Shown: in pieces, positions 1 to 64,000 of the stretch
How the letters are laid out: each line of letters opens with the position of its first letter
How positions within the stretch are numbered: position 1 is the first letter of the stretch
Assembly: GCA_001599355.1 (NCBI GenBank)
Contig: BCGQ01000006.1
Location: 682,001-746,000, forward strand
Direction: 5' to 3'
Origin: Nakazawaea peltata
Lineage: Eukaryota; Ascomycota; Pichiomycetes; Alaninales; Pachysolenaceae
DNA length: 64,000 nt
Made by a program: the position numbers and the translations under genes
Notes under the pieces: model-generated
Database searches by the model: none
What the model was told of the DNA's origin: nothing
The model's input: the letters and a program-made list of their open reading frames with translations, nothing else

Positions 1-744
1 AACTGTTCACAATTCTTTGTGAATACCAATTTGGTACCTCATTTGAATGGGAAGCATACGATTTTCGGACGGGTCGTGCACGGTAAATCGGTCATCCGAT
101 ATATTGAACTCTGTGAGGAAGGTGTTATCCGCGGCTGTGGACAATGGGAAGAAGGTAAAGATGATGTCCCTGTGTATAACGCTTGTTATGATAGTATTGG
201 AGGTGATATTTATGAAGAGTACCCTCAAGATGAAGAAGAGAATATTGGGGAGAGCACAACTAAACTGTATGAAGTGACAAATACTATCAAAGAAAGTGGT
301 ACTCTGTTGTTCAAGGCCGGCCGTAAACTGGACCTGTTGTTCAAATACAAAAAAGCAGTCAGGTATTGTAATGAGTTTGTTCCTGATCTGGATTCGAACA
401 AGGAGTATTATGTAAAGTTTGTAGAATTGAAGAAGAAACTGTTCCTCAATATTTGCTTGACGAGTCTTCAATTGGGATATTATGAGGAGTGTATTACTTA
501 TGCGAACTATCTTTTTGAGATGGATTTCGAGCTTTCTGTGCTGGAGAAATCCAAGACCCAGTATCGTAGAGGTGTGGCATATCAAAGTTTGGGTAAATTA
601 GACCAGGCTTTGGAAAGTTTGGAGGAACTGAGACGTCTTGTTCCTCTGGATAAGTTGGTGGAACAACAATATAAGAAGGTGATGGAGGGAATTGAGGAAA
701 GGAAGGTTAAACTGAAACTGAAATTGTCCAAGTTCTTCAAGTGA
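1..744 (+). CDS. CPR6: Cyclophilin-40 peptidyl-prolyl isomerase (CPR6-type), 3' part
   Basis: The frame is open from the left edge, so the 5' end lies outside the window. The first residues read NCSQFFVNTN and LNGKHTIFGRV, the conserved end of a cyclophilin catalytic domain. About 190 residues of a helical TPR region follow. This is the domain order of Cyp40 proteins, which bind the C-terminus of Hsp90 through the TPRs and catalyse prolyl isomerisation of clients in the cytosol. With CTG as Ala the tail reads KVKAKAKLSKFF, which resembles the usual Cyp40 end. S. cerevisiae has two such proteins, CPR6 and CPR7. I prefer CPR6 because the cyclophilin motif is well conserved, but CPR7 cannot be excluded. 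PSE1 follows on the same strand after 531 bp. Confidence 0.85.
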   Translation, partial: NCSQFFVNTNLVPHLNGKHTIFGRVVHGKSVIRYIELCEEGVIRGCGQWEEGKDDVPVYNACYDSIGGDIYEEYPQDEEENIGESTTKLYEVTNTIKESGTLLFKAGRKLDLLFKYKKAVRYCNEFVPDLDSNKEYYVKFVELKKKLFLNICLTSLQLGYYEECITYANYLFEMDFELSVLEKSKTQYRRGVAYQSLGKLDQALESLEELRRLVPLDKLVEQQYKKVMEGIEERKVKLKLKLSKFFK

Positions 745-1275
745 CACAGCAGTATATAGAGGTAACGAGTATTCAGGAGATATAAATTGAGTAGTGGAGT
801 GTAGTCAGTGTAGTCCGATAGGAGATAATTAATTAGGGTGTGCTGAGTCTCGTGTAATTGAGTAGATCTGCCTAGCTTCCAGCAGACTGTAATTGAATAG
901 TTCAAGGTGAATCTCAAATTGGGGATACAGGTCGTGTATTTTGACTCAATTATTTGGTGTAACGATGTACAAGGGTTACATCACCGCACCAGAAGAGGTG
1001 GATAAGAAACAGAGGTAAACCCTCTAAACCACCCACGGAATGAGCTGTCCTTGTATAAACAGCTCACTCGAGTCCCTCTATCCCAAACATGCCAACCCCT
1101 CAATGCCCAACCCCTCAGCACCCCAAACCAGCCAGTCCCTCAACCCCATCTCCCCCATCTCTGGTCGTGCACAATCTCCCAAAATCAAAAATTTTCCGCC
1201 CTTCTTTTCCATCGGCGCTTAATCTTCAAAAGCTTCCCAACCACCACCAAGATACAAACCACCCCCCATTAAACG
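745..1275. other. Intergenic region CPR6-PSE1
   Basis: This stretch holds no credible gene. The short frames around 1040-1290 are low-complexity, proline-rich readings of a C-rich strand. It contains a 6-bp inverted repeat (TGTAAC at 958-963, GTTACA at 975-980), repeated CCAACCCCTCA motifs near 1092-1117, and a TCCGCC hexamer at 1195-1200, about 75 bp before the PSE1 start. The last 250 bp are presumably the PSE1 promoter and leader. Confidence 0.6.
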
Positions 1276-4200
1276 ATGTCACAGATCCCTGAAGAGTACC
1301 GCGCTCCTTTAGGAGCCTTGGTGAACCTGTTGGCAGCCGCAGACAACCAGATGCGGTCCCAAGCCGAGAAATCTTTACACTCTGAGTGGGTCAAGAAAGG
1401 CAAGGTGGAAATTATGTTGTTGTATTTGGCGGAGAGAAGTAGTGGCGTTGGAGAGGCGGTCGATGAGGTGCAGAGACTGTTTGCCGCTGTGTTGTTCCGT
1501 AGAATTCTGACCAGGATGCCCGATGGACCGGGCTTCTCGGTCACTCTGAGAGTCATCGACCATATTGAGCCTGCTGTCAAGGAGCAAATCCGTCTGGTTT
1601 TGGGCCAAGGGTTCATGGCTGGAGGGTTGAGTCGTAGTGTGCGCCATAAGATTGCCGATGCGATCTCGGAATGCGCCAAATCCGCTTCGGAATCGGCCTC
1701 CGATTGGCCCCAATTGTTACCGATGTTGTTCGAGGCCACCAAAAGTGGAGACTCGAGTTTCCGTGAGTCGCTGTTCCGTGTCTTTGGAAGCACACCTGAG
1801 TTGATCGACCGTAGTCTCATTGACAACGTGTTGCCGGTGTTCCATGCTGGGTTTGAGGACTCTGACGATGACGTCCGGATCGCTGCTGCTACTGCTTTTG
1901 TAGCTTGTTTCCAACAGCTTCCAAAGAAACTGTGGGCTCAATTGTCGGTTCTTTTACCTTCGTTGCTCAATTCTTTGCCTAGATTGTTGGACAATGGGAA
2001 GGATGACCTGTTACTGTCGGTTTTGGAGTCGTTGATCGAGCTTGTAGAGGTTGCTCCTAAGATGTTCAAGCCGATGTTCGGGACGATCATCGAGTTTTGT
2101 TCAGCCGTAGCTAAGAACAAAGATCTCGATCAGAACACACGTTTGGCCGCTTTGGAATTGGTCGTCTCGTTCGCAGAGAGCTCTCCTAACATGTGTAAAC
2201 GTGAACTGAGTTACTCAGAGAGCGTGGTCGTTGTTACTCTTCAATTGATGACCGAAGTTTCTATCGACGACGACGAACTGAGTGAATGGATCTCTTCTGA
2301 GCAAGTTGACGCCGGTGACGACGATGAAGATGAGCCTGAATATGAGCTGGCTCGTTCAGCTTTGGACCGTGTGTCTCTTAAACTCGGAGGCCAGACTTTA
2401 CTGCTGCCTCTTTTCCAATATTTGCTCTCTATGTGTTATTCTGACCAATGGAGAGAACGTCATGCTGCTTTGATGCTGTTGTCATCACTGCTGGAGGGTT
2501 GTAGAGACTCGTTAATGCCTGAGACCCCGAAAATCCTCGACCTTATCTTACCTTTATTGACCGATCCTCATCCAAGAGTTCAATATGGATGTTGTAATGC
2601 TTTGGGGCAGATTTCTACCGACTTTGCCGACTATATTCAACGTACTGCTGGTGATAGAATTGTCCCACTGCTTGTTTCCAAGTTGACTGGGGATTCGGTG
2701 CCTCGTGTCCAACTGCATGCTGCTGCTCTGCTTGTCAATTTCTCCGAGAATGCTTCCAAAGAGGTCTTGCTGCCATATTTGGACGATTTGTTGACTAATT
2801 TGTTGACTCTTTTACAAGGACCTCATCGTTATGTCCAAGAGCAAGTCTTGACTACCATTCTGATCATCGCCGACAGTGCTCAGCTGACCTTTATCAAGTA
2901 CTACGACACTTTGATGCCGATTTTGATCTCGGTTTTGAAGACCGACATGGGAATGGAGAACAGACTTTTGAAGGCCAAATGTATCGAGTGTTCTACGTTG
3001 ATTGCCCTTGCTGTCGGTAAGACCAAGTTCCAGCCACATGCTGAGGATGTCATTCAATTGTTCGGTCTGCTCCAAGCTCAGCTGGTGGAGGACGACGACC
3101 CAGTCAAGCTGTATTTGCAACAAGGTTGGGGTAGAATTTGTAAGATTGTAGGAACAGATTTTGTACCATTATTGCCAAGTGTATTACCACCATTACTTGA
3201 GGCTGGTAAACTGCAGCAAGATATTTCATTATTGGAGGAGAATGAGGTCGATGAGGTTGGTGCTGATGAGAATTGGGAAGTTATCCAGCTCTCTGGTAAA
3301 CATATTGCTGTTCACACTGCGGTACTTGATGATAAAGTGACTCTGATCGAGTTACTCAAGACTTATGCTGACGTTTTAGAGCTGCAATTCTACGAGTATG
3401 TCGGTGAGATCGCTCAAGATATCGTTCTTCCTCTGCTTGATTTCTATTTACATGACGGAGTTAGAGGATCGGCCCTGTTGTGTATGCCATCGTTGTTGAA
3501 ATGTGCTATATCTCTGGGTCAACAACAGGTTCTGTTACAACTTTGGAATAGCATTGTAGATAAGTTGAGTGATCTGTTACTGAACGAGCCAGTTCCAGAG
3601 TTGTTGGTGCTGTATTACAGTAGTATTATCTCGTGTTTGGAGCTTGTCTCTGCTCCGGGAGTCAACCCATTGACTCCCCAACAACTCGTCACTCTTGCTA
3701 CTGTTATTGAGTCTAATCTTGTCGATATTTATGAGAGAATCAAGAACAGAGAGAATGGAGATGACGATTATGCTGAGGAAACAGAAGATGACGATGACGA
3801 ATTCACCGATGAGGAGATCTTGGATGAGATCAATAAACTGATTTCGGCCATTTTCAAGTCGGCCAAGGCCTCGTTTGTCGAACCTTTCCTGAAACTCGTT
3901 CCTACACTTGCTCGTTATATCAATGACGAGAACACTGCGTTGAAATTATGTGGATTATGTGTAGTTTCGGACTTGATTGAACATGCTGGTGAACATTCTT
4001 ATCATTTCAAGGACTTGTTCTTGCAACAGGTTGGAGATTCGTTGACTTCTCCTCAACTGTCGATCCGTCAAGTGGCTGCTTATGCCGTTGGAGTTGCTCT
4101 GCAATATGGAGGGGCCAATTACTCTCAATTTGCCGTAGCTACTTTGGAGCCTCTTTTCAAGATGGCTACCGTCCCTGATCTGAAACTGGAGGAGAACATA

Positions 4201-4581
4201 ACCGCTACCGAGAATGGTGTCACTGCCATTGCTAAGATCTGTCATTCATATGGATCTTCGTTACCAAACTTGGATCAAATTATTGACAATTGGTTCAAAC
4301 TTTTGCCGGTCTTGAAAGATGATGAGCTGCTGCCTTTTGCCTACAGTTTCCTCGTCGAGTTGATCAATAAACAGCACCCGGTTGTCATGCAACAGATTCC
4401 AAAGGTGGTTGATCACGTCGTCCAACTGTTGACTTACTCAAGCATTGGAGGGAAGACTGCTTCTAAGGTAGTTGAGGCTACTAAGGGATTATTGGGAACA
4501 ATTCCTCAACTGGATCTGGTGCTGTTGTTGTCTAAGTATAGTGCTGAGACTCAAGTTGTCATCCAGAGATGGTTCTCGTGA
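1276..4581 (+). CDS. PSE1: Importin-beta karyopherin Kap121/Pse1
   Basis: The 1101-residue protein is built of HEAT repeats and matches S. cerevisiae Pse1/Kap121 (about 1089 residues) along its whole length. Recognisable blocks are DPHPRVQYGCCNALGQISTDF, FIKYYDTLMP and LDFYLHDGVR. Kap121 carries cargo such as transcription factors through the nuclear pore and releases it on binding Ran-GTP. Two acidic loops are visible, near residues 345-355 and 830-850. CTG codons at residues 245, 247, 376, 377, 401, 405 and 406 all fall on alanines of the S. cerevisiae protein. This is among the best evidence in the window that CTG means Ala. The start is the first ATG and aligns with the family N-terminus. 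In S. cerevisiae PSE1 is next to GAS1; here only PXR1 lies between PSE1 and the first GAS gene. Confidence 0.96.
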   Translation: MSQIPEEYRAPLGALVNLLAAADNQMRSQAEKSLHSEWVKKGKVEIMLLYLAERSSGVGEAVDEVQRLFAAVLFRRILTRMPDGPGFSVTLRVIDHIEPAVKEQIRLVLGQGFMAGGLSRSVRHKIADAISECAKSASESASDWPQLLPMLFEATKSGDSSFRESLFRVFGSTPELIDRSLIDNVLPVFHAGFEDSDDDVRIAAATAFVACFQQLPKKLWAQLSVLLPSLLNSLPRLLDNGKDDLLLSVLESLIELVEVAPKMFKPMFGTIIEFCSAVAKNKDLDQNTRLAALELVVSFAESSPNMCKRELSYSESVVVVTLQLMTEVSIDDDELSEWISSEQVDAGDDDEDEPEYELARSALDRVSLKLGGQTLLLPLFQYLLSMCYSDQWRERHAALMLLSSLLEGCRDSLMPETPKILDLILPLLTDPHPRVQYGCCNALGQISTDFADYIQRTAGDRIVPLLVSKLTGDSVPRVQLHAAALLVNFSENASKEVLLPYLDDLLTNLLTLLQGPHRYVQEQVLTTILIIADSAQLTFIKYYDTLMPILISVLKTDMGMENRLLKAKCIECSTLIALAVGKTKFQPHAEDVIQLFGLLQAQLVEDDDPVKLYLQQGWGRICKIVGTDFVPLLPSVLPPLLEAGKLQQDISLLEENEVDEVGADENWEVIQLSGKHIAVHTAVLDDKVTLIELLKTYADVLELQFYEYVGEIAQDIVLPLLDFYLHDGVRGSALLCMPSLLKCAISLGQQQVLLQLWNSIVDKLSDLLLNEPVPELLVLYYSSIISCLELVSAPGVNPLTPQQLVTLATVIESNLVDIYERIKNRENGDDDYAEETEDDDDEFTDEEILDEINKLISAIFKSAKASFVEPFLKLVPTLARYINDENTALKLCGLCVVSDLIEHAGEHSYHFKDLFLQQVGDSLTSPQLSIRQVAAYAVGVALQYGGANYSQFAVATLEPLFKMATVPDLKLEENITATENGVTAIAKICHSYGSSLPNLDQIIDNWFKLLPVLKDDELLPFAYSFLVELINKQHPVVMQQIPKVVDHVVQLLTYSSIGGKTASKVVEATKGLLGTIPQLDLVLLLSKYSAETQVVIQRWFS

Positions 4582-4628
4582 CTGTATAGTTTAATAGAAT
4601 AAGTGGAGAGGAATGAGTAGGAGGGGTG

Positions 4629-4678
4629 TTTCCTAATTGGGAAATCAAAATTTTCTAAAGAAATTCCCGATTAGGAAA
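4629..4678. promoter_or_regulatory. Pair of Mcm1-like boxes, also an imperfect hairpin
   Basis: TTTCCTAATTGGGAAA (4629-4644) and ATTCCCGATTAGGAAA (4663-4678) each resemble the palindromic Mcm1 P-box, TTTCCTAATTAGGAAA. The two sites are centred 34 bp apart. They are also near-perfect reverse complements of each other, so an RNA copy could fold into a 15-bp hairpin in the PSE1 3' UTR. They lie 48 bp after the PSE1 stop and about 125-175 bp before the PXR1 start. Binding by Mcm1 is inferred from sequence only. Confidence 0.5.
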
Positions 4679-4742
4679 TCCATCGCTGTAAAAAAATGTG
4701 AAAATTTTTTTAAGATGATCTTGTGGCAGTAGATAACCGAGT

Positions 4743-4776
4743 GACATAGTGACACCAGTGACACCAGTGACACACC
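4743..4776 (+). repeat. Short tandem repeat, GACACCAGT unit
   Basis: The 9-bp unit GACACCAGT occurs at 4751-4759 and 4760-4768, flanked by related GACATAGT and GACACACC units. It lies just upstream of PXR1. A related GTGACA-rich stretch occurs near 24507-24560. Confidence 0.7.
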
Positions 4777-4804
4777 GCCAACACATCTCCAATAACTAGA
4801 AATA

Positions 4805-5617
4805 ATGGGACTCGCTGGAACTAAAAGTAAGCAACGTTTTGGTCTCGATCCAAGAAACACCAACTGGGCCAATGATACCTCCAGGTTCGGTCTGAAATAT
4901 ATGGCAAAATTGGGCTGGGAACAAGGTAAAGGGTTAGGTAAAGTAGCCCATGCCACTACGACCCACGTTAAGGTGGTGATCAAAGAGGATAACGTGGGGT
5001 TGGGTCTGAGATTGCTGAAGAAACAGAAGAAGGATGAGTTCGATTCAGGGGAATGTACTGGGTTGGATGTATTCCAAAGGTTATTAGGACGTTTGAATGG
5101 CCGTGAAGATGAGATTGGTGATGAGTTGGAAAGACAGAGAAAGGACAAGATCATCAATGGTAGATGGGGTATCCTGTTTGTGAAGGGAGATGTTTTAAAG
5201 AGTACATGGGATCTGGAGCTGAGGAGGATGGTTGAGAAGAGGAGGATAGAAGATGAGGGAGATGAGGGAGATAGAAAGAAGAGGAAATTGGAGAAGAAGG
5301 AGAAGAAGGAAAAGAAAGACAAGAAGGAGAAGAAACTGAAGAAGGAAAAGAAAGACAAGAAGGAGAAGAAGGTGAAGACGGAGAAGAAAGATAAGAAAGA
5401 TAAGAAGGACAAGAAAGACAAGAAGCTGAAGGAAAAGAAGGAAAAGAAATCATCCATCACAAGACAAAGCATGTTGGCTCCAAAAGAATCAACTCCCGAC
5501 ACAGAAACCCCTCTGATTAGCACAAGACTTTCAGTAAGGTCCAAATGGATCCGCCAAAAACGTGCTGCCGTCATGGACGCTAAGCTGTTGAATGAGATCT
5601 TCATGGTGAAAGACTAG
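4805..5617 (+). CDS. PXR1: G-patch protein Pxr1/Gno1 (PinX1-related)
   Basis: The protein has 270 residues, against 271 for S. cerevisiae Pxr1. It begins MGLAGTKSKQRFGLDPRNTNWAND and runs into a G-patch (about residues 25-72) containing GWEQGKGLG. From about residue 155 to 220 it is almost pure Lys/Glu/Asp (KKEKK units), followed by a short conserved C-terminal segment. Pxr1 is a nucleolar cofactor that activates the helicase Prp43 in early rRNA processing and snoRNA maturation. It is also reported to inhibit telomerase. The Lys/Glu tract makes the coding strand nearly all purine from about 5220 to 5450, which explains the serine-rich frame on the opposite strand. An AAAATTTTTT tract at 4701-4710 resembles the RRPE element of ribosome-biogenesis genes. 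In S. cerevisiae PXR1 is next to YOR1, which lies 7 kb away here. Confidence 0.93.
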   Translation: MGLAGTKSKQRFGLDPRNTNWANDTSRFGLKYMAKLGWEQGKGLGKVAHATTTHVKVVIKEDNVGLGLRLLKKQKKDEFDSGECTGLDVFQRLLGRLNGREDEIGDELERQRKDKIINGRWGILFVKGDVLKSTWDLELRRMVEKRRIEDEGDEGDRKKRKLEKKEKKEKKDKKEKKLKKEKKDKKEKKVKTEKKDKKDKKDKKDKKLKEKKEKKSSITRQSMLAPKESTPDTETPLISTRLSVRSKWIRQKRAAVMDAKLLNEIFMVKD

Positions 5618-5892
5618 TCACTATTATCCTTGCATGTATAGATATAATCGATTATCTGAGTTATGGAATGTAGTTATGTGATTACGTAAGCCATCCTGAT
5701 CGGGACTTTTGGTTTTGCACGACCTTTATTTTTAGAAGGGGGTTAGATGAGAAGGGGGTGACTTGGAAGGTAGTGTCTGGGTGAAGGATTAAATTACCTG
5801 TGAAAGTTGGAGAGTATCTGGAGATCCAAAGTACATAACTGCAGTTATCATATGGTATCATATAGTTTATCTAATATATAGACTTTATTTAT

Positions 5893-7533
5893 TCAAAAAA
5901 TAACGAATGAAGCTCCTCCAATCAAACAAGTAAGTGCCATAGATAACACCAGGAGCTCGGTTGTGGAGACAAACGGTTTAGAAGAAAGAGAAGCAGAACT
6001 CTTTGATGTAGATGTAGAAGAAGAAGTTGAACTGGAACCTGAAGAAGAAGAACTAGAATCTGAATCATCATTCGATCCACTTGAAGAAGCAGATCCGGTC
6101 TCCAGAGAAGATCCGCCGGCATTGGCAGTCAGAGATGACATCAAAGCTGAACACGAAGAAGCAGCACTGGTAGATTTCAAAGAAGCAGATCCGTCGAATG
6201 AACAAGCGTCATCAGAAGAATCTTGGTCAACATAGTACAAGTTGAAAATATAAGACAACTTCTCCTTGTCAGAGCAGAAGGAATAAGCACCATATTCACC
6301 AGAAGTTCCGTTAGCAGTAATATCAGAACAGTCGACTTCGGCACAGGCGAAAGAGTACAAATCAGCATAATCATCTGTATCCACATCAGAGTCTACAACA
6401 CATCCTAAAGACAGGTACATACAGTCACAGACGTCTTGGTTAGGAGTTGGAGGTAAGGTAGTGGCAGCTTCCCAGTCGGCATTAGTCAGAGGACATTTCA
6501 AAGTAGTTGCAGTGGAAGTTACATCTTCGTAAGTAGCAGTAGTTGGAGAGACAGAAGCCAATTCACTCTTCAAATAATTGAAATCATCCAAAGTAGATAC
6601 TGACCCATCGTCAATAGATACCAAACCATATTCGTTGGTTTCTTCGAAATACATGTACACAATACCACCAGACCAAACATCGGTCATATCATCCGAGTAT
6701 AAAGTCAGAACTTCGGTGAAATGTCTTGGTCTTTGAGTGTTACAACCATATTCTGAGAAGAAGATTGGTTTGGAAAGGTTAGCAAATTCCTCAGTTCTGG
6801 CCTTGTATCCGGATTCCTCAAAAGTGGAGTTACCACACCACTCATACATGTTAATACCATAGAAGTCAGCAGCGACATCTTCGTCACCACAGACAAAGTA
6901 GTCAGCACTGTATACACGGGTGTCAGAGTCATCATTGGCAGAGTATCCAATTGGGATAGCACGGTATCCTTGGTCAGACATGTATTGTTTCATATCACGG
7001 ATCAGAGCCTTAACAAATGGAGCAGCATCAGAAGTGGTGGTGTTAGTAATGACCTCATTACCGGCGAAGAATCCCAAAACGTTGTCATAGTTTTGGAACA
7101 TGTCAATCACTTGAGTGTAGCGCTCATATAAATCAATAGTCCAAGATGGGTCAGTAGTAATAATGGAGTCACCAGGTTCAGACAAATCCAGGATGACATA
7201 AATTCCGGCATCAGCAAGCAGGTTCATACAATCGTCATGATCCAACGAGGCATTGACAGCATAAACACGGATGACGTTGGTTCCCAACTCTTGTAAGTAT
7301 GGGATATCACGAGAACAAGTATCCATATCCAGTAATGGGTCGGTGAATGTGGTGTCAGTGGAGTTGGAGACATCCTGTTGGTAAGCGACACCTTTGATAT
7401 AGAATTGGGATCCGTTGTTGGAATAGAAGAATTTGTTACCTCCAACCTCAATAGTTGGGGTATCAGCCGAGGCAGTAGCAGCCAGAGTGGCAATGGAAAC
7501 TGCAACGCTCGATAAAATACTTGATAAAAACAT
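5893..7533 (-). CDS. GPI-anchored 1,3-beta-glucanosyltransferase, GH72 (GAS1-like, copy 1)
   Basis: The 546-residue protein belongs to the GH72+ subfamily, which cuts and rejoins beta-1,3-glucan in the cell wall. A signal peptide covers about residues 1-23. The catalytic domain follows, with the two expected glutamates at E160 (AGNEV) and E261 (FFSEYG), almost the S. cerevisiae Gas1 numbering (161/262). A cysteine-rich X8/CBM43 module lies around residues 365-465. A serine-rich stretch and a hydrophobic tail suit a GPI signal. The frame stays open to 7602, but the ATG at 7533 gives a proper signal peptide and a TATA box lies just behind it. CTG at residue 177 sits where the family has Ala (KAAIRD). 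It is a tandem paralogue of the next gene. I assign family, not strict GAS1 orthology. Confidence 0.95.
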
Positions 7534-7605
7534 AGTAACGAATGAATGGGTGATGTAGTTTGGGGGGTTAGTGAAAATTTTGGATTCCCGAAGAAATTTC
7601 AACCT

Positions 7606-7615
7606 TTATATATAG
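7606..7615 (-). promoter_or_regulatory. TATA box of GAS1-like copy 1
   Basis: The minus strand reads ACTATATATAAAGG here, about 73-82 bp upstream of the chosen ATG at 7533. The spacing supports that start over the longer open frame reaching 7602. Confidence 0.6.
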
Positions 7616-8282
7616 TTTGAGGTGCAAGTGGGCTGTAATTTTCTCCAAACGCGACATGATTGGAAATAAACAAAGTTTCAATGTCGCACCATGATCCGAA
7701 TCCTCTCCATCTTGCCCTGCTGTCAATAGGAGCCCCCTGGTTAATTGTCTGATCTGCTAGTGTACCCCCTTCTTTGCGTCACCTCTCTTATCGGGAAGAC
7801 AATAGTGCTGAGTGCGTGAAAAATTACGTCATGAGGAAATGGGGGTTAGGGTCTGGAATTTTTGGGGGGCTTGAAAGGGAAGGGACTAGTGAAGACGAGG
7901 GGGTATACTGGGGTAGGCCAGGGATTTGCTGGGGGTGAGAAAGTCTGACGATCACTAGGTGATTGCCAATGGAGATATACGAAGTGAGTGATAAGGAAAG
8001 TGGTGCAATAGGTGGCTTGGTGAGTCTCTCTGCTTGGCTCGCCAAGATGCCCATCCGAATTCTAGGCGTAGGCGTGAGTTTTCGAGGAGCTGTCTATCAA
8101 TATAAAAGAAGGTCTATTTTCCACATTCGACCCCTGAACACTACAGACGGCTTAGATGTTGGTTCAATAGTCCAAAATGCATACCTTAGCAGCAATTATA
8201 AACTAAAGAATGCCTCTGATTGATGGTGTCTGAGCATAAAAAGAAAAGACCCCCAAGAGACGCACCTGTCTTATCTGGAAAT

Positions 8283-8309
8283 GGGCATATTCTGCAGGAA
8301 AATATGCCC
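8283..8309. repeat. 9-bp perfect inverted repeat (possible hairpin)
   Basis: GGGCATATT (8283-8291) and AATATGCCC (8301-8309) are exact reverse complements around a 9-base loop. It lies about 90-115 bases beyond the stop of GAS1-like copy 2, so it could be a 3' UTR hairpin or a dyad protein-binding site. Confidence 0.6.
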
Positions 8310-8332
8310 CAGCCCTTGGCTAGTACCTCGGA

Positions 8333-8342
8333 GTCACGTGAC
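8333..8342. promoter_or_regulatory. Cbf1-like palindrome GTCACGTGAC
   Basis: This 10-bp palindrome contains the RTCACGTG core bound by Cbf1-type bHLH factors. It lies between the two GAS genes. The same 10-mer recurs at 43685-43694 upstream of HIT1. Confidence 0.45.
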
Positions 8343-8396
8343 CAAAATCAGGATTATAAGAAAATGGATATTTATTTCAGTCTAATATATAGTTGC

Positions 8397-10007
8397 TTAC
8401 ATGGCAAAAGTCAAACCTACCAAGATAGTGGCAGAGAAGATCAAAGTCATGGTCAATTCACTGACAGAAGACAGGTACTTCTTGGAGTTCAAAGAAGAAG
8501 CACCAGATTTTGAAGATGAAGCGGAAGAAGTGGAGGAAGAGTCGGAACCAGAAGAAGTCTTAGTCGAAGACTTGGTAGAAGACTTGGTGGAAGTCTTCTT
8601 AGCAGCACCGGAACCAGAAGCATTACAAGAAGAGGAAGAAGCATGTTTGTTGATAGAAGCGGAACCATCGAAGGAACAAGCATCGGCAGAGTTGTCTTGG
8701 TCTTCGTAGTACAAACTCAACAAGTAGTTCAATTGAATCTTGGAGTCACAGAAGGAGTAATCACCGTAATCACCAGTGGTACCGTTAGTGGAGACACCAG
8801 AACAGTCGACAACACCACACAAGTAAGAGAACAAATCGGCATAGTCATCTTCATCGACATCATCGGCAACAACACAAGAACTAGAAGACTCAACACAGTC
8901 ACAGAAGTCGGAATCTGGAGTTGGTGGTAATTCAGTAGAAGCTTCCCAATAAACGTTCTCCAGAGGACAAGAGAAAGTGGCAGCAGAAGTGGAGACGGCA
9001 GCAGCAGTGGCAGAAGTTGGGTCAATGCTGGCAATCTCGGACTTCAAGTAGTTGAAATCGGCCAAAGTGGAGACAGAACCGTCGTCCAAAATGGAAACCA
9101 AACCGTAATCATTGGTGGTTTGGAAGTACATGTAAACAATACCACCAGACCAGACATCGGTCATCTCATCAGAGTACAAAGTCAGAACCTCAGTGAATTT
9201 ACGAGGTTGAACAGTGTTACAACCATACTCGGAGAAGAAGACAGGGATAGTCAAGTTGGAGAATTCCTCAGTTCTGGCCTCGTAACCAGAAGTCTTGAAA
9301 GATGAGGATCCACACCACTCGTACATGTTAATACCATAGAAATCAGCAGCGACATCGTCATCACCACAATTGAAATAATCGGCACTGAAGACACGAGTCT
9401 CGGAATCATCGTTAGCAGAGTAACCGACTGGAATGGCACGATATCCTTGGTCAGAAATGTATTGTTTCATGTCACGGATCAGAGCCTTAACGAATGGAGC
9501 AGCATCAGAAGTAGAAGAGTTGGTAATGACCTCATTACCAGCGAAGAAACCCAAGACATTGTCGTAGTTTTGGAACATATCAATGACCTCGGTGTAACGG
9601 TTATACAATTCGACGTTCCAATCTGGGCTGGAAGTGTCAATAGCGAGAGTTGGCTCGGCCAAATCCAGAATAACATAAATTCCGGCATCGGCAAGCTGGT
9701 TCATACAGTCGTCGTGGTTCAACGAGGAGTTGACGGCGTAAACACGGACGACATTGGTACCCAATTCTTGTAAGTAAGGGATGTCACGAGAACAGGAGTC
9801 GCTGTCCAGCAACGGATCGGTGAAACTCGAGTCGGTAGAGTTGGAAACATCTTGTTGATAAGCGATTCCCTTGATGTAAAATTGGGATCCGTTGTTGGAG
9901 TAGAAGAACTTGTTACCAACGATTTCGATGGTTGGGACGTCATCGGCTCTGACGACGGACACGATGGCCAGGGCGGCAGCTGCGATCACGGATTTGGAGA
10001 ACAACAT
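8397..10007 (-). CDS. GAS1: GPI-anchored 1,3-beta-glucanosyltransferase, GH72 (GAS1-like, copy 2)
   Basis: The 536-residue protein has the same architecture as its neighbour: signal peptide (residues 1 to about 21), GH72 catalytic domain with E159 (AGNEV) and E260 (FFSEYG), X8/CBM43 cysteine module, a Ser/Thr/Lys-rich stretch and a hydrophobic GPI-attachment tail. It would elongate cell-wall beta-1,3-glucan at the outer face of the plasma membrane. The start was moved from the open-frame edge at 10055 to the ATG at 10007, which begins a typical signal peptide with a TATAAA about 55 bp upstream. Its codons look more biased (TTC, AAC, GTC, GCC) than those of copy 1, suggesting that this is the highly expressed GAS1 and copy 1 the duplicate. 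That ranking is inference. Confidence 0.95.
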
Positions 10008-10061
10008 AGCGATTGATTGGTGAGGAGGTGTATGGGCGCTTAGTGGAGAGATCAAGATTTA

Positions 10062-10067
10062 TTTATA
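10062..10067 (-). promoter_or_regulatory. TATA box of GAS1-like copy 2
   Basis: The minus strand reads TATAAA, about 55 bp upstream of the ATG at 10007. It supports that start. Confidence 0.6.
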
Positions 10068-10497
10068 AACAGGAAAAAGTTTTCCGGGAAAATTGGGAGG
10101 GAGTTGGCTTGGAAGTTCTCCTAAATGGAGAAGATTTTGGAAATAGTGAGCGTAGGGCTGGGGGGAGCTGGAAAAAGAGGAGATTGAAGTGAAGGGAACG
10201 GGGAAATTTGGAATGAAGATGATTAGAAGACTTTAATGCTACACTGTGTTTACTCATCCCCATCGAATTGATCCTTCAATTTAACAGAGGTGTTTGTCAA
10301 TTGAGGCCTCTCTTGTCAGTAACTTGGCTGTTCTTTGTAGTAGGGCAAATTTCAACGACTCGAGCATTTTTTCCTTTGTTTTGCTGTTTCTTTTTCAGTC
10401 TCCAAAACTCCTTCAAATCTTCTCCAATTTACTAAAATTATCTGTTTCAACGAAAGTTTGTTTGTGTTTGGAGAATTTTTTTGAGGCTGTGATTATT

Positions 10498-10513
10498 TTT
10501 CCTAATTGGGATA
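10498..10513 (+). promoter_or_regulatory. Mcm1-like motif
   Basis: TTTCCTAATTGGGATA shares the 14-mer TTTCCTAATTGGGA with 4629-4642 and 57439-57452. It lies about 490 bp upstream of GAS1-like copy 2, on the YOR1 side. Confidence 0.4.
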
Positions 10514-10659
10514 AAGAGGTCGAGGAAGATCTAGCACATGGAGCAGCAAGTGCTGAGCGAACTAAGACCACGCGGACACTGAGCAGCACTTGAGCAGCAC
10601 TCTGCGACACTGAGCGACCTGCAGTGAGGAAACTACAGCGAGAGAACTATCTGGGCACT

Positions 10660-10675
10660 GTGCGTGCGCACGCAC
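10660..10675. repeat. 16-bp perfect palindrome
   Basis: GTGCGTGCGCACGCAC equals its own reverse complement. It is an alternating purine-pyrimidine tract in the gene-free region. No factor is assigned. Confidence 0.7.
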
Positions 10676-11441
10676 TGTGAGAATATCAAGTCTACTACGA
10701 GCTACACCATACCTCCCTCCATACCTCCCTCTTATACAACAGCCTCGATACACAATATTCCACCAACTACATTACCAGTACTCTTTCTAAATTTGATTCA
10801 CTCAACAAAGCCCCTCAGACTATATACTCGTGACTCAAGTGACCTGATCGTGATTCTTCCATCGTGATTCCCCCATTCGTGTTACACTCAGCCCTACTGT
10901 AATATCGTGTTGATTTCCATCTTTAGTAAACTTGGCTAGAACCACTAGAGAGTGCTTTGCGACACCAAATGTAGTGCATCGAGAATAATTTTTCCTTGGC
11001 TTGTATAAGGGCGGAGTCTGTTAGCAGAATATTAATTATAACGTTTTAGGGTTCAGCATAATATCAAATTAATATTTAAATTCAGCATAATATTGATAAT
11101 GAGATTAGGTCTCGGGTATCACAAACAAGTATAGCTCTTGATAGCATCTTGAAAGTATCTTGAGTGGGCTCATGAAAACCTAATTGTGACCTATTTGATA
11201 TCATCGCCAGTAGATCTTCAATTTACTCTCCTTCAGTTTATCACATAATAAGAGTCAGAGTCAATTGACTAATGTGCTGTTTGGCTTGGCAACACTAACT
11301 TATCGTATTTTGCTCATTTGAATTTCCTGGTATGATCATTATTTGGTGATCTTGATTTCAATTGAACCCTTGATATTATCTCGGCCGGGATTCGTAGACC
11401 CAAAGCTCTAGGGTCCCTATCACTTGGGGTTTTAAATAGAG

Positions 11442-11475
11442 TCATCTCCGAAAATTCGGACATGTTCGGAGATGA
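11442..11475. promoter_or_regulatory. 11-bp inverted repeat built of TTCGGA half-sites
   Basis: TCATCTCCGAA (11442-11452) and TTCGGAGATGA (11465-11475) are exact reverse complements separated by 12 bases. The spacer carries a third TTCGGA (11455-11460). The geometry, an inverted pair of CGG-type half-sites, suits a dimeric Zn2Cys6 regulator. It lies about 1.05 kb upstream of YOR1. Confidence 0.6.
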
Positions 11476-11996
11476 ATACTATGAAACGATGGACCATGAT
11501 TTGTACGGCTACAAGTGATTCCAACTAATATTTCCCCTAATCTCATCCCAAGCATCCTCCTAACTAGATCCATATACTATCGCTTTAACTTGAGTCGATA
11601 ATCCAACCCCTTGTTTTACTGTTTACCCCGAGCTTTTTCGGATATGTGTCCCTTTTGGGTTCGGAGAATGAATCTCGGTTGAGCCAAACGTTTGGCAAAC
11701 GTTTGGTCCAAGAAAAGAAGCTATTCATTTTTAAAGTGTATGAGAATGACAGAGACAGAGCTAACACCGAAAATCGTAAAATGCCTCATGGTCTTGGCGG
11801 GGTTAATTAGTAATGTTGATCAGATGGAGATTCGGACTCAATTGCATATTTTCTCTTGATACTTAAGACCGAAAATCTATTGTTAAGTACATAATAGTTT
11901 GTATAGAGGATTATTTCGCTCAGTAAATAGATAAAGTGGACGATCTGTGAACTCTTCGTAGTATATGAACAGGTTCTATGCCGACCTGTGCGTGTG

Positions 11997-12005
11997 TTTG
12001 CCACC
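11997..12005 (-). promoter_or_regulatory. Rpn4-type PACE box, distal
   Basis: TTTGCCACC on the plus strand is the exact complement of the PACE element GGTGGCAAA. It lies about 520 bp upstream of YOR1. Confidence 0.5.
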
Positions 12006-12329
12006 CTACCCTGCGCTCCATCTAACGTACGGCTTTCAATTTATCTGCACTCCTGACCTATCTTGATATTGTTCGTCGGCTTCTGATATTGTCCCAATAT
12101 CCGCTCTTCGTATTTTTCGGATATAACACCTTCCTATCTTGGTAATGTTTTCGTTTTCGGACAGACCGAACGGCAAACAAAGGGCAAGCAAGCGACATGG
12201 CTTGAATTTGAAGAGCAAAGAAGAGCAAAGAGGAGCCGATGGCCAAGAGATGATAAAGACATCTCTGGCATGAAACATTACTCTACAATGGCCTGATCTG
12301 CCCTATCTGACCTCTCTTTCGGAGAGATA

Positions 12330-12338
12330 TTTGCCACC
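12330..12338 (-). promoter_or_regulatory. Rpn4-type PACE box, proximal
   Basis: This is a second exact TTTGCCACC (complement of GGTGGCAAA), about 186 bp upstream of the YOR1 start and between two TTCGGA hexamers. Confidence 0.55.
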
Positions 12339-12450
12339 CCATCTTTCGGAGTTAGCTTTCTCCGTAGATCTTCCCCCCAAATTTTTGCCCTATTCCTGCC
12401 CTTCTCTTCTGCCGTACGCCGTGGATTTGCCCCTCAGCCTCTTTTTCACC

Positions 12451-12460
12451 TATAAATAAA
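12451..12460 (+). promoter_or_regulatory. TATA box of YOR1
   Basis: TATAAATAAA lies about 64-73 bp upstream of the YOR1 ATG. Confidence 0.65.
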
Positions 12461-12523
12461 GAGCGAAGCCCAGCCCGTTGAGTTGCCGTACAATCTCCCA
12501 ACCAAAACACTAGATCACTTACA

Positions 12524-15500
12524 ATGTCATCGGCGTCCTCAGACAAGCCAGTCACTGGCCCTACCGGCAGTGACGGAGCAAGCGAGGTCTCCGACTCGTC
12601 TGGTAAAAAATCTCACCAAGGCGCCTTGGTCAAAGATGAAGAGCGTGTGAACGAGACCGATTTGATGGTTCAGAAGAGATTGCTTACGCCTTTGATGGGC
12701 AAAGCGGTGCCTCCAATCCCAACTGAAGATGAAAGAAAGTCGTACGGTTCACTTAGAGCCAATTTCATCACCTCAATGTTCTTCTGGTGGTTACATCCGA
12801 TCATGAAGGTGGGCTACAAGAGAACTTTACAACCGGCAGATCTTTGGTACGTGGATGGACCGTTGAAAATTGACTATTATTACCTGAAATTTCAAGAGAA
12901 ATTGGAACTGCAGATCGCTGGTCCTCGTCTGGAACATATCAAGATAGTTGAAAAGAAGAAACTGGAGGGTACTTACAACTCTGAAGACGATGACGAGTTT
13001 GAATACCCAAAATATACGCTTCTCTGGGCACTTGTGCATACATTTTTATGGGAATATTCGTTGGCTTTGGCTCTTAACTGTATTGCCAATGTCTCTTTTG
13101 TCTTGAATCCTTTGCTTAGTAAACTGTTAATCAATTTTGTCTCGGAACTGGCTGCTGATGAAGCCATTGGAATCGATCCTCATATGGCCAAAGGTATTGG
13201 ATACCTGGTTGGTACTTCACTCATGGTCATAACTGGTGGTATGTTGCTTAATCACTTCATGTATCGTTCTATGATGGTTGGTGCCAAAGTTAAACTGGTT
13301 TTGACCCGTCTGATGCTCGAAAAATCGCTTAAACTTAACGCTAAAGGTCGTCATAAGTTCCCTCTGGGTAAGATTACCTCCATCATGGGTACCGATTTGG
13401 CTCGTATCGATTTACTGATTGGTTTCTTACCATTTGGTATATGTTTCCCTGTCCCAGTTATCATCGCTATCGCCTTACTTGTCGTCAATATCGGTGTAGC
13501 TTCTTTAGCAGGTATTGGAGTCTTCCTCGTGCTGCTTGTTGGAATTGGAACCACTGCAAAATCGTTATTTTCTTTCAGAAAGCTGCTGATTGTCTTCACC
13601 GATGCTCGTGTCTCGTATATGAAGGAACTTTTGAACAATTTGAAGATCATTAAGTACTATTCTTGGGAGGATTCTTACGATAAAACCATTTCTGATACCA
13701 GAAATAAAGAGATGTCTGTTATTCGTAAAATGCAATTTGTTCGTGCCGGTCTTACTGCCGTGGCAATCACCTTATCTCAAGTATCCTCCATGGTTGCTTT
13801 CCTTGTCATGTTTGCCATGAAAGGACTGAGATCTGCTGCTGATATCTTCTCTTCTATTTCTTATTTCAATCTTTTACTGCAACAAATGATGATGGTCCCA
13901 TTGACTTTGGCTACCAGTTCGGATGCCTGGATTGGAGTCACTCGTGTTACTCAGTTACTTCAGTGTGGAGAGATCAATACTGAAGAGCTGCTGCTGGTTC
14001 ATTCTGATATTCTGGACTTGCTTAAAGAGGGCATTGCTGTCAGATTGGATGATCTGAGTTTTGAATGGAAGGTATTTGAATTAGATGAGCAAGAGAAGGA
14101 GGATTTGGAGAAGGAGAAGAAGAAGGGGGCTCTTCTGGATAAGGAGGATCTGATAGTTGATGCTGAGAAGTCTGCTAGTCCTATGGGAGGAGCTGTTGTG
14201 AATGAAAAGAGGGAGGAGATCAAGGATGCCGAGGGTAAGACCGAGGGTAAGACCGAGGAGAACTCCGAGGGTAAGACCGAGGAGAACTCCGAGGGTGCCG
14301 AGGGTAGAACCTTCCCCGGTCTTAAAAATATCTCCCTTGATATCCAATCCGGTGAATTCGTAGTCATCACAGGTCTTATCGGATCCGGAAAATCCTCTCT
14401 TTTGAACGCAATGGCCGGTTTCATGCACAAATTATCAGGTTCCGTCAAAGTCTCCGGAGAACTTTTGCTTTGTGGCCAACCTTGGATTCAAAATGCCACC
14501 GTAAAAGACAATATCCTCTTTGGAATGACCTACGATAAGAAGAAATACGACTCCGTGATCAAAGCCTGTTCTCTTGAAGCCGATCTCGACCTTCTTCCAG
14601 CAGGAGATCACACTGAAATCGGTGAAAGAGGTATCACGTTATCTGGAGGACAAAAACTGAGAATTAGTTTGGCTCGTGCCGTCTATAATGACCCAGATAT
14701 CATCCTTCTTGATGATGTTCTCTCGGCCGTTGATGCTAGAGTCGGTAAACATATCATGAACGAATGTATCATGGGACTTCTCAAGGATAAGACCAGAATT
14801 TTGGCTACTCATCAATTGTCATTGATCGGAGATGCTGATAGAGTCATTTTCCTCAATGGAGATGGAACAATTAGTGTTGGAACTACCAAAGAATTGATCC
14901 AATCCAATGAAGGATTCAATAATTTGATGTCGTACAATCTGGAGTCTAAAGATGACGAGGAAGAGGAGAAGAAACTTGAGGAAATTCAGCTCGAAGACCA
15001 TGAACTTATTCGTAAACAAACTACTACAGCTGAAGGTGAGGAAGATGACGGTCATTTGATGGTAGCTGAAGAGCGTGCCGTCAACAGAATCTCATCCAAA
15101 GTGTACAAAACTTATATCAAAATGGGATCTGGAGTATTTGGACCTTTGCTGATTCCAGTCTTCGCTGTATCTGTTGTTCTTACCACTTATTGCCAACTTT
15201 TCACCAATGTTTGGTTATCCTTCTGGTCCGATTACAAGTTTGGAGTTCGTACTCAAGCATTCTATATGGGAATTTACGGTATGTTCACCCTGTTGACTAT
15301 TGTTTTCGCCTTTATTCAATTCTTGTTAATGGTTTATCTCACTAATTCTGCTCTGAGAAAGTTGAATATTCTGCTGGTAAGTCGTCTTTTGCGTCTGCCA
15401 ATGCTGTTCATGGATACTACTCCAATGGGTCGTATTTTAAACCGTTTCACCAAGGATACCGATTCTCTTGATAACGAAATCAGTGAACAATTGAGATTAC

Positions 15501-16879
15501 TTATCTATCCACTGCTGAATATTGCTGGTGTTATCATTTTGTGTATCATTTACTTGCCATGGTTTGCAATTGCCGTTCCATTTTTACTGTTCCTGTTCGT
15601 TGCTATCTCCAGTTTGTACCAACTGTCTGGTCGTGAGATTAAGAGATTGGAAGCCGTTCAAAGATCCTTCGTTTACAATAATTTCAACGAAACTTTGAGT
15701 GGAACTGCAACTATTAAGCTGTATCGTCTGGAGAACAGGTTCTTGGAGAAGAATAACATGTTGATCGACCACATGAATGAGCTGTATTTCATCACAATTG
15801 CGAATCAAAGATGGTTACTGATACATCTTGATATGGTAGCTACAGTTTTGTGTCTTGTCATTGGTTTATTGAGTGTTTATCGTGAGTTCAGTATTTCTGC
15901 TTCATCTACCGGTTTATTACTTTCGTATGTCCTTCAAATTGCCGGTCAATTATCGCTTTTGATTCGTTCCTTGACTCAAGTTGAAAATGAAATGAACTCC
16001 GTAGAGAGATTGTGTCATTATCTGTTTGAGTTGGATCAAGAACTGGCCTTTGAGATTTCAGAGACCAAACCTGCTCCAGAATGGCCTCAAGATGGTGCTA
16101 TTGAATTCCGTAACGTAAGTCTCGCCTACAGACCTGGATTGCCATTGGTATTGAAGAATTTGGATATCGATATCAAGCCAGGTGAAAAAATCGGTATTTG
16201 TGGACGTACCGGAGCTGGTAAATCCTCGATCATGACCGCTTTGTACCGTCTTAGTGAGTTGGACCAAGGTCAAATGATCATCGATGGTGTAGATATCAGT
16301 AAAATTGGATTGCATGACTTGAGATCCAAACTTTCTATTATTCCTCAAGATCCGGTCTTATTCAAGGGGTCGATCCGTAAGAATTTAGATCCATTTGGTC
16401 AATATTCCGATGATCATTTATGGAAAGCCTTACATAAATCGAGTTTGATCGATGATATCGAGCTGGTGAAGAAAGAGACCGGCGATGACCTTCATAAATT
16501 CCATTTGAATCAAACCGTAGAGGAAGAAGGAAGCAATTTCTCTCTTGGAGAGAGACAATTGATTGCTTTGACCAGAGCCGTGGTTCGTGATTCCAAGATT
16601 TTGATCTTGGATGAGGCTACTTCTTCGGTCGATTATGAGACCGATGCTAAGATCCAAAGCACCATTGTCAAGGAGTTCAGTCATTGTACCATTCTTTGTA
16701 TTGCTCATAGATTGAAGACTATTCTTAATTACGACAGAATTTTGGTCTTGGATCAAGGAAGTGTTAAGGAATTCGATACCCCACGTTCCTTGTTTGCACT
16801 CAAGGATGGAATATTCCGTTCTATGTGTGATAGATCTAATATTGTTGAGGAGGATTTTGATGCTGTTGGAGCTAAATAG
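12524..16879 (+). CDS. YOR1: ABCC-family multidrug transporter Yor1
   Basis: The 1451-residue full transporter (S. cerevisiae Yor1 about 1477) is ordered TMD1-NBD1-TMD2-NBD2 with no extra N-terminal membrane domain, as in Yor1. NBD1 has Walker A GLIGSGKSS (617-625), a signature from residue 706 that reads LSGGQKARISLARA when CTG712 is Ala, and Walker B ending in LLDDVLSAVD. NBD2 has Walker A GRTGAGKSS (1227-1235) and Walker B ILILDEATSSVD, but its signature is SLGERQ. Yor1 exports oligomycin and other organic anions across the plasma membrane at the cost of ATP. The linker before NBD1 (about residues 505-595) is highly charged and holds an 8-residue tandem repeat. The upstream region carries many candidate regulator sites. 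In S. cerevisiae PXR1 is its neighbour. Confidence 0.96.
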   Translation: MSSASSDKPVTGPTGSDGASEVSDSSGKKSHQGALVKDEERVNETDLMVQKRLLTPLMGKAVPPIPTEDERKSYGSLRANFITSMFFWWLHPIMKVGYKRTLQPADLWYVDGPLKIDYYYLKFQEKLELQIAGPRLEHIKIVEKKKLEGTYNSEDDDEFEYPKYTLLWALVHTFLWEYSLALALNCIANVSFVLNPLLSKLLINFVSELAADEAIGIDPHMAKGIGYLVGTSLMVITGGMLLNHFMYRSMMVGAKVKLVLTRLMLEKSLKLNAKGRHKFPLGKITSIMGTDLARIDLLIGFLPFGICFPVPVIIAIALLVVNIGVASLAGIGVFLVLLVGIGTTAKSLFSFRKLLIVFTDARVSYMKELLNNLKIIKYYSWEDSYDKTISDTRNKEMSVIRKMQFVRAGLTAVAITLSQVSSMVAFLVMFAMKGLRSAADIFSSISYFNLLLQQMMMVPLTLATSSDAWIGVTRVTQLLQCGEINTEELLLVHSDILDLLKEGIAVRLDDLSFEWKVFELDEQEKEDLEKEKKKGALLDKEDLIVDAEKSASPMGGAVVNEKREEIKDAEGKTEGKTEENSEGKTEENSEGAEGRTFPGLKNISLDIQSGEFVVITGLIGSGKSSLLNAMAGFMHKLSGSVKVSGELLLCGQPWIQNATVKDNILFGMTYDKKKYDSVIKACSLEADLDLLPAGDHTEIGERGITLSGGQKLRISLARAVYNDPDIILLDDVLSAVDARVGKHIMNECIMGLLKDKTRILATHQLSLIGDADRVIFLNGDGTISVGTTKELIQSNEGFNNLMSYNLESKDDEEEEKKLEEIQLEDHELIRKQTTTAEGEEDDGHLMVAEERAVNRISSKVYKTYIKMGSGVFGPLLIPVFAVSVVLTTYCQLFTNVWLSFWSDYKFGVRTQAFYMGIYGMFTLLTIVFAFIQFLLMVYLTNSALRKLNILLVSRLLRLPMLFMDTTPMGRILNRFTKDTDSLDNEISEQLRLLIYPLLNIAGVIILCIIYLPWFAIAVPFLLFLFVAISSLYQLSGREIKRLEAVQRSFVYNNFNETLSGTATIKLYRLENRFLEKNNMLIDHMNELYFITIANQRWLLIHLDMVATVLCLVIGLLSVYREFSISASSTGLLLSYVLQIAGQLSLLIRSLTQVENEMNSVERLCHYLFELDQELAFEISETKPAPEWPQDGAIEFRNVSLAYRPGLPLVLKNLDIDIKPGEKIGICGRTGAGKSSIMTALYRLSELDQGQMIIDGVDISKIGLHDLRSKLSIIPQDPVLFKGSIRKNLDPFGQYSDDHLWKALHKSSLIDDIELVKKETGDDLHKFHLNQTVEEEGSNFSLGERQLIALTRAVVRDSKILILDEATSSVDYETDAKIQSTIVKEFSHCTILCIAHRLKTILNYDRILVLDQGSVKEFDTPRSLFALKDGIFRSMCDRSNIVEEDFDAVGAK
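14238..14310 (+). repeat. In-frame tandem repeat in the YOR1 linker
   Basis: Units of GAGGGTAAGACC and GAGGAGAACTCC alternate here, encoding EGKTEENS twice plus partial copies in the regulatory linker of Yor1. Such in-frame repeats can change length between strains. Confidence 0.7.
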
Positions 16880-17211
16880 AGTAATATATTCGTGTTAAGT
16901 ATTTAAGTGAGCTTGGGTAGAGTCGGATGAGGATAATTAGGGTACTATGATTGTGTAGGACCAGTTTTCGGGTCTCTGGAGGTGTCTGGATGTGTCTTGA
17001 TATGACCAAGAATTCATCACAAAGGGGGTAACACCCCCTTTCTTGACTTCCGTTTCAAGTAATTTATCACTTTCTTTTTTAAGTAATTTATCAAGTCCTC
17101 AAAATCTTCTCCAAAACGCGAAATTTCTCTCCCAAATGTTCTCCAACTTCAAGTTGGACCGAGAATAAGCTACTAGAAACCGCTAAAACAAGTCACTGGT
17201 TCCATATTGTC
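16880..17211. other. Intergenic region YOR1-MMS21
   Basis: No gene is seen. The YOR1 3' UTR comes first. Near the MMS21 start an ACGCGAAA element (17116-17123) resembles MBF/SBF sites found at G1/S-regulated DNA-repair genes. Confidence 0.55.
17116..17123 (+). promoter_or_regulatory. MBF/SBF-like element upstream of MMS21
   Basis: ACGCGAAA combines the ACGCG core of MCB sites with the CGCGAAA core of SCB sites. It lies about 90 bp before the MMS21 ATG. A single site is weak evidence. Confidence 0.35.
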
Positions 17212-18108
17212 ATGTCTTCAACGCCTATCGATCCCATCGAATCAAACACTTTCGACCGAATTGGTGATATTGGTGTCACCCAATATTTCCCGGTACATAA
17301 ACATCTGATCCAACAACTTCAAGCTGCTTCTTACCAAGATTGTACACGTGAACTCAAGAAATTGGAACAACAAATGGCTGAAACACTGGAAGAATACATT
17401 GATGTGTCATTGCTGTTGGATTTGGGGCAAAATTCCGACAATTCCACCCACGGTGCTAACCCTGAAACAGGTCTCTCCAATGTGAAGACCAGCTTGGCTC
17501 ACTCTACAGAGATCCAGGAGCTGCTCCTGACGTGCGCACAACTTCAACTGGTGCGAAAAACTGATTTCCATACGCGTAAAATGGTGGTGGAAACTAAACT
17601 GGAGCTTCAGAATAGGCTCCGTAGCGAGGATCAACTCACAATCGAAACATTACTGCAATTTCAGAATATGACAGAGGTACCGAAGGAACTGCTGTTGTTG
17701 TTGGAAGAGAATTTGAAAAGACCGGTGGTGGAGACTGCAACTGGAGCTGCTGTTGAGCCAGTTTCTGAGCATATTGAGGCCTCTGACCGGATTGCCGTGT
17801 ACCTTGATCCATATGCAGTTGTTCAGGAGAAGTCGGGAGGTGATGAAGATGATGAATTGGAAGTTTCAGGTGGTAAAATCGACTTGAAATGCCCATTATC
17901 TCAACAGATCATGGCTACTCCCGTAACCACCAACTGTGGACATACTTTTGACAAGGAATCTTTAGTACTGCATCTTAGAGATATAAATCAAACAGCTACT
18001 ACACTGAAATGTCCTGTCTGTGGTCACGTGATTGGAAAATTACATGCTGATAAGCTTATGGAGATCAGGTTGAAACTGTATAACAGAGATAGAAGTTTAA
18101 TGAATTAA
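17212..18108 (+). CDS. MMS21: SUMO E3 ligase Mms21/Nse2 of the Smc5/6 complex
   Basis: The 298-residue protein has a helical N-terminal region and a C-terminal SP-RING (about residues 224-285). The zinc ligands are visible: C227 in KCPLSQQ, C242 and H244 in TNCGHTF, C267 and C270 in KCPVC. In the family the N-terminal part docks on the Smc5 coiled coil and the SP-RING directs SUMO transfer from Ubc9 to Smc5 and other repair substrates. S. cerevisiae Mms21 is slightly shorter (267). The ATG at 17212 is the first in frame and is followed by an acidic N-terminus. A possible G1/S element lies upstream and a tRNA gene follows 133 bp downstream. The N-terminal half is too diverged for me to align in detail; the SP-RING makes the call. 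Confidence 0.9.
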   Translation: MSSTPIDPIESNTFDRIGDIGVTQYFPVHKHLIQQLQAASYQDCTRELKKLEQQMAETLEEYIDVSLLLDLGQNSDNSTHGANPETGLSNVKTSLAHSTEIQELLLTCAQLQLVRKTDFHTRKMVVETKLELQNRLRSEDQLTIETLLQFQNMTEVPKELLLLLEENLKRPVVETATGAAVEPVSEHIEASDRIAVYLDPYAVVQEKSGGDEDDELEVSGGKIDLKCPLSQQIMATPVTTNCGHTFDKESLVLHLRDINQTATTLKCPVCGHVIGKLHADKLMEIRLKLYNRDRSLMN

Positions 18109-18241
18109 TGACTGATATAGTGGAAACAAGTAGATATAAGTTTTAGAGAAAATTGAGTAGGGGAGGCCTCTTTGAGAAGTTGAGTTAATCCGAATGGGTT
18201 TTGTTTATATATTGATCATATGGTGAAGTGGATATAAATAT

Positions 18242-18315
18242 GACTGTGTGGCCAAGCTGGTTAAGGCATCCGACTGTTAATCGGAAGATCGCTGGTTCGA
18301 TCCCAGCCATGGTCG
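18242..18315 (+). tRNA. tN(GTT): tRNA-Asn (GTT)
   Basis: The 74-nt cloverleaf has a 7-bp acceptor stem (with two G-U pairs), a D arm, and a 5-bp anticodon stem closing the loop CTGTTAA with anticodon GTT. The T arm contains GGTTCGATCCC. Discriminator base is G. There is no intron. The internal Pol III promoter is complete: A box from about 18249 (TGGCCAAGCTGG) and B box 18294-18304. The sequence strongly resembles yeast tRNA-Asn. It decodes AAC and AAU, so it has no role in the CUG reassignment. Confidence 0.97.
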
Positions 18316-18316
18316 A

Positions 18317-18324
18317 TTTTTTTT
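18317..18324 (+). terminator. Pol III terminator of tRNA-Asn
   Basis: A run of eight T residues starts two bases after the tRNA 3' end. Confidence 0.9.
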
Positions 18325-19225
18325 GGATGGGAAATATACTGATGAGCAAATTATCAATAAATAGAAGGGGTATTGAGAGGGCTATTTAGAGGGTGTGAGA
18401 TGGGGAATGAGAGAGTGGAATTGATAAAGTAAGATGGTGTGATAATGGACGTATGACGAGTTCAAGTACATGACTTTTCATATTAAGTACTTCACAAATC
18501 AAATCAGCTTATTAACCCTTCAGTAGTTAACTGTAATTTCGCTAATACTTATTTTTACCCTCGGAAAATCCAAGTCACATGTCAAAATATGCCGGTGCTG
18601 TGCCCATTCTTTATTTTGCCCATGAAATGTCCTCGACCAGATTTACCCACATTTTTCAAAACAGTCACTTGAGAATCCCCAACGTTTCCGGCAGACTCCC
18701 CGGTAACTTGTTTGGTTCGGTCCCTGATCTGCAATTGTACACGGAATTGTATCTGTTTCTAGCTTTGTATGGCTATATAATCCACGTGTTTGGGGAAATG
18801 CCTTGTGCGTGAGGGCAAATGAAAATTGGGAGTACACGACCGTTGGTGGAGGAGCTAGAGAATGGGGTATAGAATAGAATGGAATATGAAAGGTGTGGTA
18901 TCTTGGTGAATTTGATATGTCTACTAAGTGATGTTACCAGCTGTTGTAGTTACCTGGACCACTGTCTCGCCCAAATATCTCTCCAATCCCCCCGTCCATC
19001 CAAACCCAATCCCCACCGTTTAACATCGTAACACCAGACGTTTTTGTTGCCCCTGTTTCTGCCCCTCCCTGCGCACTTTGTGCCGATTTACTGCCCACCT
19101 TGACATTTGTGCCCGCATGCCCAAATCTTCCATTTCTCATTTCTATTCAAATACCCCCTGAATCATCAGACTCTTCCAAACGATCAACCTACCCTCCACC
19201 ACCATCAGAACACCCACACAACCCA
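18325..19225. other. Intergenic region tRNA-Asn to PHO81
   Basis: No gene is seen. The frame at 18579-18812 has no recognisable features. The PHO81-proximal half is C-rich on the plus strand. One CACGTG E-box is present at 18783-18788. The region should contain the PHO81 promoter. Confidence 0.55.
18783..18788. promoter_or_regulatory. E-box CACGTG, candidate Pho4 site for PHO81
   Basis: A single CACGTG (context CCACGTGTTT) lies about 440 bp upstream of the PHO81 start. PHO81 is a Pho4 target in S. cerevisiae, so feedback through Pho4 is plausible. Cbf1 binds the same core. Confidence 0.4.
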
Positions 19226-22200
19226 ATGAAGTTCGGAAAATACTTGGCTGCCCGTCAATTGGAGCTCCCCGAATACTCCGGCCAATTCATCAACTACAAA
19301 GCGCTCAAAAAGTTGATGAACAGCTTGCTGGTGTCGACGGCGGCTGACGCCAATAACCAAGAGCAGCTCTTGAAGGAGAAAAAAGGGTCGTTCTTCTTCC
19401 GGTTGGAACGTGAATTGGAGAAAGTCAACCTGTTCTACCTCCAGAAGGAGAGCGAGTTGAAGATCCGTCTCGACATCCTCGTCGAGAAGAAACAGGAGCT
19501 GTTACAACAAGGTCGGTTGGACAACAACAAGGACTCGGTGCTGTACAAGGCGTTGTATGAAGGTTTTAAGAAGTTCAGTAAGGATCTTGAGCGTCTTGAG
19601 CAGTTTGTCGAGTTGAATGAGGTGGGTTTCACCAAGGTTTTGAAGAAATGGGACAAGCGTTCTAAATCTCATACTAAAGAGCTTTATTTGACGACGGCAG
19701 TTAACGTTCAGCCGGTGTTTCATCGTGATGAGATCATCGATTTGAGTGATTTGGTCGCTAATAACTTGCTCGAGTTGGAGGCCAAGGCTGAAGGTGAGCT
19801 TTTGATCAGATATGCTAAGACAAGACTGGATGATTCTATTGATAATTCTCCTTCTATTACGTTGGGACTTTTGGCTGGAGAAGATGCCGAAAAGGCTACT
19901 GAACTGTTGTACGGAGAGTTCGTCAAGGTAGGGACTGCCTTGCCGATGGATGAAGGACGTATTCATGAATGGTGTGAGCAACTTAGAGCTCAATTACAGG
20001 AACAATCGTCTGCTCATCAGACTCTTTCAAGTTTGTTTCTTCTTCTTGTAGCTGATACGAAAATTGAGGACAAAACACTTCGAATTTTTTATTCATGTTT
20101 TGATAAAATGCTTGAATTGCTGGCTGTGGATGATTTGAATGGCCGTAATTGTCTTCATGAGCTGTCGTTGATCTCTGGAAGCTCTGGTTCTCGTCTCTTT
20201 GTAGTTAAATTAGTAGTTGAGAAGAGTTCCTCGGTTGAAGTATTGCTGGCGCGTGATATTACCGGTAAAACTCCACTTCATTATGCCATTGAAACAGGTA
20301 GAAATGATATTGTAGACCAACTTTTACCTCGCTTGGATGCCATACAGATCGATGAAAGTGATAATGACTCGATGACTCCACTTTTACTCGCTATAGCCAC
20401 TCAAAATGAACGTTGTGTTCACCAACTTTTACAATACGGAGCTAATCCTGTGCCCAGCCAATCTAACTCGGGTGCTCCTTCATATTTACCGTTGAATGTG
20501 GCTTGTAAGGTTGGTAATGTGGCCATTGTGGAGCTGATTCTTTCTAAAGCTAAATCTGTAGGTCAAGAAGTGTTCAAACCCAATCTGGAGGGACTTCTTC
20601 CTTTACATATTGCCGCCAATTTCGGTCACTATCAACTTGTACCGATTTTGTACGCTCTGGGTGCTCAAGTCAACCAACTCGATAAGTTAAATAAGTGGTC
20701 TCCTATCTTTTATAGTGCTACTGAAGGATATTCGAGAACTACACTGGAATTGATCGAAGTTGGAGCCGATTTCAGAATCAAAGATGAAGAAGGATATACT
20801 CCTTTGTATTATGCTGGGTATGAGGGTAATGTAGGGGTGTTAAATGTGTTTATTGAGAGGTTGCAGAAAGAGAAAGCTGAAGGTTTAGTAAATAATTCCA
20901 GTAAAATCGTAAATCCCGTAGAAATATTAAATAGTTCCATCTCAGCTGCCATTTCTCCAACACTTTCAAAATCATCCTCCCTTATTCCGCTGCTTTCAAA
21001 CATTGATATGATCCCAGATCTCTCTCTTCCACCACCAATTCTTCCCCTCCGTAAATACGGTCACAATTTCCTCGAGAAGAAGGTGTTCCTCAAGCTTAAT
21101 TTCTACACAAATAGAGATTCTATCAAGCTTTATGATCATCAATTCCTCTCGTCGATTCCCGGAAGAATTACCGTCAATTGTGCTCAAAATGATATCATTC
21201 CTAAAAGTTTACTTCTCCCTGTCTCAGATGACGACAAGAGTATCACATTCCAAGTGGATTCACTTGAAAGCATTTCGATTGATTTCGAATTATTCCCGAC
21301 TTTTGGTACTAGACTTCTCGCTAAGGCTACTTTGTTGAGCAGTGCTTTCAGTAACCCCCATTCTAGGTCATGTTACAAAGCTTCTGATACTTCTCACAAT
21401 CTTAGTTTAGTGGGAGATTTGAGTTTACCTTTGTTTGATGTCAGATTGAGGAATTTGGGAGAATTGAGACTGAATTACCAGATTGTTTGTCCATATCTGG
21501 GGGTTCCATTGGAGATCTCTCAGTATGATACTTATTGGAAGAGTACTAATGACAAGGGAGAGACCAATTCTGGATTGGGTGGATCAAGTTCGGTTCAGAA
21601 TTCCGATTCTATTAAGAAATCGACTTATTTCTCATTCGTAACGGATTCCTCCTTGTCTGGTGAGCATTATCGTATCAATGTTTGCCATCTTTACGATGGA
21701 ACACCAATTGTATGTCCAGATTGGCAAGTTAAGATTGGTGAGAAACTCAAAATTCCTATTCAGAATCTTACTTGGAATCAACTCGAGCAAATAATTGATC
21801 AGAATGAACAACTACAACTTCTTGAGCTGCTTTCAAGATCGAGTTCTCGTTCTGATCTCTCCAGGATTATTCAAGCTCTTTATTGCCCTCTTGACAAATT
21901 CTTGTCGACTCTCCCTCTTTCAGTATCTCTTGATTTGGAAATCTTTTATCCTTCGTTATATGAGGAGAATTTCAGTGGATTACAAATCTCAAGAGATTCA
22001 ATTGGTCTTAGCAATGTTCTTAATGGATTTATTGATAATATTTTGACATGTGTCTTCGACCATGTCAGATCTGTTAGGGCATCAGGATCAGGATCTAGTT
22101 CCAAACTGCGTTCTTTGATCTTCTCGTCCGCCAATTCGACTCTGTGTACTATATTGAATTGGAAACAACCAAATTATCCGGTATTTTATATCATGAATGG

Positions 22201-22780
22201 TCTTGGATTCGATACTGGAACCCGTAAATTCAAGGCTTCTTCTCTGAACGGATTTGAAATTTCAGGCGACGTTGTTGAACAAATTAAAAGAAAGCAATTG
22301 AGAGCCCAATTGAAATCTCAAATGTTGTATGGATATCAACTGGCAAATGGAGGTGCTGGAAATTCTGGAACCTCTCACCAACTGAAAACTCATCAAATGA
22401 ATATCGATACTATCGATTCCATTAACAAGAAATCAGCCTCATATTCCAATGAGCTTCTTCATCAGGACCTGTTGACTCGTAGCGTCAAGTTGGGACTCAA
22501 TTTCCTGACTCAGAACAATTTATTGGGGGTTATCGTTCCTGGTGAGTTGCTTGAACTTTGTCCTGATTTAGTTAAACAAATCAGATCAAGAGGATTAATC
22601 TTAGTGCTGTCTAAACATGAAGGCGATGGAGAGGAGATGGTTGTAGACGGTGATAAAAATGCTGATGCCTTCATCCATGATATTATGCTGGTATATGAGG
22701 GAGAACATGATGATGATAGTGAAGTTAATGGGTTAAGATTTAGTGATATATTGAGTTTCAAGGATTCTATTGATGTCTAG
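19226..22780 (+). CDS. PHO81: CDK inhibitor Pho81 (SPX-ankyrin-GDPD)
   Basis: The protein has 1184 residues (S. cerevisiae Pho81 1178). It starts MKFGKYLAARQLELPEYSGQ, the usual SPX opening, so the ATG at 19226 is preferred over the frame edge at 19100, which would add a non-conserved extension. Domains in order are SPX (about 1-200), ankyrin repeats (about 295-560, with repeated TPLHYAIE and LPLHIAANFGH units) and a diverged GDPD-like domain (about 800-1184). In the family the SPX senses inositol pyrophosphates and the ankyrin region with its adjacent minimum domain inhibits the Pho80-Pho85 kinase when phosphate is low, which activates Pho4. Whether the GDPD retains catalysis I cannot judge. 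An E-box upstream may mediate feedback. Confidence 0.95.
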   Translation: MKFGKYLAARQLELPEYSGQFINYKALKKLMNSLLVSTAADANNQEQLLKEKKGSFFFRLERELEKVNLFYLQKESELKIRLDILVEKKQELLQQGRLDNNKDSVLYKALYEGFKKFSKDLERLEQFVELNEVGFTKVLKKWDKRSKSHTKELYLTTAVNVQPVFHRDEIIDLSDLVANNLLELEAKAEGELLIRYAKTRLDDSIDNSPSITLGLLAGEDAEKATELLYGEFVKVGTALPMDEGRIHEWCEQLRAQLQEQSSAHQTLSSLFLLLVADTKIEDKTLRIFYSCFDKMLELLAVDDLNGRNCLHELSLISGSSGSRLFVVKLVVEKSSSVEVLLARDITGKTPLHYAIETGRNDIVDQLLPRLDAIQIDESDNDSMTPLLLAIATQNERCVHQLLQYGANPVPSQSNSGAPSYLPLNVACKVGNVAIVELILSKAKSVGQEVFKPNLEGLLPLHIAANFGHYQLVPILYALGAQVNQLDKLNKWSPIFYSATEGYSRTTLELIEVGADFRIKDEEGYTPLYYAGYEGNVGVLNVFIERLQKEKAEGLVNNSSKIVNPVEILNSSISAAISPTLSKSSSLIPLLSNIDMIPDLSLPPPILPLRKYGHNFLEKKVFLKLNFYTNRDSIKLYDHQFLSSIPGRITVNCAQNDIIPKSLLLPVSDDDKSITFQVDSLESISIDFELFPTFGTRLLAKATLLSSAFSNPHSRSCYKASDTSHNLSLVGDLSLPLFDVRLRNLGELRLNYQIVCPYLGVPLEISQYDTYWKSTNDKGETNSGLGGSSSVQNSDSIKKSTYFSFVTDSSLSGEHYRINVCHLYDGTPIVCPDWQVKIGEKLKIPIQNLTWNQLEQIIDQNEQLQLLELLSRSSSRSDLSRIIQALYCPLDKFLSTLPLSVSLDLEIFYPSLYEENFSGLQISRDSIGLSNVLNGFIDNILTCVFDHVRSVRASGSGSSSKLRSLIFSSANSTLCTILNWKQPNYPVFYIMNGLGFDTGTRKFKASSLNGFEISGDVVEQIKRKQLRAQLKSQMLYGYQLANGGAGNSGTSHQLKTHQMNIDTIDSINKKSASYSNELLHQDLLTRSVKLGLNFLTQNNLLGVIVPGELLELCPDLVKQIRSRGLILVLSKHEGDGEEMVVDGDKNADAFIHDIMLVYEGEHDDDSEVNGLRFSDILSFKDSIDV

Positions 22781-23222
22781 GGCTTGTTAACTGATAATAA
22801 TTTAGTTCTTTACTTTGTATGGAATAAATATTCAATAGAGAATTAGTGTTATAGATTAGTAGGAAGTAGAGGTAGCTTATCACCCCCAATTTAAAGTAGA
22901 GATGTGATGGTTTTTCGCCTCGTTGAGCGATTTTCTTTGATTTTCTTCTATAATATCGTTATTATCACTGATATCTTGCATACCCCCAACTTATTTGGCC
23001 CAATTTAATATACTTCAACCTTTCCTCACAACTACCCCCCTCGAGATATGCCCCTCGTTGTTTCTGTTCTGAGATTGCACCGTACGCTGCGCATCGTTTT
23101 ATCGTTCTCGTTCCCATGTGCCCTTTCTAGAAAAATCCGATGAGCTTACAAATCGGGGAACCCCTAATTTTTTATTTAGGAGATCAGTTAATCTGAGGTC
23201 GAGTCTAACCGAAACCAGTATC
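22781..23222. other. Intergenic region PHO81 to mitochondrial carrier
   Basis: No gene is seen. It contains the AT-rich PHO81 3' UTR, then pyrimidine-rich sequence up to the carrier start. The carrier frame is open upstream to 23118 but contains no earlier ATG. Confidence 0.55.
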
Positions 23223-24395
23223 ATGGAAGGAAGTGTTCAGACTAAGACAGAAGTTCTGGGATGTCTGATGAGAGATCCGAGGCCTGGATGTTCTGCCGGT
23301 GCACTCACTGACACTGTCACTGACTCAGTCACCGTTCCTGCATCTAGTGTCATCGCTAAATCGGCCAACCCGGCAGCCACTTCCAATGGATCTCGTGCTG
23401 CTCCAGCAATTACAGGATCGCAACTAGATCTATCAAAAGTCTATTTCACTCTCCCTCCGTCCCTCCAACCTTGGAAACCCACCTTCATGTCTTATACTCT
23501 GTCCTTGGTCACAATCTTTAGCGGTTACCCCTTAGACACCATGAAGACTCGTATGCAAACGCATAAATTCCAGTCACTGTGGCACTGTTTCCAACAAACC
23601 TTAAAATATGAAGGTGTAAGAGGTCTTTATAGAGGTGTAATGTCGCCTATGATCACGGCTTCGTTCTCCAAATCTTTGGGTGTCTCTCTTTATACAGCCT
23701 TCAAACCTAAAGTTCAATCTATTGTCGGTTGGAATGATGAAAAAATTGACCAATCCTCCCAGTCACTGTTGGTCAATGCAATGCGTCTTGCTGCCTATAA
23801 TTTCCCAGTGGCAGTGGCATCTGGTGCAGCTGCAGGATCCTTTGTGTCAATCCTCGCTTGCCCTTTTGAATTCAACAAAATCTTTGCCCAAATCTCCAGA
23901 ATAGTCGGTCATAACCAGAAGGTTAATCTGCTGTTGATTCCCAGAAATATGTACCAAGTGGCTAAACAGATCATTCGTTATGAGGGAGTTAGAGGGTTAT
24001 GGTCTGGTTATAGATTTCATTTCTTAAGAGACACTGTCAGTAATAGTTTGTTTTTTGCCGTTTATGAGACGTTTAAAATTTGCCTTACTTCAGTGGGTTC
24101 AGATTTACCTGGGTCTAATCAAGTCTTCATAGTTATGGCAGGAGGAGCTGCAGGTTTATTCAGTTGGTTTACAGTTTTCCCTATCGACACTTTGAAATCG
24201 ATTACTCAACGTGATATTGTCACTAATATTTTGAGGTCAAGAGATGGATTGGGTAAGATTGAGGTTACAAGACGGCGATTGGGGTTGCCTACACGTCGGA
24301 TGTATAGGGGGTTAGGACCATCTATTACTAGATCTGTATGTACTACGATGATATTTTTTTCTGTTTATGAGTGGTTGATGCTGAGAGTGGGGTAA
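23223..24395 (+). CDS. Mitochondrial carrier (SLC25 family), substrate unknown
   Basis: The 390-residue protein has a Ser/Thr-rich N-terminal extension of about 75 residues and then three carrier repeats. Each has a Px[D/E]xx[K/R] signature on its odd helix: YPLDTMKTR, CPFEFNKIF and FPIDTLKSI. The YEGVRGLYRG and YEGVRGLWSG loops are also typical. Such proteins exchange metabolites across the inner mitochondrial membrane. The second and third signatures differ from textbook carriers, so the substrate cannot be read from sequence. It seems closest to the poorly studied YFR045W/MRX20 or carnitine-type branch, but I am not sure. The start is the first ATG of the open frame; upstream in-frame codons lack ATG. 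It converges with the acidic gene downstream. Confidence 0.85.
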   Translation: MEGSVQTKTEVLGCLMRDPRPGCSAGALTDTVTDSVTVPASSVIAKSANPAATSNGSRAAPAITGSQLDLSKVYFTLPPSLQPWKPTFMSYTLSLVTIFSGYPLDTMKTRMQTHKFQSLWHCFQQTLKYEGVRGLYRGVMSPMITASFSKSLGVSLYTAFKPKVQSIVGWNDEKIDQSSQSLLVNAMRLAAYNFPVAVASGAAAGSFVSILACPFEFNKIFAQISRIVGHNQKVNLLLIPRNMYQVAKQIIRYEGVRGLWSGYRFHFLRDTVSNSLFFAVYETFKICLTSVGSDLPGSNQVFIVMAGGAAGLFSWFTVFPIDTLKSITQRDIVTNILRSRDGLGKIEVTRRRLGLPTRRMYRGLGPSITRSVCTTMIFFSVYEWLMLRVG

Positions 24396-24506
24396 GAGGG
24401 GTAAGAGGGGTAGCTTGAGAGGGGCAACCTGAGAGGGGCAACTTGAGGGGGTTATTTATTCATGTATATAGTATTTATTCAGTATTTATTATGACGGATT
24501 GACTTA

Positions 24507-24521
24507 GTGTCACAGTGACAC
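24507..24521. repeat. 15-bp palindrome in a GTGACA-rich stretch
   Basis: GTGTCAC and GTGACAC flank a single A. The following 40 bp repeat TGTC/GTCA units. It lies between convergent genes and resembles the GACACCAGT repeat near 4743-4776. Confidence 0.6.
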
Positions 24522-24598
24522 CATGTCACTATGTCTCTCTGTCTCTTTGTCACCGTGTCTACACTTAATAGAATATTCTCGCTTATGCATTACCGTAA

Positions 24599-27500
24599 TT
24601 ATACATTTTTACGACGACTCGACCTTCTAAGTTGACGTGGAGGAGCTGATTTCAGTTTCGATTTCAGTTTTGGTTTCAGTTTCAGCTTCTTCGCTGTCGT
24701 TACAGGTTTCAGTTCAGTATTAGGTTCCAGCTCTGGCTCCAGATCCGGTTCCGGCTCTTCAAGAATCGTCCCAATATCCGATTCCATCGAACTATAAAGC
24801 TGTGCCACATCACTGACACTTGTATTCAGTTTAATGTCACCACTTGCGACTCCAGAAATGGTCTGTTCTTCTAATTTCAGCTGTTCTTCAGCATCGGCAA
24901 TCTCTACGGAAGTGTTTGCTCCAACAAATCTACCACTTCTTGTTCTCATTGTGATATGCTTTGAACCTGAAATTGACAGTGGATTAGAGTCGAAAGCTTT
25001 GGATCTTCTGGTTTTAGGAACAATCAACGGAGGGTTTGAGGGTTCGGTAGGGATGGTAGGTATGATAGGGGTATGAGATTGTGTAGATGATTCGGTAGTT
25101 TCCGGTAATGATTCAGGTTGAGTAGCTTGAGTAGATTGAGTAGATTCGGTAGATTTCTTTGATTGACGAGATTTCCTGGCACGTTTGGAAGGAGGAGCAG
25201 ATTCAGCCGGATGTTCTTGAACTACTTCAGCGACTATGGGAGCATCTTTAGTTGCAGCAGCCGGATCTTCAGCCGCCTCTGGAGCTTTCAGAGCTGCTGC
25301 CTTCCTGGTTCTTTTTCTAGAAGCGATAGGAGGAGTAGACAGGGCAGCTTCTGGGGCCTCTGGAGCTTCCACTTTCACTGCTTCTGCTTCAACAAACCCA
25401 CCACTAGCAACATGATCAACCTCAGTAGAATCTTCAACTTTAGAATTCTTTCCAGCTTTAGATCTGGTCGATCTTCTAGTCGGTTTTTCGACCTTGGATT
25501 GAGTCTTAATTGACTTCAGTTTCTTTGATTTAGCTGGAGATTTGGATTGAGATTCAGGAACGGAAGTAGGTTCTGGTTCTGGTTCCTTCTTTGGCTCCAG
25601 CTTTGCCTCCTTCTTCCTTCTGCTTCTTCTAGCAGGTTTATCTTCAGTCACACTCAGCTCCTCTTCAGGCAGTAAAATCTCATCTAAAATAGCAGAAACT
25701 TCTGATGGTAATTCAGAATCGTTTTGCTGACGTCTTTTGAGAGCTTCTAAAGCTGAGATTGGAGATGGTGAGGAAGGAGTGGGTTCGGTAGCTGGTTCGA
25801 CAACTGGCTCGCTAGCTGGCTCGCTAGCTGGTTCAGCAACTGGTTCAGCAACTGGTTCAGCAACTCGTTCAGACTTTTCAGAAGACACAACCGGTTCAAC
25901 TTGCTCTGCTTTCTCTTCGACCTCAACGTTAGTCTCTTGCTGAGCCTCTTGCTGAGTATCTTGCTCAATCTCCGGCTTGGTTTCTGGCTGAATCTCCAGT
26001 TTAATCTCCAGCTTGGTTTCTGTCTCAATCTCTTCTTCAGTCTCCTCCTTCTCGGTCTTAACCGTTATCACCTCAATAGGACTCTCCTCACTTGAATTCT
26101 CAATTGGAGTTGCATCCCTTGAGCTTGACCTCGACCTGGAGAACAACCCAAACAATCCTTTGAACGGGATGAATCGTTTGGGTTTGGAAGGTTGAGGATC
26201 GAGATGAGAGTTTGATCTTTTGAGGGGATTTGGTTGAGAGAGTGAGGGCTCAGGTTCTGCCTCAGGTTCTGCCTGAAGTTCTGCCTCTGACTTCGCCTCA
26301 GCCTTGGCCTCAGACTCATCTTCCACCTCTTCAACAACTACCTCACTAACAGGTCCCTCCTCTATCTCCTCTGTCTTTGCCCTACTCTCAACTTCACTAA
26401 CTACAAACTCCAGATTTTCATCAGCAGTCTCATCTTCACTGACTTCTGTAGCTACATGAGCTTCAAGTTCGGCAAAAGCAGCAGCTTCAGCAGCAAATTC
26501 GGCGTCGATTCCAAGAGAGAGTTCATGTTCAGCAGCTCTGGCTAAAGCAGCGACCTCGGCTACTTGAGAAGCAAGTTCCAGGGCTGCGAGATCCTCCGGA
26601 GATATTCTTTCTTGGGCAGTTGGGGCAGAAGATTCCAGAGGCTCTTTCTCGTTCTCTTTCTCATTCTCTGTAACCTTCAAAGGCTGCTCAATAATCGAAT
26701 GATAAACCTCTTCTGCTTCTTCTTCTGCCTCCTCTTCTGCTTCCTCTCCCTCTTCTCCACTACTTTCGTCTCCCAAAGAACCCTCTGTGACAATATCAGC
26801 AGGAGGAGCCTCATAATTCACTAATGGAGACAAAGGTGGAGAAGTCAGAGATGGCAGAGATGGCAGACACAGATCAGATGTTCTTGTGAGTGGAGTCACT
26901 TCAGGAAGCTCACCAACCTGACTCAACCCACTCAACCCACTCAACCCACTCAGTCTCACACTCACTTCACCTCTCTCTTCAGCAAGATCAGTGTCAATGT
27001 CAGCATAATAACCTTCTGTAGCAGAGGGAGGTTCAGTAGAGTCGGCTAATTCAGGATCAAGTTCTGGGTCGGCCTCGGCTGGTTCAGCTTCTGGTTCAGC
27101 TTCTGGCTCACTTTCAGCCTCAACTTCAGCCTCTTCTTCAGCCTCTTCTTCAGCCTCTTCTTCAGCCTCTTCTTCTATCTCCTTCAGCTCTCTCCTCATC
27201 TCACCCAAAATTTCTCCCAAATCAATTCCTTCTCCTTCGGTTTCCTCAACCTTCACCGTCTCTTCATGTCTGACAAGTGAAGTATCGAGTAAACTGACTA
27301 ATTGAGGATCTAAAATACTTTGATTTGGAGCAATTTCTGGCTCGGAATCGGATTCTGAGTCGGAAATTGGGGGAAGAGATTTCAGCGGAGAGCCGGGAGC
27401 AGCAGAAGGAACATCAACAGGAGCAGTTTCAGCTGGTCCTGTATCTTCTTCTTCTCTAGCTCCTTCTCCAGCTGTCAGTGTCTCTACCTCTGCCTCTACT

Positions 27501-29140
27501 GTTCCTGGTGCTACTGGAGCTGCAGAAATCTCATACTTCGAAACCTCAGTCAGATCAGTCAGCTCAACCAGCCCAGGCAACCCAACCAGCTCAACCAGCT
27601 CAGAGTTACCATCTTCAGTCTCTTCAAGAGGACTCTCTTCCTGCTCTTCCCCCATCATCTGTTGCATAGCTACCGCAACAAGTGCTGGATCAAGCCCAAA
27701 CCCTTCTCCTTGAAGCTCCTCCATCTCATCACTCATCTCCATATCATAATGAATCCTCTGATCATCATACTCATCTACATCTACTTCTACATGCTCATCT
27801 ACATCTACATCTACATCTACATATCTATCTACCTCTTCCTCCTCTTCCTCTTCCTCCATCTCTTCTCCCAAATGCTCATTCAATTCCTCCTCCAATTCTT
27901 CTCCCAATTCCATCTGACTGTCATATTCCATCTCTTCCTCCACCCCAAAGTCCTTCTCGAACTCATCTTTCCCAAACTCCTCCTCGAACTCCTCCATCTC
28001 CTCTTCAAATTCCTCCTCAAACTCCTCCTCTCTCAGTAATGTGCTTCTCAAAGAGTGAGGATTCATGTATGGATGGTACCCGTACTTCTCCTCCTTCTCT
28101 TCTTCGCTCTCGGAAAGCTCTACTACATCCAGATCAACGGAGCCTGACCCGGCATCCGCTACAGCTGATCCACCGTAAGTGGAGCCTGCTAAAGTAGATG
28201 CTACAGCTCCATATCCTACAGAAAGAGCATCCACGCGGTCCGAGGTCTCGGATCTGGCGTAGACGGACTCTTCTACGGTGGGCAGAAGCTGAGACTCTCC
28301 GCGGAACTGGCCTCTGTTACGCTTCAAAGTACTTGATGGGTCATTAGACGGCTGGCACTCCTCTCTAACCTGTGAAATACCTTCGAATCTCTCGAGTTCT
28401 TCGTCTTCCAGCTCTTTTTGGAGCCTTTCGTCGTCGTTTATCCTCTTTTGTTCCATAGATAACTCGTTATAGAACTGTTTTTCTTCATCTTTAGTCAGTT
28501 TTAAGGTCAGTTCAGCTCTCAGTTTCAATTTTTCAAGCCAGTCAAGCAGATTTCCAGATGGTTCAGGTTTGACACTTGTCTCAGGTTTAATCTCGGCTCC
28601 TGAATCCCCCAAAATTCCTCCCTTCTTACCCCCGATTCCACTTTTATTTCCAATTTTCATACTAAATGACCTGTTAAACGAACCATTGATCGAAGAAAAT
28701 GGGTTCAAAACACCTTTAGATCCTGCAGCTTGCCGCCCACTTGTATTAAATACACTACGAGATGGATTGTGAGCTACTTTTACCCCATTTCCATCACCTT
28801 CCGTATCCAAAATCGACGATTTTTCGGCTCCGTCACCGTTCATCGGGAATCCAGAGCCCTTCCTGGAACTTTCACGAGCTCTACGTCTCGCAGCAATCTT
28901 CTGGAAGTATGCTGATCCATTGACCTTCGCCTGGATGTGACTGCTATTCATATGCATAGGCATTGTAGTGTTATTTTGCATCGTCATCGAAGAATCATCA
29001 AGTGTAGACTGATGATACACCGATACTGAGCCTGTCAACCCTGATCCGGGGGTCGATACCCCCGCCAATCGTCTCGTACGGGCTAATAACGAGTATGCAG
29101 TGAATTTACTGCGAGGTTTATCCTCTTTCCACTCTCCCAT
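24599..29140 (-). CDS. Long acidic protein, probable diverged Esc1 orthologue
   Basis: One uninterrupted frame encodes 1513 residues. Two short blocks have ordinary composition: a basic N-terminus (about 1-110) and a helical segment around residues 198-250. The middle is dominated by Glu runs and EEEAEEEAEEE or PEAEPEAE repeats. Basic patches occur near RFIPFKGLFG and in RSRRKK- and RARKSRQSKK-like segments, so nuclear localisation is likely. With CTG as Ala the C-terminus is Lys/Ala-rich (KKAKAKPKAKSKAK), like histone H1 tails, ending in Arg-rich sequence. I do not recognise a domain. The Esc1 proposal rests on position and composition. The gene is divergent from TRS130, as ESC1 is in S. cerevisiae. 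Esc1 is likewise a long acidic protein (about 1658 residues), found at the inner nuclear membrane, where it anchors silent chromatin. A nucleoporin of the Nup1/Nup60 type is an alternative. Confidence 0.8.
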   Translation of the reverse strand: MGEWKEDKPRSKFTAYSLLARTRRLAGVSTPGSGLTGSVSVYHQSTLDDSSMTMQNNTTMPMHMNSSHIQAKVNGSAYFQKIAARRRARESSRKGSGFPMNGDGAEKSSILDTEGDGNGVKVAHNPSRSVFNTSGRQAAGSKGVLNPFSSINGSFNRSFSMKIGNKSGIGGKKGGILGDSGAEIKPETSVKPEPSGNLLDWLEKLKLRAELTLKLTKDEEKQFYNELSMEQKRINDDERLQKELEDEELERFEGISQVREECQPSNDPSSTLKRNRGQFRGESQLLPTVEESVYARSETSDRVDALSVGYGAVASTLAGSTYGGSAVADAGSGSVDLDVVELSESEEEKEEKYGYHPYMNPHSLRSTLLREEEFEEEFEEEMEEFEEEFGKDEFEKDFGVEEEMEYDSQMELGEELEEELNEHLGEEMEEEEEEEEVDRYVDVDVDVDEHVEVDVDEYDDQRIHYDMEMSDEMEELQGEGFGLDPALVAVAMQQMMGEEQEESPLEETEDGNSELVELVGLPGLVELTDLTEVSKYEISAAPVAPGTVEAEVETLTAGEGAREEEDTGPAETAPVDVPSAAPGSPLKSLPPISDSESDSEPEIAPNQSILDPQLVSLLDTSLVRHEETVKVEETEGEGIDLGEILGEMRRELKEIEEEAEEEAEEEAEEEAEVEAESEPEAEPEAEPAEADPELDPELADSTEPPSATEGYYADIDTDLAEERGEVSVRLSGLSGLSGLSQVGELPEVTPLTRTSDLCLPSLPSLTSPPLSPLVNYEAPPADIVTEGSLGDESSGEEGEEAEEEAEEEAEEVYHSIIEQPLKVTENEKENEKEPLESSAPTAQERISPEDLAALELASQVAEVAALARAAEHELSLGIDAEFAAEAAAFAELEAHVATEVSEDETADENLEFVVSEVESRAKTEEIEEGPVSEVVVEEVEDESEAKAEAKSEAELQAEPEAEPEPSLSQPNPLKRSNSHLDPQPSKPKRFIPFKGLFGLFSRSRSSSRDATPIENSSEESPIEVITVKTEKEETEEEIETETKLEIKLEIQPETKPEIEQDTQQEAQQETNVEVEEKAEQVEPVVSSEKSERVAEPVAEPVAEPASEPASEPVVEPATEPTPSSPSPISALEALKRRQQNDSELPSEVSAILDEILLPEEELSVTEDKPARRSRRKKEAKLEPKKEPEPEPTSVPESQSKSPAKSKKLKSIKTQSKVEKPTRRSTRSKAGKNSKVEDSTEVDHVASGGFVEAEAVKVEAPEAPEAALSTPPIASRKRTRKAAALKAPEAAEDPAAATKDAPIVAEVVQEHPAESAPPSKRARKSRQSKKSTESTQSTQATQPESLPETTESSTQSHTPIIPTIPTEPSNPPLIVPKTRRSKAFDSNPLSISGSKHITMRTRSGRFVGANTSVEIADAEEQLKLEEQTISGVASGDIKLNTSVSDVAQLYSSMESDIGTILEEPEPDLEPELEPNTELKPVTTAKKLKLKPKLKSKLKSAPPRQLRRSSRRKNV

Positions 29141-30058
29141 GGCTCTTGTTTCTATCTCAGATCACTCCAAAAACCAGTATTTTCAATGTGGATGGTGATG
29201 AGATGATCGTGAAATGATGCAATGACGGTATTGGGTGGCTGCTTTTTAGTTGAATCCACTTCTAATGCCACCAGGACTATGTGAGACTTTTCAGATTCTT
29301 CAAACCACTCCAAACGACCTAGTTGATACCACCTTGTTGTCGTCCACAACTTTGATTATTTGTTTTGGTTTAAGGTGCGCTGAGGGGATCTCCGCCTGAT
29401 TTCCGCCAAACTTTCAAATTTGGGCGGAACTTCCTCCGGCTTCAGCTGAGAATTTGTGATTTTGCGCTGAAAAATTTCTCGATTTTTGAGTAATTTTCGT
29501 AATTTGCTATGTTTACTCGAATTTTTTTCTAATGATTCTGCCTTACTCTCCGCCTAATGCTCCGCCTAATTCTAGTCTGCAGGCAGAGCTCCTCCGCCAA
29601 CTCATCCGCCCGTACCTCTTCTTCCAACTTTTATTTCATCGACTTTGATCTAAATTCACCAACCACAATTACACTCAATTTCAGTTATTCGGGACTTGGG
29701 GTACCTTCATTCGATTCACACTGTCATTCTGAGTATACTGGTCTGTTTTCAGTCGTATTTACTCCAATTTCACCCCATAGTCGTCTGGTCATTTCAACAC
29801 CCAAATCTGACCTACCTCGACGCGATTTACTGGCTGAAAACATCCAAAAGAAGTTGATTGTGCCATAAATTTGAAGATCCCATCGCGTTTCTGATCTCTT
29901 GAACACATATTCAATCGATATTACCTTCAAATTTGATACCAACTCCTCATTTGTTGGGCAATATTACAAGGTCTTCATCCTGAGCCACTTTTTCACCCAA
30001 AGATCACCTCAAATAACACCCTTGTCGCCCCATTTACAACCCCTTCAGACAATTTATC
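29141..30058. other. Divergent promoter region between the acidic gene and TRS130
   Basis: No gene is seen in these 918 bp; the 103-codon frame at 29557-29868 has no recognisable features. A cluster of seven TCCGCC hexamers occupies 29391-29610, roughly midway between the two genes, and is the most obvious control element. Confidence 0.6.
29391..29610. promoter_or_regulatory. Cluster of seven TCCGCC hexamers
   Basis: TCCGCC starts at 29391, 29402, 29549, 29561, 29593 and 29605, and its complement GGCGGA lies at 29423-29428. Two copies form a tandem CTCCGCCTAAT repeat (29548-29558 and 29560-29570). About 0.1 copies would be expected by chance. The same hexamer occurs singly or in pairs upstream of PSE1, HEM4 and RSE1/MDM20. 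The binding factor is unknown. Confidence 0.55.
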
Positions 30059-33000
30059 ATGGCTTCAATCGGTTATTCAGACCCTCAAGAGGTCTCCACG
30101 CCAATTTTAGCTCATCTCACCAAGTGTACCCTCACAAGTCTTCACTACAAACCACCCCATGGTGCTCTCAAATCGATCCCAAATCTCACCCTAAAATTCC
30201 ACAAACAATTCACTATTCTGTCAGCCCAGGGATCAGGCACAATGCCTCAGAATGATCAGTTCTACCATAACTTGATCTTAGAGTCAAATAATAATACCCT
30301 CCCCTATGTGCAACTCTTCTTCCTCAAGGCCCAATCATCATTAGAAGAATACAGGTCCAAAACAAGACCCATGGTCCGTAAATGGGTCCAGGACAATGAG
30401 GAGAATCGTCTTATTCAAATGCAATGGCTCATAATCGTAGTAGAGGGCCCAGGTATGAAGCCAGGGTTCCTCAATAAGGTGCGGCAAGACTTCGGAAATG
30501 ACAATGTAGAGCATGTTGTTGTCAGCCCACAGGAAAGTGGAGACTCTGGCTCCAATTACTCCCCTGTAATCTCTCTCTTAAAATCTCTCCTCATTTCCTC
30601 CTTCACCTCTAGGCTCCAATTGTACTCTCGGCAGCTCCAACTCCTCGATGACCGTCCGGTATCTAACCCTTACTTTAAAATTGTCCTCCAAAGCCATATG
30701 ATGCAAATTTACAGTGATATGACGCTTTCACAGGAGAGTTTGGAGCAAGGAAAGGATCTTTTGAGTAGTCTAGAGCTCCTGAGATTGTCAGGGATGATGG
30801 AGCTCCCTATTGGATTGCCTTCAGACCTCGGTCTGCCAGTATTTAGATCAAATCAAGCTCTTATCGTAGCTGATCTTGACTCCCAACTCCTCTCTCGGTC
30901 AGTATCTCTTATCCAGGTTTACTCGTACCTCTTTCTTCATACTGCGAGCTGTTGTTTGGCACTTGCTCGTGGTGATGACACCCTCACCTTCAGTACTCTC
31001 CATGTAGTCGATTTGCTCCGAGAACTCAAGCTCTTTGTCGCAAGAGTTCTCTCCTTGTGGGGGGTTCAGCCACCTCTCCAAGTGTGTCAATTGATGTATA
31101 TACTGATCGATGAGCACCTTGCTGATGATATAGTGGTTCTGACACTCCAACTGAACGCTGAAAATGATCATCTCGCCGACTTGATGGAGTTTGTAGGAGA
31201 ATTAAAACTAACCCAACGTAGTTTATTAGTAAAAATGGGTGATAAGATGGGATATCTGGTGAGAGGAGTAATGAGTGAGATTGGTCTTGATTCTGAGGAC
31301 CTGCTGGAGGTTCCAGAGAACTCACAAGATCTTCTTTCCCTCATTTCTTACCCTCCTCTTTCCGAATTTCTCTCCTCTCAGTCCTCTTTCGAAGCTGAAT
31401 ACCTCCGTATGACCAATGCAATCATCGAAGGTTTCGTTGTAGCCGAAATCCGGCCTAGGACTGTCGACAATTTGTCCACTGAGGCCGCTCTTATCTACTA
31501 TAATAACTCTGATTATGCCACAGCCCGTGATATCTTGAGAGATTCCGTCATTTACTTCAAAGATCAGGGTTGGAACCATGTAGGAGCTTATATTTTGAGG
31601 ATCTACATCGAATGTTTAGAGAAATCTGGCGTCGAAGACCATTTAATTACTAATTCCTATCTTGACTTACTCGCTACTAAGAGTTGTGGGTTAAAAGAAC
31701 TGCTGGAAGTACTTGATAAGCTGCTTCAAAGCACCGAAGACATATCTAAACCTCTTTCGTATGATCTTTCTAGACTTTTTTCGGTAAAATTATCACCTAA
31801 ATGGCTCTCAACATCAACTCCCAACACTTTTGGTGTGGTTTTGGAAATCGAAAACGATACTGGAGCAGAGTTTTATTTCAAATCAGTCCAATTGACTCTG
31901 GAATCAACCACAAATCCTTCTTCCCAGCTTTTATTTAACACTGTAACCCCTATAAATATCCCTCGTGGTCATTCTTCGATCCAATTGGAAACTACTTGTT
32001 TCCACAAAGACGAGTTCCGTGTGAAATCCCTCTTGGCTTTCACCACAGCTCACTTAGAACTCTCTCACACCTTCGATCTGACTACAAATCTCACTATCAG
32101 ACCTTTTATTTGCTCAAACTCTAGCGTTAAATCAGTAAATGCGACTTTGGAAGTACCTAAACATCGCCAACTTGGATCTAATCTGCTTGTTCTTTGTCTC
32201 AAAAATGGAGATTGCGATATTTCTAACGTCCAGCTGACAATTTCGTTCGATGATGAAGCTGATCTTGAGGTGGATGCGGATGACAAATTGTATATGAATT
32301 CCAAACAGACCAAACTTGAGCTTGAGACTCTCGCTGCTGGTCTGAAGCATGAATTATCTATCGTCTGTCCATCAGGGAAACGTCAACTGCCCATCAAAGT
32401 ACGTGCTGTGATCACTTACGAACAGCCAGGACCTCAGAACGAACCTACCCACCACTCTTTCGTACTTAATCAGCTCGTAGATACCTCTCTCAGTGTTGCA
32501 GTTACTGTCCAGGACATCTTCAAGTCTTCATACCTCTTCACTAACTTCTCGGTGGGCTCCTCAGATGCCAAATCTCCTGTCCGTGTATTGGATGTGGCAT
32601 TGACGTCCCAAAAATGTAAGATATCTTCGCCAACCCCCTTACAAAACACCTTACAAGGCTCTGTAGCCCTTGGAGGGCAGCCCATCAAGTTCTTTTATCG
32701 ACTTGAGGAGCTCGAAGATAGCTTGGAGAGGTCGGATCTCACCTTAACAGTAGATTACCGGGAGGTACACGAGGAAATAGCCGCATGTTTGAGCTCACTT
32801 GCAACTTCTATAGTGGCAGAGCATCATTTAGACGAGACTGTAGATCTTGAAGAGCTCAAATCTAGACTTTATACCGCCTCTTTGGACTTCAAAGTTACTA
32901 AATACTGTCTAGATGGAACCATTGAGGTGAATGACCTCGATAAAGTGATTGGCGACGTTGTTGGTGACCTTTATGAGCCATACTTCGCCCAACTTTCCAT

Positions 33001-33814
33001 CTCTAAAAGACCTTCAGAATGGGATATGTCTAGTTTAAATCGTAAATTAACCATAACGGTACCAATGCCTGAAGTCCTGTACATTCATGACGTTGAGCTT
33101 TCTTATGAGAAACTTAGTGAGTACAAAGTTGGAGAAGGGGTGCAAATGGATTTGAAAGTGAAAACCAGCACCGCTTGGAGAGGTCAAGATGAAGAGTCAG
33201 ATACAATTGGAGCTCCAATTCTGGCTCCAATCCTGGCTCCAATCCCTTCCCAAGCTCATCTCGCAATCCCGGCTGTAGATTCTCTCAAAGCTCCAACCCT
33301 CTACTCAAGACCCACCTCTCCAGGTCTAGAGTCTGTTCACTCTTTTGCCAATCCTGACTCATCTGTCTCTGGTCTTGCTCTGTTAGGAGTGTCCTCTACT
33401 TCAGATTCCACTTCTACCATAGATTTGCACCATCAGGAAGGTGATAATCTGAGATTGAAGAAGAAAACGGTATCCTTTGACACCCTCCCTGGCTCGTCAT
33501 CCACTACCTCGGACCCTTCTTTCCTCTTAGAGCTCCTTCCTTTCGATGACTGGCTCATCAGTGGAAAACCAAGGTTCGTCTTCAATTTGGACTCACCAGA
33601 AGCTGACTCTCCCTCAACTTTCGTCATCCCAGATACCCGTCTTGTCCTCGTGCCATTAAAGACTGGTCGCTTGGCATTACCAAAGATCGATATCAAATTA
33701 CTTGGTCGTGATGGCTCAATTGACTCCTCGACCGTGGTTGAAGTCGACTACAAGAACAGTTCAGAGACTGTTTTAGTGGTGAGTGATGTTGATAAAGTGA
33801 GTTTCAGTTTATAA
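30059..33814 (+). CDS. TRS130: TRAPP II subunit Trs130 (TRAPPC10)
   Basis: The protein has 1251 residues. The region around residues 70-190 has the TRAPPC10 pattern: a hydrophobic strand (LPYVQLFFLK), YRSKTRPMVRKWV, a WLIIVVEG strand, FLNKVRQDF and LYSRQLQLLDDR. Helical repeats follow to about 560, and then beta-rich domains typical of TRAPP II large subunits. Trs130 with Trs120 converts TRAPP core into TRAPP II, the exchange factor for Ypt31/32 at the late Golgi. I first considered Trs120, but the N-terminal pattern fits Trs130 better. A low-complexity stretch lies at about 1045-1130. The start is the first ATG in frame. The gene is divergent from the proposed ESC1, as in S. cerevisiae (YMR218C/YMR219W). 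Confidence 0.87.
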   Translation: MASIGYSDPQEVSTPILAHLTKCTLTSLHYKPPHGALKSIPNLTLKFHKQFTILSAQGSGTMPQNDQFYHNLILESNNNTLPYVQLFFLKAQSSLEEYRSKTRPMVRKWVQDNEENRLIQMQWLIIVVEGPGMKPGFLNKVRQDFGNDNVEHVVVSPQESGDSGSNYSPVISLLKSLLISSFTSRLQLYSRQLQLLDDRPVSNPYFKIVLQSHMMQIYSDMTLSQESLEQGKDLLSSLELLRLSGMMELPIGLPSDLGLPVFRSNQALIVADLDSQLLSRSVSLIQVYSYLFLHTASCCLALARGDDTLTFSTLHVVDLLRELKLFVARVLSLWGVQPPLQVCQLMYILIDEHLADDIVVLTLQLNAENDHLADLMEFVGELKLTQRSLLVKMGDKMGYLVRGVMSEIGLDSEDLLEVPENSQDLLSLISYPPLSEFLSSQSSFEAEYLRMTNAIIEGFVVAEIRPRTVDNLSTEAALIYYNNSDYATARDILRDSVIYFKDQGWNHVGAYILRIYIECLEKSGVEDHLITNSYLDLLATKSCGLKELLEVLDKLLQSTEDISKPLSYDLSRLFSVKLSPKWLSTSTPNTFGVVLEIENDTGAEFYFKSVQLTLESTTNPSSQLLFNTVTPINIPRGHSSIQLETTCFHKDEFRVKSLLAFTTAHLELSHTFDLTTNLTIRPFICSNSSVKSVNATLEVPKHRQLGSNLLVLCLKNGDCDISNVQLTISFDDEADLEVDADDKLYMNSKQTKLELETLAAGLKHELSIVCPSGKRQLPIKVRAVITYEQPGPQNEPTHHSFVLNQLVDTSLSVAVTVQDIFKSSYLFTNFSVGSSDAKSPVRVLDVALTSQKCKISSPTPLQNTLQGSVALGGQPIKFFYRLEELEDSLERSDLTLTVDYREVHEEIAACLSSLATSIVAEHHLDETVDLEELKSRLYTASLDFKVTKYCLDGTIEVNDLDKVIGDVVGDLYEPYFAQLSISKRPSEWDMSSLNRKLTITVPMPEVLYIHDVELSYEKLSEYKVGEGVQMDLKVKTSTAWRGQDEESDTIGAPILAPILAPIPSQAHLAIPAVDSLKAPTLYSRPTSPGLESVHSFANPDSSVSGLALLGVSSTSDSTSTIDLHHQEGDNLRLKKKTVSFDTLPGSSSTTSDPSFLLELLPFDDWLISGKPRFVFNLDSPEADSPSTFVIPDTRLVLVPLKTGRLALPKIDIKLLGRDGSIDSSTVVEVDYKNSSETVLVVSDVDKVSFSL

Positions 33815-33859
33815 TAGATAAATATATGTACAGTTATATATAAGAAGGAACACTCGTAG

Positions 33860-34693
33860 TCAAAATCTTGTAATACTTCTGGCCAACGACAGAGCTTCAG
33901 GTTTAGGCAGCACAATATCCGGGGTAATTCCACGCTCCACTAAATATTCCTCTGTAGTAGGCCCAATAGAAGCAATATGGAACTCTTTGAGCAGCTTTTG
34001 ATCCGATACAAGCAGCTCTACGATCTCTTCAGTTCCCTGCGGTGAGAAGAATACAATCCATGGTTTGGAGGACCCCTCCAGCGGTGTCGCCTGGTCACTC
34101 ACAACTCCAAACAGTTCTACTACACCTTCCTTTACAATAGTCTTATATATGACCCTCTCTTGAAGTCTGAATCCGGCCCCGAGTAATTTCTTAGGCAAGA
34201 TGTCTTTACGGATTTCCCCTGTGAAGAACATGATTTCATGGGACTCAAGTTCGAGCGATGCCCTGTCACTAATGATGATGTCTCCGAGGACTGAACCATT
34301 TCCAGCATTAGATCCACCACGGATATCTCTGAATCCCAGCTCGCTTAATATACGAGCCGTAGCTGGCCCCACTGTATACAGTGGTTTGTCAAGGATGGAA
34401 TTTTTCAGCAACTCATCGCTGATCAAGTCCATGGTTTGGTTCAACATTTCAACAGCCCTCTGTGACGTAATTATGAATGCTGAGGTGTTTTGTAAGAACC
34501 TCTCGCTTGTCAAATACTGAGCAAACTCATTTTTGTCTTCGTGTTGGTGGTCAAGGAGCGGCACAAATGCCGGCACATAGTCGAGACTGGAGAACTCTTC
34601 TTCATATGGATCTCTCGGCACTGTTTTATTCTTGAGAAGCACGATATTCGGCGCTATTTCGGGGTATTTGGAGTTCTGAGGCTGTTTTTCCAT
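33860..34693 (-). CDS. HEM4: Uroporphyrinogen-III synthase Hem4
   Basis: The protein has 277 residues (S. cerevisiae Hem4 275). It matches along its length: VLLKNKTVPRDPYE, IITSQRAVE, YTVGPATARI, GNGSVLGDIII, FFTGEIRKDILPKKL, VFFSPQGTEE and SIGPTTEEYLV. The enzyme closes hydroxymethylbilane to uroporphyrinogen III with inversion of ring D, the fourth step of haem synthesis, in the cytosol. The frame stays open to 34948, but nothing upstream of the ATG at 34693 is conserved and that ATG gives the family length. The gene converges with TRS130, leaving only 45 bp between stop codons. A GGCGGA hexamer lies at 34839-34844, about 150 bp upstream. Confidence 0.96.
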   Translation of the reverse strand: MEKQPQNSKYPEIAPNIVLLKNKTVPRDPYEEEFSSLDYVPAFVPLLDHQHEDKNEFAQYLTSERFLQNTSAFIITSQRAVEMLNQTMDLISDELLKNSILDKPLYTVGPATARILSELGFRDIRGGSNAGNGSVLGDIIISDRASLELESHEIMFFTGEIRKDILPKKLLGAGFRLQERVIYKTIVKEGVVELFGVVSDQATPLEGSSKPWIVFFSPQGTEEIVELLVSDQKLLKEFHIASIGPTTEEYLVERGITPDIVLPKPEALSLARSITRF

Positions 34694-34901
34694 TGTTAAG
34701 GACTCGCTTTCCTCGCTGCCAGGTCTATTATTCGTCCCTTTTGACTCCCTTTGATGTCGTTGAGGACTCTTTTGAAGAGCTGAAAAAGTGAAAAAAAAAT
34801 TCATCTCCCGCCGAAATGGGCAGAGATTTTTATACCCAGGCGGAGGATAGGCGGGGGGTGCGCGGACGATGAGTAAGAAATCTCCACAAAGGGGGTTAAT
34901 T

Positions 34902-35888
34902 TTAATGAGATGACACCGGGGTAGAGGTGTCGAGCTCAAAGAGATCAATATCTGATGCCATTTCTACTCTTCCTAGGAGCGACAGTGTGGGTGAGCATAT
35001 TTTTTGAGTCGGAGAAACCAATTGACTCGTCCTAGGCGAACATAAATTCAACTTCTTAGGCTCAAATCCAAGCTCACTACTAACGACACTCATTTGTAAT
35101 CCGAATAAGTCACTGTTCACAGGATTGCTACTACTTTGAATTAAATAATCACTATCCTGATCACTTACCCTCGTAAATTCCAATAATTGCTCATCTTTCA
35201 ACTGCTGCCGTTTCTCAAATTGCAATCTATACTTCTCTCTATTGATTTTATCCAGGAGTTGAAGAATTTCATCAATAGTGTTCAGCAGAATTTTGCCCGC
35301 TTCATCTTTATTTGAGAGTTTTAGACATTTATATATGACTACTTTCTGTAATTCTCCCATCTTGTCTCGTAATTTGTTATGAATTTCATCAAACCGTCTA
35401 TCCAACAGCTCCATTGTGCTAAAGAGACGAGTGCGACGGTACTTATTTTGAGAATCTTTGGACTCCAACTCAATTTCATAGATTTTCGATTCAAAGAGAG
35501 TCCGAATCATCTCTATCTTCTCTAATTCATGTCTCTCGGCCATTATTCTGGTTCGTTCCCTGGTCATCAGAACCACTCTGATTATGGTGCAACACACAAA
35601 AGCAGTTAAAATTATAGTGTAATTAGGGTTAAAAGGAACTGTCAGACGTTTCCGAACCAACAGAGCAGTCAATAGCCTCATGTCTGCCATTCTAGCTCTA
35701 TCTAAATTTCCCTTTGTGTTCAATCTCAATTTCTTAACCCAGCAAAGATATATATAAATTGAGAAGAATCCGGCAATCGCCCCCAAAATAGTGGAATACA
35801 TATCAACTGTATCTGCCCAGCGCAAAATTTGGACACTCCAGTCGTCATTAGACGGTGGGCTACCATCTATGAACCTCACAGATTTCAT
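34902..35888 (-). CDS. Unrecognised two-pass membrane protein with coiled coil
   Basis: The frame encodes 328 residues from the first ATG at 35888; the open frame extends to 35933 without an earlier ATG. Two hydrophobic segments, about residues 31-50 and 90-108, are joined by a basic loop. A long charged helical region (about 110-265) with heptad-like Leu, Ile and Met spacing suggests a cytoplasmic or nucleoplasmic coiled coil. The C-terminus holds three Ser-Pro sites within 22 residues (CSPR, VSPT, CSPT), as in CDK or MAPK substrates. I do not recognise the family. The topology could suit an ER or nuclear-envelope tether, but that is a guess. It lies between HEM4 (208 bp away, same strand) and TSC2 (divergent, 421 bp). 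The codon use and length make a real gene likely. Confidence 0.75.
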   Translation of the reverse strand: MKSVRFIDGSPPSNDDWSVQILRWADTVDMYSTILGAIAGFFSIYIYLCWVKKLRLNTKGNLDRARMADMRLLTALLVRKRLTVPFNPNYTIILTAFVCCTIIRVVLMTRERTRIMAERHELEKIEMIRTLFESKIYEIELESKDSQNKYRRTRLFSTMELLDRRFDEIHNKLRDKMGELQKVVIYKCLKLSNKDEAGKILLNTIDEILQLLDKINREKYRLQFEKRQQLKDEQLLEFTRVSDQDSDYLIQSSSNPVNSDLFGLQMSVVSSELGFEPKKLNLCSPRTSQLVSPTQKICSPTLSLLGRVEMASDIDLFELDTSTPVSSH

Positions 35889-36309
35889 TTTTATCAAAAT
35901 ATTTCTTCTCAGCTCCTCTTTTACCGCCCTCAACTACCCTCTATCTCGTTGTATCCCCTTTCTTAAATATAGTGAAAAATGATGTGAAAATGGACATTGT
36001 GACAGGTCATATTCTGGACACAAAATCACTCATCCACTTTTATAATGACATATCATATGCTCTAATCTCAGTTCTTCGTTCTCTCTATCTCAATCTCTCC
36101 TGATCCTCACCTCCCTGCAACTCACCCAACTGCTCTCTTCTCTTCAACCGCTGCCAGACCCCTAGCCCCTCTTTGTGTACATCAGCATTTTACGAATATC
36201 ATCACCTCTCTTAAAATATTCCTCAGCATTCTACGACTAATTCCCCTACTTATTTCACCAACCTTCCTCGAAGCAAGGCCTCTGTTTAAATCACCCCCAA
36301 CTAGTCAAG
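35889..36309. other. Divergent promoter region, membrane protein and TSC2
   Basis: No gene is seen. The TSC2-proximal part is rich in C and T on the plus strand, as in several promoters of this window. I see no specific site. Confidence 0.5.
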
Positions 36310-39300
36310 ATGATGCGCCCTGTGCCTGGAATGATGAACATGGAGCTGCGGAAACGGCACCGCCAATCATCCCTTGGTTTAGGTCATGTGTTCAAGTCTA
36401 TCCTGGAGAGCCTCCGTCACCAGCTGCTGGCTTCAAGGCATCGCCGATTGCCTGTTGTGATAAACCCTACTGTGGTAGGAGGAACTGAGGACCAGCAGCT
36501 GTTATTCGAGCAGATCCGTTCTTCAGACCTCCTGATTCGATCTCAACTGCTTGAAGACCTCGCTGCCTCTATTCAGACCTTCTCCATCTCATCGATTCCC
36601 GAGATTTGGTACGCTTCTAGGGATTTGTTGGAGTTACCCGGCCTGGATGAGACCAGGATCCGATGCCTCGAGTTGTTTTTAACATGTATCCGACATGATG
36701 ACTTGGATTCCTCGGCCATCCGGTTAGCTTATTATGAGGATATTGTGTCCTATTGTCGAGTAGACTATGACTCCTTGGACTTGGACTTCAGCCGCTTCCT
36801 CAGTTGCTTGTCACTGCTTACTAGTAATGGCTTGCATATTCATGACCTTGAATTACATGAAAATTTCCCTATATACCAATGGCTCTGTCTTTGTATGCCT
36901 TTAAGTGTTGAGGCAGGTTGTCTAAGTGAATTGGTTAACTTCATAAAGAATTGTCTTCACCATAATTGTGACAATTTGCTCAATCTGGACAGTTCCATCA
37001 ATTTATTAGCTAAACAGCTGATCGATATACTATATAAAGTAGATATTCCGGAGGCAGTAGTGATTTTATTTGACTTATTAGATATCTTACTATCAAAGGG
37101 CCTCCCTAACCAGTTAATTCCTCTGATTTTGGATGTGTTGTGTCTCCATGAGACTGTCCATTCCCATCTATGTCGAGAGATGGCTATTTCTTTGTACAGT
37201 AATACCTGCTTTAGATCGTTAACAATCTCTGGATTGTGTGAGTTGATTCTGGGCTCAAATGAATCCCAAGTGTTGCTAGGTGCTGTTAACTTGGTTAAGT
37301 CTATTGTAGTGCAAGAGTCCTCTGATGATCAAATCGACTCAGATCTCCGTGTAGATATGATCTTGAACCTGCTTCTGACTTCTCATTTGCCAGATCAGCA
37401 AACTCTCTTGTTCTTGGAGTTCTTAGTTCATCATTGTTATAAGCTTATTGATTTCTACGGCCTCTGGTTCAAGGAGAAATATTCTGTTTTCGAGATTTTG
37501 GAGTCCAAAGATGCCACCAAATCCTCCAATTTACAAGATATCAGGTCTGTGGTGGCCACCATCACTAAACAAGATATTGTAAATCATGAAGAACTAGTAA
37601 ATTTTTATATAGATCATGATATTGTTACCGGAGTCGAGTTGGATTTCATTCTCCATTACTTGGAGCTGAACCTCATCTCTGCCACCGATGATTTCGATAA
37701 ATATCTCCCATTAGTTATTCGAATTTTGAGCAGTCATGATTCGAATGAGACTTCCCGACTCCGCTGCTCAGAATTGCTAAAACTGAACTTCTCCTATAAA
37801 TTTGACACCAAAGACTCGTTGGAATCTAAGGTGTTCCGCAGCTATTTATTTGATATTTTATTCAAATATTGTGGATCCTTGATGGCAGGCCCATTTTTGG
37901 TCCAGACTGTAATTCTGTTGGACCAGTTAGAGGATCAAGACATTTTTGGACAGTTCATTGAGAAGTTGGTAGGACTCGAAACCGTTTCCGTAGTTGAAAA
38001 TTTGTGTCAGTTATTCGTGGTTTATGGTTTCCAAATGAAGAGCCTGAAATCTGAAGTAATTCTAGACCATTTATTGCTGTTATTTGAGTCAAGTTTGACC
38101 AAGGGCTCTAAAAACTCCTTCCGTATCTCTCTTGTCATCCTGAAGTTATTTATCAGGTTGAGAATCAACTCTAATGGCAAGTTACTCGTAACTAACCCCT
38201 CTGATATCGAAGGTCTCACATTTCTGTTCAATAGAAATGTAAATTTTGACACTGTAATCGATGAAGACTGCGAATGGAAGTATCCTGAGACCCTTGATTT
38301 CATTCCCTCCGATCTCATTGATGTAGAATCTGCCGCCATCACTCTAAGTCCTCATTTCATCGACCGGTGGAGTAATTTAGTCGTAGATATAATTGGGGGT
38401 ACAACCCCTCATTTCGATTGGGAATTATACTCATTTATGTGGTCACATCTTTGTCCACAACTCTCTAATCTTGGGATTCAAATGGCTCTGGGACCAATTC
38501 ACCGCTTGCGTCAGATCATATGTGATCAGTTAGGCAACTCTGCGACTGTTCTGCCCACTTCCCTTATCAGTAAATCTGATCTTCAAACTGTCATGATCCG
38601 TACCTTGACTCTGCTCATAGCTTACCATGACCAGTTCTCCAAAAGTGAGGAAGACCAGCTCATTAAATCGATTTTGGACGGGATATCGACCTCTTGGGAG
38701 AAAACTCTGATCCCTCTGATCCATTTCTTGAATTTGGCATGCTATGAGATCCCATTAAGCGTCAAAAAGTATTTGAATCTGATCTTGATCCAGTTCCAGA
38801 CCAGAATTTCGTCTCTTTTCCTGAATGCTCACATTTTGGAGTTCTTATTACTGTTATCCAACCTTCCATCGTTGTACTCTAACTTCAAATTGGCAGAGTA
38901 CAAGAGAATCTTTGGTATTTCGATCCAATTTATCGAGTATTGTAAAAAACTGCAAGTCTCGTCTGAGACATCTGTAACTTCTCTGGGTAACAGTTCCATT
39001 AACTTGGATGACACGGAGCTGGATTTCATTCCATCCACCCAGGTGATCACTATGACCCCAATGTTGTCACATTATTTGCTATCGTTATGCCATGATGTGA
39101 TTTTATCCTGGTGGTTGAAGTTGAACTTGAAAGAGAGAGGGGAGTTATGGCCTTTCCTTAATCATAATTTAGTTCAGCAGGGATGTGATGCTGGAATATT
39201 GGATTTCTTAGCCAGGTTCTCACTTTTCGATTCCCCTTTGAAGATCTACAAACATATGGAACGTGTCTACGAAACCGTTTATAGGTGGATTTATATTGGG

Positions 39301-40215
39301 GATAACACCCCATTCATTGTGTCTATATTATCGAACACCAACGAGGATTGTAAGATCCATATCCGGAAACTGGCTGACTCGGTGACTATTAAGATGAAGC
39401 TATCTAAAAGTGACTACTTGATTGGGGAAGATCAATTGAATGTCGCTCTGTTGAAAAAGCTGATAAACTGCAAACCGATTTCTGACTATATTTTTCTACC
39501 TTCTTTAGAGAACGACCTCCAGTTCAAATTGTTGCCAGTCTCAAATCTGATCACCCGGTCACTTGGTAATCTTGATCGTTTATCTGTAGTTAAGTTTGTG
39601 AAGCTGGGACTCATCTATATTGGACCCAACCAACATAATGAGCAGGAATTCTTATCAAATCAGTATGGAAGTGTACTGTATAGGGAATTTCTCTCTCAGG
39701 TGGGGGAATTGGTACGACTCAAAGATGAATCTGCTTCGTATACTGCCGGCCTTGATACTGAGCAGAATATCGATGGAGAATTCCTGATCATATGGAGTGA
39801 CAAATTCAACCGTTTGGTCTTCCATACTACTACGTTGATGCCTAATGTGGACGAAAATAATATTAACAAGAAACGTCATGTAGGTAATGACTTTATTAAC
39901 ATTTATTACGATGAGAGTGGGTTTATTTTTGATTTCAACTCGATCAAGAGTCAGTTCAATTTCATCAATATTGTCATTAGTCCTGCTGGAGCAGGTTGGT
40001 ATCGTGTCAAAGTGTATCGTCGTAACAAGATTCCTCTGATTTTTGCACTGTGTCATTTCAAGTTGGTGTCACTGGAGAAATTACCGATTTTCATCAGAAA
40101 TTTGGTGTTGGTATGTCATAGTTTTAGTGATGTATGGAGTTCCGGAGGGGAGTACGTGAGCAATTGGAGTCGTAGACTGCAGCAGATAGAGCGGATTGGC
40201 GGTTTAGACGGATGA
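36310..40215 (+). CDS. TSC2: Tuberin (TSC2), RapGAP-domain GTPase activator
   Basis: The 1301-residue protein has a long helical N-terminal region, tuberin-like in layout, and a C-terminal Rap/Ran-GAP domain from about residue 1080. The key motif KKRHVGNDFINIYYDESG begins at residue 1187. N1193 in the HVGND element corresponds to the catalytic asparagine thumb (human TSC2 N1643), and IKSQFNFINIVISP follows as in tuberin. TSC2 with TSC1 stimulates GTP hydrolysis by Rheb and so restrains TORC1. S. cerevisiae has lost TSC1 and TSC2 while S. pombe keeps both. The start is the first of two adjacent ATGs. No TSC1 or RHB1 is in this window, so pathway activity is inferred. Other RapGAP families lack the long N-terminal region. 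Confidence 0.88.
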   Translation: MMRPVPGMMNMELRKRHRQSSLGLGHVFKSILESLRHQLLASRHRRLPVVINPTVVGGTEDQQLLFEQIRSSDLLIRSQLLEDLAASIQTFSISSIPEIWYASRDLLELPGLDETRIRCLELFLTCIRHDDLDSSAIRLAYYEDIVSYCRVDYDSLDLDFSRFLSCLSLLTSNGLHIHDLELHENFPIYQWLCLCMPLSVEAGCLSELVNFIKNCLHHNCDNLLNLDSSINLLAKQLIDILYKVDIPEAVVILFDLLDILLSKGLPNQLIPLILDVLCLHETVHSHLCREMAISLYSNTCFRSLTISGLCELILGSNESQVLLGAVNLVKSIVVQESSDDQIDSDLRVDMILNLLLTSHLPDQQTLLFLEFLVHHCYKLIDFYGLWFKEKYSVFEILESKDATKSSNLQDIRSVVATITKQDIVNHEELVNFYIDHDIVTGVELDFILHYLELNLISATDDFDKYLPLVIRILSSHDSNETSRLRCSELLKLNFSYKFDTKDSLESKVFRSYLFDILFKYCGSLMAGPFLVQTVILLDQLEDQDIFGQFIEKLVGLETVSVVENLCQLFVVYGFQMKSLKSEVILDHLLLLFESSLTKGSKNSFRISLVILKLFIRLRINSNGKLLVTNPSDIEGLTFLFNRNVNFDTVIDEDCEWKYPETLDFIPSDLIDVESAAITLSPHFIDRWSNLVVDIIGGTTPHFDWELYSFMWSHLCPQLSNLGIQMALGPIHRLRQIICDQLGNSATVLPTSLISKSDLQTVMIRTLTLLIAYHDQFSKSEEDQLIKSILDGISTSWEKTLIPLIHFLNLACYEIPLSVKKYLNLILIQFQTRISSLFLNAHILEFLLLLSNLPSLYSNFKLAEYKRIFGISIQFIEYCKKLQVSSETSVTSLGNSSINLDDTELDFIPSTQVITMTPMLSHYLLSLCHDVILSWWLKLNLKERGELWPFLNHNLVQQGCDAGILDFLARFSLFDSPLKIYKHMERVYETVYRWIYIGDNTPFIVSILSNTNEDCKIHIRKLADSVTIKMKLSKSDYLIGEDQLNVALLKKLINCKPISDYIFLPSLENDLQFKLLPVSNLITRSLGNLDRLSVVKFVKLGLIYIGPNQHNEQEFLSNQYGSVLYREFLSQVGELVRLKDESASYTAGLDTEQNIDGEFLIIWSDKFNRLVFHTTTLMPNVDENNINKKRHVGNDFINIYYDESGFIFDFNSIKSQFNFINIVISPAGAGWYRVKVYRRNKIPLIFALCHFKLVSLEKLPIFIRNLVLVCHSFSDVWSSGGEYVSNWSRRLQQIERIGGLDG

Positions 40216-40302
40216 TCTTATGTATGTATATAAATTGAATTGAAGATATGAAATTTCAAGGAGTCTTTTATCGGCACTAGCCACAAAAATTCAGAACATA
40301 AA

Positions 40303-40333
40303 CCCCCCAGAATAACCCCCAGAATAACCCCCC
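40303..40333 (+). repeat. C-rich tandem repeat, AGAATAACCCCC unit
   Basis: The 12-bp unit occurs at 40309-40320 and 40321-40332, preceded by six C residues. It lies just beyond the TSC2 stop. Confidence 0.7.
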
Positions 40334-40393
40334 TGCGTATTTTGCCCAAAATTACCCCCTTTAACTCTTGTCGCGTATTTCCCCCACACTCAC

Positions 40394-40401
40394 CACGTGA
40401 C
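40394..40401 (+). promoter_or_regulatory. CACGTGAC element upstream of GSF2
   Basis: This Cbf1-like core lies about 185 bp before the GSF2 ATG, a typical promoter position. Confidence 0.4.
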
Positions 40402-40526
40402 CCCACAAATTCATCAGTCCCATCAAAAGGGCCCAGCTGGGTCATTCCGAGGGGCAAAAATTTTTTTTTCGTCACCAAACGCGCGCAAACTCCAGGGCAA
40501 GCGCCCACCTCCTGTTGCGCCCCCAC

Positions 40527-40533
40527 TATAAAA
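40527..40533 (+). promoter_or_regulatory. TATA box of GSF2
   Basis: TATAAAA lies about 51-57 bp before the ATG at 40584. Confidence 0.6.
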
Positions 40534-40583
40534 CGACAAATCATCCCATAAAATGTCACTTTGATCAAGTGTTGAAGAACATA

Positions 40584-41792
40584 ATGGCGGTCAGGAAGAT
40601 GAACGAAGGCCAAGTGGCCGACAAAGTTGAGGAGGACTACGTGTTCGACGAGTTGGAAGGAAACGATGTAGATGGAATGTTGGAAATCTACGTCCGTATG
40701 AACGGTGATATGGAGAAAGACTACTGCTTCAATGTGGGCGTTAAAAGCAGATTCAGAGATTTGTATAAGATTTTTGAGGTTTTGCCAGTTCAATTGACTC
40801 CATCTGTGTTCTACTATCCTAAGCCTGAGGGATTCTATGTCAGTAGACATCCAGGATACTTGACCAGATCTGGTTCCTTGTTATTTGGTTACGACTCTGA
40901 CAAGGAGAAGTATTTGGAGCTGGTCGATGATGAAGACATCATCAGTGACAAATGCTGGCCTGGTCAATTGGTCTTGCCAAGATGGAAAATGAACAACAAT
41001 AGGTTGATGGCTGCCTTGTCTGTGTTGGGTGCTTGGCTTTATACTGATTTGCCTGACTTTATTTCACCAACTCCAGGAATTTGTTTGACTAACCAGATCT
41101 CTCGTTTGGGAAGTTATCTTCTGATTGAATATCTTCATAATGAGAGATTACTGGCTGATTTAATGAGTGAGGTCAATGCCGAGTATGCTATTTGGTCTCA
41201 ATTGCTGTTCTTTGTAATGCATTTCGTCAAGGTTTCGATCGTATTCTTGATCTTCTACTTGGGTATTTTCAACCCATACAAATTCAATTGGAATCCATTT
41301 GCCAAACTGCAAGTTGCTCAAGAGGTCACCAGAGAACAATTGGTTGAGATCGGTTGGACCTCAGCTCGTAGAGCCAACATTGATGAATTCAAAGAATTCT
41401 ACCATAAATACAGAGTTAATAAGGCTGGTGGATTAGTCTTGGCCAACAGAGCTGGTGTCTTCAACGAATTGAAAATGTCTGGAACCGAATTGAAAGATGG
41501 TGAAGGTTTCTCAACTAAATTGCCGACCTCCGAAGATGACAAGGGAGCCAATTCGATCACTTTAGCCAAGATGCGTAAATTGGACGAATTCAAATTAAAC
41601 TACGACTACATTGCCACCATTGGAGAACTGTTTGAAAAACAATTAGCTGATGCCGAAAACCCAACCGATGCTATCAAGAAATTCAGAATGTATGGCCCAA
41701 TGGAATTGCCAGAAGAGGTCAAAGATATCGTATTAAATAGAATTGAGGCCGATTTCCCCTCGGTTCTGCAGCTTTTGACTAAAAAAGACTAA
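40584..41792 (+). CDS. GSF2: ER membrane protein Gsf2
   Basis: The protein has 402 residues (S. cerevisiae Gsf2 403). Shared blocks are MLEIYVRMNGDMEKDY, FYVSRHPGYLTRSGSLLF, CWPGQLVLPRWK, WLYTDLPDFISPTPGICLTNQ and FFVMHFVKVSI. The last begins a membrane segment around residues 215-233. Gsf2 is an ER chaperone-like factor that helps hexose transporters such as Hxt1 leave the ER, and its loss disturbs glucose signalling. The open frame extends to 40515 without ATG; the ATG at 40584 follows a TATA box at a normal distance. In S. cerevisiae GSF2 is next to RSE1 and AIM32, which lie a few genes downstream here. The two N-terminal dozen residues differ from S. cerevisiae. Confidence 0.93.
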   Translation: MAVRKMNEGQVADKVEEDYVFDELEGNDVDGMLEIYVRMNGDMEKDYCFNVGVKSRFRDLYKIFEVLPVQLTPSVFYYPKPEGFYVSRHPGYLTRSGSLLFGYDSDKEKYLELVDDEDIISDKCWPGQLVLPRWKMNNNRLMAALSVLGAWLYTDLPDFISPTPGICLTNQISRLGSYLLIEYLHNERLLADLMSEVNAEYAIWSQLLFFVMHFVKVSIVFLIFYLGIFNPYKFNWNPFAKLQVAQEVTREQLVEIGWTSARRANIDEFKEFYHKYRVNKAGGLVLANRAGVFNELKMSGTELKDGEGFSTKLPTSEDDKGANSITLAKMRKLDEFKLNYDYIATIGELFEKQLADAENPTDAIKKFRMYGPMELPEEVKDIVLNRIEADFPSVLQLLTKKD

Positions 41793-41906
41793 TAAAATCT
41801 CTTGTCCATGCACCCCGTAGTCCTTGCTCGGCTTTAATGGCTGAGTATTTCCCTTTCGGATCAACTCCCCCATCTTTTTCCAGCCGGTTGTGTTTTGCTG
41901 ACGGGC

Positions 41907-41914
41907 TATAAAAA
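41907..41914 (+). promoter_or_regulatory. TATA box of the SMP-30 family gene
   Basis: TATAAAAA lies 51-58 bp before the ATG at 41965. It favours that start over the frame edge at 41926, which has no ATG. Confidence 0.6.
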
Positions 41915-41964
41915 GTGACCAAGTCGTGCTCCAATGGAAAGAATTGAATGACAAGCCAGCCATA

Positions 41965-42957
41965 ATGAAGACTACTGTCATCTCCGAACCATTCTTGAAC
42001 TTCCCAAAATCCCGTCTTTCTGAGGGTCCTACTTACAATCCTGTCGACAACTCGTTGTTGTGGGTTGACATCATCGCCCAAGAGATCCATCGTGTGTTCT
42101 TACCGATTACCGGTGAGCAAGAGGGCGATTTTTCCGCCGATAACATGAAAGAGATCATCAATAGTCATGAAGTGCTCAAAGTTCCTGGCCCTGTCGGTGT
42201 AATTGGCTTAACTAAGAACCCAAATGTTTATGTTTGCGGTTGCGATAATGGTGTTCTGGTAGTCGACTTCAGTACTGGTTCTTTCGAGTACAAGCTGGAA
42301 TTCCCAACCGACGTGCATGACCCATCCATCTACAGATCCAATGATGGTAGTGTCGACCCTCACGGTAACTTCTGGGTTGGTACTATGATCAATTTCAAGC
42401 AACCTGGTCCTCCAGAAGGTGGTTCTTTGTACAGAGTCAACACCGATCTTACTGTCGATACTATGATCGCCGGTGGTTGTAAAATTCCAAACGGAATCCT
42501 GTGGCTCAACGGTAAGATGTATTGGACCGATAGTTTAACTTTTACTATCTGGAAATTCGATTATGACCTGAAGACAGGCCTGATCTCCAACAGACAACCT
42601 CACATCAACATCAAGGATCACGTCAAAGGTTTTGACAGCCCAGAACCAGACGGATTTGTCATGACCGAATCCGGAGATATCTTGACTGCTGTCTTCTCTA
42701 CTTCCAGAATTTATAGATTTAACATTGAGGGTGAATTGATCGAAGAATTTGTCTTCCCTGCTAAGAGAATCACCTGCCCAACTTTAGGAGGAGAACATTT
42801 CAACGAGATGTACGTTACTAGTGCTGATTTGCACTTGGATGATCCTGATAAGGTCGACAGTGAACAACCAGAGGACTACGGAGGAGCTATTTTCAGAGTT
42901 GTCTTGGATAGATCTGTCAAGGGACAGCCAAAGAATATTTGGGGTGGACTGATTTAA
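41965..42957 (+). CDS. SMP-30/gluconolactonase/regucalcin family protein
   Basis: The protein has 330 residues with the six-bladed propeller pattern of the SMP-30 family. RLSEGPTYNP carries the first metal-binding Glu. NDGSVDPHGNFWVGTM contains the conserved Asn/Asp region, and PNGILW is followed later by GGEHFNEMYVTSA. Family members are metal-dependent lactonases; human regucalcin acts on gluconolactone and squid DFPase on phosphotriesters. The S. cerevisiae counterpart is probably YBR053C, whose substrate is not known. A sugar-lactone substrate is a family-based guess. The first ATG in the frame is at 41965, with TATAAAAA about 50 bp upstream. It lies between GSF2 on the same strand and HIT1, with which it converges. 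No signal peptide is seen, so it is likely cytosolic. Confidence 0.9.
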   Translation: MKTTVISEPFLNFPKSRLSEGPTYNPVDNSLLWVDIIAQEIHRVFLPITGEQEGDFSADNMKEIINSHEVLKVPGPVGVIGLTKNPNVYVCGCDNGVLVVDFSTGSFEYKLEFPTDVHDPSIYRSNDGSVDPHGNFWVGTMINFKQPGPPEGGSLYRVNTDLTVDTMIAGGCKIPNGILWLNGKMYWTDSLTFTIWKFDYDLKTGLISNRQPHINIKDHVKGFDSPEPDGFVMTESGDILTAVFSTSRIYRFNIEGELIEEFVFPAKRITCPTLGGEHFNEMYVTSADLHLDDPDKVDSEQPEDYGGAIFRVVLDRSVKGQPKNIWGGLI

Positions 42958-43050
42958 ATAGATTAATTTAATTATGTGATTAAATATTTGTAGGTCATGC
43001 AAAATTAATTGTATGTGTATTCTGATCCATTCTGATTCCTGTGCTGTCAG

Positions 43051-43598
43051 TCATCCAAGTAATTGAATGACGCGACTGCAAAACTCCTCCACAAGTTCGT
43101 TCTGTTCGAGCCCCTTTTCGCGTAGATTAGTCAATTTTTTATTCAGAATATCCATTCTTCCTTCTTTACTATATTCGTTCGATAACGAGACTTCATGCAT
43201 AATGTCGTAAATGACTGAAAGATGAAACTGGAGAGCCGGTTGTTTGAGAAGGAACTGCAATTTCTCGTCAGAGAGAATATTGGTTAGGATATTTTCTTGA
43301 TCTCCATTATTTTGAGAGTCATTTCCAATCACTTTCGCTGATCCGTTAATTTGTGATTCACCTGTTATCACTGGTCCCTTTTGCTCTTCTGTATCTGTGT
43401 CTTCCTTCTCCTCTACCTTCTCTTCTACCTTCTCCTCATGCACATGCTTCTCATCCTTATAACAAACAAGAGAACAACTGCTTACTGTTAGTAACCATAG
43501 CACCAAAAACGCAACAACTTGACGACTTACTATCTTACCCCGCACTTGGGACACTTATACTTGAACTCATTCTCATGACACACCTCACACTTGACCAT
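43051..43598 (-). CDS. HIT1: Box C/D snoRNP assembly factor Hit1 (zf-HIT), one intron
   Basis: Exon 1 is 43531-43598 and exon 2 is 43051-43477. Joined, they give 164 residues, exactly the length of S. cerevisiae Hit1. The intron splits codon 23 (Tyr) inside the zinc finger. Only the spliced reading completes the zf-HIT ligand series C4, C7, C16, C19, C24, C28, H34 and H36, in the sequence VRYCSLVCYKDEKHVHEE. The unspliced frame from 43554 lacks half the finger. The C-terminal helical segment (LQFLLKQPALQFHLSVIYDIM) matches Hit1. Hit1 binds Rsa1 and helps the R2TP machinery assemble box C/D snoRNPs. A GTCACGTGAC palindrome lies about 90 bp upstream. EAT1/IMO32-like lies 132 bp further on the same strand. 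Confidence 0.93.
43478..43530 (-). other. HIT1 intron (53 nt)
   Basis: The 5' site is GTAAGT, the branch point is TACTAAC (43487-43493), and the 3' site is CAG, only 9 nt after the branch box. A GTAAGA a few bases earlier is a less likely donor because it breaks the zinc finger. Confidence 0.9.
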
Positions 43599-43684
43599 TC
43601 TGAACCACTTCTGTCACTTCGGAACATCCTCTTCGCCTACAACAGAAATCTACTAGTGAAAAAATTTAGTGTCACAAACTTTGG

Positions 43685-43694
43685 GTCACGTGAC
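43685..43694. promoter_or_regulatory. Cbf1-like palindrome GTCACGTGAC upstream of HIT1
   Basis: It is identical to the 10-mer at 8333-8342 and lies 87-96 bp upstream of the HIT1 ATG, between HIT1 and the hydrolase stop. Confidence 0.5.
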
Positions 43695-43730
43695 TCGATG
43701 AGTGAAATGCATAAAAGGGGCTCTATTTTT

Positions 43731-44654
43731 CTATAAATGCGATTCTATAAAAGATACGACGGCATCATTGAACTGCTTATTCTGTTCTGAGATAATCCAG
43801 TGCCCACAGTCAAACTCCATGACTTCGTTTTTCGGGAAAATCGATTTGAATGGCTCATACCTGCCAACAAATGGCGATTGTAGAGCTTTCACCAAGAGGG
43901 CAGGACCCTCATTCCAAGTCAAATCTTCACCAAAATCCCAACCAGCTACATTGTCTAAGTTATCAATTAAGATTTTGAGTGGGATCTGACTTTTAATCTC
44001 CAGAACTTTTTGATGCACCTGTTGTTCCTTTTGGCTTGTTATATGCAAATTGCTGAGCATGAACATCCGTACCAGCTTAGAAGGTTCTACCTCACTCAAA
44101 ATATAGTCCAGTTTCTCCATCGAATCTACACTTTTGTTCAGGAGGATCCTTTGTAAACCTTGTAATCGTACTTTGAATTGGGCAAACTCTTGGACAGTAT
44201 CAGGATCAGTAGTTAATTCCGGGGAATTGTCAACGGAGACCACAGCAGAAACAAATCCCTGCGGTCTCCTTAAAGGTATCAGCATTGCCACTTTGGCCCC
44301 CATCGAGTGACCAATCACAATGGGTCTGTCTAGTTTCTGATCGATAATGAATTGTTCAACATCGGCCAGCATGGATGGGTAGTCGTGACGATTGGAATGT
44401 GGACTCTCACCATGGTTTCTCAAATCCAATGTATAAACATCTGTATTTAACAGTTTCAGAATATGACGCAGCGAAGCCCTGTTATTCTTTTTGTTTCCAC
44501 AGAAACCATGTAAGAATACGACATCGGGATAAGAACGCCCTGTAGTCACAGTCAGTTTAGATGCAAATTTCTGGAACGAGAGCGGAACGGTATCGATTGC
44601 CAATGAAAAGGCTTCTTCAATATTCCTTCTAGTGCTGTAGTTTCTGAAGAACAT
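43731..44654 (-). CDS. Alpha/beta hydrolase of the EAT1/IMO32 (ABHD11-like) family
   Basis: The protein has 307 residues. A short basic N-terminus (MFFRNYSTRR) suits mitochondrial targeting. The alpha/beta hydrolase core has an FLHGFCGNKKNNR oxyanion region, DLRNHGES, nucleophile S117 in GHSMG, D142 in VDNSP and H285 in DCGHW. These line up with the Ser-Asp-His triad described for Wickerhamomyces anomalus Eat1 (S121, D145, H295). Eat1 transfers acetyl from acetyl-CoA to ethanol to form ethyl acetate in mitochondria, and it can also hydrolyse the thioester. Its paralogue Imo32 is of unclear function. Sequence alone does not tell me which branch this is. It lies upstream of HIT1 on the same strand, with 132 bp between. 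Confidence 0.9.
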   Translation of the reverse strand: MFFRNYSTRRNIEEAFSLAIDTVPLSFQKFASKLTVTTGRSYPDVVFLHGFCGNKKNNRASLRHILKLLNTDVYTLDLRNHGESPHSNRHDYPSMLADVEQFIIDQKLDRPIVIGHSMGAKVAMLIPLRRPQGFVSAVVSVDNSPELTTDPDTVQEFAQFKVRLQGLQRILLNKSVDSMEKLDYILSEVEPSKLVRMFMLSNLHITSQKEQQVHQKVLEIKSQIPLKILIDNLDNVAGWDFGEDLTWNEGPALLVKALQSPFVGRYEPFKSIFPKNEVMEFDCGHWIISEQNKQFNDAVVSFIESHL

Positions 44655-45340
44655 ACTGAGACAACAGATATTTCCACTGGACCCACACTTGACCTCGACT
44701 TCAGATCTAGTCTGAATTTGGAAATCTCCAACTTCTCATAAGTGATATTTTGCTAAAAAAGGACCCCCTGAAGAAGATCTTCTTGGCAAACGAGATAAGA
44801 AACTGAAAATGCGAATTTTATGATGAGAAGTGAACTGAATAGAACGAAGTGCCAAGACAATAACTGTAATGATCTCATTCCATCGCAGATTATCGGCTTC
44901 CAAGAAAACAAGCTTTTTGTAACTGTCATTCACACAATCGTCTACTCAGTCTAGTCATTAATTATATCAGATATATCTTATAAAAATTACTATCACGGAA
45001 CCGAAGATGAAAACAATACAATTCATCATTTAGTTAGGCTTCAAAGATGTTTAAGCATCAGTATCCCATTGATAACTGATCAGGACCCTTGTCTTCCCCT
45101 CATTGATGACCCCTTTTTCACGGCTCCGAACTATTTACCGCTCATGGCTGATCACGATTTCGTATTGTGCTGCAACTTCGCTCCCGAATCTCTGTAATGC
45201 TGAGCCGCACAGAATAGAACCCTGCGGGAGCAGAATTCAGTTTAGTAACGCAGATCTGGGGTAGGAGATATAAATAGCTGGACGTTTGGACCTTCAATTT
45301 CATCAAGCCAGACCTTGTACTGAATTTCAATCAATTCATC
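44655..45340. other. Divergent promoter region, hydrolase and methyltransferase
   Basis: No gene is seen. The only clear element is a TATA box (45269-45276) for the methyltransferase. Confidence 0.5.
45269..45276 (+). promoter_or_regulatory. TATA box of the TMT1/CRG1-like gene
   Basis: TATAAATA lies about 65-72 bp before the ATG at 45341. Confidence 0.6.
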
Positions 45341-46195
45341 ATGTCGGCCTTCTCTCATCAAAAGTTCAATGCCAGTGGTTACGCTTCATTCCGTCCAACT
45401 TATGACCAAGACTTCTTCAAGACTATGTTGGCAAAGTTGGATTCTTCCAACAAGTCTCGTTTAGCAGTTGATATTGGTTGTGGTACAGGACAACTGACTA
45501 CAAAATTATCTCCTCTTTTTGAGAAGGTCATCGGTACTGATTTATCATCTACAATGGTCGAACAGGCCAAGAAAAAGAAGACCGAAGCTACCGCCAATAT
45601 TGAATACTTCACCTCACCAGCTGAATCGTTACCATTTGTTGAATCTGGATCTGTCGATTTGGTAACTTGTGGACAACTGTGCCATTGGTTTGAGCACAAA
45701 AAATGGTTCGACGAGATGTACCGTATCTTGCACCCTGGAGCTTACTTACTCTATTTCGGATACTCAGATCCTTCCTTGACGTCAGAAAGCACTGAAATCA
45801 ACCAACTCTTGGATGAGATATCTTACGGGAAAAATTGGCTCGGACCTTACTGGGAACAACCGGGACGTAACATTGTTCGTAACCTTTTACGCGAAGTGGA
45901 TGACAAGATGCCAAAAAGTAAGTTCAAACTATTAGAAGCTGCTAAATACGAGGGTAAAGGCTCTGATCCAATTGCTTTGAAGATTGAGCTGCAAATGAAG
46001 TTCGGTGATTTCATCGACTATATGCGCACCTGGTCAAGTCTCCACAACTATCTTCAACTGCACGACCAAACCGATGGTGGTGCTGCTTTCCTCAAGACGG
46101 TAGAAAAAGAATTCCACTCTAAGCTGGGATGGAACTTAGACAAGCAGCTTACTGTCGCCTGGAAGACCTGCTACACTCTTGCGAGAAGGATTTGA
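45341..46195 (+). CDS. SAM-dependent methyltransferase, TMT1/CRG1 type
   Basis: The protein has 284 residues. The class I methyltransferase motif I is VDIGCGTGQLT (residues 43-53). An acidic residue closes strand 2 in IGTDLSSTMV, followed by the SAESLPF-like post-II region and CGQLCHWFEHKKWFDEMYRIL. This layout is that of S. cerevisiae Tmt1 (trans-aconitate 3-methyltransferase, 299 residues) and Crg1 (cantharidin methyltransferase, 291). Both methylate small carboxylated molecules with S-adenosylmethionine in the cytosol. I cannot tell the two apart here. The TATA box upstream suggests an inducible gene. AIM32 follows on the same strand after 164 bp. Confidence 0.88.
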   Translation: MSAFSHQKFNASGYASFRPTYDQDFFKTMLAKLDSSNKSRLAVDIGCGTGQLTTKLSPLFEKVIGTDLSSTMVEQAKKKKTEATANIEYFTSPAESLPFVESGSVDLVTCGQLCHWFEHKKWFDEMYRILHPGAYLLYFGYSDPSLTSESTEINQLLDEISYGKNWLGPYWEQPGRNIVRNLLREVDDKMPKSKFKLLEAAKYEGKGSDPIALKIELQMKFGDFIDYMRTWSSLHNYLQLHDQTDGGAAFLKTVEKEFHSKLGWNLDKQLTVAWKTCYTLARRI

Positions 46196-46300
46196 TCCCC
46201 TCGGCATCTCATCGGTGATTGCCCTCTATTTCCTATTACGGAAGATATCTCCGAGCCGTAAACGAAAAATTTAGAGAGGCTTACATATTGTTAAGTAGAG

Positions 46301-46310
46301 TATAAATAAA
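46301..46310 (+). promoter_or_regulatory. TATA box of AIM32
   Basis: TATAAATAAA lies about 50-59 bp before the ATG at 46360. Confidence 0.6.
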
Positions 46311-46359
46311 CAAGCAAAGTCTTGTGTCCAGTTGTAGTTCAGAGGGGCGTAGAGGCGAA

Positions 46360-47226
46360 ATGTTGATGAGATCAGTGACTCCCCAATGGAAGCGTCATTT
46401 TAGCAGTACGCTCTGGAGGCTGAAATCGATGAGTTTGGACCCGATCGGAGCCTCTTTTGTTCCGAAATGCCCAGCCCCTTCGTATGACACAGGGTGCACC
46501 TACTGTGAGATCGAGTTCCCTGAGGATAAGCCAATTGACTACGAGAGACAGTTGCTAGGGTCCAAAGTCACAATCTGGAAGCATATTTTAGTTTTGACTG
46601 ACACTAAACCGGAAGACTGGAAGTCTAAAATCGAAACTGACAAATCCACATTGGTCTCAAGCATGCTGAAATATAGAAGATCAATTATGTCTCCATATCA
46701 CCCTTTCCTGGTGTCACAGGTGCATGTTTTGGGCCAGGATTCCGATAAGAGTCTGGATACTATCAAAATGTTGCTCTATCCGGACAATAAGATGATCGAA
46801 GTGAGTAAAGATTTGATCCAAGATGACGCTGCCGTTGAATCAATGATTAGAACATTTTTAGTACCAAAAGAAGGAGAAGAAGAGACTAAAGAAACAGTCG
46901 ACAGCCGTTTTAAAGTATCAGACAATAATAGAGAATTAGTCGTCGTTTGTGGACATACCCAAAGAGATATCAGATGTGGATTATTAGCACCCCCAATTAC
47001 ACTGGAATTCCAAAAAGTATTCCAAGACAAATCCATCGATAATTGTGATATCGGGATCATCTCCCATATCGGTGGGCATCTGTTCGCAGGAAACGTAATT
47101 TATTTCAATGGAAATGGCCAATCGATCTGGTACGGCCGTGTATTTCCTCGGAACGTCCAAGGAATCGTTGAAGAAACTATCCAAAAAGGGAATATTATAG
47201 AAGAATTGTTCCGAGGATCTCCATAG
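46360..47226 (+). CDS. AIM32: Mitochondrial thioredoxin-like Fe-S protein Aim32
   Basis: The protein has 288 residues from the ATG at 46360; the frame is open to 46324 but without ATG. A second ATG follows two codons later. The N-terminus (RSVTPQWKRHFSSTLWR) is a good mitochondrial presequence. The sucrase/ferredoxin-like fold is marked by CPAPSYDTGCTYCE near residue 30, CGHTQRDIRCG around 200 and SHIGGHLFAGNV around 235. These contain the Cys and His residues expected to bind a [2Fe-2S] cluster. Aim32 acts in the matrix and intermembrane space in redox quality control of imported proteins. It converges with RSE1 with 98 bp between stop codons, exactly the S. cerevisiae arrangement (YML050W/YML049C), which supports the call. 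Confidence 0.9.
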   Translation: MLMRSVTPQWKRHFSSTLWRLKSMSLDPIGASFVPKCPAPSYDTGCTYCEIEFPEDKPIDYERQLLGSKVTIWKHILVLTDTKPEDWKSKIETDKSTLVSSMLKYRRSIMSPYHPFLVSQVHVLGQDSDKSLDTIKMLLYPDNKMIEVSKDLIQDDAAVESMIRTFLVPKEGEEETKETVDSRFKVSDNNRELVVVCGHTQRDIRCGLLAPPITLEFQKVFQDKSIDNCDIGIISHIGGHLFAGNVIYFNGNGQSIWYGRVFPRNVQGIVEETIQKGNIIEELFRGSP

Positions 47227-47324
47227 CAACGGCCCTATCTTGTATATATTACATAATATTTATTACACAGAGGTTACCCCTCACATATCTATTTATACAT
47301 CAACCACATGCCCCAAAATACCCC

Positions 47325-50300
47325 TCAGAAGTAGACTCTAGATCTCATATCGGCGATCTTCTTCTCCACGGCTCTGACAGTGGAATCCAACTTCCCCGCA
47401 ATTCTCAATTTAGTCGATGAATCTAGCGAATTGTAGCACTCTACGAGATCACCATCAACTACCCCCTTTATAGGTACATAAGTACTTCTAAATTTCATGT
47501 GATCTCTAGCGGACAAGAATTCATATTCCAGTCTAAGTAGTTCTTGTAACTTGATAAAGAAGTCCACTTCGGTCTTCAGTAAGAAGGGGATCATAATACC
47601 CACTGTTCCTTGTAAACCAGTGTAAATCACCGAGTCAGAGCCCAGTCCTTCATTAACGCTCAAATGACCCTTATTCATCGATGTGATGATGTCGGGAACG
47701 TAAAAGTTCATCAAGTTAGTCAATCTATAAGGAGAGACATCGTTCAAATAACCCCCTTTAGTAGACAAAAATGTGCCATGATCATCTTCGTCACTTAATT
47801 TGCTCACCTCTTCGGGACAGCGCAAGATAAACATCTGCCCGAATCGGTCGGCTCCAATGACGGTGTCATAATCAAGCGAACGGAACGTAGAGACATGTCT
47901 GGCAATTGTGTCGGTGGCAAAAGGAATGAACTTCCTCTCCAAAGGTTTATAAACAATGAAGGTGATACTTTGATGAATATCGGCAATAGCAATTCGGGTT
48001 GAGGAGCCTGCCATCAGCTCAACCTTCACTATTTGCTTAACAGAATCAACCTGATAGTACAATTTACGTAACAACTGTTTCATACCAAGGTCATAGACTA
48101 CCAACAGGCCACCTACACAGACCAACAACTTACCATCAAATGGCATCATCAGTAACAGAATGGTGTCAATCTTCGTCTCGTGCTTGAACACCAAACTACC
48201 GTCCTCACTGATGCTGAACACTTTCAAGAACGAACCAGAAGCCTTAGTAGGTAAATACTGTAAATCTCTAGACACACTAACAATCAAATGAGGGGACTCA
48301 TTAAACGAAACAACACTCATAGCAACTACACATTCATTCTGAGCAAGTTCAACGGTCTGGGATACCTCTTTAGAAGCCACAACTTGAACACAAGAACTCC
48401 ACAGCTTCTCAGTAACAGGGTATCCGAACTGTTGGTATACCTCTTGATTATCACTTCCGTCTGAATACGGAGACTCAGTGTTGATCTCACTTTCTCCAAC
48501 ATATAAAACCCCATTGTAACTCTCCATCCTCTTAGGCGAGTATCTAAGCAATATACTCTCCAATGAGAACTCACTATTGAGAGGTTCAATGGTGAAGATA
48601 GTCAACATATTGGAATAGACACCGACGATTCCATTCTCCGGACAATCTTCACTCTGGAATGAAGAACCATGTACCAATACGTTGTCCTGAATTGGGACCA
48701 ACTCGAATTTCCGGCTATCATCATTAGTACCAATGTAAGTCTTAGTAGAGAAGCAGATGATGGCATTATTTGGCAAGAGCAGTAACTTGACCGGTTTGGC
48801 TCCGACAACTACACTTCTTACATCGAGGAAAGACCCATTCCTCAGATCAATGCCGATACGGGCGTAGATTCCATCTTGCATTCCAATATGAATATGAGAT
48901 TTCAGAACCTTTAAAGATACAGGCACTGAACTAAGAAGTTGGGTGGAGATCTCATCAAGTTCCGAGTTCAACACATGTATAGTATTCTGAGTAGTTCCCA
49001 AAATCAAAAAGCGAGATCTCTTCTCTGTAGATAACTGTTCAAGCAGCAATGAACTGATCAGAGCAATCAGTTCTGGCCTTGTAGGGTTCTCCACCAACAG
49101 ATCATCCTCATTCAAGTCAAACAGGACAATCTCACGATTGGAAAGACCAAGAACCAATTGGAATTGATTAGCAGTTGCCTGAAGAATCTTAATTCCAGCA
49201 GGAGGTAACCATTCGAATTCCGATTTGACCTCGAATTCTTCTCCTCCATAGCCCACCAAACGTACTTTATCCAGAACTACTTGGACTACAGACGACAGAC
49301 CCATCTGCTGAATCAACAAGGTGCTCGACTCGGTGATTAACCCGGCATTATTCGGCACCTCTTCTACAGACTCACCAATACTCAACACCAATGTACCATC
49401 CAAGAAAGACAACACCAAGAGTCTATCGTATGGATCATTCTCCGAGGTTTTGGTAGTGAAAATGGCCTGAGCATCAGCCGGTAACTCAGAAGATACCAAT
49501 TCACTAGTAGCCAACTCTCTATTGAGCAACTTCAACGAAGACCTTGCTGACTGTCCACATACAGAGACAATTTTCGAGTCCAATAAACGACTTTCCATGA
49601 TCGGATTCAAGGCCTCAATGATATCAACGAGTCCCAAATTATCGAGTTCATGTACTTCAAAGTATATAGAATCATCAGTTATAGAAGTTACATCCACAAG
49701 TTCAGGGTAATTAGTCGAAAGCCACATCTGTGTTTCATCATCTCCAGTTTTCTCAAATTGGTAGATATATTTATCACCGGACTCAGAATCGGCGAATAAA
49801 AATCCCGACTTGAAGATCAAAAGAGACTTCAAAACAGGCAAAGTATCAAAATACTTGATTTCTACAGATTCGACCGCTCCAGGCTCCAATTCTTGGTCCT
49901 CCAAGGTCTCAAATTTCACCTTGTAAAGATCACCGAAATTGTTCTGAAGTAAGACGAAGAATGAGTTCTTCAATTTATGAACGACTCCCCCAACAATATA
50001 ATGATCAAGTTCACGATGAGACAGTCGTTTAGGAATAGGTAAATAATGGGTTTTACAGTTCATATACTTATATTGGATGAGGTCTTTTGAACAAACCAAA
50101 ACTCCAGAAGGTCCAGATAACCCCCCAGGAACAGCGAGTAAAAAATTAGCAGAAGAGTCAATCTTCTCACTGAACTTCCTCACCACATGATTAAGACCAA
50201 GGTCAAGTTCATAATAGTTAAGTAATTTACTCGATTTCTGCTTCTCCTGTTGTTCAATCAGCACAAACATTGGGTTCTCATACCCAACATCAAGACCAAC

Positions 50301-50891
50301 AGTCAGGAAAGTATAGAGTCCCAGAGTGTTAGCCTCCAAAGGAGATGAAATAGTGATCAGATTAGAGTCTAACTCATTGTTAAGTACATATATAAGCTTA
50401 TTACGTTCAATACTACCCACCATCAAGGCCCTACTCTTCTCATCAACACTGAGATATTCACCTTGGGTGAGCCGGGTAACCCCTGTTTTCAGGTATGGTT
50501 CATTATACACAGGAGTGAAATGGGTCAATGACGGATGGACAGAAAGAATAGTGAGGTTCCCCGCGTCTGAGGTGAGCACAATAGAGTCACTGACCGAGCC
50601 GGAGATCCGGAAAGTGTCAATTGCCCTGATACTGCTGAACAAATCTTGGCTGAAAAGTCGGTTCAACTTGCCTGTACTGGAATCGAATTTGTAGAGTGTA
50701 AGGGTAGTGGATGTGGCGACTATAAGTTCCTGCGGACCACTGCGCGAAGATTTCTTTTTCGTTCCATCCAGCAGAGCCATCACAGCTGAAGCCAGAGGCG
50801 GGCTAAAGTGTCCTATCACAGACCCAACTGAGTGAGACTCTTTCTGAAGAGTCAAGTTATAGAGGAACAATTCAGGTTTGACAGAAGCCAT
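47325..50891 (-). CDS. RSE1: U2 snRNP SF3b subunit Rse1 (SF3B3)
   Basis: The protein has 1188 residues, a typical size for fungal SF3b130; S. cerevisiae Rse1 is longer (1361) through insertions. It begins LFLYNLTLQKESHSVGSVIGHFS, which matches the family opening. The long beta-propeller N-terminal part corresponds to MMS1_N, and the C-terminal third to the CPSF_A domain (IADIHQSITFIVY, RHVSTFRSLDYDTVIGADRFGQMFILR, SVNEGLGSDSVIYTGLQGTVGIMIPF). Rse1 scaffolds SF3b and supports Hsh155 at the branch-point/U2 helix in the nucleus. All introns of this window carry perfect TACTAAC boxes. The start is the first ATG. MDM20 is divergent 290 bp away. Two TCCGCC/GGCGGA hexamers lie in the shared promoter. 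Confidence 0.95.
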   Translation of the reverse strand: MASVKPELFLYNLTLQKESHSVGSVIGHFSPPLASAVMALLDGTKKKSSRSGPQELIVATSTTLTLYKFDSSTGKLNRLFSQDLFSSIRAIDTFRISGSVSDSIVLTSDAGNLTILSVHPSLTHFTPVYNEPYLKTGVTRLTQGEYLSVDEKSRALMVGSIERNKLIYVLNNELDSNLITISSPLEANTLGLYTFLTVGLDVGYENPMFVLIEQQEKQKSSKLLNYYELDLGLNHVVRKFSEKIDSSANFLLAVPGGLSGPSGVLVCSKDLIQYKYMNCKTHYLPIPKRLSHRELDHYIVGGVVHKLKNSFFVLLQNNFGDLYKVKFETLEDQELEPGAVESVEIKYFDTLPVLKSLLIFKSGFLFADSESGDKYIYQFEKTGDDETQMWLSTNYPELVDVTSITDDSIYFEVHELDNLGLVDIIEALNPIMESRLLDSKIVSVCGQSARSSLKLLNRELATSELVSSELPADAQAIFTTKTSENDPYDRLLVLSFLDGTLVLSIGESVEEVPNNAGLITESSTLLIQQMGLSSVVQVVLDKVRLVGYGGEEFEVKSEFEWLPPAGIKILQATANQFQLVLGLSNREIVLFDLNEDDLLVENPTRPELIALISSLLLEQLSTEKRSRFLILGTTQNTIHVLNSELDEISTQLLSSVPVSLKVLKSHIHIGMQDGIYARIGIDLRNGSFLDVRSVVVGAKPVKLLLLPNNAIICFSTKTYIGTNDDSRKFELVPIQDNVLVHGSSFQSEDCPENGIVGVYSNMLTIFTIEPLNSEFSLESILLRYSPKRMESYNGVLYVGESEINTESPYSDGSDNQEVYQQFGYPVTEKLWSSCVQVVASKEVSQTVELAQNECVVAMSVVSFNESPHLIVSVSRDLQYLPTKASGSFLKVFSISEDGSLVFKHETKIDTILLLMMPFDGKLLVCVGGLLVVYDLGMKQLLRKLYYQVDSVKQIVKVELMAGSSTRIAIADIHQSITFIVYKPLERKFIPFATDTIARHVSTFRSLDYDTVIGADRFGQMFILRCPEEVSKLSDEDDHGTFLSTKGGYLNDVSPYRLTNLMNFYVPDIITSMNKGHLSVNEGLGSDSVIYTGLQGTVGIMIPFLLKTEVDFFIKLQELLRLEYEFLSARDHMKFRSTYVPIKGVVDGDLVECYNSLDSSTKLRIAGKLDSTVRAVEKKIADMRSRVYF

Positions 50892-51035
50892 GGTGACACG
50901 ATAAAAACGGGTTTAAATAACAACGAGCACTTCAGTATAGGTCTCAGTTATCCAAATATGATCACAGGTGTCTAGTTCCCTAAGTCTCCCAAGTTTCCCC
51001 AGCTTCTCTTCTCTTCCTCTAACTAAAAATTTTCT

Positions 51036-51090
51036 TCCGCCCATGTCAAGAATTTCCCCTGCCATTTTCTGCTCTTAGGCGGAGATCTCC
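51036..51090. promoter_or_regulatory. TCCGCC/GGCGGA pair in the RSE1-MDM20 promoter
   Basis: TCCGCC lies at 51036-51041 and GGCGGA at 51078-51083, the second running into a GGAGATCTCC palindrome (51081-51090). They resemble the TCCGCC cluster upstream of TRS130 and sit roughly midway between the two divergent starts. Confidence 0.45.
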
Positions 51091-51181
51091 TTCGAAAATG
51101 AAAAATTCGGCTCACCAACTCCACCCATCTAGAAAGATGATTCAAGATACATCCCGATAACAACCTGCACACCACATCTCA

Positions 51182-53533
51182 ATGTCGGACAAAATCACAC
51201 GTTCTATCTTCACCGCCATAGATGCTGGATCCTTCGATTTGGCCAAGACTTTATGCGACCAACAGCTCAAAAAGTACCCCAACACAAGCTACTTCTACGC
51301 TTTAAAGCTGTATGTTTTAGTTCTTAATGGAGAGACTCAGTCCCTGGTCAAACAGGCAGATTCTTTACTGTCCAAAACTCCAAGTGATCCTAATCTGTTG
51401 GAGTTGCTCCACATAGTATACCGCCGTCTGGGTTTATTCAAGCAGAGCGTCCTCTGTTACGAGAATGCTTGCAAAAAGTACCCATCTTTGGCGTTAGCTG
51501 AGTCCTGGTTTGAGCTCAGTGTCAAGAATTTGGACATCTCCTCATTACAGAAGGCAAGTCTGATGGTCTACAAACAATCTGGACCAGATTCCAGACCAGC
51601 AAAGTTACAATATCTGTTCAATTTATTACTTCTGACTAACGATGAATCTTCCACGACTATTCAGAAGAAGTTATTCCCCAAATTGGGGCTGAAATTGTTA
51701 GAGGACCTCCAGTTAAACAACTCCCAAGAGGTTTATTTGTATGTCAAGTTACTCTTAGCGATCGGAGGAGACGAAGAAAGACTGAAACTGAAGCTGAAAC
51801 TAGTCCAGTTTTTGTCCTCAGAATTTGATTTGGAATTACAGATAATCTTGCTCGATTTACTTCACGAGACCGAGAATTGGTCCGAGTTACATGATTTCTC
51901 AAGTAAGATCGTGTTCGAGAACAAGTTTGATGACTGGGATACCTGGTGTTTATACTTAAAATCTCGACTTGAGGTGGGTAAAATCGATCAACAATCGAAT
52001 CAAGAAATTGAAGAGGAAATTTGTAGCAAAGTCACTCAATTGAATACCCAAACCGGATACCCAAGTAGAAATTCACACTTAATAGTGCTTGAATTGTTCT
52101 TCAGAACAAATAATAACCCCAAATTCAACCATTTCCTCCAACAATATATCAAATCTTTCGGTGATAAATCTTGCTGTTTTATTGACTTGAAAAAGTACAA
52201 AAGTTGTATTGAACTTTCTCAATTGACTGAGTATTTGGAGATCGAAAAGATCGAGAAACTCTCCCAGAACGAGATATCCGTCAAATCAGCCACATCCTTA
52301 GTCAATTATCAACGTTTCCAGCTCTTATTTGACTCCGACACTCCAAAGGTTATGAGCACCAACCTCAAATATTTTGAGCTCACAAAACACTTGACTAAAT
52401 CGAAATTGAAGACCGATTATTTCATTGGGAATGAGTTCATTCTCATGAATGTGCAATTGATCTTGAAAGACCATCCAATCGACACTCAATCTCTCATTAA
52501 ATGTGCCATTATGTTAGAAGAATATCTGAAAATTGACCACCATGAGTTCCATACCAGGTTAGTTTTGGTTGCAATTTACATCAGATTGAACTGCTTCACC
52601 AAGGCAAAGTTCCATTACGATATTTTGAAGATCAGGTTCATCCAAACGGACACTTTATCCTACTTCCTCTTAAGTAAAATCGGACAAATTTGTCCTAACT
52701 CTTCCGCTTTAGAAGAGCTCCAAAAACTGCAGTCAATCTACAAAAATAACACCAGAGAAACCACCTACTTCATCAAGGAGGCATATGACAAGCTGACATT
52801 CACCAAGATCCTTGGGTTTATCGAGTTCGGGATCCGTTTACGTGACTCTATCTCCAGGTACTTAAACTCTGTAGAAATGATCAAGATCCAGAGAATCTCA
52901 GGCCAATCTCCCGACCTGGAAATCTCAGTTTTGACTTCAGGTTACGGTGTAAAGTTCAGAGACAATCGAGATTTCACTACAGTATGGGATTTTGGTACTT
53001 TTGGTGGAAATGAAGGTAATTCCTTACTTAACGATCACTGCTACGAATCTCCATCTAATTACGTGGAGTTAATGATCGCCAAAGAGCTTCTTATTTCCAA
53101 TGACACCTCCAAATGTCAATTGAGTCTGTGTGTAGATAAGATAAGACAATCCAAGGTGGATTACAAGACCGAGTCATGGCAATTGGGCTTGATCGCTGGA
53201 TTGGTGGAGCAAATTAAAGAGAAATCAACGGTTTCTCCAGCTGAAATCTCTCAGATTCCTCTGGTTCAATCTATAAATGATCTGTTCATCTTATTGGAGA
53301 CTCTGAAATGTCTTAATAGTCTTAAGATGAGCTACAAATCGGAGATGGACTCCAAATTGAATAAAGAGATCACTCTTCTTAGTAAGAAATTGGTTGAGAT
53401 GGTCAAAGAGGGTGATTATAAACTGGAATTGGAGATTGGAAGTGACTTCACATCTCCAATCACCAAAGATATCTTACAAGATATCAAAGAATCAAGAACT
53501 GAACTGATAAAAATCATCAAAAGACTACAATAA
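51182..53533 (+). CDS. MDM20: NatB auxiliary subunit Mdm20 (Naa25)
   Basis: The 783-residue all-helical protein (S. cerevisiae Mdm20 796) starts with TPR-like repeats: FDLAKTLCDQQLKKYPNTSYFYALKLYVL, then ESWFELSVKNLDISSLQKASLMVYKQ. It continues with less conserved helices to the end. Mdm20 anchors the catalytic subunit Nat3 to the ribosome. NatB acetylates N-termini beginning Met-Glu, Met-Asp, Met-Asn or Met-Gln, including actin and tropomyosin. The ATG is the first in frame and the N-terminal sequence fits the family. The stop is followed after 34 bp by the convergent LSB1/PIN3-like gene. Confidence 0.9.
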   Translation: MSDKITRSIFTAIDAGSFDLAKTLCDQQLKKYPNTSYFYALKLYVLVLNGETQSLVKQADSLLSKTPSDPNLLELLHIVYRRLGLFKQSVLCYENACKKYPSLALAESWFELSVKNLDISSLQKASLMVYKQSGPDSRPAKLQYLFNLLLLTNDESSTTIQKKLFPKLGLKLLEDLQLNNSQEVYLYVKLLLAIGGDEERLKLKLKLVQFLSSEFDLELQIILLDLLHETENWSELHDFSSKIVFENKFDDWDTWCLYLKSRLEVGKIDQQSNQEIEEEICSKVTQLNTQTGYPSRNSHLIVLELFFRTNNNPKFNHFLQQYIKSFGDKSCCFIDLKKYKSCIELSQLTEYLEIEKIEKLSQNEISVKSATSLVNYQRFQLLFDSDTPKVMSTNLKYFELTKHLTKSKLKTDYFIGNEFILMNVQLILKDHPIDTQSLIKCAIMLEEYLKIDHHEFHTRLVLVAIYIRLNCFTKAKFHYDILKIRFIQTDTLSYFLLSKIGQICPNSSALEELQKLQSIYKNNTRETTYFIKEAYDKLTFTKILGFIEFGIRLRDSISRYLNSVEMIKIQRISGQSPDLEISVLTSGYGVKFRDNRDFTTVWDFGTFGGNEGNSLLNDHCYESPSNYVELMIAKELLISNDTSKCQLSLCVDKIRQSKVDYKTESWQLGLIAGLVEQIKEKSTVSPAEISQIPLVQSINDLFILLETLKCLNSLKMSYKSEMDSKLNKEITLLSKKLVEMVKEGDYKLELEIGSDFTSPITKDILQDIKESRTELIKIIKRLQ

Positions 53534-53567
53534 ATCTGTATATATCATAAATGAATAGTGCATTAAA

Positions 53568-54344
53568 CTAGAAAATACTGTTGACGATATCTGAACCGAT
53601 AGTAGCACCGGCACCGAAAATCAGGGCATCCTTCAACTGTTTTCCGAATTTCTTGAGATGAGGATGGGAATTCAGGCCTTGAGGGCCTTGTTGAGGGGCC
53701 TGTTGAGGAGCCATCTGTTGCTGTTGTTGAGGATAGAAATTTGTAGAAGCTGGAGGGAATGGAGGTGGAGATTGCATTTGTTGTTGAGGTTGAATTTGCT
53801 GCTGCTGTTGTTGATATGGTGGAGCTGATGGAGCACCTCCATATAAACGAACATAATTAGAAGGGAAAACACCCTCATTTGAGCCTACTCTTCCTCTCCA
53901 CCAATCTGGACTCAATCTCTCCAAAATTTCAACCTTATCACCCTTTGTAAGTTTCAAGTCTGTTGGCTGTTGAGGCAGGAAATCGAACATGGCTTCAGCC
54001 AATTCAGCAGTTTGGGTGCTTCCGGTAGAAACCGAAGCCATCGACTGAGTACCAGTAGCTGTCTTTTCCATGGCGATATCAACAGGAGGTTGACCTGTGT
54101 ACTTCTCAGGCAAAGTAGCGATCAAATTCTCATACATAGACTTGCTGATGACATTTGATTCATATAAAAATTCAAGTTCCTATTGTTAATGTTAGTAATC
54201 TAAGGGGGAAAAATTAGATCTGGGGAGATCGGGGATTGGGTCAGCAGAAGTTAAAACAAAATCTCTGCAGCTGTGTGTCCTCCAAACGATACTACTCACC
54301 GTTCTGACGTTCGTCAACGAACGATTAATCAAAGCGTTAGACAT
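53568..54344 (-). CDS. SH3 protein of the Lsb1/Pin3 family, one intron
   Basis: Exon 1 is 54300-54344 (MSNALINRSLTNVRT) and exon 2 is 53568-54179. The spliced protein has 218 residues, against 215 in Pin3 and 241 in Lsb1. The joined N-terminus SLTNVRTELEFLYESNVISKS matches the family's start, which the unspliced frame would miss. An SH3 domain spans about residues 76-128 (AMFDFLPQQ, LSPDWWRGR, GVFPSNYVRLY). A Gln/Pro-rich stretch follows (about 130-185), then the conserved tail HPHLKKFGKQLKDALIFGAGATIGSDIVNSIF. The family binds Las17/WASP, represses Arp2/3-driven actin assembly in endocytosis, and the Gln-rich part of Pin3 can induce the PSI prion. It is presumably the single ancestral copy of LSB1 and PIN3. 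Confidence 0.94.
54180..54299 (-). other. Intron of the LSB1/PIN3-like gene (120 nt)
   Basis: The 5' site is GTGAGT, the branch box TACTAAC (54191-54197), and the 3' site TAG, 11 nt after the branch box. The intron is phase 0 between Thr15 and Glu16. Confidence 0.92.
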
Positions 54345-55119
54345 TTTGTGATCTTCGTGATGCCAAGTGATGAGATGTAAAGAGCAGAACAGCAGTTTTT
54401 GAAGCGAAATTAGTCCATTTTTTAAGTTGAGATTCGTTTTCTGCTGCTCTGCGGTGCGCTGCGCCTTCCGATGATGGCAGAGAACGTGCCATTAAGGGAG
54501 ATTGGGGCGGTGAAAATAAGCCTCTTCATAGAAGAATGTTTTGAGAGATGAGACTGGAAGGCTGAGAAACAAGGACGGTGCTGGATTTGAGTGCTCTTTT
54601 CAATGTTGTTAGGCCAAGTTCATTGCATATGCCAAGGATCCGAAACCACTTGTGGCATTGGACGATCGATGCCCTCTGCCAGTCCCGCTGACTCCTACTG
54701 AAAACGATCATTTCAAGAGCAAATTAATAATCAAAAAAGGAAGCCCCGCACGGGTGCATACAAATCAAAAACTCAAAGAGAGCGAGCGCCAAATATGACG
54801 TAATAAAGAAGAGAGAAGACAGTTGGTTGCCAAGATTTGTTTCTCGAGATTTAGATGACTTTGAAAGAGAGGGAAGATGATGGGGAGGGGTTGGTATGTT
54901 TTCACTGAATGAGTTCAATGCCCATCAGATTTTGTATGGTCTAGTACGCTCAATTACCCAGCATCGTTTAGCTTATGTTCAATATTGCTTAGTATGCTTA
55001 ATGACAGCTCATTTGATAACACAAAGCCACTACGGAAAACAAAGCTCATCTCTTAATTTGAAACGCCACGCGTGCGGCGTCCTACTAAAAAAATTTAGCC
55101 TACCACATGTCTACCAATT

Positions 55120-55440
55120 CTTATCTTACATGCGGACTACGACATTACGGATTAATAATCAGACATAAGTATGCCGTACCACCAATGTACCACCAATAGA
55201 CAACTGACCTACCACCAAGTACCAGCAACCACCAGTAACCACCACAACATTGCTCTACTCCTCATCAATTGCTGCTTCTTTACTCCATCCCAAATAGACT
55301 GACTCTTCCTCTTCCAGCCTTCTAACCCCTCCTTTCTCCCTCATGCTCCCCCTATTTTCCGTCCCCCTCCTTCATCTTCCCTTTTGCTCCCCCCTATTTT
55401 CCCTCGCTCTCTCTATCTCTTTCTTTGCTTTTTCCTTATC
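55120..55440 (-). promoter_or_regulatory. Two GATAAG motifs upstream of the permease
   Basis: CTTATC at 55120-55125 and 55435-55440 is the complement of GATAAG, bound by Gln3/Gat1 at nitrogen-regulated genes such as DAL5. Two hexamers in 1.3 kb are only slightly above chance, so this is suggestive. Confidence 0.3.
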
Positions 55441-55542
55441 TCACCCTCTCTCCTTAAGAAACACACCTAAAACGCCCCCTCTTTTTTTTTTATTTTTCTT
55501 TTCTTTTTTTGTTAGCATTTTTAACGCGAGCCCAGCAGGGGT

Positions 55543-55550
55543 TATATAAA
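55543..55550 (+). promoter_or_regulatory. TATA box of the DAL5-family permease
   Basis: TATATAAA lies about 74-81 bp before the ATG at 55624. Confidence 0.6.
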
Positions 55551-55623
55551 AGGGGTGAATCCGGATCAGACGCCCTGGGAATTTCGGATCCCACTTATTC
55601 ATACTTTTTAAAGATCTGTACTT

Positions 55624-57243
55624 ATGAGCTCCGACATCGAATCTATCCTGTCCGACGTCCACAACACACACCTGAACTTACAGCGCCCTCCAGAACTGTT
55701 AAACGAAAAGCTGACAGCTAAAGCTTCATCCACATCTGACGACGAATTTTATGATGATACGACTTTAGAACCATCCTCAAGGGTGGCTTCTTATAGTAAC
55801 ATCGACGAGAAGAAACTTCTCCGCAAGATCGACTTCAATTTGATGCCAATGCTTCTGTTATTATATTTACTTTGTTTCTTGGATCGTGGAAATATTGGTA
55901 ACGCTAAGATTGAAGGGTTGTCTGAAGACTTGGGGTTGACCGATGAAGAGTACAAGATTTCTTTGACTGTATTTTTCTTAACTTATGCATTTTCGGAGAT
56001 TCCATCTAATATTTTATTCAAATATTTCCACCGCCCTAGTTTGTTCATCCCTACTATTATGGTATTATGGGGGATCAATACTATGTGTCTTGGATTTGTT
56101 CAGAATTATCATGGTTTGGTAGTTGCAAGATTGACTTTGGGTATTGCCGAGCTGGGATTCTACCCTGGTGTTGTTTTTTACCTTACAAAATGGTACTGTT
56201 CTCATGAAATTCAACTTCGTCAGACTTTATTCTTCCTGTCACTGTCTATGGCTGGTGCTTTCTCCGGATTGTTACTGTATCTGATTGCTAAGATGGACGG
56301 TGTTGGAGGTTACGAAGGTTGGAGATGGATTTTCATTTTGGAAGGTTTGGCTACACTGGTAGTTCTGTTTACTTCTTACTTCATTCTTCATGATTATCCT
56401 GAGACCCTGAAATTTTTGACAGCTGAAGAGAAGGAATTTGTTTTAAACCGTATTCTGAATTATAATTCAAGTGCCGGTGAATTGGGTGAGGATGTAAAGA
56501 GTTTGGGTGCCAGTACTCTTCTGCTGAAAGAGGAGACTCATCACCGTAAGAAGTACATTATCCAACTGTTCAAGGATTGGCAAATTTATTTCCAATTATT
56601 AACTTATTATGGTATTTGTGTGCCATTATACCTGATTTCGCTTTTCCTTCCTACAATCATCAATAATTTAGGCTACACTACCCTGAAACTGCAACTTTTG
56701 ACCATTCCAATCTACGTTACTCTGTGTCTGATGTCAATTTTGACACTGTACTTGAGTGACCGCACTGGTTTGAGATCACCATTTATCCTTGGGGGTTACT
56801 GTTTAATGCTTATCGGATTCATTATGCTGGTACTGGCCGACCTGAAGACAATGCCAGGAGTGGTTTATGCAGGTGTCTACATTGTTCTGCTCGGGATTTA
56901 TCCACTGTTCCCAGGAGCTGTTACCTGGTGTTCTAATAATTTAGCAGGAGAATACAAAAGAGCAGTTGGTTCTCTGTTCCAAATTGGTTTAGGTAATTTG
57001 AGTGGTGCTTACAGTTCCAACTTCTACAGACTGGTGGACTCTCCTCAATACACTATGGGTCATTGTCTCTGTATCGGTTTCATTGCCATGGGAACAATCT
57101 CTACTATCATTTTGATAATCGGATATTCCAGAAGCAATACAAAGAAGAAGGCTGACCTTCTGAGTGGAAAATACGATTCATACAGTCATGTCCAATTATT
57201 AGAAATGGGGGACAAGAGTCCTTACTTCAAGTATAGATTGTAA
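55624..57243 (+). CDS. MFS permease of the DAL5/TNA1 anion:cation symporter family
   Basis: The protein has 539 residues with an acidic cytosolic N-terminus of about 65 residues followed by 12 predicted membrane spans in two groups of six. The family motif LLYLLCFLDRGNIGNAKIEGL is at span 1, then SEIPSNILFK, RLTLGIAELGFYPGVVFYLTKWY and the loop GGYEGWRWIFILEGLATL. This family carries small organic anions with protons across the plasma membrane: allantoate (Dal5), nicotinate (Tna1), pantothenate (Fen2), biotin (Vht1). I cannot assign the substrate. The length and sequence feel closest to Tna1-like proteins, without certainty. A TATA box and possible GATA sites suggest regulated expression. Confidence 0.9.
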   Translation: MSSDIESILSDVHNTHLNLQRPPELLNEKLTAKASSTSDDEFYDDTTLEPSSRVASYSNIDEKKLLRKIDFNLMPMLLLLYLLCFLDRGNIGNAKIEGLSEDLGLTDEEYKISLTVFFLTYAFSEIPSNILFKYFHRPSLFIPTIMVLWGINTMCLGFVQNYHGLVVARLTLGIAELGFYPGVVFYLTKWYCSHEIQLRQTLFFLSLSMAGAFSGLLLYLIAKMDGVGGYEGWRWIFILEGLATLVVLFTSYFILHDYPETLKFLTAEEKEFVLNRILNYNSSAGELGEDVKSLGASTLLLKEETHHRKKYIIQLFKDWQIYFQLLTYYGICVPLYLISLFLPTIINNLGYTTLKLQLLTIPIYVTLCLMSILTLYLSDRTGLRSPFILGGYCLMLIGFIMLVLADLKTMPGVVYAGVYIVLLGIYPLFPGAVTWCSNNLAGEYKRAVGSLFQIGLGNLSGAYSSNFYRLVDSPQYTMGHCLCIGFIAMGTISTIILIIGYSRSNTKKKADLLSGKYDSYSHVQLLEMGDKSPYFKYRL

Positions 57244-57438
57244 ACCAATGGGGAAAAAAGTGCAGGCCACGCAATATATATTACTTAGTTTCTTAGATAA
57301 CCCCTTGTTAGACGGGATCTACACAGGGGCTTCCCTCGAAACTTTCTTAGTTTATAGTTTAATCGGTTATTTTTCTTTTTTGTTTATTTACTCTTCGGTT
57401 TCTGGTTTGTAATGACATTTCCGCATTCGTCTATTTCA

Positions 57439-57454
57439 TTTCCTAATTGGGAAC
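57439..57454 (+). promoter_or_regulatory. Mcm1-like box upstream of NCE102
   Basis: TTTCCTAATTGGGAAC differs from the box at 4629-4644 only in its last base. It lies about 670 bp upstream of NCE102. Confidence 0.45.
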
Positions 57455-58010
57455 TCGCAGCTTGCTGCAAGCGCATTAATTAAGTACAGCCGATGGGGAT
57501 TAAGTTCAGCAGGTGTTTTCGGGCAGTGAAAGGCAGACCGCACAGAGCAAAACAGGAATTATGTTGACGGAGTTTCTTAAGCAAAGCAGCATAAAGGGCG
57601 AAATAAAGCAGAGATCCCGGACCAACCAGGGAAACAAGAGCGTAGATGAGTTAAATGTAGAAAAAAAGAAAAAAAATTAATTAGATTGCCTCGAATTGCT
57701 TGCTGTGGCTAAGACAGCAGCTGGGAGATTTTTAGAGACACTGACCATTGAAGTTGAAGAAATGGATAAAATTGACATCAATTGAATTGTTAAAATTGAT
57801 AACATCGATTTCCCCCGCCATCAACATCCTTCCATACATCCCTTCTCCTCAATTGAAGCTGCCTCCGTACCTCATGCTATTCCCAAAGCATTGTTATAGT
57901 GTTTCCTATTTAGGCAAACATGACAGAAAATGCAAAAAATTTCAGGTGCAGCTCGCAGAAATAAGCTGCAATTATGTGTGAAATTTTCTTAAACTGCTGC
58001 AGGCAAGTTT

Positions 58011-58018
58011 TATAAATA
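58011..58018 (+). promoter_or_regulatory. TATA box of NCE102
   Basis: TATAAATA lies about 103-110 bp before the NCE102 ATG. Confidence 0.55.
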
Positions 58019-58120
58019 AAGCAGGGGATCCCCCCGTAATTGAGTTTATACTACAACTAGTTTGTATATACTAATTCGATATTAATTCGTTTCGATTGTT
58101 ATTAACTTGAAAGAAAAAAC

Positions 58121-58630
58121 ATGTTGTCCATTGGTGATTTGACTTTAAGAGGTGTCAACTTTGTCTTCCTCGTTATTATCTTGGGTTTGACCGGTTCTTT
58201 GGCCGCCACCACCGTTACTCAATCTAACCCACAGGTCAACTTTGCCATCTTTGCCGCTGTCTTTGGTTTATTGTTCTCCAGTTTCTACGGTGTATTGGCT
58301 TCTTTCATCTCCGTTTTGGCTTGGCCAGTTATTTTGACCACTTTGGAATTCTTGAACGTTGTCTTCACTTTGGCTGCCGCTGCTCTGTTGGCCACTCTGA
58401 TTAGAGTTCACTCTTGTACCGATGAGGACTACTTGGATGACAACAACGTTGCTCAAGGTTCTACTGACAGATGTAGAAAGGCTCAACTGAGTACCCTGTT
58501 CTTGTTCTTCAGTTTCTTCATCTTCTTGTTCGGATTTGGTTTCCAAATCATCTCCATCTTCAAGAACGGTCCATTCGGTTACTCCGGCTCCAAGCTGTCC
58601 CTGGGTGTCCCAACTGTTTCCCAAGTCTAA
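58121..58630 (+). CDS. NCE102: Eisosome MARVEL protein Nce102
   Basis: The protein has 169 residues (S. cerevisiae Nce102 173) with four membrane spans of the MARVEL fold. Between spans 3 and 4 it carries IRVHSCTDEDYLDDNNVAQGSTDRCRKAQ, matching the family loop, and it ends GVPTVSQV (GVPTISQV in S. cerevisiae). Nce102 sits in plasma-membrane eisosomes (MCC domains), senses sphingolipid level and restrains Pkh kinases. Codons are strongly biased toward C-ending forms, as expected for an abundant protein. CTG at residues 123 and 126 falls on alanines of the S. cerevisiae protein. S. cerevisiae has a paralogue pair, NCE102/FHN1, from genome duplication; here one gene represents both, next to PHB1. 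Confidence 0.96.
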   Translation: MLSIGDLTLRGVNFVFLVIILGLTGSLAATTVTQSNPQVNFAIFAAVFGLLFSSFYGVLASFISVLAWPVILTTLEFLNVVFTLAAAALLATLIRVHSCTDEDYLDDNNVAQGSTDRCRKAQLSTLFLFFSFFIFLFGFGFQIISIFKNGPFGYSGSKLSLGVPTVSQV

Positions 58631-59379
58631 ACTAATCTACCAAAAAGAGATAATTGCTACATCCCACCCATACCCTTTTTTTATAATTGACTCAACATCC
58701 TTATAATAGCGACATGACTGCACAGCAAAGGTGACTTTTTTTTTATTACTTAGCCGGCTTTGTCTTCGGCTTCTGCCTTGCACAGTCATATCCTAACCTA
58801 ATGTATTATTATTATACAGCTTTCAACCGCAATGTAGATTCTCATCTGGAGCAATCGCACTCTAGAATGCCTTCAAACAAAATTAAAACATTAGCAATAA
58901 TGGTCCCCCTTATGTTCCTCCCCCCACATTGTCTGGGCTTCGAAAATGAAATTGCCTCGGGCCTGCTCAGTTTCGAACCCTACAAAAGTTTAAGAGATGA
59001 CTTTGTGTACACTGTTTACAAGAAAAGTTAAAGTATATTAAATTGGCCGATTCAGCCCTACAAAAAGGTTCAATTCTTGCCCGATAACAATATTACTTAT
59101 CTTCGGGAACGAATCTCGCTTCAATGCTTTCAATTAACTCCCAATTCGACTTCGCTTCTCTGCAGCCTAAGCACTCTCAAACCGAGCGCCGCTAGCAAAC
59201 CCGAGAAAAAATGCCGAGTGAGCCGTAGACTCCGGTTCTGGAAAGAGGAAAACAGTAGTGTGCGACAGACAATAGCGATGGATACGAAGGGTAGTGTATA
59301 CAAAACCAATTATTCCAAAAACGGATTTCATCAATATATTTGTATTATATACATGTAGGATAGAAAGATAGAGGGAGGT
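58631..59379. other. Intergenic region NCE102-PHB1 (convergent)
   Basis: The 749 bp between two 3' ends hold no gene that I can support. A 76-codon frame at 58801-59031 and a 93-codon frame at 59077-59358 have no homology that I recognise. T runs near 58672 and 58737 suit 3' end formation. The length is unusual for a tail-to-tail interval in this window (45, 98 and 34 bp elsewhere), so an unrecognised non-coding RNA is possible. Confidence 0.5.
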
Positions 59380-60283
59380 TTAACGACCCAAGTTCAACAA
59401 CAAAGAGTTCTTAGAGCCCTCACCAGCAGCAGAACCTCCGGCACCAGATGGCAAATAGGTGACATTGTTAGATTGCAGCAATGTTTGGGCAATCTCCTTA
59501 GAAGCTTCGATTCTTCTGATCAACAATAAACCATCACCATTCTTCAGTAACAGTCTAGAGATATGATCAGCCAGCTCAGCTTCACCTTCAGCACGAATAA
59601 CACTCAGTTGTCTTTCTTGTTCCAGCTTCTCGACAAGATACTTCAGTCTTTCGGCATCTTGTTGCAGAATTTGCTTTTGTTCAACAGCCTTTGTGAACTC
59701 ACGACCAAAAGTCATATGGGTGATAGAGACATCTTCCAATTTGATATTGAACTCTTGCAGTCTCGACAGCAATTCTCGACGAATCTTAGAAGATACAATC
59801 TCACGTTGAGTAATCAACTCCAGCAGATCATATTGCAGTACAATCGATTTCAAAACCTCATTACCAATGGATGGCAAAACTCTCTCATCATAATCTTGAC
59901 CCAAATGTTGATAGATATTTGGTAATTGTTGGATCTCCGGTCTATGTAATACACGTAAAGTTAACGAAACTTGTTGTAAATCCTTCGATCCAGTAACAGT
60001 GGTGATATTACGGGGTCTGGTTCTTACATCAAACACAATCAGTCTTTGAAGCCAAGGAATCAAGAAATGAGTTCCTTCTCCAACAACAGTTTGCTTAACA
60101 CCTTCGAAACGATCAAAGATAACCAGACGAGATCCACCACGAACATCATACATGATATATGGCATGGCGGCAACTCCGACACCAATTGGGATTGCAATTC
60201 CTAAAAATTGTTAGTATTCAACGCCATTAAATACCCATTTTCCATCTCAACTTACTCGACAAATAATCAATAGCTCTAGACAT
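59380..60283 (-). CDS. PHB1: Prohibitin 1, one intron
   Basis: Exon 1 is 60256-60283 (nine codons plus one base) and exon 2 is 59380-60200. The spliced protein has 282 residues (S. cerevisiae Phb1 287), with N-terminus MSRAIDYLSRIAIPIGVGVAAMPY; codon 10 is split. The body matches Phb1: MYDVRGGSRLVIFDR, VVGEGTHFLIPWLQ, VSLTLRVLHRPE, YDERVLPSIGNEVLKSIV, KLEDVSITHMTFG, SVIRAEGEAE and a SLLLNLGR end. Phb1 and Phb2 form ring complexes in the mitochondrial inner membrane that stabilise membrane proteins. At least seven CTG codons fall on alanines of S. cerevisiae Phb1, for instance in DAERA, VEKAEQERQA and YDAAELITQR. A GTGGCAAAAA element lies about 90 bp upstream and may be an Rpn4-like site. Confidence 0.97.
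60201..60255 (-). other. PHB1 intron (55 nt)
   Basis: The 5' site is GTAAGT, the branch box TACTAAC (60210-60216), and the 3' site TAG, 9 nt after it. The intron is phase 1. Confidence 0.93.
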
Positions 60284-60565
60284 CTTGATTTACACTCTTA
60301 TAATACACTTATTATAGTTAATGAATAATAGATGAACTCACTTCAAGCTGGTTTAAATTAAAGCGCCCTCAGTTGTGGCAAAAAGAGAGGAAATTTTCTT
60401 GGGGAATGAGAATTTGTACAACATACACGACTTTTAATACTAGGAGCTTAGATTTGGATGAGATGATGAGACGATGAGTGGATGAGTTGAGGACGATGAG
60501 CCGGGTCGATGAGTTGTTGAGTTGACCTCCACATCACTACACTAATCACAATTTAATCAATTTAT

Positions 60566-61582
60566 TTAATCTTCAGATTCTTCAATAATTCCAGATTCCT
60601 TAATTAACAGTTCAATCTCCAGTAAAGACCAAATCTTAATGGCAATCTTTCCATTCTCTCTCTTGGAGATAGTGGCGAATTCAATCTTATCACTTGCCAA
60701 CTTAGAAGAGTCCATAGTCTTACTTAATACTTTCAACAGCAAGTTTTGCAGATCCTTCAATTCCATATCATCTTTGTAATCCTGCTTCAATAAGGTCTGC
60801 AGAGAAGCATTGTTAGCACCAATACTGGTCAGTTTCCATCCAGAATAGTTACCAGATGGGTTAGATGTGTACAATTGGAAATCAAAACGATCATCAAAAC
60901 CAGCATACAAGAAAGAAACACCAAATGGTCTCAAACCACCATGTTGTGTATAACCTTGCTTAACGTCACAAATACGACGTACCAATTGTTCACATGGGAT
61001 CTCTTCATTATATGTTTTGAGGAACTGTTGACCAGTCAATCTAGCATGGTTAACAAGAATAGACAGATCGGCATTCATACCGGCAACACAACACACCATA
61101 TTGCTATAAATAGTTAGTAAGACATTCTTTTTTAAAATTCTCTCTATTAAACAACTTACTCATTAAGAATGTACATCTTTTCAGCACTAGTATCTTGCTC
61201 TAACAACTTGGAAGTGACTTTCTTCTCAGCTGCTAAGACGACACCATCCTTCAGCAATATTCCAATGGCTGTTCCCGCATGAGAAATCAGCTCCAACAGG
61301 TATTCAACCTAAACCATAGTTAGTATATTGGATCAGTAGTAAGAGGGCGGGTAACTGGAGACAATCAAGTCCGTCGACGATCTGAAACATCACCTTTGAA
61401 CGTATCTTACAAACAATCCGAAAAACAATCCACCATTTCTAACCCAACGTCTCCCCAAATTGTCCCCCAGCTACCCCTTCTCTTCTCTCCGCGTGTTTGC
61501 CACTCCTTCTCATAATACTTACCTGATGTAATCTACCCTCAGGGGAGAATATCGTTGTCCTACTATCGTATCTTCTAGACAT
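60566..61582 (-). CDS. PRE9: 20S proteasome subunit alpha 3 (Pre9), two introns
   Basis: Exons are 61523-61582, 61160-61308 and 60566-61103. The spliced protein has 248 residues (S. cerevisiae Pre9 258). It begins [36 protein letters not shown], the alpha-type signature across the first junction, and continues through [23 protein letters not shown] and [14 protein letters not shown] to [10 protein letters not shown]. Without splicing the first 70 residues would be lost. Pre9 is the only alpha subunit dispensable in S. cerevisiae and helps gate the core particle. CTG in VEY-CTG-L matches alanine. No PACE box is seen between the PRE9 and URN1 starts. A one-mismatch copy (AGTGGCAAA) lies inside intron 1 at 61496-61504. 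Confidence 0.97.
61104..61159 (-). other. PRE9 intron 2 (56 nt)
   Basis: The 5' site is GTAAGT, the branch box TACTAAC (61113-61119), and the 3' site TAG, 9 nt after it. It splits an Asp codon (GA|C). Confidence 0.94.
61309..61522 (-). other. PRE9 intron 1 (214 nt)
   Basis: The 5' site is GTAAGT, the branch box TACTAAC (61319-61325), and the 3' site TAG, 10 nt after it. The intron is phase 0 after Gln20. It is about four times as long as most introns here and contains a near-PACE element. Confidence 0.94.
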
Positions 61583-61836
61583 TGTCAATCACACGGCTCT
61601 ATCTCGTATTCTCTATTCACCTGATCAGTCGAATGTCGTTCAACCAAGCCGCTGTTCTCTTCTAATCTTCAACCGAGTCGACTCGTCTCGTTTTTTAAAT
61701 GGGCGATTTTTTCTGAGGAGCGGTTTACGATTTTGAAGGGGAAATCTCGAGGGATCTACGATTAAGGGGAGTATTTGACAGGGCACTGTTGGAGGGAGGA
61801 GCTGAACACAGAAGGGTCAACTAGAAGGCGGTTAGC

Positions 61837-63234
61837 ATGAAAGGACAGATGAGTGACCAACCTGCGCATGTGGTGAGGTTGACGAAGAAATGGTCATTGG
61901 TGTTCACCCGTCAAGGTCGTAAGTTTTATTATGATGTTTCCAGCAGTAGAACTACCTGGATTTTGGATGAGAGGGTAGATGATGAAAGAGATCTGATACA
62001 AGTGGTGCAGAGTCAGAAGGATGATATGGTATTGTTAATGCTGTGGACAAGGGGATTGAGATTGAGTAAGGATGATATGGAGTATATAAGGAGAGAATAT
62101 GGGGTGCATGAAGATGAAGTTGGAGATGAGGGAGAAGAGAAGATGATGGAGGAGGTAGGGGAGGGAGTAGAGGTAGGAGCAGAGGTAATGAGAGGTGAGG
62201 AATTGGATGAGGATAAAGATTTAGAAAGAGATATGGACATTGGAAGAGAATTTGAGCTGAAGGAGGAAGAAAGGGTAGTATCAGATCTGTCAGAGAGTCA
62301 AGATCTGGTTGTGAATACTGGGCTTGGTCTTATGGGATATAGTTCTAGTGAGGAAGAGGAAGAGGAAGAGGAAGAGGAAGAACAAGGGGAAGAAGATAAT
62401 GAGGAACAAGAAGAACAAGAAAACAGTACATATACACATCTGATACCTGAAAGTGAAGGCGAAGTAGATGACCTTCCCACTGAAACAAATACTCATCAAT
62501 CCCCAAACATCTCTCTCACAGAATCTGATCAAGACCTCGGAGGGGCCAGTTCCGATTCAGATTCAGAATCTGTAGGTTCAGGAGGTGTAGATTTTGATTT
62601 AAGTGATTTAGACGACGACGATAATGAACAAGATACGTCCCAATTCAAGCTGCTTTTGCATGATAAACTGCTGGTACTTGACCCAATGGGACTGTATAAT
62701 TTACAAGTTGAAAAATTGGTGTCTGATCCTCGTTTCTATTCCATTGACGACTCAAACTTAAAAAACAGATTATTTGACGAGTGGTGTCTGGAGCAATTAG
62801 CCCAAAGAGAATCCAAATCTAATGAAGATGATGAGTCCTCCGGTGCAGATGACTCAAACATCTTCGAGGAAGTTTATGATATGTATCCTGAGTTGAAAGT
62901 AGTAGATTATTTAAATGAGAAATATCTGATAGATCTTAAGGAAAAGAAGATGTTCTTATTCGACTTCAAACGTCGCTTCAAAAACGAGTTGAAGTCTGTC
63001 TTATCTTCCGATGTCAACTTCGATAAACTATATAAAGAGTATGTACTCTATCATTTTGATCCGAAAGACACGACCTCCACCAGATGGGCGATGAGTTTCG
63101 ATGGGGAGGAGTCTCCAGAAGGAGGTGAATACCAGGAGAAGCTTAAATCATATTATTCAAAGCTCAAATCTACTGGTGAATTAGATGATGAGAAATTGAT
63201 GAGTGATCTCAAAATGCATAGCAAGAAGTTGTAA
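61837..63234 (+). CDS. URN1: Spliceosome-associated WW/FF protein Urn1
   Basis: The protein has 465 residues, as in S. cerevisiae Urn1. A WW domain lies at about residues 17-42 (WSLVFTRQGRKFYYDVSSSRTTW). Residues 95-280 are very acidic, with the family block GYSSSEEEEEEE. An FF domain follows around 270-325, with LVSDPRFYSIDDSNLKNRLFDEWC matching Urn1's DPDFYKI...LFEEWC. Urn1 is related to Prp40 and human TCERG1 and associates with spliceosomes; it is non-essential in S. cerevisiae. A second ATG four codons in (MSDQ) is a possible start. The gene is divergent from PRE9 with 254 bp between starts. In S. cerevisiae URN1 is close to NCE102 and PIN3, as here. Confidence 0.92.
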   Translation: MKGQMSDQPAHVVRLTKKWSLVFTRQGRKFYYDVSSSRTTWILDERVDDERDLIQVVQSQKDDMVLLMLWTRGLRLSKDDMEYIRREYGVHEDEVGDEGEEKMMEEVGEGVEVGAEVMRGEELDEDKDLERDMDIGREFELKEEERVVSDLSESQDLVVNTGLGLMGYSSSEEEEEEEEEEEQGEEDNEEQEEQENSTYTHLIPESEGEVDDLPTETNTHQSPNISLTESDQDLGGASSDSDSESVGSGGVDFDLSDLDDDDNEQDTSQFKLLLHDKLLVLDPMGLYNLQVEKLVSDPRFYSIDDSNLKNRLFDEWCLEQLAQRESKSNEDDESSGADDSNIFEEVYDMYPELKVVDYLNEKYLIDLKEKKMFLFDFKRRFKNELKSVLSSDVNFDKLYKEYVLYHFDPKDTTSTRWAMSFDGEESPEGGEYQEKLKSYYSKLKSTGELDDEKLMSDLKMHSKKL

Positions 63235-64000
63235 ATAGACAACAGCTAAATGATAAATAATACAAATAGCATAAATAGTACAAAAATCGTAGATAGCTCT
63301 GGCAAGTCAGTAAAATATCAAAACAAACCTGAAACGGAGCTAAAGCCGCACCAGCGCACCGCTATAGTCGTGTACTATACAACAAATATCCCAACTTCAC
63401 TAATTTTGCTCGCGCAGCTCTTTCTTTAATCGTCCTTCTGTTTTTTATGTATGAAACACGAAACTAACAAGGCTTATGCAACGTGACGCAGATGCGAGGA
63501 GAGAAATTCCTAATTATAACAGCTTAGGGCGTTAGTGGCCTGGTGCTGCTCCGCCACGTCGTGGAAAGTATGTCGCGACTCAGTTATTTGATATAGAGCG
63601 GTTTGGATTTATCGACCACACAAACTTCAATAGCCATTGCTATCAGTTCTAACCCCCAATCCTCCTAAAAATAGTGTTGACAATTCATCTTCGATGCTTG
63701 AGTGCACAAAGAAAAAGCTTAAATTATCTATTGAGCCAGATCAAAGACTCTCTGAGCTAGAGTACAAACAAAGTTTGGAACAATAAAATTAAACTTCTAA
63801 CCTTACAGAAGAGCAGCATGGCTTTCAGATGTCACTCCATGAGGGCCCCCCCCCATGATGAATTTACATCTCCAATGCCCCTCTATACTTCCTCTTTACC
63901 ACCTCAACCACCCCCTTTCTCAACAATAGGCACTCTTTTCTTTTTCTTGTTTGCTCGAGAAAAAAATTTTCTTTTCTAGATTTTGATGTTTGTATGGAAA
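63235..64000. other. Right-edge intergenic sequence
   Basis: No gene, tRNA or repeat element is recognised in these 766 bp. A run of nine C residues occurs at 63846-63854, preceded by GGG. Pyrimidine-rich sequence with T runs near 63930-63980 may be promoter of a gene beyond the edge. Confidence 0.5.

Follow-up and report, generated by a model that had tools for sequence, protein, structure and literature searches.

Gene content of the window

The window is the whole stretch of DNA analysed, 64,000 nucleotides of the yeast Nakazawaea peltata (contig BCGQ01000006.1, positions 682,001 to 746,000 of the forward strand). Its codons were counted in 26 genes; of 28 frames, two were left out because each overlaps a frame that runs in the opposite direction. 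The features that bear on the reading of the CTG codon are collected in Table 1. All of the 26 genes have at least three CTG codons; the initial annotation had held that the standard code would mistranslate nearly every gene here. A standard annotation would place the wrong residue at 450/15891 codons of these genes.

Table 1. Genes and exons of the window with their CTG codons; domain scores are given in the order CTG read as Ala / Ser / Leu
Feature	Position	Strand	CTG codons	Observation
PSE1 (importin beta-3)	1276..4581	+	48	Main test gene; top residue Ala in 30/48 CTG columns, Leu in none
GAS-type glucanosyltransferase copy	5893..7533	-	Residue 177	Glyco_hydro_72 471.7 / 466.6 / 468.2
Second GAS-type copy	8397..10007	-	Residue 176	
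YOR1-like ABC transporter	12524..16879	+	44	ABC_membrane 192.5 / 190.6 / 182.8; ABC_tran 167.1 / 167.1 / 164.6
MFS transporter	55624..57243	+	31	MFS_1 128.7 / 122.1 / 115.2
NCE102-like protein	58121..58630	+	Residues 89, 93, 123, 126, 159, 161	
PHB1 (prohibitin)	59380..60165	-	15	Second test gene; top residue Ala in 13/15, Ser in 2 (133, 198)
PRE9 (proteasome alpha-3), last exon	60566..61099	-	7	Best chain has Ala at 5/7, Gln at 1, Asp at 1
PRE9, codon of upstream exon (VEY-CTG-LE)	61297..61299	-	1	Codon seen in sequence

The initial annotation had proposed that CTG encodes alanine from a set of individual codons, and CTG is present at every place that it cited: positions 2008-2016, 2401-2406 and 2476-2493 of the forward strand, positions 59605-59646 and 61297-61299 of the reverse strand, residues 123 and 126 of the NCE102-like protein, residue 712 of the YOR1-like transporter and residue 177 of the GAS-type copy at 5893-7533. 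The three PSE1 contexts align with GKDDALAS, LAAPLF and MALSSAAEGC of solved importin beta-3 chains, as had been claimed (the structure alignments of PSE1 run to near residue 971), and alanine stands opposite the three PHB1 codons of 59605-59646 in all four alignments shown. The ABC_tran and X8 domain scores do not discriminate between alanine and serine.

Conservation at CTG codons

PSE1 and PHB1, with 63 CTG columns between them, were the genes of a profile test in which each was compared with 37 chosen named homologues. The homologues were hand-picked from the entries bearing a species name among 120 listed for PSE1 and 120 listed for PHB1; Pachysolen was deliberately excluded, and further named entries, mostly Saccharomyces strains, were dropped as redundant. 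Over the 63 columns alanine scores +94.8 nats, serine -51.8 and leucine -172.0, and the preference for alanine is far beyond chance. The top residue is alanine in 44/63 columns, a residue other than alanine in 19/63 and leucine in 0/63. One residue reaches 60% or more in 46 of the columns, and in 6/46 that residue is not alanine. At column 207 of PHB1 alanine is the single commonest residue, being found in 13/37 homologues. The residue conserved at CTG columns, which the initial annotation had named as a check, is predominantly alanine.

When the same profile test was applied to the other sense codons present, the standard meaning was obtained for all except AGG, CGA, GCA and TGC, each of which has 1-3 test columns; CTA has none. 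CTT, CTC, TTA and TTG all come out as leucine, in agreement with the earlier observation that TTA, TTG and CTT stay at leucine positions. There are 73 columns with at least 80% alanine, and CTG fills 32 and GCN 37 of them, so that CTG is not excluded from conserved sites. Valine is not visible as an intermediate: at columns with at least 50% alanine, it is not commoner among the homologues where the codon is CTG (0.0068, n=40) than where it is GCN (0.0095, n=54; p 0.72).

Three CCT genes outside the contig of the window were examined by structure alignments, in which 11/15 CTG codons lie opposite alanine (7/8 in the CCT3-type gene on contig C2, 3/4 in the CCT6-type gene on C8 and 1/3 in the CCT2-type gene on C4) and none opposite leucine.

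The CAG-anticodon tRNA

A tRNA gene with the anticodon CAG, the decoder of CUG, lies outside the window at G000:C4:81426-81498. It was missed by a similarity search with the genome's own tRNA-Ala and by a D-arm pattern, and was located with a pattern spanning the anticodon to the T arm. One copy was found; this and the other tRNA gene counts are lower bounds, because the Rfam tRNA search scored 63/608 candidates and the tRNA inventory is therefore incomplete. The tRNA scores 50.9 bits against the Rfam tRNA model but is missed under Rfam's default filter. A T run follows downstream of the gene, and folding by minimum energy alone does not give a cloverleaf (z 0.15).

The tRNA has the pair G3-U70, A73, G37 and a variable loop of five bases. 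G3-U70 is an established alanine determinant; with this pair and the short variable loop, the check on alanine identity that had been suggested earlier turned out favourably. Alanyl-tRNA synthetase, which does not need the anticodon according to a passage of PMC5951914, would recognise G3-U70 whatever the anticodon and would charge the CAG tRNA with alanine, so that CUG would be read as alanine, with a near-exclusive insertion of that residue.

An origin of the CAG tRNA from tRNA-Val was considered and is not claimed. The comparison was made against 20 other tRNAs, a subset of those of the genome. In total, the tRNA matches both tRNA-Val(UAC) and tRNA-Ala(AGC) at 47/65, while among 180 background pairs those of different type match at up to 48 positions. 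It is closer to tRNA-Val(UAC) than to tRNA-Ala(AGC) in the D arm (12/12 against 9) and in the anticodon arm (9/14 against 6), and closer to tRNA-Ala(AGC) in the acceptor (11/15 against 9), the variable loop (5/5 against 4) and the T arm (14/17 against 12). The CAG tRNA has a U6-U67 mismatch, which had looked specific to tRNA-Val but is shared with the genome's tRNA-Ala.

The leucine tRNAs found have the anticodons UAA, CAA, AAG and UAG. A tRNA-Leu(CAG) was not found in the genome by two exact-match patterns, one of which gave 73 matches (35 were scanned with ARAGORN and the others judged by eye), and the old tRNA-Leu(CAG) appears to have been lost.

Reading of CUG

CTG is alanine in this yeast by the conservation pattern, by the tRNA sequence and by the lack of a tRNA-Leu(CAG) under the two patterns. 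It is very nearly certain that the nuclear code is NCBI table 26, in which CUG is alanine, that every other codon for which more than three columns were tested keeps its standard meaning, and that the decoder is the CAG-anticodon tRNA with G3-U70.

The best of the other readings, though an improbable one, is that CUG has an ambiguous meaning, alanine in most cases and leucine in a small but measurable share, the leucine arising either by wobble of tRNA-Leu(UAG) or by mischarging of the CAG tRNA by leucyl-tRNA synthetase. A tRNA-Leu(UAG) does exist, with a 120-base intron, and the CAG tRNA has both A73 and G37, the latter being blamed in a section of PMC5951914 for the 3% leucine charging of the serine CAG tRNA of Candida albicans. 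One published analysis also put the leucine share at CUG in Pachysolen, tentatively, at 10%; it is judged mistaken in the part of PMC8645108 that deals with it, where more than 99% alanine is cited for that yeast. The strongly conserved alanine columns filled by CTG are, moreover, sites where much leucine would be harmful, and the depletion of CTA would allow tRNA-Leu(UAG) to be scarce.

The reading of CUG as serine, as in the CUG-Ser yeasts (NCBI table 12), is extremely improbable. Serine does rank second at the CTG columns, as expected at alanine sites, but the columns contradict it by placing it 146.6 nats under alanine, and the CAG tRNA, unlike the tRNA-Ser genes of this genome, has no long variable arm. 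The standard code, with CTG as leucine, is more improbable still: the score of one of the CCT genes, with 3 CTG codons, is 0.7 bit higher with leucine than with alanine, but leucine lies 267 nats under alanine in the profile test, none of the 111 columns with at least 80% leucine is CTG whereas 101 are filled by other leucine codons, and neither of the two patterns found a tRNA-Leu(CAG).

Usage of CUG as an alanine codon

With CUG read as alanine, CTG (450) is the commonest alanine codon in the 26 genes of the window, followed by GCT (416). In 115 frames elsewhere the counts are 1098 for CTG and 1133 for GCT; this non-random set consists of unverified open frames, 250 codons or longer, from loci around tRNA genes and pattern matches. 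CTA is depleted in both sets; the initial annotation mentions neither this nor the abundance of CTG. Codon bias was compared in 143 frames with at least 10 alanine codons, using weights from an EF-1 alpha-like gene that is itself among the 143.

The captured codon has probably passed from marginal to mainstream in this lineage: CUG is the leading alanine codon, or nearly so, stands at invariant alanine positions no less readily than GCN, has one tRNA gene to serve it, and is avoided chiefly by the genes of strongest codon bias. This high usage, together with the place of CUG at conserved sites, is the less expected part of the findings, the code itself being known. An abundant reassigned codon at invariant sites offers a way to study the spread of a captured codon, its intermediates and selection. 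An exchange between GCN and CUG needs at least two substitutions and passes through a non-alanine intermediate, and the genome would therefore record many paired changes at constrained sites. The abundance of the reassigned codon also bears on the question of why CUA was depleted in parallel in the Ala and Ser clades.

Comparison with known systems

Reassignment of a sense codon in a nuclear genome is very rare. The reading of CUG as alanine is not new, having been known already from a small yeast group, Pachysolen, Nakazawaea and Peterozyma, in which, according to a section of PMC5951914, CUG is likewise alanine and the CAG-anticodon tRNA is of the alanine type. The placing of this yeast in the CUG-Ala group is supported by its code and by two protein searches in which Pachysolen tannophilus is the closest named relative, the best named match among those listed (66% identity for PSE1 and 81% for PHB1); at these identities the yeast is distinct from P. 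tannophilus. PMC5951914, published in 2018, describes CUG in recoded clades as relatively rare and peripheral, a codon that once reassigned keeps to sites of little importance; here, in contrast, it is common and stands at conserved sites.

In the CUG-Ser1 and CUG-Ser2 yeasts (Candida albicans; Ascoidea and Saccharomycopsis) the same codon was likewise reassigned by a new CAG-anticodon tRNA, and CUA is depleted in the Ser clades, as noted in part of PMC6701816, as well as in this yeast. The amino acid differs, however, and the tRNA body here, with its short variable loop and G3-U70, is not that of a tRNA-Ser. Codons of the leucine box were also moved to alanine in the mitochondria of Ashbya (an excerpt of PMC3874161), where the codons are the mitochondrial CUU and CUA, whereas here it is the nuclear CUG.

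Conserved positions read by CTG

The window covers G000:C6:682001-746000 in a yeast genome that comprises 11.63 Mb in 11 contigs. The initial annotation had placed CTG codons at alanine positions of several proteins in the window, and the codons at its coordinates were checked and are CTG. PSE1 and PHB1 were translated with CTG masked and each was aligned to 37 species-named homologues, with Pachysolen left out; log-odds were then summed for each codon and amino acid pair over both alignments. The 63 CTG columns score +94.8 nats for Ala, -51.8 for Ser, -123.3 for Gly and -172.0 for Leu. Alanine prevails, as had been claimed, being the top residue in 44 of the 63 columns versus none for leucine; Gly, Asp, His, Gln, Thr, Ser, Asn, Pro, Glu, Lys or Val is on top in the remaining 19. 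The other sense codons present take their standard meaning, except AGG, CGA, GCA and TGC, which have 1 to 3 columns each. The 73 columns with at least 80% Ala contain CTG 32 times and GCN 37 times; the 111 columns with at least 80% Leu contain no CTG, and 101 of them are CTT, CTC, TTA or TTG.

Alignments of the masked proteins to solved structures agree with Ala, for PSE1 up to about residue 971. The CTG sites of PRE9 lie opposite Ala in 5 of 7 cases and opposite Gln and Asp once each. The YOR1-like transporter aligned to remoter ABCC proteins and was left out of this tally. Outside the window, three CCT genes have CTG opposite Ala, at 7/8 sites in the one on contig C2, 3/4 in that on C8 and 1/3 in that on C4; the remaining CTG sites lie opposite Gln, Pro, Met and Val, never Leu. 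Pfam scores with CTG read as Ala, Ser and Leu are 552.4, 546.0 and 531.3 for the C2 gene, 553.1, 548.8 and 544.1 for the C8 gene, and 521.8, 521.2 and 522.5 for the C4 gene, where Leu is slightly ahead. Within the window, ABC_membrane, MFS_1 and Glyco_hydro_72 score highest with Ala, and Ala and Ser tie for ABC_tran and X8.

The CAG tRNA and its possible competitor

A DNA search of the genome found a single tRNA gene with anticodon CAG, followed by a T run. It scores 50.9 bits against the Rfam tRNA model, is missed by the Rfam search with its default filter, and forms no cloverleaf in a plain minimum-energy fold. G3-U70 fixes alanine identity. The tRNA carries this pair together with A73 and G37, and its variable loop of five bases (AGGTC) is the same as in the tRNA-Ala of this genome. 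This is in favour of the initial annotation, which had proposed to look for alanine identity in such a tRNA. Its acceptor, variable and T arms are closer to tRNA-Ala and its D and anticodon arms to tRNA-Val(UAC), giving it a mosaic-like appearance. AlaRS and SerRS require no particular anticodon bases (PMC5951914).

Coordinates of tRNA genes and other features
Feature	Location	Remarks
tRNA gene, anticodon CAG	G000:C4:81426-81498 (81426-81499 as locus L104:4927-5000)	Pattern search and ARAGORN
tRNA-Leu(UAG), 120-base intron	Within G000:C4:803500-805600 (locus L105)	First ARAGORN call, tRNA-Ser, wrong
tRNA-Val call	Window 53191-53283	ARAGORN; within long frame 51182-53533; probably false
PRE9	Window 60566-61582	Seemingly three exons and two introns, from reading frames alone
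Two adjacent GAS-type copies	Window 5893-10007 (-)	CTG at equivalent residues 177 and 176

The tRNA-Ala genes detected are four with AGC and two with UGC, all on contig C9. The tRNA-Val pattern search gave five AAC-type matches, two of them confirmed as genes, and one UAC; no tRNA-Val(CAC) was among its matches. The tRNA-Leu types detected are UAA, CAA, AAG and UAG, and the tRNA-Leu and tRNA-Ser genes detected have long variable arms. Two exact patterns detected no tRNA-Leu(CAG) in the genome; the first gave 73 matches, of which 35 were scanned with ARAGORN and the rest inspected by eye.

The analysis shows that CTG stands at alanine columns and that the CAG tRNA has the determinants for alanine; no tRNA-Leu(CAG) was detected. 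The CAG tRNA would be charged with alanine, tRNA-Leu(CAG) would have been lost before codon capture or in its course, and CUG would afterwards have spread into conserved alanine sites. The tRNA-Leu(UAG) could rival the alanine tRNA through wobble reading of CUG. CTA is scarce (32/15891 codons in window genes, 91/49856 in frames elsewhere), and the loss of CUA may keep this competitor scarce.

Codon usage

CTG accounts for 450 of 15891 codons in 26 window genes (36% of alanine codons; GCT 416) and for 1098 of 49856 in 115 open frames outside the window (32%; GCT 1133). No shift of CTG relative to GCN away from conserved columns was found (Fisher p 0.25, 0.48 and 1.0 at 80, 90 and 95% Ala). CTG is less used in the most codon-biased genes (Spearman -0.27, p 0.001, n 143): its mean share is 0.236 in the top codon-bias quartile and lies between 0.336 and 0.385 in the remaining ones. 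The EF-1 alpha-like gene at locus L129, in which 8 bases are masked, carries 33 GCN codons and lacks CTG, and the three CCT genes together have 15 CTG and 96 GCN.

Comparison with other yeasts

The CUG-Ala code was already known, because PMC5951914 assigns Nakazawaea, Peterozyma and Pachysolen to the CUG-Ala clade. NCBI taxonomy places Nakazawaea and Peterozyma in the family Pachysolenaceae, order Alaninales. Among the 120 matches listed for each protein, the top PHB1 match is Pachysolen (81% identity); the top PSE1 match has 71% and the top species-named one, Pachysolen, 66%. The yeast studied is most likely a different member of the Alaninales. At columns 971, 1018 and 1051, which hold mostly Ala in the other homologues, the closest PSE1 relative among the matches listed has Leu; this protein may likewise come from a CUG-Ala yeast and have been translated by the standard code. 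Nine further homologues among the 120 have one Leu each at strong Ala columns.

The depletion of CUA is common to this yeast and the CUG-Ser clades described in PMC6701816, a study from which five CUG-Ala species were removed. CUG itself has a frequency of 0.022-0.028 in this yeast; PMC8084343 gives means of 0.003-0.006 for three GAL genes of recoded species.
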